40,001 nucleotides of DNA, from positions 1-40,001 of the forward strand of contig ONOQ01000024.1 of assembly GCA_900319485.1 (NCBI GenBank), given 5' to 3'. Positions 1 through 40,001 of the stretch are shown here, one piece after another; position 1 is the first letter of the stretch; every line of letters starts with the position of its first letter. A program made the position numbers and the translations under genes. The notes under the pieces were generated by a model, which was not told the DNA's origin, ran no database searches, and saw only the letters and a list, made by a program, of their open reading frames with translations. The DNA comes from an uncultured Bacteroidales bacterium. Its GTDB lineage: Bacteria; Bacteroidota; Bacteroidia; Bacteroidales; UBA932.

Positions 1-324
1 TACGCTAAGGTCACGGGCCAGGAATTCATCCCTGAGGCGCAGCACGTCCATATCATAGGTAATGCCAAGGTCCGTGCGAATTTTGTTCTTCTCTATGTCC
101 ACGGCCGATATTACGATGATGATCTCAAGGTCGTCCTTGAGTTGCATCAGCATCTGGAGTTTTGAATCGGGCTCAAAGCCGGGGAGGACGCGGCTGGCAT
201 GGTAGTCGTCAAAGAGTTTGCCGCCAAACTCCATATAAAGTTTGTCCCCGAAGTGCTGGATGCGCTCCTTGATATGTTCAGACTGGATTTTAAGGTATTT
301 GTTGTTGTCGAACCCGTATTTCAT
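1..324 (-). CDS. DUF1846 family protein, N-terminal part (runs off the left edge)
   Basis: The first 108 residues of a minus-strand protein are present; the rest lies beyond position 1. It opens [18 protein letters not shown] and continues with the run [18 protein letters not shown] and later [21 protein letters not shown] recognise these as the conserved N-terminus of the DUF1846 family, a cytoplasmic protein of about 500 residues with no settled biochemical role. The ATG at 322-324 is preceded by a TAATTTTG box about 30 bp upstream, which supports this start. The next upstream gene, the deformylase, is on the same strand and ends 69 bp away. The family call is from remembered sequence patterns and is fairly secure; no function is inferred. 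Confidence 0.85.
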
Positions 325-354
325 AATGCCGATTGCTTTTTTCAATACGGGATA

Positions 355-362
355 CAAAATTA
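355..362 (-). promoter_or_regulatory. Putative -7 box (TAATTTTG) for the DUF1846 gene
   Basis: Read on the minus strand this is TAATTTTG, matching the Bacteroidota -7 consensus TAnnTTTG. It lies about 30 bp before the ATG at 324, giving a leader of about 25 nt. No clear -33 TTTG was seen. Confidence 0.45.
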
Positions 363-393
363 ATCCTTTCCCCTCAAATACGCAAAAAAAAGT

Positions 394-987
394 TTAGTCG
401 GAAACGTAAACTGAATCGGCCCTGTCTATATATAGGATGCCGTCAAGGTGGTCACATTCGTGCTGGAAGATGACGGCGGTAAAGCCCTCAACATCCTCAT
501 CCACACGCTCTTTTGAGGAAATGTCCGTATAACTGATGCCGATTTTACTGTGGCGCTTCACAAGGCCGCGGAGACCGGGTACGGAAAGGCATCCTTCAGG
601 GCCGATTACAATGTCTCCGGCAAGGGAGTCCACCTTTACGTTGACATAGGCCTCGAAGGGCTCTCCGGGTTTATCGAAGCGCTGCACAAGGATGATGCGG
701 CGGTTAATGCCAACCTGTGGTGCGGCGATGCCCACTCCGTCCTGTGAAGGGTCCGTGACTGTATGGAGCATTTTGGCAATAAGGGCCTTAAGCTCAGGGG
801 AATCCAGTTCCCGGGGGCCAAGGTCAATGGATTGAGCACGGAGGATGGAACTGTCGGCCGGAATGGTTGTGACGTACATAAGGGAATCTGACGTGCGGAT
901 GATATCCCGCTCCCTTTCTGTCCAGGCAGAGTTACAGCCAATGAGGCCGATACACAGGGCAAATACTATTGCGAGTTTTGTTTTCAT
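394..987 (-). CDS. def: Peptide deformylase with lipoprotein signal peptide
   Basis: A 197-residue peptide deformylase, the metalloenzyme that removes N-formyl groups from methionine. All three family motifs are intact: GVGIAAPQ at residues 84-91, EGCLSVPG at 131-138 (metal-binding Cys133) and QHECDHLDG at 175-183 (His176, Glu177, His180). Unusually, the protein opens with Lys residues, a hydrophobic stretch and the lipobox LIGC with Cys18, so it should be exported and lipidated rather than stay in the cytosol. I chose the ATG at 985-987 because it gives this signal peptide and sits just behind a TATATTTG box; a longer frame back to 1062 would run through that promoter and into the divergent gene. 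It is probably a second deformylase, but no other copy is visible here. Substrate and cellular role are unknown. Confidence 0.9.
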   Translation of the reverse strand: MKTKLAIVFALCIGLIGCNSAWTERERDIIRTSDSLMYVTTIPADSSILRAQSIDLGPRELDSPELKALIAKMLHTVTDPSQDGVGIAAPQVGINRRIILVQRFDKPGEPFEAYVNVKVDSLAGDIVIGPEGCLSVPGLRGLVKRHSKIGISYTDISSKERVDEDVEGFTAVIFQHECDHLDGILYIDRADSVYVSD

Positions 988-991
988 ATGG

Positions 992-999
992 CAAATATA
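992..999 (-). promoter_or_regulatory. Putative -7 box (TATATTTG) for the lipoprotein deformylase
   Basis: On the minus strand TATATTTG ends only 4 nt before the ATG at 987, so a start point 4-7 nt downstream of the box would fall at or just inside the initiation codon. It lies 12 bp from the mirror-image box of the divergent aldolase gene. No convincing -33 element is visible. Confidence 0.5.
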
Positions 1000-1011
1000 A
1001 TGAAATTCAAG

Positions 1012-1019
1012 TATATTTG
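1012..1019 (+). promoter_or_regulatory. Putative -7 box (TATATTTG) for the threonine aldolase gene
   Basis: TATATTTG is followed by 4 nt and then the ATG at 1024, the same geometry as on the other strand. Transcription from it would give a leaderless or nearly leaderless mRNA. No clear -33 TTTG 19-21 bp upstream. Confidence 0.5.
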
Positions 1020-1023
1020 TGGT

Positions 1024-2058
1024 ATGATTTCGTTTACTTGTGACTATAATGAAGGCGCGCATCCAGCCATTTTGGAGCGCCTTTCAAAGACAAATTTTAT
1101 CCAGGAACCTGGCTACGGGGAGGATTCTTTCTCCGAAGATGCCAAAAGGCTCATCCGTGAGGCTATCGGCCGCCCGGAGGCCTCCGTTTTCTTCCTTGTA
1201 GGGGGCACTCAGACCAATTCCACGGTAATTGATGCCGTTATCCCGCATTACGGTGCTGTGATTGCTGCCGATACAGGCCATATTGCCGTGCACGAATCCG
1301 GTGCTGTGGAACTCAGTGGTCACAAGGTGATTACGCTTCCTTCCCATAATGGAAAGATGGATGCCGAGGAACTCCGCTCCTATCTTGAGACTTTCTATGA
1401 GGATGCAGCCTGGCCTCATATGGCCCATCCTGATATGGTTTATATCTCTTTCCCCACAGAGTACGGAACCATTTATTCCAAGGCTGAACTGTCTGAACTC
1501 AAGTCTGTTTGCCATGATTACCGGATGAAGTTCTTTATAGATGGCGCGCGCCTGGGATATGGCCTTGCCAGCCCTGAGGCCGATGTAACCCTTAAGGAAC
1601 TTGCCGGCCTCTGCGACGTATTCTATATCGGCGGAACCAAGGTTGGCGCCCTCTGCGGAGAAGCCGTGGTTTTCCCTGCCGGTGATGCTCCGGAGCACTT
1701 TTTCACCATAGTCAAGCAGCACGGAGCCCTTCTGGCTAAAGGCAGGCTCCTGGGAATCCAGTTCCAGACTCTTTTCACAGGCGGTCTCTATATGGAAATA
1801 AGCCGCCACGCCATTGAAATGGCTCAGCGGCTTAAAGACATCTTTTCTTCCAGGAGCATTCCTTTCTATATTGATTCTCCCACCAATCAGCAGTTCCCAA
1901 TCCTTACCAAGGAGCAGATGGACGCCCTGGAAGGGAAGGCCCTCTTCGAGATCTGGGCAAAACTCCCGGACGGCCGCTTTGTCACCCGTTTCTGCACCAG
2001 TTGGTGTACCACTGAAGCACAACTTCAGGAACTGGACGCCCTCATTCGTGTTCTCTGA
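1024..2058 (+). CDS. ltaE: Low-specificity L-threonine aldolase (PLP enzyme)
   Basis: A 344-residue PLP-dependent aldolase of the beta-eliminating lyase family, expected to split threonine or allo-threonine into glycine and acetaldehyde in the cytosol. Visible landmarks are the N-terminal EPGYGEDSF segment, FLVGGTQTNS around residue 58-66 for cofactor phosphate binding, FIDGARLGYG with Asp173 and Arg176, and the Schiff-base lysine in YIGGTKVGAL (Lys206). Length is typical. The ATG at 1024 starts the family-like sequence MISFTCDYNEGAHP; the longer frame from 988 would add 12 residues that read through the promoter. It is divergent from the deformylase with only 36 bp between the two ATGs. Substrate stereospecificity cannot be read from the sequence. 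Confidence 0.9.
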   Translation: MISFTCDYNEGAHPAILERLSKTNFIQEPGYGEDSFSEDAKRLIREAIGRPEASVFFLVGGTQTNSTVIDAVIPHYGAVIAADTGHIAVHESGAVELSGHKVITLPSHNGKMDAEELRSYLETFYEDAAWPHMAHPDMVYISFPTEYGTIYSKAELSELKSVCHDYRMKFFIDGARLGYGLASPEADVTLKELAGLCDVFYIGGTKVGALCGEAVVFPAGDAPEHFFTIVKQHGALLAKGRLLGIQFQTLFTGGLYMEISRHAIEMAQRLKDIFSSRSIPFYIDSPTNQQFPILTKEQMDALEGKALFEIWAKLPDGRFVTRFCTSWCTTEAQLQELDALIRVL

Positions 2059-2119
2059 ACTCTTGCCCGGAGTGTATAGTTCCAGGGCTGTTTTCGCTAA
2101 CAACTTAATAATGAATCAT

Positions 2120-2165
2120 TTACAACATTTACTCCTACCGTTTTGACCTGGAGTAAATGTTGTAA
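2120..2165 (+). terminator. Perfect 16-bp inverted repeat after the aldolase gene, probable terminator
   Basis: Arms 2120-2135 and 2150-2165 are perfect inverted copies (TTACAACATTTACTCC and its complement) around a 14-nt loop. Outside the arms further imperfect pairing is possible (2113-2116 with 2169-2172). There is no T tract after it, so this could be a bidirectional or processing hairpin, or a protein-binding palindrome, rather than a textbook intrinsic terminator. Confidence 0.5.
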
Positions 2166-2200
2166 GTAATTCAGTGCTAGGACTTTAACAAAAACGGGCG

Positions 2201-2310
2201 CTTACTTTCCGATGCAGCAAGATATGAACTTTCCAAAGTTATTTCTGCACACGATAAGCAATACTGATTATCAATAAGTTACACGGGTGGTTTGTCACAC
2301 GTGTGACAGA
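2201..2310 (+). repeat. Junction-like diverged repeat, copy J1
   Basis: This contains, in order, CCGATGCAG (2209-2217), the 13-mer TATCAATAAGTTA (2269-2281), GTGG (2287-2290) and ACAGAA (2305-2310). The same blocks recur in the same order at 5773-5880, and CCGATGCA and ACAGAA again at 34897-34966. J1 and the second copy bracket the ATPase/TIR island, so these may be old integration junctions. The spacing between blocks is longer here (78 bp from CCGATGCA to GTGG, against 48-49 bp in the others), so J1 is the most diverged copy. Confidence 0.4.
2293..2308. repeat. 16-bp perfect palindrome TGTCACACGTGTGACA with two extra TGTGACA half-sites
   Basis: The palindrome is perfect over 16 bp. The half-site TGTGACA recurs at 2323-2329 and 2336-2342 in the same orientation as the right arm. 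Such a cluster suits a dimeric DNA-binding protein, or arm sites of a recombinase; no cognate protein is visible nearby. Confidence 0.4.
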
Positions 2311-2806
2311 ATTTACGGTTTTTGTGACAAAAAACTGTGACAAACTTTTTCCCGAGAAGTTACGAATTACCGATAATACCCCAATATTTCGGGTTAAAGG
2401 AGAAAAAACGGCACCTTCGAGGTCCTGGGAAATCTGTCGCGAAAAGGTGATGTTTCAATCCTCGAAAAACAGCACTTACTCTATGGAATTATTCTAAATA
2501 ACTAGGTGTTACAATGCCTTTTCGTCATCTCAATTCTCTCTCAATTGACGACTCTATGGATACTTGTTTAGTTTGATTGGTATATCTAATACATGAACCA
2601 GACAGGACAAGCAACTAATCCTTTTCCTTCAACCCGAACACTCTTTGAGATTCAAATCAGAGATTCTGCAAATAATTGAATGTCAGAAAGGCTGGTTTTA
2701 AAACCGATACTTATTCATGCGGAAACCCTGTTTTCAGAGGTTATTTCTTTACTTCTTAATAATCACTGACCTTTCCGAGTAAAGGGATAAATGTTTCTTG
2801 AAATTA
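2311..2806. other. AT-rich intergenic stretch with no recognisable gene
   Basis: About 500 bp between the junction-like repeat and the ATPase promoter. A 64-codon open frame at 2303-2497 starts inside the palindrome and resembles nothing I know. The only structure seen is the 12-bp palindrome GGTTTTAAAACC at 2694-2705. Confidence 0.5.
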
Positions 2807-2838
2807 TTTCGCCAAATGAGAATAAAATGCTATATTCG
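2807..2838 (+). promoter_or_regulatory. Putative promoter of the ATPase gene
   Basis: TATATTCG at 2831-2838 is one base off the TAnnTTTG consensus and has TTTC at 2807-2810, 20 bp upstream, as a possible -33 element. The ATG at 2861 would have a leader of about 15-18 nt. Confidence 0.4.
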
Positions 2839-2860
2839 TGGCGGAATAATTTTCGAAGCC

Positions 2861-4281
2861 ATGAAAGACCGAATCATAGGAAGAGAGAGTGAGAAGGAAG
2901 TATTGACCTCTTTGTGTCAGTCAAATAACGCTGAATTTCTAGCCGTATACGGAAGACGGCGTGTAGGCAAGACATATCTTGTCCGGGAATTCTTTGAAGA
3001 CACGTTCGCATTCTATCATACAGCGTTGTCTCCTTTTGAGCTGAAGGATCAGCCAAAGTTATTGTATCGTGCCCAACTGGATGAATTCGCTCATTCGCTG
3101 AAGAAATACGGCGAGACCAAAGATGATCCTATCGAGAACTGGTTTGAGGCTTTTCACCGTCTGGAAGCGTTGCTGGATGGAAAGAAGGGGAGGAAAAGGA
3201 TGGTTGTATTCATTGATGAGATGCCCTGGTTGGATACTCCCCGTGCCGGCTTTATGTCAGCCTTTGAGCATTTCTGGAACGGATGGGGTGCCGGCAAGCA
3301 TAATCTCTTGCTCATCGTGTGCGGAAGCGCAACCACCTGGATGCTGGACAAACTGATTCATAATACCGGTGGCTTATATGGAAGGACTACGCGCGAACTT
3401 CATCTGAGGCCGTTCTCATTGCACCAAACGGAGAAATACTGCAAGTCTATGGGACTGACAATGGACAGGTATGATATTCTTCAGTCATACATGATTCTCG
3501 GAGGCATTCCGTATTATTGGTCGTATTTCCAGAAGTGGAAATCTCTGGCAGAGAATGTGGATGATCTATTCTTCTCCAGCGGAGGAAAACTCACTGATGA
3601 GTTCGAGAATCTGTTTACCTCTCTTTTCGGGGACAGGGTAAAATACCGCACGGTGGTGGAGGCTCTTTCCAAATCCCGATATGGAATGACTCGGGAACAG
3701 ATTGCCGGGAAGGTCGAGATGGCCTCCGGCGGAGATCTGTCTGAGATCCTGAAATCGCTGGAAAAGAGCGACCTGATTTCGTCTTATTACAACTTTGGGG
3801 AGACAAAGAGGAACCGGTACTTCAAACTGACTGACCCCTTCTGCTTGTTCTATCTGAACTTCGTTCAAAAGCACCCCACAAGTAATAAAAGCTATTGGCA
3901 AGACAACCAGTTTACGCCCAAGGTGAATACCTGGCGAGGGCTCGCCTTCGAGGATGTATGCCTCGTCCATCAGGAGGGAATCCGTTCTGCGCTTGGCATT
4001 CGCGGTGTACAGGCAGAGGTATATCCATGGCGGACAGGGGGAGAAGGAAAGACTGACGGCGCACAAATTGACATGCTCATCGACCGGGCTGACCGGGTGA
4101 TGAATGTATGAAGAACTACGAGGCGGACCTTCGCAGAAAGGTAGACGCAGTATTAGAACATGCCAAGAATCGCAGGACTCCCATCATGACACTGATAACC
4201 ACATATGGGCTAAAGTATAACATGTATAGTGGTCGCATCCAGAAGGTGGTTGTTATGGATGATCTGTTCCGTGAAGACTGA
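2861..4281 (+). pseudogene. AAA ATPase with DUF234 (PD-(D/E)XK-like) tail, broken by an indel
   Basis: A member of the large ATP-binding/DUF234 family common in Bacteroidota and archaea. The first frame (2861-4111, 416 aa) has Walker A GRRRVGKT at residues 31-38 and Walker B MVVFIDE ending at Asp119-Glu120, then the winged-helix and DUF234 parts as far as GAQIDMLIDRADRVMNV, where it stops. The missing C-terminus continues in another frame from 4108 to 4281, reading KNYEADLRRKVDAVL and TTYGLKYNMYSG and ending VVVMDDLFRED. In intact relatives the first segment is followed by roughly 14 residues resembling CEIKFS and then the YEADLRRK segment; those are absent here, so a short deletion removed the E-x-K half of the nuclease motif and changed frame. 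The stop and the second ATG overlap (ATGA at 4108-4111). The start at 2861 matches the family opening MKDRIIGRE. Probably inactive as a nuclease; the ATPase half might still be made. Confidence 0.8.
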
Positions 4282-4318
4282 TGCTCCACAAATCTTTTCC
4301 TCTCCATTTAATTCTGCT

Positions 4319-5419
4319 ATGATTATTTCTGAACTTATTGCTAAAGGCCGTGAAATCGAAAAGGGACTGACATATGTTCATCCCGGTTCGGGTATTATTC
4401 GTACTTTTGATGTGTATCGTCTTTCCAATTTAGATGAGTACTATCGTTGGAAAGAGTTCTCCATAAGAACTCTTCAGTTGTATTATCCGACTGATCTTGA
4501 TCGTTTTGTAAAATATTCTGAAGATTTTGAGAAGCAGCGCTATCTTCCGCGCTATATATCTAACATGGTGGGCGTATTAGAAGCATGTGAAGCCCTACCT
4601 TCAGAACGAGCGAAGCAAATTAACCTAATACAGAAAAGAGAAGAGGAAATTGCCAAAGTGCTCGAACTTGAAAAAGATTATGTTATTCAGACAGGTCAGA
4701 ATTCCGTACATAAGTCATGCGATTCTTTTCATAATTGGCATGCTGCGGCTTGTGTACTTTTCGATAAATGGTTTTATTCAACTGACGAAGATTGGGTGAA
4801 GTTTCAGGATATTGAAGGTTCCGGGAATGGATATGTGCTGAATCATGAATATGATAAAATCTATTCTTCATACCGAAAGCTTATTGCTAGATTGAAGGAA
4901 GGACGAGGATTGAAAGGATCATATATCTCAAATAGAACTAATCACAATAATGGGGGAAAGTTCGACCCTTCTAAGAAGATTAGTATTTTTATCAGTTATG
5001 CCCACTCAGATAAAAAGTGGCTTGAAAAGTTGACACAGCATCTAAAGGTTCTCAAAAAGCATTTTGATCCTATTGAGTATTGGGAGGATACAAAGCTGAA
5101 AGGAGGAGACAAATGGCGGGAAGAAATAACAAAGGCTATTGATAAAGCAAATGTTGCCATTCTTCTTGTCTCGACGGCATTTTTAGCATCGGATTTTATT
5201 TCTTCCGATGAGCTCCCTCCCATCTTAAGAAAGGCTCAGGAGGAAGGAACAATAGTTCTTCCGTTAATTGTTTCACCATGCGACTTCGAAGACTCAGAAC
5301 TTGGTGATTTTCAAGCAATTAATAGTCCGGATAAAACGCTTGCTGATTTACAAAAAGATGAAGCAGCTGTAGAACGCGTGTTTTTAGAAGTAAATAAATG
5401 TATAAAAGGACTTCTATGA
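4319..5419 (+). CDS. TIR-domain protein with an uncharacterised N-terminal half
   Basis: A 366-residue soluble protein. Residues from about 220 to the end form a bacterial TIR domain (TIR_2 type): ISIFISYAHSDKKWLEKL, then YWEDTKLKGGDKWREEI, ILLVSTAFLASDF and SSDELPPILRKA. Glu298 in the DELPP run is the likely NAD-hydrolase catalytic glutamate. TIR domains of this kind are typical NADase effectors in anti-phage or abortive-infection systems, which is the inferred role. Residues 1-215 are not a family I can name; they include FHNWHAAACVLFDKWF and GNGYVLNHEYDKIYSSYRKL and have no signal peptide or membrane segment, so they could be the sensing or oligomerisation part. I chose the ATG at 4319 because upstream codons run back into the ATPase remnant. 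The gene is AT-rich (35% GC in a sampled 60-bp line), which suggests horizontal acquisition. It is followed by a strong hairpin. Confidence 0.8.
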   Translation: MIISELIAKGREIEKGLTYVHPGSGIIRTFDVYRLSNLDEYYRWKEFSIRTLQLYYPTDLDRFVKYSEDFEKQRYLPRYISNMVGVLEACEALPSERAKQINLIQKREEEIAKVLELEKDYVIQTGQNSVHKSCDSFHNWHAAACVLFDKWFYSTDEDWVKFQDIEGSGNGYVLNHEYDKIYSSYRKLIARLKEGRGLKGSYISNRTNHNNGGKFDPSKKISIFISYAHSDKKWLEKLTQHLKVLKKHFDPIEYWEDTKLKGGDKWREEITKAIDKANVAILLVSTAFLASDFISSDELPPILRKAQEEGTIVLPLIVSPCDFEDSELGDFQAINSPDKTLADLQKDEAAVERVFLEVNKCIKGLL

Positions 5420-5686
5420 GAATCTGATGATGGAAACGTATCTATGAGTTGGCAAGAGCTTCCCATTTTACTTTGTAGTAGTCAAGATATGAATGAAGAT
5501 AGCGTTCTGATGCTTTCTTGTTGTAGGGGTGGTATTATGGACGTCGCATATACAATCTTCTTGGCTTGTCATCAGATATGCTATGTGCTTGGGCCTAGAC
5601 AGAGTCTGACAACAGCAGATATGCAGATTTGTTTTGGTATCTTCTTGTACAATAAGGTTCAAAAACGCAAATAATAAAGATTCTTA
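5420..5686. other. Gap after the TIR gene, no convincing gene
   Basis: An open frame on the plus strand (5444-5674, 76 codons) and one on the minus strand (5468-5662) overlap almost fully. Neither has a recognisable domain, promoter or family resemblance. This may be decayed mobile DNA. Confidence 0.4.
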
Positions 5687-5723
5687 AAAATATAAACGTC
5701 TGAAAGACAATCGTTTATATTTT
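5687..5723 (+). terminator. 12-bp perfect hairpin, terminator of the TIR region
   Basis: AAAATATAAACG at 5687-5698 pairs perfectly with CGTTTATATTTT at 5712-5723 around a 13-nt loop. The A-rich left arm and T-rich right arm make it usable as an intrinsic terminator in either direction. Confidence 0.65.
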
Positions 5724-5772
5724 GGTTTATTTATCGCCAGGGAAGTGCAAAAATAAGGCTTAACAAATTGAG

Positions 5773-5880
5773 TATCAATAAGTTAAAGCAAAAATTCTAT
5801 TTCCCGATGCAGAAAGTGATAAATATTGATAATCAGTGAGTTAGTGGCAGTGTGGTTCAAATATGGTTCAGAAAAAACAG
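5773..5880 (+). repeat. Junction-like diverged repeat, copy J2
   Basis: It starts with the 13-mer TATCAATAAGTTA (5773-5785), identical to 2269-2281, then CCGATGCAG (5804-5812), AATCAGTGAGTTA, and at 5855-5874 GGTTCAAAT, two bases and GGTTCAGAA. The last block matches 34947-34966 at 17 of 20 positions, and the CCGATGCA-to-GTGG distance is 49 bp here and 48 bp there. This copy lies between the TIR island and the start of the big operon. Confidence 0.5.
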
Positions 5881-5963
5881 GTAACACTTGTCACTAAAAC
5901 GGACTAACTTTACCGTTACTTTCCGCATCGCAAATATCGCAAAAAATCTCCGGATATGAAAGA

Positions 5964-6000
5964 GAGGGCGGCTCCAAGATAGGGGCTGCCCTCGCATTTT
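5964..6000 (+). terminator. Strong rho-independent terminator
   Basis: A 12-bp stem (5964-5975 with 5982-5993, two G-U pairs) with a 6-nt loop, followed by GCATTTTT. It is well formed and GC-rich. No gene ends directly before it, so it may be left over from a lost gene or shield the downstream operon from read-through. Confidence 0.7.
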
Positions 6001-6475
6001 TGATGGCCCGCGGTATGCGCTTCAGCGTTCCCGGGAGGTTCCTCCTTGTCCCGGTTATTTTGGGTTGTTTACTTCTTGTTTTGGTTTAGATGCGGCTCCT
6101 AAACATTAAAATTCACCGAAGTATTGTTAATAATCATAATGTTTAATAAAATCAGTTAAACACTCGGTTCGAGCCTCCCACGTGAGGAGACTCCGGCTTC
6201 TATATTGTTCCCCTTGCGGGGAGAATAACTACTTTTCAATTTGGCATTAGTGCCACCAGAATGACAAAGAACTATTCCACTGGTTAACACACAAATATAA
6301 CACTTTATGCTATAGATCAGGGCAAAACTTTTCTATCTGTCCATCCCTTTCCTGAACCCCGGGGCTTTCCTGCGGTTCCACGCTTTTGTAGGTAAAATGG
6401 GGAAAAATTGTGTGTGAAGAGATTTTTGTTGCATGTTTTGGGATTTTTATTCTCAAAAGTGAAATCGGAGGGGAA
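6001..6475 (+). other. Upstream region of the polysaccharide-utilisation operon
   Basis: There is no gene here. Structures seen are an inverted repeat GTTTAA-N9-TTAAAC at 6141-6161 within an AT-rich patch, a TTCCCC/GGGGAG hairpin at 6208-6223, and a TGGCA-ttag-TGCCA hairpin near 6242-6255. The first is a candidate operator for the operon's regulator, but only by position. Confidence 0.35.
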
Positions 6476-6483
6476 TAAATTTG
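6476..6483 (+). promoter_or_regulatory. Putative -7 box (TAAATTTG) of the 16-gene operon
   Basis: TAAATTTG matches TAnnTTTG and lies 5 nt before the ATG at 6489, the same close geometry as the boxes at 992-999 and 1012-1019. No -33 TTTG is seen at the expected distance, as would suit an activator-dependent promoter. Confidence 0.5.
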
Positions 6484-6488
6484 CAGCT

Positions 6489-7478
6489 ATGAAAAACACA
6501 CTAATAATCATTTCAACTATTGCCCTTTTTCTCTCCTTCTCCGGCTATGCTCAGGAGCAGAAAACCAGGAACCGCTACGGTATGCCTCTTTACGAGAAAA
6601 AGGATGGCTCTTACAAGGTAAGCAAGCCCATGATGGAAATCCTTGGTGATGATATCCCGGACGACCTGCTGGTCCCGTGCAAGATAGGCCCGGCCATTCC
6701 GGCAAAGTTCACCACGGAAGCAGAAACCATAGAGGTGGTCTATAAGTCATATCCGGACCATGACCTTAAACTCTTCATTCACAAGTCGGCCATTACCAAG
6801 AAACCCACGCCGGTAATGTTTTTCATTCACGGCGGAGGATGGTATGGCGGAAGACCTGAATCCATGTTGCCGCAGGCAAAGTATGTTGCGCAGAATTCCG
6901 GAATGGCAGGCGTGAGCATCCAGTACTCACTGTGCGGCCAGAAGGGGATAGACATTGCGGCGGCCGTGCAGGACTGCCGTGACGCCGTCCAGTTTATCAG
7001 GGACCATGCGGCCGAGTACAATATCGATCCCGGAAGGATGGGATTCTCAGGGTCGTCGGCCGGCGGGCACCTTGCCGCTGTCCTGGCCATGACAGAGCCT
7101 GAAGCGAAAGTCCTTGTGGGATGGGTTGGAGCATACATGCCGGACCGCATGCTGGAGTACTGGCCCGGTGCAGACAAACACAACCTCCGTGAGTACTTTT
7201 ACAACGGAGACCAGGAAAAGCTGGCCCCCTACCTCCCGGTAAAGCTTGTCCCCACGGACAGGCAGATTCCCTGCATCCTGTTCTTCGGAAGCGGAGACAA
7301 TGTTGTCCTTCAGGACCAGCCGCGCACTTTCGCTGCAGCACTTGAAGAGGCGGGGCAAACTGTCCAGTTGGAATACTATCCTTATTACACCCACGGCTTT
7401 GCCCGGTTCTCCGACAAGAATGCCGAAGTCTGGAAAAAATCCGTCAGGTTCATCAAGACATACATTTTTAATCAATAA
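6489..7478 (+). CDS. Secreted alpha/beta-hydrolase, carbohydrate esterase-like
   Basis: A 329-residue exported alpha/beta hydrolase. A signal peptide ends around SGYAQ (residues 18-22). The oxyanion loop HGGGWYGG, nucleophile elbow GSSAG (Ser190), an acidic residue in GSGDNVV (Asp270) and the catalytic histidine in YTHGF (His302) form the expected triad. It resembles the acetyl-esterase/BD-FAE-type enzymes found in plant-glycan loci, which remove acetyl or feruloyl groups so that glycosidases can act; which ester it cuts is not visible. I chose the ATG at 6489, just after the promoter box, because it starts the signal peptide; the longer frame from 6408 lacks one. It is the first gene of the operon, 9 bp before the small-peptide gene. 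Confidence 0.85.
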   Translation: MKNTLIIISTIALFLSFSGYAQEQKTRNRYGMPLYEKKDGSYKVSKPMMEILGDDIPDDLLVPCKIGPAIPAKFTTEAETIEVVYKSYPDHDLKLFIHKSAITKKPTPVMFFIHGGGWYGGRPESMLPQAKYVAQNSGMAGVSIQYSLCGQKGIDIAAAVQDCRDAVQFIRDHAAEYNIDPGRMGFSGSSAGGHLAAVLAMTEPEAKVLVGWVGAYMPDRMLEYWPGADKHNLREYFYNGDQEKLAPYLPVKLVPTDRQIPCILFFGSGDNVVLQDQPRTFAAALEEAGQTVQLEYYPYYTHGFARFSDKNAEVWKKSVRFIKTYIFNQ

Positions 7479-7487
7479 CGCAACAAT

Positions 7488-7664
7488 ATGAAACCACTAA
7501 CTGACGCGGAATCAAGGGCCGCTTATACATCTCCACTTGCAGAGGTGCTTTCCCTTGGCAGTGAGGAGTCAATTCTCATTGGCAGTGAGGAGTCAATTCT
7601 CATTGGCTTATTTAACGCTGAAGCCCAAAACGAAGGTTGGGATGAAGAACCTTTTGTATTATAA
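7488..7664 (+). CDS. 58-residue acidic peptide with a tandem GSEESILI repeat
   Basis: A small ORF between the esterase and the large lipoprotein, with gaps of 9 and 13 bp. The peptide reads MKPLTDAESRAAYTSPLAEV, then LSL, then two identical copies of GSEESILI, then GLFNAEAQNEGWDEEPFVL. The general pattern (Y-x-S-P-x-x-E-V-L followed by an acidic tail with Trp near the C-terminus) resembles the short unannotated peptides often encoded before surface lipoprotein genes in Bacteroidota. No signal peptide or membrane segment is visible. Its reading frame is kept open across a 24-bp duplication and it fits the tight operon packing, which favours a real gene. Function unknown. Confidence 0.6.
   Translation: MKPLTDAESRAAYTSPLAEVLSLGSEESILIGSEESILIGLFNAEAQNEGWDEEPFVL
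7557..7604 (+). repeat. Perfect 24-bp tandem duplication inside the small peptide gene
   Basis: Two identical 24-bp units, 7557-7580 and 7581-7604, each encoding GSEESILI. The length is a multiple of three, so the frame is kept. Perfect identity indicates a recent event or slippage-prone DNA. Confidence 0.9.
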
Positions 7665-7677
7665 TCCTTTCGGCACC

Positions 7678-10047
7678 ATGAAAAAGTATATCTCTGTTTT
7701 GACAATTGCCGCACTGGGTGTGCTGGCCTTGTCGTGTGCAAAAGAAATGGATGTAAATCAGGACAACACCGGAAAGAGCATCTCAAAGGTATTCACCGCA
7801 ACACTTGAAAAAGACGATGATGTAACAAAGACGGAAATTCAGTCTGACAAGTCCGTCAACTGGTCTGTGGGAGACAAGATTCTTGCCGTATGGAACGGTG
7901 GCAGCAAAGCATCCGAAGCCTTGACCGAAGGTGGCGCCGGAAACAAACAGTTCATTGTGAACGGCATGGGCGGAGACGCCGCATTTGCAGTCTATCCCTC
8001 ATCTATTGTCAGCACCTATGACGGTACAGATTTCAAAGTGACGGTACCATCGGCACAGGACGGAACATTTGCAAATGCCGCAATTGAAGTTGCACCTGTG
8101 TCAGGAGCCTCCTTATCCTTCAAGAATCTTGGAGGCCTTCTGAAATTTGAAATTACTGACGCAGCTGTGAGCAAGGTTATCTTCTCATCCAATGACGGCA
8201 CCCCTCTCGCCGGCAACGCCACAGTCACTTTCTCTGCCGGAATTCCCACCGTGGCCGCTGTAGAGAACGGTTCAACCACAATAACCGTCAACGTATCTGG
8301 AGCCGGCACCTACTATGTGGCCGTTCTTCCCTGCCAGCAGAAAGCCGGTATTTACATTGAGTTCCAGAACAGCTCTGACGCTGTGATTGGAGAAACAATG
8401 ACCGGGAAAACTCTTGCGGTTGCACGCCGCCAGATCCGCAACCTGAACACATTGTCCGTCACTCCTATCACAAAAAAGTTCTTTGTAACCGTTGCAGGAA
8501 ATGGCACAAAAGATGGCTCCAGTTGGGATAATGCCGCTGATTACGCCGCACTGGTAACCCATCTTAAACAGGACACCGTTAATGGAAAGAATATCTATAT
8601 GGCTGCCGGTACCTACACTTCTACCAAATCCGTTACCATAACAAATACATCCTTCTCAATCTTTGGCGGCTATCCTACCGATGCTACTGGCACCTCCCTT
8701 GCCGGAAGAAACATCACAGCAAACGAGACTGTTTTCGATGGTTATGACACATACAGCATTTATACTTTCAGTTCAGGTGATATTGATGGTAGTTTTGATG
8801 GTGTAACTTTTACAAAAGGAGCCAGGACAGATTCTAAAGCAGGATGCGCCCTTGTGATTGCAAAAGTCAAAAAGTTATCTTGCGCAAACTGTAAGTTTAC
8901 ATCCAATGTTACAACAAGTGGATCAGGCGGTGTAATGCGAGCAGATGCAGGAACTCTGGTTTTCAGTAAATGTACATTCTCCAATAATAGTGCAAAAGCA
9001 GGAGGGGTAGTATATGCTGGTTACACATATTCATCGTCTCCTTCAATTACGTTTAATGAGTGTTCTTTCAATAACAACTCTTCAACTGATGATGCCGGCG
9101 GTGTTCTATATGTAGCAGCAAAGTCAGGTTACAGTCCAACAATAGCATTTACAAAATGTTCATTCTCGGGCAATTCTTCCTCCGGTAATGGCGGAGTTAT
9201 CAATGCTAAAGGTGTTGAGACCGGCCCTACCACAATAACTGTTACCGGTTGTCAGTTTAATAACAATACCTCGTCGGTATCTGCAAGTGTAATATACCTT
9301 GATGACTATGCTACTGTAAATATTGACGGCAGTTATTTCGGAGGCAATATTGCTAACACTAGAGGTGCTATCAGGTTAAGCACTGCAAATAGTATTGTGC
9401 GTATTAACAATAGTTCTTTCAGGGATAACACCAGTTCCAATATTTGTACAGATATTCTTGTTACAAATGGCATTCTGGCTGTGAATAACTGCTCGTTCTC
9501 TCACTCTGCAAGTAGAAATATTCCTGCTATTCAGAACTCTGCAGAAGCATTAATAGTGAACTCTTCACTACAAGGGGGGGTTAATACTGAAAATGGTATT
9601 ATTTATAATGGCAGTGCTAACGCTTCTCTTACGCTTGCAAACAATATCATACTCAATACAAATGACGGTGCTAAGCCGGCTGTTACTAATCCAAATTCCG
9701 GCACTGTGACTTCTTGCGGTTATAACGCCTATTACTACTCCCTGCCTTCAACAGAAGAAGGTGATTTCCTTACCGACAAAGGTTATCGGCTGGGATGGAA
9801 TGATACAGATAAGATTTTGTGGAAGTCTAACAATATGTTTCCTTACGGACCAAACAAAACGGCTGAAAACCCGGATCCAATGCCTAAGGGAACACCGGCC
9901 AAGGTTCTGGAAGCAATACAGAAATTTGACACGGCAAATCCTACTGCCGGCGTAGAGACTTGGCTGAACGGAGCATATCTGAAAGATGCCCTTGGTACTA
10001 CCAGGAATACGGAAGGTTGCTGGCCCGGTGCATATGAGGGCAAATAA
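7678..10047 (+). CDS. Surface lipoprotein, fimbrillin-like N-terminus and beta-helix repeats
   Basis: A 789-residue lipoprotein with lipobox ALSC (Cys20) followed by AKEMD, an acidic stretch of the kind linked to surface export. Residues of about 35-260 resemble Mfa/fimbrillin-like lipoproteins (TKTEIQSDKSVNWSVGDKIL). From about 265 (KKFFVTVAGNGTKDGSSWDN) a right-handed parallel beta-helix follows, with repeated units such as CTFSNNSAKAGGVVYA, CSFNNNSSTDDAGGVLY and CSFSGNSSSGNGGVI, as in Pmp/pectin-lyase-fold proteins. The end (TEGCWPGAYEG) is typical of these proteins. No catalytic residues are recognised, so adhesion or glycan binding is more likely than lyase activity. The beta-helix coding region is visibly AT-richer than both ends of the gene. 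The ATG at 7678 gives the signal peptide; the longer frame from 7537 overlaps the small peptide gene. Confidence 0.75.
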   Translation: MKKYISVLTIAALGVLALSCAKEMDVNQDNTGKSISKVFTATLEKDDDVTKTEIQSDKSVNWSVGDKILAVWNGGSKASEALTEGGAGNKQFIVNGMGGDAAFAVYPSSIVSTYDGTDFKVTVPSAQDGTFANAAIEVAPVSGASLSFKNLGGLLKFEITDAAVSKVIFSSNDGTPLAGNATVTFSAGIPTVAAVENGSTTITVNVSGAGTYYVAVLPCQQKAGIYIEFQNSSDAVIGETMTGKTLAVARRQIRNLNTLSVTPITKKFFVTVAGNGTKDGSSWDNAADYAALVTHLKQDTVNGKNIYMAAGTYTSTKSVTITNTSFSIFGGYPTDATGTSLAGRNITANETVFDGYDTYSIYTFSSGDIDGSFDGVTFTKGARTDSKAGCALVIAKVKKLSCANCKFTSNVTTSGSGGVMRADAGTLVFSKCTFSNNSAKAGGVVYAGYTYSSSPSITFNECSFNNNSSTDDAGGVLYVAAKSGYSPTIAFTKCSFSGNSSSGNGGVINAKGVETGPTTITVTGCQFNNNTSSVSASVIYLDDYATVNIDGSYFGGNIANTRGAIRLSTANSIVRINNSSFRDNTSSNICTDILVTNGILAVNNCSFSHSASRNIPAIQNSAEALIVNSSLQGGVNTENGIIYNGSANASLTLANNIILNTNDGAKPAVTNPNSGTVTSCGYNAYYYSLPSTEEGDFLTDKGYRLGWNDTDKILWKSNNMFPYGPNKTAENPDPMPKGTPAKVLEAIQKFDTANPTAGVETWLNGAYLKDALGTTRNTEGCWPGAYEGK

Positions 10048-10055
10048 GGAATAAA

Positions 10056-13000
10056 ATGCGAAAGCTTTTGGTTATTGTGGCCGCAGCTATGCTTTGCGGC
10101 GGCCACATCTCTGCCAAAAGCGGCCCAGTAAAAGTGTGGGAAGGAACCATAGAACTGCCCACATACCGGGTCAATCCCCCGGAGAAGGCGCCGCTATTTG
10201 AAAGAGACTTTGCATATCAGAGGGCAAAGCGTTCCGTGTATCCCTACGCGATGAACGACAACCCCACTATAGAGAAAGTGGATTCTGTCCACCGCGCCCT
10301 TTACCTGGAGAACGACTACCTTAAGGTTTGCGTCCTGCCAGACCTTGGCGGCAGGCTTTTCTATGCCACGGACAAGACCAATGGCTATGAGATCTTCTAC
10401 CGCCAGCACGTGATAAAGCCCGCAAATGTGGGCATGCTTGGCGCATGGATAAGCGGAGGTGTGGAGTGGAATGCCTTCCATCACCACAGGGCAACCAGCC
10501 AGTATCCGGTGGATTACCGTCTTTCCCACAACAGCGACGGCTCCAAGACCATCTGGGTGGGAGAAGTTGAAAACCGTCACGGCATGAGCTGGGAAGTGGG
10601 CCTCACCCTTTTCCCGGACAAGTCTTACATCCAGGTGACGGGCCGGTTCTTCAACACTACGGCCGACCGCAACTCCATGCTCCACTGGAACAACGTGGCA
10701 ACCCATGCCAACGAGAACTACCAGATTATCTTCCCGGAAAACACAGAGTTTGGAATGTTCCACCACAAATCCAGCTTTATTCACTGGCCGGTGCCTCAGG
10801 AACCATACAAGGGTAATCCTGATTTTATCGGCCGGGATGTAAGCTGGTGGAAGAACCTTCCTTCCCTTACCGGAGACTCCGTTTTCATCTGCGACCTGCA
10901 GGACGATTTTGTGGGAGGTTATGACCATGGAGTGAAGGCCGGAACCATGCTTGTGGGAGACCACAACATCAACAAGGGTGGAAAATTCTGGACCTGGGGC
11001 CATCTGAACTATGGCCATGCCTGGGACTGCGTCACCCTTACCGACGAGGACGGCCCCTACGTGGAGCTGATGACATCGGCCTACTCCGACAACCAGCCGG
11101 ATTATTGCTGGATCAATCCCGGGGAGACCAAGGAGTTTACCGCATGGTGGTATGGAATACGTGACCTTGAGAACGTAAACCGCGGAAACAGGGAGGCAAC
11201 CGTAAACATGGACCTGGGCCCCGAAGGGAAAGTCCACCTTGCAGCCAATGTGACCTCCGTGAGAAACGACGCCGTGGTGCGCGTTACGCATGACGGAAAG
11301 CTGCTGTATGAAAAGAAGGTTTCCATTGCTCCGGACAAACCCTATAGGGATGACTTCATTACAGAGCCCTCAGAACTTGAGGACCCTTCCGGGGTTACGA
11401 TGACACTGCTCTCTTCTGAAGGAGAGGAACTTATCAGCTATCATCCCTATGTGCATGACCTTACAAAGCCTGTTCCCGAAGGCCTGAAGCCGGTGAACCC
11501 CGTGCCCTCAAGCGTAAAGAACCAGGAGGAACTCTACTACATAGGCATGCGCAACCTTCAGTTCCACCAGGCACACGTCAACCCCAACGACTATTTCCTG
11601 GAGGTGCTGAGGCGTGATCCCGGCGACGTGCGTTCCAACACCCAGATGGGTATTTTCCACCGCAAGAACGGAGAGTACGAACTTGCGGCAAAGTACCTGA
11701 GGAAGGCACTGGAAAGGCAGACCGCCAATTATACCAGGGTGGCCGACGGTGAGGCCATGTACAACCTTGGCCTTGTCCTCAAAGCCCAGGGAAAGTATGC
11801 CGACGCCATTGATACCCTGTACCGTGCGGCCTGGGATTACGAGTATGCATCGGCCTCCTACCTGCAGCTGGCAAGGATTTCCTCCATCCAGGGGAACCGG
11901 GAAAAGGCGCTGCATGAGGCCGATATGGCTGTCCGCTACAACGGGATGAATATTGACGCCAGGAATCTGTATGCCACCCTCCTGAGGAAGGAAGGCCGCA
12001 AGGCCGATGCCATCCTGATGGCAAGAAGCGTGCAGGAACTCCATCCTCTGGACTACTATGCCTGCAGCGAACTTGTGAAGATGGGCAGCCTGTCTGTGAA
12101 GGATCTGGACGGAATACTCCAGCACAGGCCAGAAAGCATGATGGACCTTGCCGTGAAATACCTGAACAACGGTTTTGAGGATGACTGCCGCAATGTTCTC
12201 CTTGAGAGCGAGAAGCATGGCGCTTATCCGACTGCCGAGTATTACCTTGGCTGGCTTGCGCACCTTGACGGTGATTCCCAGGCCGCGCGCGAATGGTTCA
12301 CTAAGGCAGAGAGCCTTAACCCCGACAGGGTGTTCATGTTCCGTCTGGAAACCATCCCCGTCCTGAGGACAGCCCTCGAGTACCTTCCTTCGTCGGCAAA
12401 CAGCTGGTGCTACCTTGGCAGCCTCCTTTACCAGAAGCAGCCTGAAGAGGCGATGGCCTGCTGGGAAAAGGCCGTTGAGGCAGACCCGGGATTTGCAATG
12501 GCCCTCAGGAACATTGCCTGGGGATACAGGTTCTGCAAGGAAGACCTTTCAAAGTCTATAGAATACTACCTGAAGGCAATTGAGGCCGATAAGGACGGAA
12601 ACGCCATCTTCCTCACCGAGTGCGACGAGGTGATGGAACTTGCAAATGCACCTCTGGAACAGCGTTACCAACTCTTTGCATCCCGCAGGGACCTGTACCA
12701 GAAGCGTTACGATTCCGAGACCAGGGCCATTCGTCAGAGAATCCTCCATGGAGAGTATGAGCAGGTGCTTGAACCGCTTCTGTCCCGTTTCTACAGCAGG
12801 AGGGAGCACATTGAAGACCTTCACGACATTTATGTAGATGCCTGCCTGCTTTCCGGCTTCAAGGCCTGGAAGGACGGAGACAACCAGAAGGCCCTTCACT
12901 TTATGCTCATGAGTGACGAGTATCCGGAGAATCACGGTTATGCACATCTTGAATACAGCCCCCGCGACGCCCAGGTCTGGTACAACATTGGGCTTGCCTA

Positions 13001-13382
13001 TGAGAAGGTTGGCAATGCCCAGATGGCAAGGCAGTACTATGAGATGTCTGCAGGCGTGGAGATAAAGCCCAAGGATGCGGTCTATAACTATGAGAAGGCC
13101 CTTTCCATGAAGAAACTTGACAGCAAAGCCAAGGTAAAGGGACTGTACAGGGAAATGGTCTCACATGGCAAAGCTTCTGTTACGGATTATGTCCAGCGCT
13201 TTTTTGAGAGCTTTGACAGAGGGCCCTATGAGCAGGATGTGAATTCTGCCGCCTGGTATGAGCAGGGCCTTGGCTGGAAAGCCCTTGGAAGGAACGGAAA
13301 AGCTAAGCGTTGTTTCAAAAAATCTTTGGCCGAACGTAACGATAATTTGTGGGCAAATTACTATCTTGGTATCTTGAAATGA
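10056..13382 (+). CDS. DUF5107 domain protein with C-terminal TPR repeats
   Basis: An 1108-residue exported protein; the N-terminus MRKLLVIVAAAMLCGGHISA is a signal peptide without a good lipobox. Residues of about 30-450 match the DUF5107 family, which has a galactose-mutarotase-like beta-sandwich: LKVCVLPDLGGRLFYATDK, GVEWNAFHHHRATSQYPVDY, RHGMSWEVGLTLFPD and MLHWNNVATHANENYQIIFP. From about residue 485 to the end it is TPR-like, with helical pairs such as MGIFHRKNGEYELAAKYLRK and MYNLGLVLKAQGKYADAIDT. The family often sits in glycan loci and is a candidate glycosidase or sugar-binding module; I cannot name a verified reaction. It overlaps the epimerase gene by 4 bp, so both are probably translated together and may act on the same sugar. 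Confidence 0.8.
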   Translation: MRKLLVIVAAAMLCGGHISAKSGPVKVWEGTIELPTYRVNPPEKAPLFERDFAYQRAKRSVYPYAMNDNPTIEKVDSVHRALYLENDYLKVCVLPDLGGRLFYATDKTNGYEIFYRQHVIKPANVGMLGAWISGGVEWNAFHHHRATSQYPVDYRLSHNSDGSKTIWVGEVENRHGMSWEVGLTLFPDKSYIQVTGRFFNTTADRNSMLHWNNVATHANENYQIIFPENTEFGMFHHKSSFIHWPVPQEPYKGNPDFIGRDVSWWKNLPSLTGDSVFICDLQDDFVGGYDHGVKAGTMLVGDHNINKGGKFWTWGHLNYGHAWDCVTLTDEDGPYVELMTSAYSDNQPDYCWINPGETKEFTAWWYGIRDLENVNRGNREATVNMDLGPEGKVHLAANVTSVRNDAVVRVTHDGKLLYEKKVSIAPDKPYRDDFITEPSELEDPSGVTMTLLSSEGEELISYHPYVHDLTKPVPEGLKPVNPVPSSVKNQEELYYIGMRNLQFHQAHVNPNDYFLEVLRRDPGDVRSNTQMGIFHRKNGEYELAAKYLRKALERQTANYTRVADGEAMYNLGLVLKAQGKYADAIDTLYRAAWDYEYASASYLQLARISSIQGNREKALHEADMAVRYNGMNIDARNLYATLLRKEGRKADAILMARSVQELHPLDYYACSELVKMGSLSVKDLDGILQHRPESMMDLAVKYLNNGFEDDCRNVLLESEKHGAYPTAEYYLGWLAHLDGDSQAAREWFTKAESLNPDRVFMFRLETIPVLRTALEYLPSSANSWCYLGSLLYQKQPEEAMACWEKAVEADPGFAMALRNIAWGYRFCKEDLSKSIEYYLKAIEADKDGNAIFLTECDEVMELANAPLEQRYQLFASRRDLYQKRYDSETRAIRQRILHGEYEQVLEPLLSRFYSRREHIEDLHDIYVDACLLSGFKAWKDGDNQKALHFMLMSDEYPENHGYAHLEYSPRDAQVWYNIGLAYEKVGNAQMARQYYEMSAGVEIKPKDAVYNYEKALSMKKLDSKAKVKGLYREMVSHGKASVTDYVQRFFESFDRGPYEQDVNSAAWYEQGLGWKALGRNGKAKRCFKKSLAERNDNLWANYYLGILK

Positions 13383-14485
13383 AGAACTGTCTGCTTGTCA
13401 TATTTATGCTGACAGCATCATGTATGCGCGGGCCGGACGTTCGCGTAGAAGGCTTTGGTCAGTTGAGTGACGGACAGCAGACACATCTTTTCACAATCAG
13501 CAATTCTTCAGGAGCAAGCATGTCTCTGTGCGACTACGGTGCCCGGATAGTTTCCATCCGGGTGCCGGACCGCAACGGTTTGATGGGTGACGTGATTGTG
13601 GGCCCCGTGGATATTGGCACCTTTGAGAATGCAGACCGTTTCATGGGCTGCACAATAGGGCGTTACGCAAACCGTATCGAGGGCCCCACCGTCACAATTG
13701 ACGGGGTGGATTATCAACTTGAAACCAATGAGACCCTGGACGGAGTTCCCGTACAGTGTCACAGCGGGGTCAATGGAATTGACCGCTTTGTGTGGGACGG
13801 CAAGGCTGTCTCTGACAGTTGTGTCAGGTTTACCAGGACAAGCCCTGACGGAGAAGGCGGCTTCCCCGGAAACTGCAATATCTGTGTCAGCTTCACTCTC
13901 ACCGGTGACAACGTCTGCATTGTAGAGTACGAGGCCACAACAGACAAGCCAACATTTGTCAACCTGTCCAACCACAGCTACTTCAATATGAGAGGAAGCA
14001 GTTGTTATGTCATGGAACAAGTGCTGGAAGTGGAGGCCGACAGCTGCATCCGCAACAACAGCCGCTATTGCCCGGACTCCGTAGTCAGCGTAGAGGGAAC
14101 GCCCTTTGACTTCCGTACTCCCCACAGGGTAGATTACAGGATAGACATGCCGGATCCACATCTTGCGCTTATGCATGGCATGTCTGCCTGCTGGATCATC
14201 CGTGACTGGGACGGGACGTTAAAAAAGGCCGTCGTCCTGTACGACCCCGTGAGCGGACGTGGAGTTGAGGTAAGGACAACGGAGCCTTGCCTTCTCACGT
14301 ACACCGGGCGCGGATTCAACGGATCCATGATGGGCAAGACCGGTCCCATTGACAAATTTGCCGGAATGCTTCTGGAGACAATTCATGCTGCTGATTCTCC
14401 CCATCAGGAGCGCTTCCCCGGAACACTGCTTCGCCCTGGAGAGAGCTTCACGTCCACGACACAATTCAGATTCTTTGCCCAATGA
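13379..14485 (+). CDS. galM: Aldose 1-epimerase (galactose mutarotase), lipoprotein
   Basis: A 368-residue aldose 1-epimerase, which interconverts alpha and beta anomers of free sugars. Family landmarks are GRYANRIEG, the catalytic-type histidines in QCHSGVNGIDRFVWD and NLSNHSYFNM, and the C-terminal LLETIHAADSP followed by FPGTLLRPGESF, whose glutamate is the expected base. The start MKNCLLVIFMLTASC gives a lipobox with Cys15, so it acts outside the cytoplasm. The residues after Cys (MRGPD) lack an early acidic run, which suggests a periplasmic rather than surface location. The ATG overlaps the upstream stop (ATGA at 13379-13382) and its own stop overlaps the regulator's ATG in the same way. 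An exported mutarotase suits a locus where free reducing sugars are released in the periplasm. Confidence 0.9.
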   Translation: MKNCLLVIFMLTASCMRGPDVRVEGFGQLSDGQQTHLFTISNSSGASMSLCDYGARIVSIRVPDRNGLMGDVIVGPVDIGTFENADRFMGCTIGRYANRIEGPTVTIDGVDYQLETNETLDGVPVQCHSGVNGIDRFVWDGKAVSDSCVRFTRTSPDGEGGFPGNCNICVSFTLTGDNVCIVEYEATTDKPTFVNLSNHSYFNMRGSSCYVMEQVLEVEADSCIRNNSRYCPDSVVSVEGTPFDFRTPHRVDYRIDMPDPHLALMHGMSACWIIRDWDGTLKKAVVLYDPVSGRGVEVRTTEPCLLTYTGRGFNGSMMGKTGPIDKFAGMLLETIHAADSPHQERFPGTLLRPGESFTSTTQFRFFAQ

Positions 14486-17400
14486 CACTTCGCTCACTGC
14501 TCATACCCTTGTTGCTGATACTGTCCGCCCCATTATACGGCGGAGAATATCAGTTTTCCCATATGGACAGCAACAACAGCACACTGTCCAACAATGCCGT
14601 ACGCAAACTGTACAAGGACTCACGAGGGTTTGTATGGATTGGAACGCACAAGGGCCTGAACAGATATGACGGGAAAAGGATCACGGTATATGACAGAAAT
14701 GATTTCGGCTCACCGTCCGATTTCATCAATGTAATGCAGGAAGACCGCGAAGGAAATCTCTGGATTGGCACAGACCACGGAGTTGTCATCTACAGTTATG
14801 ACAATGACAGCTTCTGCACCCTGTCACAGCTGGACCCCATGGCAGGAAGCATTGATGACAGAATTTTTGCAATTGCCTGTAATTCCAAGGGCGTGATGTG
14901 GATTTCCAGCAGAGACAAAGGCCTCTTCTCCTGGAATCCCTCAGAAAGAGTACTCAGAAAGCATCCGATGGCAAGTCCCGACAGAGCTCCGGTGACCAAT
15001 ATTTTCAGAATTGCCATTGACCGTCTTGACGGAATGTACCTGGCGGTCCTGTATGATAATATCTATTATGCCGATGAAAACGCCACTTCTCTGCGTCCGG
15101 TTGAAGGCAGCTCTGTTTACTCCGGGGATGACATAGAGGGTCTTACTGTATCACCTAGCTCTGACGAAATACTCTACGTCGCCGGCAACCGGTCCGGGCT
15201 GTCGGAACTGAACCTGAGGACATCTACAATCCGCACGCTTTGGACTCAACCCGAAGAGCACCGTCCAACAGCCCTTACGGCTGATGCTTCCGGGACTCTT
15301 TGGATGTCAACCACCTGCGGTCTGCTTAGATGCGACCCGGCAAGCGGGGCCACAAGCCTTATGCAGTATGAGTCCTCCAATCCTTTTTCCCTGTCCAGCA
15401 GTTATGTAACCGACGCCATTCCCGACAAATGGGGAGGCCTCTGGGTTGGAACTCTATACGAAGGAGTCAACCACGCATCAACCTTCAGTAACAATTTCAG
15501 CCGTTATTATCAGACAAACAAAGGCGTCTCTCTGAGCGGAAGCATTGTTACAGGCTTCTCAGAAGACGAAAAAGGCAGACTCTGGATATCAACAGAAAAA
15601 CAAGGACTGCTGATGCTTGACGGAGGAGTTCTTGAGTCCTGGTGGGACAAGAACCCGGAAATGCCCATTGATATTACTGGCGTATGTGCCGCAGATGGCT
15701 ATGTATGGCTGGGAACGCAAAAGGGAGTAATTAGACTTGATCCGCGCACATTCAGGATCAAGGATTATTCCGGCAAAAAAACCGGAGACCAACGACTGGT
15801 TTCCTTCTATAAGTCAAATGACGGGCAGGTATATGCCTGCTACTCGCTTGGCGTTTCACGGTACCATTCCGCCTCAGATTCGTTCATCCCTGTTGAGTCA
15901 CTGTCCAATTTCATAGTGGAGAGCATGGCCGAAGATTCCAAGGGGACAATGTGGATTGCAACATACTTTGACGGCGTTTACACTTTTGATCCCTCCAAGG
16001 ATGTTATCACGGATCATTTCTGCCCGCAGACCGGGAGCGTGATACCCGGAATGGTCTCATCTGTGACAATGGACTCAAGAGGGCAGGCATGGGTGATTGG
16101 CTTCACTTCCGGTTGTTTCCGCCATGTGAAGGAGAGTGGCGGATTTGAAGAATTCAATCGCGCCAAACTCCCGTCAATGCCGAGCGACCTTCTCAGACGC
16201 GCCATTCCAGACAAGTCCGGAGTTCTCTGGATATCTTCCGACAAAGGCCTTATGATGCTGAATCCGGACAACTACTGGGCCAGGACTTTTACCGTAGAAG
16301 ACGGTCTGCTGGACAATGACTTTACCAAAAGCGCCCTGAAACTTTCCGACGGATCCATGGTGTTTGGAAGCGCCAACGGTTTTATACGTTTCCGCTCGGA
16401 CAGCTTTCGTGACGGGGTTCTGTCTGGCAATGTTGTCATATCAGAAATGGTTCTGCTTGGCGAAACCGTTCGTCCGGGAGAGCATTCCGTTTGCAAAGAG
16501 AATCCCGATGTGGTGGACAAGATCTCTCTTGGGCCAAGTGAAAACACATTTGGTTTCTCATTCGCCTCTCCAACGGCACCGTTCCCTGCATCTACCAGAA
16601 TACTGTGCCGCCTTGACGGATATGATGAGGTCTGGACTGATGCCACCAACGGCAGAACAATAATGTGGTACAATGTCCCGCGTGGCACTTATACTCTTAA
16701 AATAAAAACCGTTGGGCTTGACGGAACTGAGCGCCCCGGACATAAAGATGTCACAGTCATTGTGAGACCATATTTCCTAGCGTCTTTCCCTGGAATAATG
16801 CTGGAAGTGATAACTCTCCTCCTGCTGATTAGCGGTGTAATAGCAATCATACTCCGGATAAGGAAAGAAAACGAGCGAAAACGCATGGACGCGTTTGTGG
16901 ACAGACAAAACCGTGCAATGCTCAAGGATAAGATGACCTTCTTCACTAACGTCATCCACGAAATCAAGACCCCCCTCACCCTGATACATACCCCCATCAA
17001 CAAGATGATGGCATCGGACAAACTTGACCCGTCTCTGAAAGAAGAAGCCACAATAATAAGCAACTCCGCAGACAGCCTTGATCAACTTGTCCGGGAACTG
17101 CTGGATTACGTAAGGGTTGAAGAACACGGATATGTTCTTTCCCCCACACGCTTTGATATTGTTGAACTGGCCCGCTTCCTCTGCTTCAATTTTTCAGATA
17201 CTGTCCGCGACAAGAACCTCTCTCTGGTACAATCTTTCTCGCAGGAAAAGATTATCATTGAAGCCGACAAGAACGCCGTTTCCAAGATGTTGTCAAACCT
17301 TATTCACAATGCCGTGAAGTTTGCCGAATCTAAAGTAGAAGTGGCTGTTGAGGGCTATGCCGATTCAGTAGTTGTGCGGGTAAGAAATGACGGTGCCCTG

Positions 17401-18420
17401 ATTCCGCCGGAAAGGAGGAAAGTGATTTTTGAGCCTTTTGTCCAGTACAGTTCCGAACATCAGCCATACGGCCAGAGTTTTGGGATAGGCCTTTCGTTTG
17501 CACAGAGCCTTGCAAAGTTGCATAACGGCAGTCTCACTTTGAACGAAGATGCTCCTGTAACCGAATTCGTCATCACCCTTCCCCGAAAGGAAGAACAGGT
17601 GGCCGAGCCGGACAATTCCGTGCAGACATCCGGGGTTTCAAAGGAAGCCCACCGTCATGTTATCCTTCTTGTAGAAGACAACGCGTCGCTCCTTTCTTAC
17701 CTGAACAGCAAATTGAGCGAGCATTACAGCGTAGTGGGTGTCCCGTCAGCAGAGATTGCCCTCCAGGTACTTGAGCAGAAGAAAGTTGACATGATAATAA
17801 CCGACGTGGCCTTGCATGGTATAAGCGGAGTTGAACTGTGCAAGAAAGTGAGCGGCAACTTCAGCCTGTCACATATTCCCATTATTGTACTGTCGGCCAT
17901 CTCATCTGTAGACACAAAGATACGATGCATTGAAAACGGAGCGCTCCTGTATATTGAAAAGCCCTTCAGCATGGATTATCTGGAGGCATGCATAAAAGGC
18001 ATCTTTGAAAAACGGTCACAACTCAGAGCAGACTATTTGATGCCGGAGGCCGGAATGGACATCTCAAAATACAATCTGCCAAACCAGGATGAAGAGTTCC
18101 TGAAAAAGCTGGAAAAAGCCGTACGCGAGAATCTTGATGACTCACAGTTCCAGGCAAAGAACCTGGAAGAAATCCTATTTGTCAGCCACAGTACACTTAA
18201 CAGGAAAGTCAGGGCCCTGCTTGGCACTACACCAAATGATTTTATCAAGATGAGGAGGCTTACGGTGGCCGCCGAATTACTGGCAAAGGGAAACGTAAAG
18301 TCCTATGAAGTATGTTATGCCGTGGGCTTCAACTCCCCTTCCTATTTTGCCAAATGTTTCAAATCCATATATGGAATGTTCCCTCAGGAGTATGCACGAC
18401 AATCAAAACCCCAAGAATAA
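14482..18420 (+). CDS. Hybrid two-component system sensor/regulator (HTCS)
   Basis: A 1312-residue one-protein signalling system. In order: signal peptide (1-21); a periplasmic double beta-propeller of Reg_prop repeats with motifs such as DREGNLWIGTDHGV and SKGVMWISSRDKGLFSW; a Y_Y_Y domain around 690-765; one membrane helix around 770-793; HisKA with FFTNVIHEIKTPLTL (His826); HATPase with NLIHNAVKFA and GIGLSFAQSLA; a receiver domain with ILLVEDN and phospho-acceptor Asp1108 in ITDVALHG, Lys in IEKPF; and an AraC-type HTH at about 1190-1312 (SPSYFAKCFKSIYGMFPQEY). It should bind an oligosaccharide in the periplasm and activate the operon. Oddly, it is embedded in the operon, overlapping the upstream stop by 4 bp and the next ATG by 1 bp, so it has no obvious promoter of its own. 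Confidence 0.95.
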   Translation: MTLRSLLIPLLLILSAPLYGGEYQFSHMDSNNSTLSNNAVRKLYKDSRGFVWIGTHKGLNRYDGKRITVYDRNDFGSPSDFINVMQEDREGNLWIGTDHGVVIYSYDNDSFCTLSQLDPMAGSIDDRIFAIACNSKGVMWISSRDKGLFSWNPSERVLRKHPMASPDRAPVTNIFRIAIDRLDGMYLAVLYDNIYYADENATSLRPVEGSSVYSGDDIEGLTVSPSSDEILYVAGNRSGLSELNLRTSTIRTLWTQPEEHRPTALTADASGTLWMSTTCGLLRCDPASGATSLMQYESSNPFSLSSSYVTDAIPDKWGGLWVGTLYEGVNHASTFSNNFSRYYQTNKGVSLSGSIVTGFSEDEKGRLWISTEKQGLLMLDGGVLESWWDKNPEMPIDITGVCAADGYVWLGTQKGVIRLDPRTFRIKDYSGKKTGDQRLVSFYKSNDGQVYACYSLGVSRYHSASDSFIPVESLSNFIVESMAEDSKGTMWIATYFDGVYTFDPSKDVITDHFCPQTGSVIPGMVSSVTMDSRGQAWVIGFTSGCFRHVKESGGFEEFNRAKLPSMPSDLLRRAIPDKSGVLWISSDKGLMMLNPDNYWARTFTVEDGLLDNDFTKSALKLSDGSMVFGSANGFIRFRSDSFRDGVLSGNVVISEMVLLGETVRPGEHSVCKENPDVVDKISLGPSENTFGFSFASPTAPFPASTRILCRLDGYDEVWTDATNGRTIMWYNVPRGTYTLKIKTVGLDGTERPGHKDVTVIVRPYFLASFPGIMLEVITLLLLISGVIAIILRIRKENERKRMDAFVDRQNRAMLKDKMTFFTNVIHEIKTPLTLIHTPINKMMASDKLDPSLKEEATIISNSADSLDQLVRELLDYVRVEEHGYVLSPTRFDIVELARFLCFNFSDTVRDKNLSLVQSFSQEKIIIEADKNAVSKMLSNLIHNAVKFAESKVEVAVEGYADSVVVRVRNDGALIPPERRKVIFEPFVQYSSEHQPYGQSFGIGLSFAQSLAKLHNGSLTLNEDAPVTEFVITLPRKEEQVAEPDNSVQTSGVSKEAHRHVILLVEDNASLLSYLNSKLSEHYSVVGVPSAEIALQVLEQKKVDMIITDVALHGISGVELCKKVSGNFSLSHIPIIVLSAISSVDTKIRCIENGALLYIEKPFSMDYLEACIKGIFEKRSQLRADYLMPEAGMDISKYNLPNQDEEFLKKLEKAVRENLDDSQFQAKNLEEILFVSHSTLNRKVRALLGTTPNDFIKMRRLTVAAELLAKGNVKSYEVCYAVGFNSPSYFAKCFKSIYGMFPQEYARQSKPQE

Positions 18421-20723
18421 TGAAAAAGAATCTGTATCCCCTGTTTCTCACCCTGCTGTTTCTCTCAGGGTGCTCATTGACAGAAACTGGTCTTCCGGAC
18501 CAGCCGTCTGTCACATTGGGCGTAAGTACCGGAACTGTCAGCACAAAGACCTGGCTGGACGGTAACAACGAAGGAGACTCGCTCCCGGTATACTGGTCCG
18601 ACGGCGACAGAATCAATGTAAACGGGCATAAGTCCCTGCCTGTCATTGTACCGGAAGGCGAAGCCATTTCTCATGCCGATTTCACGGTAAGAGGAGCACA
18701 GGCTCCGTATTCCGTAGTCTATCCCGCAGATATCTGTGCGGCGGACTGGGAGGGAAACGGTCCCGTCACCATTACCATCCCCAAGACGCAGGAATACTCT
18801 TCCTCTTCCTTTGGCAATGGATCGGCCATACTGTATGGCTATTCTGAGAATGAGCACGTCCAGCTCAAGAATCTGTGCGGAGCACTGCTCATTTCCCTGA
18901 TAGGAGAGGATACGGATATTGTCCAGGCCTCACTCATCAGTAGCGGCAAACCAATCACCGGGGCCTTTAAGCTTGACCCCGCCGATGGCTCGCTGGAAGT
19001 TATTGAAGGTGGCAATGTGATCAACCTGCTTTCTGGAACTCAGACATTGTCAACGGCAAAGCCCGTTCCCTTCTATTTTGCCGTTCCGGCAGGTGAGTAT
19101 CCAGACGGTTTCCAGATTCTCTTCACCAATTCCGAGGGCCGCCCCATGACATGCAACTGGCTCAGGATGAACAAAACTGCCCAGCCCGGAGTAACCGTTA
19201 CCGCCGGAATGCTGACAGACTTTGGCACTGTTGAGTTTATGCCTGAAGGCCGTGAGGTTATTTCTGCAGAAGATTGGAAAACCATTGTTGAATCCATCGC
19301 GCAGGGACAAACCGCATGGGAGAAACAGTTCCTCTTTGACGGGACAACCATCAGGCTTGGGGCCGATATTACCCTGGAAGAGGATCTTACCATTGATTCT
19401 TTCAAGTATATTCTGGACGCCCAGGGGCACAGCATCACCAGAGCCAGCGCTGAGAATCCATTGTTTGGAACCCTTAGCGGGACTGTAAAAGACCTTGTAC
19501 TTGTTGGCTCCTTCACGGGAAATACCGCTCCTCTTGCCGCCACTCTTTCCGGAGGAAAGATCTCTGGTGTCATCAACCGGATGACCTATGATTCCGTGCT
19601 TGACAACCAGGACGTGCGTGTTGGCGGTCTTGTTCAAAGCATCCAGACCGGAGTTGTTTCTGACTGCGTAAACGAGGGTGCAATTACCATCAATGCCAAA
19701 GGTGAAACCGGAAAATTTGACAGCATCATTGGCGGCCTGGCTGCAACGGTGGACGGTTCCGTCATCATTGAGCGCTGCTCAAACAAAGCCGCAATCACAA
19801 TCAGCATTAACCCCGTCAGTCTTACCACCGGTTATATACACTCAAGTTTTGGCGGATTGGTTGGCCTGGCACAGTCCGGTACGGCCACTTTCACCGACTG
19901 TTCAAATGATGGTATGATTTCCCTGACCACTGTTGAGAACCCGTCACAAAATCCTGTAAGACAGTATAGCGTAGGCGGTATCCTTGGCGTGTGCGCAATA
20001 TTTGAAGCATCAGGTGATGTCACGGCCAATCCCGTTGACGCCAATCCTGCAAGTGTAAGCTTTGAGAACTGCTCCAACAGCGGAATAATCAGGAACTATG
20101 GCGTATGCAGCTCGGCCTCCAACCAGTCTGGCGGCAGAGTGTGCAGCGGAGGTATCGCAGGAACCCTGTTTGGCTCCTCAACGGTTGCCGCCAGCCTCAA
20201 AAACTGCACTTCCGTGGGAGAGATTACTCCCAACACCAACTTCTTCGGCCGAAATGCTTTCGGCGGAGTCATCGGCGGACTTGTAGGATACGGCGGATGG
20301 CTGGACATTGACTCCTGCACGGTAAATGCCAAACTTGGCACAGACCTTAGGCAGTCCTTTGCCGTTGCCGGTATCATTGGCAATGTCATGACCACATTCT
20401 CTGTCAAAAACACCAAGGTCTATTCCAATCTGGCTTTCGTGGAAAGTGCCACATACACCATTGGCAATTATGCACTTGGCGTGACTTGTAATGTTGCCCG
20501 TAACATGGCATCATACATTTCCCTTGGCGGCTCGGTTATTTCAGGATGCTCTTTCGGCGGTTCTATCTCCCTTGCGAGAGTTTCCAAATACACCAACGCA
20601 GACGTGCCGGCGCCAACGCTCACCACATATACTTCCGAGACTTTCTCTTCGGCTCTGGTCAGCGAGACATATACCGGCAGCGACATCACTTTGTCTGACA
20701 ACGAATACTGGAGCGGATTATGA
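18420..20723 (+). CDS. Surface lipoprotein, fimbrillin-like N-terminus and GLUG-like repeats
   Basis: A 767-residue lipoprotein with lipobox LSGC (Cys18). Residues of about 25-310 resemble fimbrillin/Mfa-like proteins; the VSTKTWLD...VYWSDGDRINV pattern parallels the TKTE...VNWSVGDKI pattern of the protein encoded at 7678. From about residue 355 repeated units of the GLUG type follow: VGGLVQSIQTGVVSDCVNEG, IIGGLAATVDGSVIIERCSN and GGLVGLAQSGTATFTDCSND, a beta-solenoid seen in surface adhesins. No catalytic motif is visible. The ATG shares its A with the upstream stop (TAATG), and the gene ends in an ATGA overlap with the next. Likely role: glycan capture or attachment at the cell surface. Confidence 0.7.
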   Translation: MKKNLYPLFLTLLFLSGCSLTETGLPDQPSVTLGVSTGTVSTKTWLDGNNEGDSLPVYWSDGDRINVNGHKSLPVIVPEGEAISHADFTVRGAQAPYSVVYPADICAADWEGNGPVTITIPKTQEYSSSSFGNGSAILYGYSENEHVQLKNLCGALLISLIGEDTDIVQASLISSGKPITGAFKLDPADGSLEVIEGGNVINLLSGTQTLSTAKPVPFYFAVPAGEYPDGFQILFTNSEGRPMTCNWLRMNKTAQPGVTVTAGMLTDFGTVEFMPEGREVISAEDWKTIVESIAQGQTAWEKQFLFDGTTIRLGADITLEEDLTIDSFKYILDAQGHSITRASAENPLFGTLSGTVKDLVLVGSFTGNTAPLAATLSGGKISGVINRMTYDSVLDNQDVRVGGLVQSIQTGVVSDCVNEGAITINAKGETGKFDSIIGGLAATVDGSVIIERCSNKAAITISINPVSLTTGYIHSSFGGLVGLAQSGTATFTDCSNDGMISLTTVENPSQNPVRQYSVGGILGVCAIFEASGDVTANPVDANPASVSFENCSNSGIIRNYGVCSSASNQSGGRVCSGGIAGTLFGSSTVAASLKNCTSVGEITPNTNFFGRNAFGGVIGGLVGYGGWLDIDSCTVNAKLGTDLRQSFAVAGIIGNVMTTFSVKNTKVYSNLAFVESATYTIGNYALGVTCNVARNMASYISLGGSVISGCSFGGSISLARVSKYTNADVPAPTLTTYTSETFSSALVSETYTGSDITLSDNEYWSGL

Positions 20724-21640
20724 GACGTCACATTATAATACCCGCGGCGATAATGCTGGCATTGTCGTGCAGCCAGGGAGGAAAGGTGGATTTCCCCGAG
20801 CCTCCCGACGGATACACGCTTCTCCGCGCTCAGACCGAAGCAATCGGCCTGGGCACCTCAACCACCCCCGCAAACTGGGAAAGCGGCGCCAAGATTGGCG
20901 TTTTTGGGAGTACATCCGGCAACAACGCCATGTATATTCTCAAGAAGGCCGGAGCCGGCAAGAACGAGTCAGAGTTCTACGGCCCGCTGGTTTCTGGCGC
21001 AGAAGTGTCGGCCGTCTATCCCTACTCCGAGGGATTTACGGCATCGGCATGGGCTATTCCCACCGTCATTCAGCATACACAGTATCTGAATGTTGAACGC
21101 AGCATGGCAGAGCATTTCCTCTCCATCTGCAGCGACGCGTATGCTTTTCTTGACGCAGGCGTACTCCGCTTCCATTATCCGCTTGGAATGCTGGCTGTCA
21201 GCTTTGTCCTTGACAATCCCATTGTTGTGAATTCCATGGCAATACAATCTTCCAGCAAGGCCATTTCCGGGAACGGAACGGTTTCAACAGACGGAAAGGT
21301 TACAATGGACCAGTGGGCGTCAGATTCAATAGTTCTTAACTGCGGAGAGGGTATCGGCTCCCAGGACCATTTCTTCCTGTTTGTTCTTCCTCCTGCCGTT
21401 TATGAAGACCTTACTCTAAGCGTTGACATTGAGGACGAAGGAAATGCCGTTTTCCACCTGCCACAGGTGGAGATAAAGAGAATCTCTGAAACCGGTTTTC
21501 CTGTCTCCTCCCTTACTATTTCGGCCGATGGTCTCTCCGGATTCCACACGGAGGACGGCTTCCTGGAAGGATATGCAAAAATTGACACCGGCAACCTGTC
21601 TGCTTTTGGCAGGGAAGACGGATATCTGGAGGAGGACTGA
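20720..21640 (+). CDS. Fimbrillin-like lipoprotein
   Basis: A 306-residue lipoprotein (lipobox ALSC, Cys17). The sequence after the signal, with ANWESGAKIGVFGSTSGNNA and GAEVSAVYPYSEG, follows the fimbrillin/Mfa-like N-terminal pattern, and LNCGEGIGSQDHFFLFVLPP is also typical of these proteins. It ends in two near-repeats of a short acidic segment (GFHTEDGFLEGY and AFGREDGYLEED), an unusual tail. It overlaps the upstream gene by 4 bp and precedes the next by 2 bp. Probably a surface or periplasmic accessory protein of the SusCD complex; no enzyme motif. Confidence 0.6.
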   Translation: MRRHIIIPAAIMLALSCSQGGKVDFPEPPDGYTLLRAQTEAIGLGTSTTPANWESGAKIGVFGSTSGNNAMYILKKAGAGKNESEFYGPLVSGAEVSAVYPYSEGFTASAWAIPTVIQHTQYLNVERSMAEHFLSICSDAYAFLDAGVLRFHYPLGMLAVSFVLDNPIVVNSMAIQSSSKAISGNGTVSTDGKVTMDQWASDSIVLNCGEGIGSQDHFFLFVLPPAVYEDLTLSVDIEDEGNAVFHLPQVEIKRISETGFPVSSLTISADGLSGFHTEDGFLEGYAKIDTGNLSAFGREDGYLEED

Positions 21641-21642
21641 TT

Positions 21643-22662
21643 ATGAGGAGAATAGTATTAATCACGGCTGTCGCCCTGGTAGTGGGCGCATGCACAAAAG
21701 AGAGTTCCCCCATTGCTCCCGGATTATTGATTGGAGAAATCCGCGTCGGAGCCCAGCCCGGTTCTGTTTCCGTGAGTGTTGAGACTACCGGCCGATGGAA
21801 AGTGTGCGTGGACGGCACCGCCGGCTGGGTAGGGACAGACGTCATCTGTGGCAAAGACAACGGCGCATTTACCTTAAACTATGATTCAAACACATCCGAC
21901 ATGTCGGATATCCGTCCCTCACGCCGGGCAAGGATACTGCTCATTACAGAGGAGCAGAGCAGGTGCGACACATTGCTTCTGTCACAACGTGGTTTTGGCT
22001 CAAATCTGCCATCCTGCAAGGTGTCTGATGCTCCCGGGGTGAAGATTGAATTCCAGGTCCCCGCTTTGCGGACAATGGAAATTGCATATTGCAGTGCAGC
22101 TGGACTTGAAACGGAAAGCGCCCTTGCCCAGTGGGCTTCATCCTTTGATGTCGTGGCCTGTGGAGATCATTTCCTGGAGCCGGAGGCCGGGACGCCAATC
22201 CCCGGGGCAGATGCCTCTGTAATAACTTTTGGCGGAATCAACTTTGTGGCTGCCGATTTCTCATCAAGCGAGAATAAGGACGCCATGTTCCGCGAACTGC
22301 TTGAACAGACTATCAACACCGCCGGCGCAGGCGCCGACTGGGTGGTTGGAGGACAGTTCTTCCACCTGTCCATGATGCAGTCCGGATATTCCAAAACTCC
22401 CGCATGGTATCCTAAGGACAGCTCTGATGCTGCTTTTGAGTCGGACAAATATGCATGGACCAACAACATGTATGATTGCCTGTGGCTCTCTGAGCAGAAT
22501 TATATCAGCACCTGGACAGATGCGGAAAGCGGCCATTCATATCAGGCCGATTACGCTTATGTGTCCAGAACCATACTCTCCAAGGTAGTGGGAGTGAAAC
22601 TGGCAGACAAACCTGTTTCAGCAATGGAACATCGGCCTATTGTGTTAACATTGGAATATTGA
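21643..22662 (+). CDS. Lipoprotein, possibly with a degenerate endonuclease/exonuclease/phosphatase fold
   Basis: A 339-residue lipoprotein with Cys17 (lipobox VGAC) followed by TKESS. Residues of about 25-115 form a small beta domain like the BACON/Ig-like modules of glycan loci (WKVCVDGTAGWVGTDVICGK ... LLLSQRGFG). The C-terminal part has QADYAYVSRTILSKVVGVKL followed by MEHRPIVLTLEY, the layout of the C-terminus of EEP-superfamily phosphodiesterases, where D-Y-x-x-V-S is followed by S-D-H-x-P. Here the Asp before His is Glu, and the usual GDFN motif seems replaced by VVGGQFFHLS, so catalysis is doubtful. The EEP assignment is my inference from pattern only; an unrelated glycan-binding protein is possible. 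Confidence 0.5.
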   Translation: MRRIVLITAVALVVGACTKESSPIAPGLLIGEIRVGAQPGSVSVSVETTGRWKVCVDGTAGWVGTDVICGKDNGAFTLNYDSNTSDMSDIRPSRRARILLITEEQSRCDTLLLSQRGFGSNLPSCKVSDAPGVKIEFQVPALRTMEIAYCSAAGLETESALAQWASSFDVVACGDHFLEPEAGTPIPGADASVITFGGINFVAADFSSSENKDAMFRELLEQTINTAGAGADWVVGGQFFHLSMMQSGYSKTPAWYPKDSSDAAFESDKYAWTNNMYDCLWLSEQNYISTWTDAESGHSYQADYAYVSRTILSKVVGVKLADKPVSAMEHRPIVLTLEY

Positions 22663-22669
22663 ACGGGTG

Positions 22670-25600
22670 ATGAGAAGAACAGCGCTAATATTGATATTAC
22701 TGTTTGCTGCTGCGGTATTGCATGCCCAGCAGATACAGGTGAGCGGCATCGTAACGGATGAACTTGGTGAAACCGTACCCGGTGTCGGCGTCGTGGACAA
22801 AAATGCTCCGAGTCGCGCAACAATGACCGACACGGACGGCCGTTATTCCATTCTGACAACTCCGGACGCTTTTCTGGAGTTCTCCTGCATTGGTTACAAC
22901 ACCGTTGTGGAGCATGTTGACGGCAGGACAGAACTGAACATCACTCTCAAGGCTGCATCCGAGGTGCTGGACAAGGTTGTTGTCATTGCCTACGGAACAT
23001 CCAAGAAGAGCGACCTTACAGGATCGGTTTCCGTAGTAGATGTGGAAAGCCTTTCCGGTACGCCGGTGTCCTCTGTGAGCCAGGCTCTTCAGGGCAGGGT
23101 TGCCGGAGCCGAGTTTATGTCTCAGAATGGTGAGCCCGGTGAAGCCGGAACCATCCAGATACGTGGTTCAAGGTCAATTTCGGCAGGCAATCAGCCGCTG
23201 ATAGTAGTTGACGGAATTGTTGATGCCGTACAGGACCTTGGCGAAATCAACCATTCTGACATTGTCTCCATTTCCATCCTGAAGGATGTTTCTTCCACTG
23301 CCATTTATGGTTCCCGGGGAGCAAACGGAGTTATACTTGTCACTACTGACAACGGTGTTTCTCCGGCATCCCCCATCAACGTGACATTCAAGTCCAGCGT
23401 GGGTCTGTCAAAAATTGCAGGGAAACTGGACATCATGAATGCATCCGAATACGCCCAGTGGAGAAACATGTGCGCATACCAGACAGCCGGAAGGCCGGAT
23501 CCAATTACGTGGAAAGCTCCTTTCCCGGATCCTGAATCTTTAGGCAGTGGTACAGACTGGATAGATGCCTTGTCACAGACTGGTATGTATCAGGACTACT
23601 ATCTGGCTCTCAAGGGTGGCAGCAAAGACAACCGATACTCTATTTCCGTTGGCTGGAATGACACCAAAGGTGTTGTGAAAGGCGCAGGACACAAGAGACT
23701 GTCCGGCCTGTTCTGGAACGATGCCAAGCTGACCTCTGCCGTAAGATGGGGTCTGAGGGCAAGTTACACCGGTCAATGGACAAACCGCACAACGGCGGCC
23801 ATCGGAGGAACCAACACCTCCGCAGCTATTTTCCTGAGTCCTCTTCTGACAACAGAAGACATCTGGAACAGGTATGGAGACTCTGAAAGCATCGGAGGAT
23901 CCGTATTCAACAATCCTTACCTGACTCAGAAATACGCCACCAATGAATCGCAGAAGACTGTGTTCTCGCTGGCACCCTGGCTAAGGGCAAAAGTGAAACG
24001 CTTTACCATTCAGACTCGCCTGTCATATACATTCAATGATGCTTTAACAGGAACATATTATCCCTCGTTCCTTCCTGTTGCGGCAGCAGACCAGACAGGA
24101 GGATCGGCCAGCAGGACAGACGTGAAACAGATTAAGCTTCTGTCCGAGACAACGGTTGAGTACAAGCTGAAGAAAAAGGGACACGACCTTGACATGCTTG
24201 CCGGCTTCACTGCAGAACAGCAGAATGTTGACTATGCTTCCAACCGCGGAACCGGTTATCTGGATGACGGTCTTACCTGGCACAACATGGCCGGTCTTCA
24301 GGATCCCGCCAACCTTCGTGTGACCAGCTATGACACTTATAAGACAAAATTATCTGTCCTTGGAAGGGCCAACTGGTCTTACCGTCGCAGATACTATGTA
24401 ACGGCGACATTCCGTGCCGACGGGGCTTCCAACTTCTCCGAAGGAAGGAAATGGGGACTGTTCCCTGCCCTGGCTTTGAGGTGGTCCATTTCCAACGAGC
24501 CATTCATGAGTGAAGTTTACTGGGTAAACGACCTGTCGCTTAGACTAAGTGCCGGCCGCTCTGGTAATGATGCCGTATCACCTTATATGACCATTCCCAC
24601 TCTGTATGCTGCTCCTGGAGACTGGGTGTTTGGCAACGGGGTAAACCTTGCACAGACTCCTTCCAAACTGCCAAACAGCAATCTTACCTGGGAAAAGACA
24701 GACGCTTTGAATGTGGGAATGAACATCTCTGTATTAGGAGGCAGGATTAATCTGGAGGCCGAAGGATATCTCTCCAGAACATCCGATCTGCTTCTTGCCA
24801 TGAGGACTACGCAGACCACCGGTTTCACCACCTACTTCACAAATGCCGGCGCAACATCCAATGCCGGTGTGGAGTTTACCCTGAATACCGTAAACGTAAG
24901 AGCGCGTTCATTTACCTGGAGCACTACACTGACAGTTTCCCACAACCGTCAGATGGTTGTCGATGCCGGCAACGGCGGAGAAGCCGTGCCTCTGTACCTG
25001 AATCCACGCAATCCTACTCAGTACATGTACGCCTATAAGGAGGGTTATCCCGCAAACGCTCTTTGGGGCTATCAGTACGAGGGTGTGTGGCACAGCGAAG
25101 AAGAGGTTGCCAGGAATGAGATCACCCACAAATGGGCGTCTTCAATCAGGCCGGGCACCAAGGGAAGCAACGTTGGCCGCACCAAGTATGCAGACCTCAA
25201 TCACGACGGAATTCTTGACGAGAACGACTACGTATACATTGGCAGTGCCGATGCCGTTGTCTACGGCGGCGTGCAGAATGACTTCAAGATAGGAAGAAGA
25301 CTCAATATCGGCATATACTGGGTGTATTCCATAGGCGGCAAGATTTATAACCTCTCCGAGCTATGGATGGGATCCGGAATTTCTGCTTACAACAAGTACA
25401 GGTATATGCTCCAGGCATGGGATCCGGACTTGAGACCGGATTCAGACATATCCCGCCCCACATTCAATGACACTATGGCCAGTGACCGCATTGTCCATGA
25501 TGCTTCTTACCTAAGACTCAAGACCTTGTCAATAAGCTACGACTTCCCCGTTAAAAAGCGCAGCTTAATAAAGGCCTTGAATGTGGGAATCTGCGGCGAG

Positions 25601-25732
25601 AACCTGCTGCTTTTCAAAAACTATAACGGATTTGATCCGGACGTGAATTCCTCTTCCAACATTTACCGACTGGACAACGGATCATATCCGCGTCCTATGA
25701 CTGCCGTTGTTAACGTTATGATAAAGTTCTGA
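22670..25732 (+). CDS. susC: SusC-like TonB-dependent outer-membrane transporter
   Basis: A 1020-residue SusC/RagA-family receptor. Signal peptide to about residue 20 (AVLHAQQ), then a carboxypeptidase-regulatory-like domain (QIQVSGIVTDELGETVPGVG ... GRYSI), a TonB-box-like stretch near KVVVIAYGTSKKSDLTGSV, a plug domain (VSQALQGRVAGAEFMSQNG, IQIRGSRSISAGNQPLIVVD, ISILKDVSSTAIYGSRGANG) and the 22-strand barrel ending in VVNVMIKF with terminal Phe. It imports oligosaccharides through the outer membrane together with the SusD lipoprotein encoded 2 bp downstream. I used the ATG at 22670; a GTG three bases earlier is equally open but less likely. Length and domain order are normal. Confidence 0.95.
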   Translation: MRRTALILILLFAAAVLHAQQIQVSGIVTDELGETVPGVGVVDKNAPSRATMTDTDGRYSILTTPDAFLEFSCIGYNTVVEHVDGRTELNITLKAASEVLDKVVVIAYGTSKKSDLTGSVSVVDVESLSGTPVSSVSQALQGRVAGAEFMSQNGEPGEAGTIQIRGSRSISAGNQPLIVVDGIVDAVQDLGEINHSDIVSISILKDVSSTAIYGSRGANGVILVTTDNGVSPASPINVTFKSSVGLSKIAGKLDIMNASEYAQWRNMCAYQTAGRPDPITWKAPFPDPESLGSGTDWIDALSQTGMYQDYYLALKGGSKDNRYSISVGWNDTKGVVKGAGHKRLSGLFWNDAKLTSAVRWGLRASYTGQWTNRTTAAIGGTNTSAAIFLSPLLTTEDIWNRYGDSESIGGSVFNNPYLTQKYATNESQKTVFSLAPWLRAKVKRFTIQTRLSYTFNDALTGTYYPSFLPVAAADQTGGSASRTDVKQIKLLSETTVEYKLKKKGHDLDMLAGFTAEQQNVDYASNRGTGYLDDGLTWHNMAGLQDPANLRVTSYDTYKTKLSVLGRANWSYRRRYYVTATFRADGASNFSEGRKWGLFPALALRWSISNEPFMSEVYWVNDLSLRLSAGRSGNDAVSPYMTIPTLYAAPGDWVFGNGVNLAQTPSKLPNSNLTWEKTDALNVGMNISVLGGRINLEAEGYLSRTSDLLLAMRTTQTTGFTTYFTNAGATSNAGVEFTLNTVNVRARSFTWSTTLTVSHNRQMVVDAGNGGEAVPLYLNPRNPTQYMYAYKEGYPANALWGYQYEGVWHSEEEVARNEITHKWASSIRPGTKGSNVGRTKYADLNHDGILDENDYVYIGSADAVVYGGVQNDFKIGRRLNIGIYWVYSIGGKIYNLSELWMGSGISAYNKYRYMLQAWDPDLRPDSDISRPTFNDTMASDRIVHDASYLRLKTLSISYDFPVKKRSLIKALNVGICGENLLLFKNYNGFDPDVNSSSNIYRLDNGSYPRPMTAVVNVMIKF

Positions 25733-25734
25733 TT

Positions 25735-27408
25735 ATGAAGGCGAAGATATTGTTATACGCTGCTACTGCCGCCCTTGCAGTGAGCGCCTGTTCTCTAAAA
25801 GAGAAGGTGGACTCATACTCCACACGTGAGACATATTACAAGTCCGAGGCCCAGATAATCACCGGCCTCAACGGTTGTTATTCTCCGCTGAGGGGTATTA
25901 TCGGCAATCAGTTCTTCCAGATGACGGAATGTGCCGCAGACTTGATGATGTACAACGTCTCCACCGACTATAACTCCAACTGCAATATCTCTCCAGACAG
26001 GCCTGGCATTGGCAGCACTGTATGGAAGAACGGCTATAACGGAGTGATGCTCTGCAATGAGATGGCCGATGTGATAAAATCTGCAGTAGATGAAGGCCAC
26101 ATCACCGCCAAACAGTCAGAGAAGCTTCTCGCAGAGACTTATATCCTCCGGGCAATGTACTATTACCTCCTTACCTGTACGTTTGGAGATGTCCCGTTCT
26201 ACACATACCCTGTTACGGAAGAAAACCGCGCCACTGTAGCCAAACTCCCACGCATGAGCGCAGACAACACCAGAGACTATCTGATTGACCAGCTGATGGA
26301 ATACCTTCTTCCTGCAGAAATGGGTAAAAAGGAAGCTCTGCAACTTGTCCGCTCTTATGAAGGAGACAGCAACTACCGGATGGGGGCTGCAGTTGGTTTG
26401 ATGCTGGCCGGAAAGATGTGCCTCTGGAACAAACGATGGGAAGACGCTGTAACCGTCTTCACCGTGCTGGAACAGATTTACGGAGACTTTCGGGCAAATC
26501 CCTCGGGGTTTGGCGAAGCCTATCCTTTGACCGATATTCCTTTCTCCAGGAAATGGACAGCAGAGTCAATTCTTGAGATGGGTAATATTGTGGAGGCCTA
26601 CGGCGTTCAGTTTTCCGGTAAAATTGCCAGTATGTGCATGCCTCTCAGAACAACAGGCAACACGGAAGATCCTGAAGCCGCCGTACCTGTTTCTGACATT
26701 TACAACGGTATTGCAATCCCGGAACTTGGCAGCTTTGCCAGGACATCTGTATCGGCCCGCCCTACCGCATATTATTACCAGCGGCTGATGCCGTATGGCG
26801 GAAAGGACCTCCGCAGCGGAGAGTATTCCGCAGGAGCCAATATTGCCCGTGGCGGTTCCGGAAACCTTGCATGGAGATGGATGGGGTATTCACCTTCCGA
26901 CAATACAAGGGAAAAAGCATCGGTGCTTTGGTTCACCACCGTCAGCTCCAACGGCAACAACCGCCCTTGGCTGGGAAACAAATTCTGGTGCTACGGTATG
27001 TACAACTATAAGGACAGCAACAATTACAAACTGTTCCGTTTTGCAGGCGCATTGCTTGGCAAGGCGGAGGCTCTGCTTATGCTCGGCGACATGGATGGGG
27101 CCTGCGACTATTTGAACATTACCCGCACCAGGGCCGGGTTGGACAAGCTCACCCCGTCGGCCGTAGGAAACAATGCCAGCGCCCTGATGGAGGAAATCAG
27201 GATGGAATGCGCAAGAGAGCTTTTTGGAGAGTTCCAAAGAAAGTTCGATCTTGTAAGATGGGGTATTTGGTACGAAAGGACACAGCTGTACAATGACGGA
27301 ACCTACATACAGGAGTTTATCCGTCCATGCCACAGGTATTGGCCAATTCCTTCCGACCAGGTTACATATTCGGGCTATGCCCTTGACAATAAGGAGTATC
27401 TGCAATGA
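25735..27408 (+). CDS. susD: SusD-like surface glycan-binding lipoprotein
   Basis: A 557-residue SusD/RagB-family lipoprotein, lipobox VSAC (Cys19) followed by SLKEKVD. Family marks include the early helix SEAQIITGLNGCYSPLRGI, the TPR-like region LLAETYILRAMYYYLLTCTF and LLGKAEALLMLGDMDGACDY, RARAGLDKLT-like text (TRTRAGLDKL), and the C-terminus RRKFDLVRWG-like (FQRKFDLVRWGIWYE) then PCHRYWPIPSDQV. It forms the lid of the SusC pore and binds the imported glycan. It starts 2 bp after the susC stop and overlaps the following gene by 4 bp. Confidence 0.95.
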   Translation: MKAKILLYAATAALAVSACSLKEKVDSYSTRETYYKSEAQIITGLNGCYSPLRGIIGNQFFQMTECAADLMMYNVSTDYNSNCNISPDRPGIGSTVWKNGYNGVMLCNEMADVIKSAVDEGHITAKQSEKLLAETYILRAMYYYLLTCTFGDVPFYTYPVTEENRATVAKLPRMSADNTRDYLIDQLMEYLLPAEMGKKEALQLVRSYEGDSNYRMGAAVGLMLAGKMCLWNKRWEDAVTVFTVLEQIYGDFRANPSGFGEAYPLTDIPFSRKWTAESILEMGNIVEAYGVQFSGKIASMCMPLRTTGNTEDPEAAVPVSDIYNGIAIPELGSFARTSVSARPTAYYYQRLMPYGGKDLRSGEYSAGANIARGGSGNLAWRWMGYSPSDNTREKASVLWFTTVSSNGNNRPWLGNKFWCYGMYNYKDSNNYKLFRFAGALLGKAEALLMLGDMDGACDYLNITRTRAGLDKLTPSAVGNNASALMEEIRMECARELFGEFQRKFDLVRWGIWYERTQLYNDGTYIQEFIRPCHRYWPIPSDQVTYSGYALDNKEYLQ

Positions 27409-29483
27409 AAAAGTACATAATCATATCTCTCATTGCCCTGCTTGCGCTTTCCTGTGAGAAGGAAACATACAAGGCAACTCTGTATGGACTTGGATGTGAA
27501 TACCCGGTTAAAGAGGTTGGCAGCGAGGCCGGAAAGGCCGTCTTTGAGGTTCTTTCAGACAACGAATGGACTGCCACAATCTCTTCCGACGATTCATGGC
27601 TATGGTTCACTGACAATCCGTCTTCTAAAGAGATTGTGCTTTCAGGAGACGTGTCGCTTTGCGTCTCTTACCAAGCAGACAGGGGCGTCAGCCGCGAGAG
27701 CGTCATCATTCTTACAGGCGGAGATATCCGCGTTGAACTGATCCTGAAGCAAAAGGGTCTGCTCCCTCTGGCTCTTGACATTGTACAGAAGAATGTTCTT
27801 GTGCCCGCTTCCGGCGGAGAATACTCTGCAAGGATACGCACTCTTATGAATCCGGACCTTTTCCTGATTGAATCCACGGAACCCTGGATCAGGCATCTCC
27901 GTATAGAAAACAACGACGTCCGCTTTGACGTTGATGCAAACTATCAGGACTCTCTGAGGACGGCAACAATTATGATAAGCAGCGCCAGTCTGAGCGGCCA
28001 GGTATGTGTAAGCCAGGCTTCGGAAAAGTCTGTCTGGACATACGCCGGGGTGAATGAAGTAAAGGCTCTCAAGACTTCTGCCGGAGAGCTTGTCATAAAC
28101 TCTCATATTCTTCTGGAAGGCGTTGTCCTGAATGACGACAGTGAAGGTAATGGCGCTGAAAACAGAAATGTATCGTCAGTTATTCAGGATTTGTCCGGTT
28201 CATCCTCTGCCCTCTATCTTGCCAACGATGACAACACGTCCGGAATCAGGGTAGATTTCTCGTCGGCCGTCTATCAGAAGGTTTCCCGCTTTGACCATGT
28301 GGCCATTGACCTGTATGGGGCAACTCTGACCAGATATCAGAAGCCGCTCAGATATGTCCTTTCCAATGTGTCCACAGATGCAATAATGGCATCCTCGGAA
28401 ATGGTAGGATTCACCGCCAAGTCAAAACACATCGGCGATCTTGCCGAAGACGACATCTACACTCTTGTTCGCATTGACGATGTGGAGATTCCAATTGGCA
28501 AAGGTCCTTTCCTTCCCCTTGACACCAGACAGGTTTCCATAATGAACAAGTATCCCATGGTGCTGCTTGACAATAATGGAGACAATATCTACATGTGCGT
28601 GAACACAACATGTTCTTGGGGTAGAAACGGGGAGGCCATGCCGCTTGGAAGCGGGTCTGTAACCGGAGTCATAGTCCATGAGCATTGCGACAACTTTGAA
28701 TGGGATAAAGATGCTCAGAACAGGATGCTCTCAGAAGGTCTGGCCCTGGATTACATCACAGATATCGGGGACATCGGCTATTACCAGATCCGGCCGGTCC
28801 ACAGGGAAGATGTCCGGCTTGCCAATGAACGGGACAACAGCTTCTCGCAACTTCTCTGTGAATACACCAGATTCATTGCAAATGCCGATTCCACCGCCGT
28901 CCTGCCAACATACTCAAGCAACGGCAACCTTACTGCCAGGAAGGGCTCCGCTAATGGAAGGATTATTCCAAAAAGGGACTGGAGCCGATTGGATACCTCC
29001 AACTATGGAATGTGGTCCATCACAGAAAACCAGGCATGGAGCTGCTCGGCATGGACTACGTCAAAATACTGGTGCGTAGAGTTCTCTACCGAAGGTATAG
29101 ATCAAACCCACAGTCCCATGTCTGTCCAGTTTGGCATTGTTAATGGATACGGTATGAGATGCGGTGCGCCAAGATACTGGAGAATGGATTATTCCGTGGA
29201 AGACTCCGACTGGATTTCTGCAGGAACGTTTACCGTTCCGGATTTCGCTCTCACTTCTGGCCGCAGGAACTGGCAGACCGCAGGACATAAATACATCAGC
29301 ATCACTCTCCCTGATGATGCCGAGATTTGGGATAAGGCAAAAGTCTGCGTGAGACTGATTCCAATCTCCAAAGCTGCAGGTACCGGCAACTCTTACGACG
29401 GTGGCAGTATTGACAGCGTTGAAGACCAGTCGAGTAAATGCGACAACTCATTGAATTATTTATCTGTTAGATATAACAAGTAG
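27405..29483 (+). CDS. DUF5689-type surface lipoprotein, probable surface glycan-binding protein
   Basis: A 692-residue lipoprotein, lipobox ALSC (Cys17) followed by EKETYK, an acidic surface-export-like start. Residues of about 20-125 and 120-210 resemble BACON/Ig-like modules (LSDNEWTATISSDDSWLWF; LVPASGGEYSARIRT). Residues of about 215-480 match the DUF5689 pattern (SSVIQDLSGSSSALYLANDD, then SRFDHVAIDLYGATLTRYQK, DDIYTLVRIDDVEIP, IGYYQIRPVHREDV). The C-terminal 200 residues form another beta-domain of unknown type. The place directly after susD is where surface glycan-binding proteins are usually encoded, so that is the inferred role. Confidence 0.7.
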   Translation: MKKYIIISLIALLALSCEKETYKATLYGLGCEYPVKEVGSEAGKAVFEVLSDNEWTATISSDDSWLWFTDNPSSKEIVLSGDVSLCVSYQADRGVSRESVIILTGGDIRVELILKQKGLLPLALDIVQKNVLVPASGGEYSARIRTLMNPDLFLIESTEPWIRHLRIENNDVRFDVDANYQDSLRTATIMISSASLSGQVCVSQASEKSVWTYAGVNEVKALKTSAGELVINSHILLEGVVLNDDSEGNGAENRNVSSVIQDLSGSSSALYLANDDNTSGIRVDFSSAVYQKVSRFDHVAIDLYGATLTRYQKPLRYVLSNVSTDAIMASSEMVGFTAKSKHIGDLAEDDIYTLVRIDDVEIPIGKGPFLPLDTRQVSIMNKYPMVLLDNNGDNIYMCVNTTCSWGRNGEAMPLGSGSVTGVIVHEHCDNFEWDKDAQNRMLSEGLALDYITDIGDIGYYQIRPVHREDVRLANERDNSFSQLLCEYTRFIANADSTAVLPTYSSNGNLTARKGSANGRIIPKRDWSRLDTSNYGMWSITENQAWSCSAWTTSKYWCVEFSTEGIDQTHSPMSVQFGIVNGYGMRCGAPRYWRMDYSVEDSDWISAGTFTVPDFALTSGRRNWQTAGHKYISITLPDDAEIWDKAKVCVRLIPISKAAGTGNSYDGGSIDSVEDQSSKCDNSLNYLSVRYNK

Positions 29484-29485
29484 TA

Positions 29486-30793
29486 ATGGACAGAAGAAAG
29501 TTTTTGAAAAATACCGCCATCGGCACCGGAGCATTGTCCCTTCTTGGTCTTGGTAGCGTTGCGCAGTCTTGTGCCGTCCAGAGAGAGAGATCTCACGTGC
29601 CCAGTCAGGGTTGGGTAAATGAACCCGCCCGGCAGATTCCTGTCATTGGCTCTGTGGATGTGCTCGTTGTTGGTGGAGGGCCTGCAGGCGTGGCTGCTGC
29701 GGTGAGCGCTGCCCGTTGCGGCGTATCCGTGATGCTGCTTGAAAGATACGCATGCCTTGGAGGCCTGTGGACAGGCGGAATTGTTACACCGGTCCTTTCC
29801 ACTCACGGTCTTCACAAAAACGGGAGCTGGACAAAGTGCGTGTACGGCTTCTCCAACGAGATATGCGGCAGGCTCTTTGACCTGGGCATGGCCTTCAATC
29901 CCAAGGACCCGTCTGTAGATCCCGAGGCCGCCAAGTATGTGATGGACCTGATGATGGATGAGAACGGAGTCCAGGTGCTCTATAACTGCACCGCATCCCA
30001 GGTAGTCATGTCCGGAGACAGGATAGACTGTGTCATCCTTGAATGCAAGAGCGGAAGAGTGGCCGTAAGGGCAAAGGCCGTTGTAGATGCCAGCGGAGAC
30101 GGAGACATATTCTCCCGGACGGGAGACCCCTTCCGCGTGCAGAAGAACGACATCGGCGCAATGTGGAGAGTTGGCGGCATAGAAGAATCCGTGAAGCTTG
30201 GGACCAAACTACCCGGCAAGGGCGTGAGACTTCTTCACATGAAGGGAGAGACAGACCAGGATGGCCTGGACGTATTCAACATTTCAAGACTTCAGCAGAA
30301 GCACCGCAAGGTTATGTGGGAGCGCACCCAGGAACTCCGTTCGCGTGAAGGATGCAGGAACGCCTTCCTCCTTGAGACCCCGGGCCAGATAGGCGTGAGG
30401 ACAACCCGTGTGCTTGAGGCAATGCGCACCGTCACGCTGGAAGAATCGATGACCGGCGTCAGGTATGACGACGCCATTGGCTTCAGCGGAGGATCGGCCA
30501 CCATACCGTATAAGGGCAGGAAGATTACAAAGAAAGAAAGGCCCATCTGGCAAATCCCTTACGGGGCCATTGTTCCCCAGAAGACTCCCAACCTTCTGGT
30601 TGCGGGCCGATGCTTCGGCTTCGATGAGGGCCTTACCTGGGATGCCCGTGAGATTGCAACATGCTTTGTGACCGGCCAGGCGGCGGGAGATGCCGCGGCG
30701 CTTACTGTGACAAGGTCCAATAAGGCGCAGGACATGGATATTGCCGCCCTTCAGGAAATACTGAAAAAGCAAAATACACTTCTTGAGATATGA
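29486..30793 (+). CDS. FAD-dependent oxidoreductase with Tat signal (FAD_oxidored family)
   Basis: A 435-residue flavoprotein. The N-terminus MDRRKFLKN is a twin-arginine signal followed by a hydrophobic stretch, so it is exported folded with its FAD. VDVLVVGGGPAGVAAA (Gly63, Gly65, Gly68) is the dinucleotide-binding loop, with Glu86 at the end of the second strand for the ribose, followed by the family-typical CLGGLWTGG. The C-terminal ATCFVTGQAAGDAAAL completes the FAD site. Many relatives in Bacteroidota are named xanthan lyase in databases, which the sequence does not support. The likely role is redox chemistry on a sugar hydroxyl in the periplasm; substrate and electron acceptor are unknown. 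It lies between the binding-protein genes and the hydrolase genes of the operon. Confidence 0.8.
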   Translation: MDRRKFLKNTAIGTGALSLLGLGSVAQSCAVQRERSHVPSQGWVNEPARQIPVIGSVDVLVVGGGPAGVAAAVSAARCGVSVMLLERYACLGGLWTGGIVTPVLSTHGLHKNGSWTKCVYGFSNEICGRLFDLGMAFNPKDPSVDPEAAKYVMDLMMDENGVQVLYNCTASQVVMSGDRIDCVILECKSGRVAVRAKAVVDASGDGDIFSRTGDPFRVQKNDIGAMWRVGGIEESVKLGTKLPGKGVRLLHMKGETDQDGLDVFNISRLQQKHRKVMWERTQELRSREGCRNAFLLETPGQIGVRTTRVLEAMRTVTLEESMTGVRYDDAIGFSGGSATIPYKGRKITKKERPIWQIPYGAIVPQKTPNLLVAGRCFGFDEGLTWDAREIATCFVTGQAAGDAAALTVTRSNKAQDMDIAALQEILKKQNTLLEI

Positions 30794-31971
30794 GACAGCT
30801 CTTATTGTCGCTGGCATTGCTGATGGTGGCAATCCCGGCATGCACAAAGACCGTCAAACCTGCCAGATACACGGTGTCCTGGTCAACTCCCATCCCCGTG
30901 GTAAGCGGCGGTTATGCGCGTGTCCACAGGCTTAACGACGGGCGCCTGATGCTGGTCTATTCCGCATCGGGCAATGCCTACGCCATGTTCAGCAGTGACA
31001 ATGCTGTCACCTGGAGCGAGCCTGTAATGGCAATGGAGAGCTTCACCGCAAGCAACGAAAAGGGAAGCGTATTGGTACGCTGCTCCAATGCGGAATTCGC
31101 CCAGCTGTCAGACTCCAATCCCTATCATCCGGGAAGAATCATCTATGCGTCCAACCTCAGGCCGGTAGATTACAGGACATCTATCCATCCGCTTTCCATA
31201 GTGTGCTCCGTTTCAGATGACGGCGGGAAGACATGGAGCGAAAAACGTACGGTCTATGCTTCCAGAACATGGGATGTTGATGCCTCCAAGGGGGCATGGG
31301 AACCCTTTGTACTGGAACTCCCGGACGGAAGGGTGCAGGTGTATTTCACAGACAACACTCCCTACTATGCCGTAGGTGACAACCGGAGCAACAATATCTC
31401 CGTTGTGGAATCTTCTGACGGCGGAGACAGTTGGGGCCCTGAAAGGATAGTCTGTCACACCCAGGGCGGATGGGACGGTATGCCCGTGGTGACCATCCAG
31501 GACGGATACATGTACCTTGTTGTGGAGCACAAGAATGAGAGAGGCTCCAAGTACGCCATGGAAATACAGGGCATGTCCTGCACTCTGGATGAGAACTGGC
31601 CGGAGGAAATCAAGCTTGGCGACGCCAGACGTTTCTACCCCTTCAAGCCTAAGGACGGAATATACTGTGGCGCTCCTTACATCATCCACACAGACAATTA
31701 CTTTGTAGTAAGCTGCCAGTCTTCCGAGGGCGCAGACGAGCCCTTGAAAGACGACCACTGCATCCCCGCGGTGTTCGTGATCCCCATCCCGTCATCGGCC
31801 TCTCCCATATTTGGCCCCATGACGGAAGCACCTATAGCGGTAGATATAGACCAGACCAAGTACAGCGGACTCTGGAACTCCCTCTGTGACCTTGGTGACG
31901 ACTGCATCTTGCTTGTCACCCAGTACAGGGGTACAATTGTCACGGTAAAAGGCAAAATACAGAAGAAATGA
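30790..31971 (+). CDS. BNR/Asp-box beta-propeller enzyme (sialidase-like or GH93-like), lipoprotein
   Basis: A 393-residue lipoprotein (lipobox IPAC, Cys18). Three Asp-box repeats are visible: SSDNAVTW (68-75), SDDGGKTW (142-149) and SSDGGDSW (208-215). WEPFVLELPDGRVQVYFTD around 170-188 is characteristic of six-bladed propeller exo-enzymes of the sialidase/exo-arabinanase kind. Database names of the exo-alpha-sialidase type would be likely, but the sialidase arginine triad is not clear, and GH93-like activity on arabinan or another sugar is as plausible. It overlaps both neighbours by 4 bp (ATGA). The residues after Cys (TKTVKPAR) are basic, suggesting a periplasmic location. Confidence 0.7.
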   Translation: MRQLLLSLALLMVAIPACTKTVKPARYTVSWSTPIPVVSGGYARVHRLNDGRLMLVYSASGNAYAMFSSDNAVTWSEPVMAMESFTASNEKGSVLVRCSNAEFAQLSDSNPYHPGRIIYASNLRPVDYRTSIHPLSIVCSVSDDGGKTWSEKRTVYASRTWDVDASKGAWEPFVLELPDGRVQVYFTDNTPYYAVGDNRSNNISVVESSDGGDSWGPERIVCHTQGGWDGMPVVTIQDGYMYLVVEHKNERGSKYAMEIQGMSCTLDENWPEEIKLGDARRFYPFKPKDGIYCGAPYIIHTDNYFVVSCQSSEGADEPLKDDHCIPAVFVIPIPSSASPIFGPMTEAPIAVDIDQTKYSGLWNSLCDLGDDCILLVTQYRGTIVTVKGKIQKK

Positions 31972-33047
31972 AGCGATTTTTGTTTTTGGCGGCGTTTGCC
32001 GCATCCTTGATAAGCTGCTCGGTGACAGGAAAGCATGCCCAGTGGACAGTGGAGCAGGCCGGGCAGTGGTGGGACCGGACGCCGTGGCCGGTTGGCTGCT
32101 GCTATGTTCCCACGTATGCGGTAAACCAGCTGGAAATGTGGCAGGCCGATACCTTCAACCCCGAGGTGCTTGACCGCGAGTTTGCCATCTGTGAACAGAT
32201 AGGATTCAATACCGTAAGGGTATATATGCATGAACTGCCATGGCTTCAGGACGCAGAAGGCTTCAAGTCAAGGATAGACAGTCTCCTTACCCTCGCGCAC
32301 TCTCACGGCATAAAAGTGACGTTCACTTTCTGCACCAACGGCGGCGGTGAGGGTGAGACCGGCCCCCAGCCCGCTCCCCTGGAGGGCGTCCACGGAGGAG
32401 GCCGATGGGTCCACAGCCCTTTGGACAGGTATTTCTTTGACAGGGACCAGTGGCCTCAGTTCAAGGCCTATGTGCAGGATATTCTGAGAACCTTCGGGAA
32501 CGACTCCAGAATCCTCTACTGGTGCCTTTACAATGAGCCGGAGAATATCAAGGACGGGAGAGACTGCCTTGAGTTCATGAAAAACATGTATCAATGGGCC
32601 TGGGAAGTGAGGCCGTCACAGCCACTTACTTCTCCCATCTGGATCCGTCCCGGCCAGAAAGGTGAGCTTACAAAGCTTGACATGGTCTCGTTCGTGTGCG
32701 AGAATTCAGACATCATTTCTTTTCACTGCTACTATCCTCCCAAGGAACTTGAAACCTTCATTTCAATGCTCAGGCGTTATGGCAGGCCGTTGATCTGCCA
32801 GGAGTACCTTGCAAGGAATTTTGGCTCCACCTTCCAGGACTGCCTCCCTATTCTCAAAAAGGAAAAGGTGGGCGCACTTAACTGGGGACTTGCAGAAGGC
32901 AAGTGCGAGTACCGCTTCCCCTGGGGCCACAAGGCATCCGACGGAGAGCCGGACGTCTGGTTCCACAGCATCTTGTGGAACGACTACACGCCATACAGCC
33001 AGTCGGAAATTGACTTTTTGAAAGAAACAATTAAAACGAATCAATAA
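31968..33047 (+). CDS. Clan GH-A glycoside hydrolase, lipoprotein
   Basis: A 359-residue TIM-barrel hydrolase, lipobox LISC (Cys17). The acid/base is Glu190 in LYWCLYNEPEN and the probable nucleophile is Glu279 in LICQEYLARN, the arrangement of retaining GH-A enzymes. FNTVRVYMHELPWLQD and HSHGIKVTFTFC are early barrel strands. Relatives in Bacteroidota are often labelled 1,4-beta-xylanase or cellulase-family protein without proof; the specificity is not readable here. The protein is compact, with no binding module, suggesting action on short oligosaccharides. It overlaps the upstream gene by 4 bp and the GH2 gene by 1 bp (TAATG). Confidence 0.85.
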   Translation: MKRFLFLAAFAASLISCSVTGKHAQWTVEQAGQWWDRTPWPVGCCYVPTYAVNQLEMWQADTFNPEVLDREFAICEQIGFNTVRVYMHELPWLQDAEGFKSRIDSLLTLAHSHGIKVTFTFCTNGGGEGETGPQPAPLEGVHGGGRWVHSPLDRYFFDRDQWPQFKAYVQDILRTFGNDSRILYWCLYNEPENIKDGRDCLEFMKNMYQWAWEVRPSQPLTSPIWIRPGQKGELTKLDMVSFVCENSDIISFHCYYPPKELETFISMLRRYGRPLICQEYLARNFGSTFQDCLPILKKEKVGALNWGLAEGKCEYRFPWGHKASDGEPDVWFHSILWNDYTPYSQSEIDFLKETIKTNQ

Positions 33048-34912
33048 TGAAACAGTTCTCAGTATTGGTCCTGGCTGTTCTGATGACGGCCTGCGGACAG
33101 CAAGCTACAGACTGGGCTCCCGCCGGAGAACATATTAAAACCGCATGGGCAGAGCAGATTAACCCTCAGAAAGTGCATCAGGAGTATCCCAGGCCCCAGA
33201 TGGTCAGAAACTCCTATGTAAACCTGAACGGCCTGTGGGACTATGCCATCGGCCCTAAGGGCGGAGAGACAATGCCTGGCGCACAGGGGCAGATACTGGT
33301 GCCATTCCCCCTTGAGTCTTCCCTTTCCGGCGTAGCCGGCAGCCTTACCGCCGATGACGCCCTCTGGTACAGAAGAGAGTTCAAGCTGCCCGGGAAATGG
33401 AGGAACAAGGATGTCCTGCTTCATTTTGATGCCGTTGACTGGGCCTGCGAGCTGTGGGTGAACGGGCAGTATGCCGGTTCTCACCAGGGCGGATATACGG
33501 CCTTCAACTTCAACATCTCTCCTTACCTTGATAAATCGGCCTCTCAGGAGATAATCCTGAAGGTGCTTGACGCTACGGAGACCGGAGACCTCCAGCCCAG
33601 GGGCAAGCAGACCTTCAGCCCCTCACGCGGCAAGATCTGGTATACCCCGGTTTCCGGAATATGGCAGACCGTATGGATGGAGGCCGTGTCCAAGGAGGGC
33701 TACATTGCAGACTATCAGCTCACAAGTTCCGTTGAGGAAGGAAGTTTCACCGTTTCTCCCAAGCTGTGCGGCGAGGGTCAGGTAAAAGTTGAACTCATAG
33801 AAGGCGGGATTGGCTACAATCCGGAAAAGCCTGGCAGCAAGGTCCTTGCAAGCGTCATTGCCGATGGCTCTCCGGCCGTCCTCAAAGTCCCGGAACCCAG
33901 GCTCTGGTCTCCGGACAGCCCTTACCTGTACGGCCTCAGACTCACTCTCCTGAAAGACGGCAAGGTGATAGACCAGGTGAACGGATATACCTCGCTCCGT
34001 GAGATTTCCATTGCTGGCGGTGAACACCGCCGCCTGGCTCTCAACGGTGAGCCGCTCTTCCAGTTTGGCCCGCTGGACCAGGGCTGGTGGCCCGACGGCC
34101 TCTACACCGCTCCCTGCGACGAGGCCCTAAGATATGATATTGAGAGGACCAAAGAATACGGTTTCAATATGATTCGCAAGCATATCAAGGTTGAACCTTC
34201 CCGCTGGTTCTACTACTGTGATATGCTTGGCATGCTGGTATGGCAGGATATGCCCTGCGTGAGCAACTACAAGAAGAGGGACGACTGGGCTCAGGGGGCC
34301 GATGTCTATGACGCCGGCAATTCTGACCAGCTCTCTCCCCAGGCCAGGGAAAACTTCATAAGCGAGTGGAAGGACATCCTTGACCAGACCAAGAAGTTCC
34401 AGTGCATCGTTGTGTGGGTTCCGTTCAACGAGGCCTGGGGACAGTTTGACACAAAGGCCGTGGTGGATTTCACAAAGGCAGAGGATCCTACCCGTCCGGT
34501 CAACATGGCTTCCGGAGGCAACTGGATTTCCGGCGGCGTTGGAGATATCCTTGACAGCCATCACTATCCCCACCCCCAGATGAGGATCTGGGATCCGGAA
34601 ATGGTTAACGTCCTGGGCGAATACGGCGGTATCGGCCTTATTGTGGAGGACCATACCTGGGAAACCGGAAAGAACTGGGGATATGTGGAACTTGGCACCT
34701 CTGAAGACGCAACCGCCAAATACGAGGAGTACGCCCGGATGCTGATTCCTCTTGTCCGTGAGGGCTGCGCCGCTGCCGTTTATACCCAGACTACGGATGT
34801 GGAGCGTGAGACCAACGGCCTCATGACCTATGACCGGAAGGTGGACAAACTCATCCCGGCCCGCGTAGCTGCTGCAAACCGCAGTGTAATCACTTGCCGA
34901 TGCAAAAGATAG
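33047..34912 (+). CDS. GH2 family glycoside hydrolase, lipoprotein; altered C-terminus
   Basis: A 621-residue exported GH2 enzyme (beta-galactosidase/glucuronidase/mannosidase family). Lipobox MTAC (Cys16). The jelly-roll domain (ALWYRREFKLPGKWRNKDVL, WVNGQYAGSHQGGYTAFNFN) is followed by an Ig-like domain and the TIM barrel, with acid/base Glu462 in VPFNEAWGQF and nucleophile Glu525 in VLGEYGG. The family usually ends soon after the segment seen here as TQTTDVERETNGLMTYDRKV; the last residues TCRCKR are encoded by DNA belonging to the junction-like repeat at 34897-34966, so the native C-terminus was probably replaced. The catalytic core is untouched and the enzyme should be active. It is the last gene of the operon. 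The exact glycosidic specificity is unknown. Confidence 0.85.
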   Translation: MKQFSVLVLAVLMTACGQQATDWAPAGEHIKTAWAEQINPQKVHQEYPRPQMVRNSYVNLNGLWDYAIGPKGGETMPGAQGQILVPFPLESSLSGVAGSLTADDALWYRREFKLPGKWRNKDVLLHFDAVDWACELWVNGQYAGSHQGGYTAFNFNISPYLDKSASQEIILKVLDATETGDLQPRGKQTFSPSRGKIWYTPVSGIWQTVWMEAVSKEGYIADYQLTSSVEEGSFTVSPKLCGEGQVKVELIEGGIGYNPEKPGSKVLASVIADGSPAVLKVPEPRLWSPDSPYLYGLRLTLLKDGKVIDQVNGYTSLREISIAGGEHRRLALNGEPLFQFGPLDQGWWPDGLYTAPCDEALRYDIERTKEYGFNMIRKHIKVEPSRWFYYCDMLGMLVWQDMPCVSNYKKRDDWAQGADVYDAGNSDQLSPQARENFISEWKDILDQTKKFQCIVVWVPFNEAWGQFDTKAVVDFTKAEDPTRPVNMASGGNWISGGVGDILDSHHYPHPQMRIWDPEMVNVLGEYGGIGLIVEDHTWETGKNWGYVELGTSEDATAKYEEYARMLIPLVREGCAAAVYTQTTDVERETNGLMTYDRKVDKLIPARVAAANRSVITCRCKR

Positions 34913-34966
34913 ACTGTGTTTAAGGTCAATCAGTTACGGGATTCGTGGTACAAATGCGGTACAGAA
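34897..34966 (+). repeat. Junction-like diverged repeat, copy J3, overlapping the GH2 stop
   Basis: CCGATGCAA (34897-34905) is followed after 48 bp by GTGG and, at 34947-34966, by GGTACAAAT, two bases and GGTACAGAA. This matches the copy at 5804-5874 in block order and spacing. The stretch between carries AATCAGTTA, like AATCAGTGAGTTA in that copy. The GH2 gene's last codons and stop lie inside the repeat. Confidence 0.5.
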
Positions 34967-34992
34967 TCTAACGAAACAAGGATTAACAAACA

Positions 34993-35813
34993 TTACTGCT
35001 TGTTGATGGGGAAGTAGCCACCTGTCTTCTTGGATCCGCGATGCTCAATGTATCCCTTAGCGGTAAGTTCAGCAATATACCTTTTGACGGACGGAAGGCT
35101 CAGTCCGGTTTGAGCCATTATCCCGCTACGGCCGATGCCTGGATGGGATTTGATGGCATCGTGGGTAGTTTTAACCTGAATGTTGGAATAATTTAACGGC
35201 TCATTTAATGGCTCATTTATCGGCTCACTTGATGAGCCATTACCACCCTTACCACTCAAATATGGTGTGAGCGGGGTTTTGAATCGGAAGATAATCCGTG
35301 TAATCCAGGGAGCCTTGATGAATTCAGGCTTGGGGAGACCGGCCTGCTCGCAGGCATCCATTATGTTGGCGATTCCGCGGCCCCAGGACTCCATCCAGCC
35401 ACTGCGGAAAAGAACATTGGCAATATCCTATCCGGATTCTGTGGCTTGGAGCGAGGCGTCTCTATGAAATCCTCAACGCTGGTGCCGATAGGGAAGTGGC
35501 CGGGATTGGTGAACTCGATGCGGTCGTCGAAAATGGCCACGCTCAGGGACTCACTCTCGTCCCACCAGCTTCTGTGTGCGAGCATGTTCAAGACCGTCTC
35601 CCTGATGGCCAGGAAAGGAACTGTGAGCGTGTCAATCCGTTGACCGGTCTCCATCGTGCCGGCAAGGAACATATGCTTCTGGCAGAAATTGATGATGGCG
35701 TCGTATTGTTCGAAGAGGTTGCCTTCGCAGACAGTCTGGTCGCGGAACGTCCGCAAGTCTCTCCCTAGAGCGGCGTTAGCCCGGGAGGGAGAGTCTTGCA
35801 GTGGAGCTGCCAT
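34993..35813 (-). pseudogene. ATP-binding/AlbA-type transcriptional regulator, truncated and frameshifted
   Basis: Remnant of a minus-strand regulator of the AlbA_2/HATPase_c_4 type. The upstream frame (35361-35813) carries CEGNLFEQYDAIINFCQKHM, FLAIRETVLNMLAHRSW and IFDDRIEFTNPGHFPIGTS; the continuation MESWGRGIANIMDACEQAG, PEFIKAPW and a C-terminal winged helix (GLSLPSVKRYIAELTAKGYI) is in another frame (34993-35394). The break coincides with a 5-bp tandem duplication at 35424-35433; removing one copy restores P-D-I-A-N-V-L-F-R-S-G-W-M-E-S-W in a single frame. The first 20 codons of the open frame do not resemble the family, and the N-terminal DNA-binding half, roughly 200 residues, is missing. 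So the gene has lost its 5' end and its frame, and is certainly not functional. Confidence 0.8.
35424..35433. repeat. 5-bp tandem duplication (TATCC x2) causing the frameshift
   Basis: TATCC occurs twice in a row (35424-35428, 35429-35433; GGATA GGATA on the coding strand). The extra copy shifts the frame at the point where the two halves of the regulator separate. Confidence 0.75.
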
Positions 35814-35942
35814 AAGTGGAGTTCGTAGGGGCGCATCGTGCCCCGGAGGACGGAACCAAAGCGAGTGAGCGGAGCTTTAGCGGAGCGAACTGGCTTCGAC
35901 TGCTTTCCTTATCGGGTTAGTAAGTCCAAAGGGCTTTGATTA
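35814..35942. other. Short intergenic stretch with a GC hairpin
   Basis: GGGGC (35828-35832) pairs with GCCCC (35840-35844). AGCGGAGC is present twice (35868-35875 and 35879-35886). CTCTCCC/GGGAGAG (35759-35765 and 35787-35793) lies just where the regulator's homology ends. No T tract is present, so it is a weak terminator candidate for the sensor kinase gene. Confidence 0.3.
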
Positions 35943-37172
35943 TCAGAGAATGGGCAACACGAATTGGAAACAAAGTCCGTGCGGGATGACGGCCGAGGCA
36001 TTGACACTGCCTCCGTGGAACGCCACAGCATTTCTGACGATTGACAACCCGAGGCCGGAACCTTCAGCATGATGACCGTCTTCTTCCGGAATGCGATAGA
36101 AACGCTCAAAGATTCTGTCAAGATACTGTTCGCTTACTCCTTTCCCATTATCGGCATACTTGAAGTGAGCGACGCCTTCCGATATAGAACTCTCGATACA
36201 GATGGTAATGCCTGGACCGGCATAACGGAGAGAATTTTCAACCAGATTCCGGAAGATGGCATAGATGAGCGACTGGTTCCCTTTGACGCTCAATTCATCA
36301 GGGATAGTGTTTTCTATGGTGACACCCCGATCTTTGATCTCGGAGGCGAATTCATCAAATACTTCCTCTGTCACTTTCCTGACGCCGATGTGTTCCCTTG
36401 TCAGCAGTTCCGGGGCCTCTTCTATTTTGGTGATTAAGGCTATGTCCCGGATCATGTCTGATAACCTGAGCGTCTGAAGGTATGCCCTTTCCGTGAAGAG
36501 TTCCTTCTTCTCTGCCGGCAGGCCGGGATTATTGATCAATGTCTCCAAATAACCCCGGATGCTTGTGACTGGAGTCCGGATCTCGTGGGCCAGGTTGCCA
36601 GTAATCCGTTTCTTCTGCGACTGGAGTTTTTCGTCCGTCGTCCGTTTGGCTTCGGCATCAAGACGGCGCGAGAGCAGGATGATGGCCAGCACTGCAGCCA
36701 GGAAGAGAAGTCCGATGGTAATCAGAAGTATCCAGTCGGGATGCAGGAAGCGTTTTTGGCTTATCTCGAACGGCAGGGCAGTGCGGACGATGACATCACC
36801 GTATTTGCGGGCATAGTAGAGGTATTCTATCCCGGCCGTTTCGGATTTGCGGATAGAACTACCATCCTTGCCCTTGAGACTCGCCACAATCTCCGGGCGG
36901 GACAGATGGTTGTCCATCACCGCCGCCGGTTCTGCAGAATCGTAGATCACATCTCCATTCAAGTTTATGACGGAGACGCGTATATTGTCGGGGAGAAGGG
37001 CTTTCGTCCGTGCATAATCGTCCGTGTGTGCAATGATGTCGGCATACCCTTCCAGGCGCGAGGAAAGGATGTTTTTCTTATAGCTGTTCATGCTGCCGAA
37101 TTCCACCATCGTGACGATGGCGGCGAACACGGCAAAAACCGCCGTAATCCATATCCAGTGATGCTTATTCAT
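35943..37172 (-). CDS. PhoR-like sensor histidine kinase
   Basis: A 409-residue membrane kinase. One helix at residues 6-24 (IWITAVFAVFAAIVTMV), a periplasmic sensor loop of about 120 residues, a second helix at 147-168 (ILLITIGLLFLAAVLAIILL), HisKA with ITGNLAHEIRTPVTSI (His196), and an HATPase with FRNLVENSLRYA, YADNGKGVSEQYLDRIFERF and GSGLGLSIVRNAVAFHGGSV. Layout and length match PhoR of Bacteroidota. The ATG at 37172 overlaps the regulator's stop by 8 bp, so the two are translated together; the longer frame to 37415 runs inside the regulator gene and is spurious. The divergent neighbour is a phosphate-transporter gene, consistent with phosphate sensing. The signal itself is inferred from this context only. 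Confidence 0.85.
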   Translation of the reverse strand: MNKHHWIWITAVFAVFAAIVTMVEFGSMNSYKKNILSSRLEGYADIIAHTDDYARTKALLPDNIRVSVINLNGDVIYDSAEPAAVMDNHLSRPEIVASLKGKDGSSIRKSETAGIEYLYYARKYGDVIVRTALPFEISQKRFLHPDWILLITIGLLFLAAVLAIILLSRRLDAEAKRTTDEKLQSQKKRITGNLAHEIRTPVTSIRGYLETLINNPGLPAEKKELFTERAYLQTLRLSDMIRDIALITKIEEAPELLTREHIGVRKVTEEVFDEFASEIKDRGVTIENTIPDELSVKGNQSLIYAIFRNLVENSLRYAGPGITICIESSISEGVAHFKYADNGKGVSEQYLDRIFERFYRIPEEDGHHAEGSGLGLSIVRNAVAFHGGSVNASAVIPHGLCFQFVLPIL

Positions 37173-37839
37173 TGACTTCGATTGAATAGCCGAAACCGGC
37201 CCTGTTGGTGACCAAGTCCCGGCACGTGCCCAGTTTTGAGCGAATCCTTGCAATATGGACGTCCACAGTCCTGTCGAGAACATAGGGAGCATCTTTCCAC
37301 AACTCACGGATGAGATCGGCACGGGAGAATATCTTCCCGGGATGGGACGCGAGGAGAAGGAGGATGTCGTATTCCTTGCGGGAGAGCGGCACCGGTAACC
37401 CTTGCGCAGTGACATTCATGTTGGTGGTATCGATGACGAGCCCGCCGAGGACGATGGTTTTCAAGGATACTTTGCCCGTCCGCTTCAACACCGCCTTGAC
37501 GCGGGCCAGGACTTCATTGACGGAGAAGGGTTTGCTGATATAATCGTCACCGCCAGCGGAGAATCCGGTCAGCAGGTCGTTCTCGGCATTCCTTGCAGTC
37601 AGGAAGATTATGGGGACATTGCAGAGATCCTCTTTTCTAATCTTGTCGGCCAGCTTGAACCCGGACATTCCGGGGAGCATGACGTCCAGCAGGATAATGT
37701 CCGGAACTATCCCTTTGCGGAGCTGGATATGCGCGGCTTCGGCCGTGCCGCATTCTATGGTATCATAGCCTGCGGCAGACAGATTGAACGAAAGGATCTC
37801 GCGGATATCAGCTTCGTCGTCGACAATCATCACTTTCAT
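37165..37839 (-). CDS. PhoB/OmpR-like response regulator
   Basis: A 224-residue regulator: receiver domain with VDDEADIREIL, phospho-acceptor Asp52 in IILLDVMLPG, Thr in IIFLTARNAEND and Lys in YISKPF, then a winged-helix DNA-binding domain (LSRKEYDILLLLASHPGKIF, SRADLIRELW, RTVDVHIARIRSKLG). The start MKVMIVDD at 37839 lies 6 nt behind a TATCTTTG box and gives the normal beginning of the domain; the frame could extend three codons further. It forms an operon with the kinase (8-bp overlap) and is divergent from the Na/Pi cotransporter gene, fitting a phosphate regulator that would control both directions from the 143-bp shared region. Confidence 0.9.
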   Translation of the reverse strand: MKVMIVDDEADIREILSFNLSAAGYDTIECGTAEAAHIQLRKGIVPDIILLDVMLPGMSGFKLADKIRKEDLCNVPIIFLTARNAENDLLTGFSAGGDDYISKPFSVNEVLARVKAVLKRTGKVSLKTIVLGGLVIDTTNMNVTAQGLPVPLSRKEYDILLLLASHPGKIFSRADLIRELWKDAPYVLDRTVDVHIARIRSKLGTCRDLVTNRAGFGYSIEVNE

Positions 37840-37845
37840 ACGATA

Positions 37846-37853
37846 CAAAGATA
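37846..37853 (-). promoter_or_regulatory. Putative -7 box (TATCTTTG) of the regulator/kinase operon
   Basis: TATCTTTG on the minus strand fits TAnnTTTG and ends 6 nt before the regulator ATG, the same short geometry seen at three other genes in the window. No -33 match. Confidence 0.5.
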
Positions 37854-37959
37854 CTGCTTCCCTGGTTTTCTGTTACATCGCGACATAGGTTTTGCTAAAT
37901 ATGGGAGAATATTCGTTAACACCACTGTCTACGCGATGCACGGAAAGAATAACACACTG

Positions 37960-37967
37960 CATATTTG
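37960..37967 (+). promoter_or_regulatory. Possible -7 box (CATATTTG) of the Na/Pi cotransporter gene
   Basis: CATATTTG deviates at one base from TAnnTTTG and lies 15 nt before the first ATG. The call is weak. Confidence 0.3.
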
Positions 37968-37982
37968 CAAAAAATCTCAAGC

Positions 37983-39616
37983 ATGATAATGAGCATTCTA
38001 ACACTTGCCGGTGCCCTGGCCATGTTCCTGTATGGGATGGATATGATGAGTACCGGCCTTCAGAAATCCGCGGGAAACGGTCTCCGCCGGCTTCTCGGAA
38101 AAATGACATCAAACCCTTTCAAAGGGGTTCTCACCGGCCGATGGTCGTGGGCTTTGTCAGTGCCGGATTGTTAACCTTGTCGCAGGCAATCGGCGTTATT
38201 ATGGGCGCCAACATTGGCACTACCATGACCGCTTGGATTATCTCCATTTTCGGATTTAAAGCCGATATTTCCGCACTGGCTGTTCCTCTGATGACCGTCG
38301 GGGTCATCCTAAGTATGTCCAAGAAAGACAAACTTCGGAATATCAGCGAATTGATCATGGGCTTCTGTCTTTTGTTTCTGGGCCTGTCCCTGATGAAGGG
38401 GTCGGTGCCGAATCTCAGCGAGACACCCCAGGTCTTGGAATTCATTACGAAATGGTCCGGACACGGGTTTGCTTCGGTGCTGTTGTTTCTCGTTTTCGGG
38501 ACGGTACTGACGCTCATTCTTCAGTCATCCAGTGCGACTGTCGCGCTTACCCTTGTATTTCTCGACATGGGATGGTTGAAGTTTGATATGGCGGCTGCCA
38601 TGGTCTTGGGAGAGAATATCGGCACCACCATCACGGCCAATATCGCGGCTGCAGTCGGGAATACGAACGCCAGGCGCGCCGCATTGGCCCACACGGTTTT
38701 CAATGTTTTCGGCGTCCTGTGGGTTCTGACCATCTTCCATCCGTTTGTCAGCTTTATCCAGTGGATTATATCCCAAATGGGCGTAGATGAAGCCACGTCG
38801 ATGGTCTATGGCATTTCCATGCTCCATACTGTATTCAACATCATCAACACTTTCATTATGATCTGGTTCACCAAACTCATCGAAAAGATCGTGACATCCG
38901 TCATCAAAGACAAGGAAGATACGGAACCGTATTCGGACGGTCGCATCAAGTACATTGACTATGGTTTGATCTCTACTCCGGAGCTGGCCCTTGTCGAGTC
39001 CAGCAAGGAAGTCATCCGCTTCGGCAAGGTAATGAACAATGCGTTGGCGTATCTGGAAGACGCCATCACGTATGCGGACAACGAGGACAGATTCCCGGGA
39101 TACAGGGAAAAGCTTGTCAAGTATGAGGAAATCTCCGACAACCTGGAGTATGAGATCGTGAACTTCCTCAATGATTTGGGTAAGAATCATCTGAGCGATG
39201 ACTCCAAGGCACTAGTCAGGTCGCAGATTCGTATCTGCGGGGAACTGGAATCACTCGGTGACAGCGGGGAATCCATCAGCCGGTCTCTCCTAAAGATGAA
39301 AGCCTTCGGCAGGGTGCTTTCACCCGAGCATGTAGCAAAGCTGTGCAAGATGATTGGCTACGTATCCCAGGCATACGAGGATATGATTTGGAACCTGGAG
39401 AATGCAGACAAGATCAGGGACATCCGCAACGCGGAAACCGCAGAAGCTGACATCAACGCATATCGCGACGAGTGTCGGGACATGGAGCTGAAGGAAATCG
39501 ACACCAAAGGGGATGCCTATTTTGAGACGGTTTTCTATCTGAACATCCTGGAACAGTTGGAGAAGATGGGAGATTATCTCATCAATATCTCCCAAAGCAT
39601 CAGAATAAGAGAGTAG
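37983..39616 (+). pseudogene. Na+/Pi cotransporter (PhoU-like tail), frameshifted by an internal deletion
   Basis: A NptA-type sodium/phosphate cotransporter with a PhoU-like C-terminal region. The first frame (37983-38174) reads MIMSILTLAGALAMFLYGMD, then STGLQKSAGNGLRRLLGKMT and NPFKGVLTG, and then leaves the family. Family sequence resumes in another frame from 38141: MVVGFVSAGLLTLSQAIGVI, GANIGTTMTAWI, then the second repeat LILQSSSATVALTLVFLDMG and GENIGTTITANIAAAVGN, and a PhoU-like tail with many helices (about 38970-39616). In intact relatives about 15 residues including the first QSSSAT motif lie between GVLTG and MVVGF; they are missing here. The deletion at about 38137-38141 therefore removed half of the paired sodium-site motif as well as the frame. 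Re-initiation at the ATG at 38141 could give a 491-residue product, but not a normal transporter. Confidence 0.8.
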
Positions 39617-39627
39617 TGGACAACCAC

Positions 39628-39954
39628 TTATTTGCGAATGAGCACTACCCAGTAGACATTTTTGTCAGAGCCTTCGCGGTCAAGGACTTTCCGGCTGCGG
39701 AGGCTGGCAATTTGCTTCTTGACGGTCTCGAATTTGATGTCCAGCTTGTTGGCAAGGGCTTCCCGGGTCAGCGTGGGGTCATCTACCAGGGCGTCGATGA
39801 TACGCTGGGCCGTCTTGCCGAGGGGGCGTGTCTTTACAGTGGAACTTTCTGCGGTTACAGGGGAAGTTTCTCCGGTTACAGGGTATTTTTCTTCATCTGC
39901 GGACTGCCGTCGTCTCGCGATGAGATGGCGGCAGGTTTCGTATGGTTCTTCGAA
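39628..39954 (-). pseudogene. C-terminal winged-helix remnant of a regulator
   Basis: A minus-strand frame of 108 codons without an ATG, bounded upstream by a TAA at 39955-39957. It reads GKTAQRIIDALVDDPTLTRE, then ALANKLDIKFETVKKQIASL, then DREGSDKNVYWVVLIRK, a clear winged-helix DNA-binding domain of the type found at the C-terminus of AlbA-type or Fic-associated regulators. The proximal segment EEKYPVTGETSPVTAESSTV is a low-complexity linker. Without a start codon it is a gene fragment, or the end of a gene disrupted at the palindrome at 39957-40001. Its stop lies 12 bp from the convergent cotransporter stop. Confidence 0.6.
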
Positions 39955-39956
39955 TT

Positions 39957-40001
39957 ATTTTCTGCTAAATCGTCGAAAAATTTCGGGATTTAGCAGAAAA
40001 T
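39957..40001. repeat. 45-bp palindromic element at the right edge
   Basis: ATTTTCTGCTAAAT at 39957-39970 is perfectly inverted as ATTTAGCAGAAAAT at 39988-40001, with an inner CGAAA/TTTCG pair (39974-39978 and 39981-39985). The right arm ends exactly at the window edge, so it could be longer. Its left end coincides with the stop codon that interrupts the winged-helix frame. Confidence 0.6.

Follow-up and report, generated by a model that had tools for sequence, protein, structure and literature searches.

CIMEs are described as elements without integration genes that retain attachment sites and accumulate at the end of a common target gene (PMC5704250). The ssrA islands of Dehalococcoides are reported as tandem islands with direct repeats of the gene's 3' end and respiratory genes as cargo, with 15 islands lacking an integration module and put forward as possible cis-mobilizable elements (PMC3146451). 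SGI1 and MGIVchHai6 are given as elements that use a tyrosine recombinase and sit at the trmE 3' end, and tandem SGI1 arrays occur (PMC5704250). In gut Bacteroidetes, 47 loci with SusC and SusD were reported on mobile elements (PMC6907783). The window analysed here, i.e. 40,001 nucleotides of an uncultured Bacteroidales genome (G000; other G numbers are genomes compared with it), appears from its sequence to hold a CIME-like accretion of an ATPase-TIR island, a glycan operon and a decayed AlbA_2 island. We place at about 86% the probability that mnmE (trmE) carries these three integrase-less elements one after another at its 3' end and that the operon moved between lineages as a unit.

A close likeness, on the account given in the cited source, is to the CIMEs and ICESt1-related elements of Streptococcus thermophilus, with integrase-less tandem accretion at a gene end (PMC5704250). 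Unlike the CIMEs of that species as presented there, the window belongs to another phylum, has another target and a whole glycan locus as cargo, keeps repeats at the operon's distal end only and is known from sequence alone. The Dehalococcoides islands share the tandem direct-repeat layout but are described with a serine recombinase and an ssrA target (PMC3146451), while SGI1 and MGIVchHai6 share the target but are described as elements of Gammaproteobacteria (PMC5704250). In contrast to the 47 loci as reported, the locus here would itself be the element, with no recombinase found in it and with its boundary at the last gene's stop codon (PMC6907783). Bounds of the attL/attR type expected of a CIME were found as shared cores, presence or absence of elements in relatives and a three-way junction for element 3, and no integration or transfer genes were recognised among 15 operon genes or in element 1 (an ATPase and a TIR protein). 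An own integrase with conjugation or mobilisation genes, as in an ICE or IME, was not found in the window. The literature searched yielded no report of an integrase-less polysaccharide-utilisation locus, nor of the mnmE 3' end as a target in Bacteroidota.

An earlier note on this DNA had described three related junction-like copies, and all were present on the + strand where it had placed them. Within the window CCGATGCA occurs on the + strand only at 2209, 5804 and 34897, the paired cores being direct and not inverted repeats, and a distinct repeat type stands after each core (TGTGACA at site 1, TGGTTCA at site 2, TGGTACA at site 3). Site 1 (2203..2347, +) comprises the core TACTTTCCGATGCA, a long spacer and TGTCACA/TGTGACA repeats (TGTGACA three times, TGTCACA once); site 2 (5796..5875, +) the core TATTTCCCGATGCA, a TTGATAATCA block and a doubled TGGTTCA; and site 3 (34891..34966, +) the core CACTTGCCGATGCA and a doubled TGGTACA. 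The 13-mer TATCAATAAGTTA is found in the window only at 2269 and 5773, the two copies being identical as the note had claimed. Of the spacings of 49 and 48 bp to GTGG that it gave for copies 2 and 3, the second held and the first did not, as the distance from CCGATGCA to GTGGT is 48 in both.

A model built from 12 sites of other genomes, among them a G074 site that is nearly a duplicate of site 3, gave E=3.1e-19 for copy 2 and E=2e-18 for copy 3. Copy 1, a different subtype with a longer spacer, reached only E=1.4e-4 in this model and E=4.4e-30 (2201-2347) in a model of three long-spacer sites from elsewhere. These outside-site models supersede one that contained copies 2 and 3 and whose E-values were circular for them. 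The score of record L106 is likewise treated as circular, its contig being of the same length as that of a model member (G006:C21). The resemblance of the three sites is beyond chance. When the doubled-repeat pattern was searched with up to two mismatches, copies 2 and 3 were the sole matches in the G000 genome. In G016 an end of the site-1 type lies next to a Fic gene (75.6% over 562 bp), and ends of the site-3 type occur in G265 and, judged by eye, in G074.

The left chromosomal flank (394..2058, mixed strands) carries, by Pfam, a peptide deformylase (-) and a threonine-aldolase-like Beta_elim_lyase (+). Element 1 (2209..5803, +; about 3.6 kb) lies between CCGATGCA blocks, with site 1 as its left (distal) end and TATCAATAAGTTA, ahead of the next core, at its right, mnmE-facing end (5757..5803, +). 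Similar words (TTGATWATCAA) stand before the core beside mnmE in a number of sister genomes. It encodes an AAA ATPase (2861..4111, +; Pfam ATPase_2 E=6.2e-15; PADLOC candidate defence PDC-S27 E=2.6e-165) and a TIR-domain protein (4319..5419, +; TIR_2 E=1.6e-16), the TIR part of which is ThsB-like (PADLOC ThsB E=1.8e-19, residues 222-362). The operon element (5804..34896, +; 29.1 kb), an integrase-less glycan-utilisation locus with edges at cores, has site 2 as its left end. Its glycan genes (6408..34912, +) encode, by Pfam, a BD-FAE-type esterase, a DUF5107/TPR protein, an aldose epimerase, a hybrid two-component regulator, a SusC-like receptor (Plug), SusD, a BACON/DUF5689 protein, an FAD oxidoreductase, a BNR-repeat protein and GH2, besides ORFs without clear family. 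No recombinase or transfer family was found by Pfam among 15 operon genes, three of which match no family.

The GH2 gene (33047..34912, +) forms the right end of the operon element. The claim that the third copy supplies its last codons was borne out by seven sister genes (66-71% identity), whose products end in ...VIESM*, ...VIESMK*, ...VIESLK* or ...VIDLLK* and that of the window in ...NRSVITCRCKR*; in G184 the GH2 frame continues into mnmE antisense. None of the tested repeats was found at the operon's right end, which may be defective for excision. A native GH2 end resembling the core was considered and judged weak, since its best showing, six of eight letters in three of the seven sisters (fewer in the other four), is equalled by 12% of operon 36-mers. 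The element 3 remnant (34897..35748, +), with site 3 as its left end, contains a minus-strand gene with a disrupted frame that is truncated at 35748. Its ORFs (34993-35394 and 35361-35813) match HATPase_c_4 and HTH_24, not AlbA_2; the name AlbA_2 is taken from the intact 490-aa counterpart in G265 (SLFN_AlbA_2).

The core corresponds, in reverse complement, to the 3' end of a gene identified as mnmE by Pfam, with the protein terminus NHCIGK*, and the C-I-G-K-stop terminus was matched in 26 of 30 mnmE loci. For G000 itself the match to the target is by synteny only: mnmE was not found in its assembly, so that the position of the gene is taken from relatives, from which we infer that it lies beyond the window's right end. 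A strong site was located 3' of mnmE, in the predicted orientation, in all seven contigs holding both; the other 16 of 23 contigs, several of them short, stop within 6.8 kb on the mnmE-facing side. The 23 contigs derive from 27 places with E<1e-8, less the window's two and a second place each on G064:C4 and G141:C7; the list of 27 came from the model that included copies 2 and 3, and the orientation table was compiled by hand. Random intergenic placement, which the earlier note had named as grounds for abandoning its proposal, was thus not seen. Scattered intergenic repeats or transposon ends were rejected because the sites are tied to mnmE. More broadly, the sites could mark the ends of a family of transposons, MITEs or integron-type cassettes with many insertion places, and the diverse single cargo genes beside them (Fic, AAA ATPases, AlbA_2) are cassette-like; the identity of the core with the mnmE 3' end, the seven of seven testable contigs and the direct rather than inverted orientation of paired cores make this very improbable.

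Two further candidates were set aside. A palindromic site type, to which 10 of the 29 places of a first pattern were assigned by eye, was rejected as a separate element: seven of the ten lie 112-145 bp from an mnmE 3' end, and the type is therefore taken for mnmE-side repeats. The G030 place has its mnmE on a separate contig, and the mnmE check for this type covered the genomes other than G076 and G093. Four of the 29 places resemble chance matches in coding DNA. The gene greA, present at several loci, was rejected as a second target, as the orientation of the sites makes it the outer flank in most.

Two relatives, G184 and G265, served as natural controls. A single contig of G184 (G184:C19) reads mnmE, operon and threonine-aldolase flank with nothing else between; G265 has mnmE, the AlbA_2 island and the operon on one contig and the operon and threonine aldolase on another. 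The deformylase/threonine-aldolase pair stands beside the operon's left end in both. Compared with the window, the operon is 99.81% identical over 27,877 aligned bp in G184 (flank 90.17%) and 99.83% over 25,006 bp in G265 (flank 90.05%). Between G265 and G184, the 13,198 bp that lead to the core are 91.0% identical and the 26,033 bp of operon after it 99.84%; on the other side identity is 93.63% over 2,591 bp and then 99.59% over 1,453 bp. Overall, the operon is 99.6-99.8% identical and the flanks 89-94%, with the step at the cores; one stretch of the operon (8676-9885) matches neither relative. Such near-identity in otherwise diverged relatives indicates, as far as sequence comparison can, that the operon moved as one piece, in keeping with the suggestion that the 29-kb operon is itself mobile cargo.

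An ordinary locus homogenised by homologous recombination, with the cores as bystanders, would also yield identity steps, and it would fit the same flank beside the operon in all three genomes and the failure to find an empty locus: among the nine of 30 threonine-aldolase loci inspected, none joins mnmE to that flank without the operon. Against it are the rise in identity at the core, from 91-94% to 99.6-99.8% on either side of the operon, the coming and going of elements 1 and 3 at the same cores, and the replacement of GH2's last codons by the core, so that we regard it as unlikely. Element 1 is missing at this place in G184 and G265, the two relatives found with the operon, and element 3 is present in G265 and missing in G184, a single copy remaining where the element is missing. 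Repeated integration at related sites, as proposed in the earlier note, is supported by this pattern, and its expectation of a single copy at the empty site was borne out for elements 1 and 3; for the operon itself no empty site was found among the nine loci. The threonine-aldolase relatives G180 and G223 have loci without core or mnmE and offer no clean empty sites.

The junctions place the exchange more closely. G184 reads CACTTG-CCGATGCA-GTGGTGG (mnmE), whereas G265 reads CACTTG-CCGATGCA-AAAGATAG (island) and TATTTC-CCGATGCA-GTGGTGG (mnmE), which locates the exchange of element 3 (AlbA_2) inside CCGATGCA. The left junction is not a clean three-way comparison, because threonine aldolase and the operon's left core are separated by 27 bp in G184 and G265 but threonine aldolase and core 1 by 144 bp in G000, and the two stretches are dissimilar. 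Element 3 is 95.62% identical between G000 and G265 over 844 bp, as against 99.83% for the operon, indicating that the two did not simply travel together.

Beyond 35748 the window has no match to G184 or G265 other than short weak ones, and a rearrangement or chimera after this point is possible. This lack of a counterpart, the fragmentation of the genomes and the 6% contamination listed for G265 might suggest that the whole arrangement is a metagenome-assembly artefact, i.e. chimeric contigs joined at a repeated word. We consider this scarcely credible, as G184:C19 holds mnmE, operon and threonine-aldolase flank together, the operon's left join recurs in G265, and the G013 and G016 stretches are each contained entirely in a single contig (97 and 534 kb).

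The absence of a recombinase gene from the window, also claimed earlier, agreed with blank integrase and family searches: two mnmE-adjacent integrases used as queries found no match in it, and none of seven Phage_integrase matches in G000 is on its contig. When 16 genomes, in 13 of which mnmE was found, were surveyed, four (G013, G072, G069 and G064) had a Phage_integrase gene at a distance of 1.1-2.0 kb from the 3' end of mnmE. The integrases of these mnmE-site islands are of the tyrosine type (Arm-DNA-bind_5 / SAM_5 / Phage_integrase), consistent with the recombinase class suggested in the note; its question whether copies elsewhere flank other cargo or integrase genes was answered in the affirmative (Fic, AAA ATPases and AlbA_2; integrases in sister genomes). 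In G013 a 29.2-kb island extends from mnmE and the integrase to an operon-type site, with TGGTTCA repeats at both ends; such repeats mark the integrase end in both G013 and G072. Repeats of the TGTGACA/TGTCACA type separate mnmE from an integrase in G069 and from an integrase-like ORF in G149, so that two of the window's three repeat types are represented between integrase genes and mnmE elsewhere. Repeat type is not strictly tied to integrase subfamily, since the integrases of G064 and G069 share 70.5% identity, yet G064 has GGCACAC-type repeats. At its left the operon is similar to the mnmE-distal end of the G013 island. A search for an integrase remnant found none in the window; G141 has one, a C-terminal piece between two sites. 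In record L112 an integrase gene adjoins a site. Matches of the G013 integrase to phages were all below 60% identity.

Under the proposed three-element reading, each element would start, on the side away from mnmE, with the mnmE 3'-end core and its repeats and end at the next mnmE-ward core. The repeats would be putative binding sites of one recombinase per element, and tyrosine integrases of mnmE-site islands would carry out strand exchange inside CCGATGCA. With a core common to all, elements served by different integrases could stack side by side. As no integrase was found in the three elements, they would have moved by an integrase acting in trans, or in cis within a composite with an intact neighbour; the choice of integrase and the route of the DNA between cells are conjectural. 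A glycan-use locus could in this way pass whole between Bacteroidales without its own recombinase, by a concrete route that is open to testing. Scans keyed on integrases would miss such cargo, for which the core (the mnmE 3' end) with adjoining repeats is a simple search pattern, and sugar-use genes are placed in one hotspot with defence-like genes.

A wider proposal, which we offer tentatively and hold to be doubtful, is that the mnmE end acts as a docking port, at which several integrase classes, distinguished by repeat type, use a common 8-bp exchange block. Any of them could then stack or release integrase-free cargo or group it anew, and an integrase acting on a core-like gene end (here GH2) could capture new cargo, the glycan operon being an example.

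The three junction-like copies described in the earlier note were all present in the window as described, with CCGATGCA occurring on the + strand at 2209, 5804 and 34897 only. Using a model built from 12 sites in other genomes, copies 2 and 3 were strongly recognised (E=3.1e-19 and 2e-18, respectively) and copy 1 only at E=1.4e-4. Copy 1 belongs to a long-spacer subtype and gave E=4.4e-30 with a model derived from three long-spacer sites elsewhere. The doubled-repeat pattern had no further match in the rest of the same genome. Between the threonine aldolase gene and core 1 lies a hairpin-like inverted repeat (TTTACAACATTTACTCC..., 2112-2173), a similar copy of which occurs on contig C60 of this genome.

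The core shared by these sites corresponds to the reverse complement of the 3' end of mnmE (i.e. trmE), as TAYTTNCCGATGCA read backwards gives TGC ATC GGN AAR TA…. The gene adjoining the core in genome G122 encodes MnmE (Pfam) with the C-terminal end NHCIGK*, and 26 of 30 mnmE loci gave a match to a C-I-G-K-stop end. Of 25 genomes, all preselected for carrying sites, 22 contained the core pattern, at 49 places in total, as compared to 7 places for the reversed control. Among the 23 contigs bearing a strong site, seven also carried mnmE, and on all seven the site lay on the 3' side of this gene, oriented as predicted, at distances of 1.0 to 29.2 kb. The mnmE-facing side of the remaining 16 contigs ends ≤6.8 kb from the site, which says little for four of them because these are under 9 kb; for 10 of the 16, mnmE lay on a different contig, and for the other 6 it was not found. 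No mnmE was found in the assembly containing the window.

The distribution of sites was examined in the genus, where the right-half pattern (≤2 mismatches) was found in 25 of 101 genomes and its reversed control in none of the 101. By eye, 15 of 29 places were of the window's type, 10 were of a related palindromic type and four resembled chance occurrences in coding DNA. An exact-pattern scan of named genomes produced 13 loci with Bacteroidota titles (rumen being named in four), including Labilibaculum filiforme, whose genus belongs to the Bacteroidota, and one Prevotella sp. The 12-site model gave E≤7.9e-11 for 12 of these loci and E=0.0024 for the other (i.e. L108).

In a search of 300 genomes, GH2, the last gene of the 29-kb glycan operon, had a 100% match, besides the window, in G265 and G184. 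One contig of G184 carries mnmE, core, GH2 and the operon, site 2 repeats with a core, 27 bp and threonine aldolase. The order in G265 is mnmE, core, AlbA_2 island, site 3 repeats with a core, and operon, and a second contig has the operon left end, 27 bp and threonine aldolase. As the window reads threonine aldolase, element 1 (the ATPase and TIR island), operon and element 3 (a decayed AlbA_2 island), these gene orders indicate that each end of the operon element has received an insertion, element 1 at one and element 3 at the other. Element 3 is only 95.62% identical to G265 over 844 bp and therefore has a history of its own. The operon right end is CACTTG-CCGATGCA in all three genomes. Next comes mnmE in G184 and, in both G265 and the window, the AlbA_2 island, whose own right end in G265 is TATTTC-CCGATGCA-mnmE. 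A shared CCGATGCA with differing sides places the element 3 crossover within CCGATGCA. Strand exchange by tyrosine recombinases commonly spans 6-8 bp. The last codons of GH2 are formed by site 3, as previously claimed, with the core supplying them.

Sequence identity changed sharply at the operon boundaries. For alignment pieces over 100 bp, the window exhibited 99.81% identity to G184 in the operon (27,877 bp) versus 90.17% in the flank (2,014 bp), and 99.83% (25,006 bp) versus 90.05% (2,031 bp) to G265. Comparison of G265 with G184 showed 91.0% over 13,198 bp, mnmE included, up to the core and then 99.84% over 26,033 bp, with a change from 93.63% to 99.59% on the other operon side. Within an 836-aa ORF (7537-10047), window positions 8676-9885 (~1.2 kb) had no match in the G184 and G265 operon copies, which have about 0.93 kb there and are 99.6-99.8% identical over the rest; this difference is either a replacement or a repeat-driven change. 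After the element 3 remnant, 35748-40001 encodes a histidine kinase, a response regulator and a Na/Pi cotransporter with a PhoU domain. This stretch was absent from G184 and G265 save for short weak matches (bases 35500-38500 searched) and may reflect a further insertion, a deletion or an assembly chimera.

The relatives' gene orders and the identity steps support the suggestion that the operon is mobile cargo. The window is very probably (roughly 0.86) an array of integrase-less, site-specifically integrated mnmE-type elements that includes the glycan operon. Such an array is a case of CIME-like accretion, an already known kind; CIMEs and accretion are defined in a section of PMC5704250, which also places SGI1 and MGIVchHai6 at the trmE 3' end. 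Tandem ssrA islands, 15 without an integration module, and 47 SusC/SusD loci on mobile elements appear in portions of PMC3146451 and PMC6907783, respectively. In searches of the open-licence full-text literature, no report was found of mnmE as an integrase target in Bacteroidetes or of glycan loci tied to mnmE or attL, and combining Bacteroid terms with trmE or with tRNA modification GTPase gave an IME review and SGI1-type papers.

Integrases were found beside mnmE in related genomes. A 29.2-kb island in G013 adjoins mnmE and has a TGGTTCA site with a core at its far end; its mnmE side contains a core, TGGTTCA repeats, an HTH_17 gene and an integrase (domains Arm-DNA-bind_5, SAM_5 and Phage_integrase), and its further genes include ones of primase-like, methyltransferase, Piwi and serine-recombinase type. 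The integrases of G013 and G072 are 80% identical. Those of G069 and G064 form a second subfamily (70.5% identical to each other, 34–37% to the first), and an ORF in G149 has, by eye, a similar N-terminus. TGTGACA/TGTCACA repeats, the type at window site 1, lie between this integrase or ORF and mnmE in G069 and G149, with GGCACAC-type repeats at the corresponding place in G064. Palindromic-type repeats similar to those of site 3 (TGGTACA) occur in G031, at 123 bp from mnmE, and in G076 and G030. We infer that the repeats beside the cores bind the integrase. A remnant of an integrase C-terminus lies between two sites in G141 (L086 10976-11176), close to the end that faces mnmE, which is the expected place for an integrase.

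Stretches bounded by directly oriented pairs of cores or sites also occur in G064, G141, G149, G006, G037 and G016. Accessory genes beside sites encode ATPase_2/DUF234 and AAA_14/DUF4143 ATPases, Fic/DUF4172, RhuM-Fic and AlbA_2 proteins, and several site-adjoining genes match PADLOC models of defence proteins, either known or candidate. mnmE is a possible defence hotspot. G016 has a site 28.8 kb from mnmE, and the stretch in between encodes, at L194 8092-19634, subunits of type I restriction-modification along with a protein of 2213 aa that matches TmtA models (PADLOC). The Piwi-domain protein of the G013 island (L192 13381-15471) is a full-length match to a PADLOC pAgo model.
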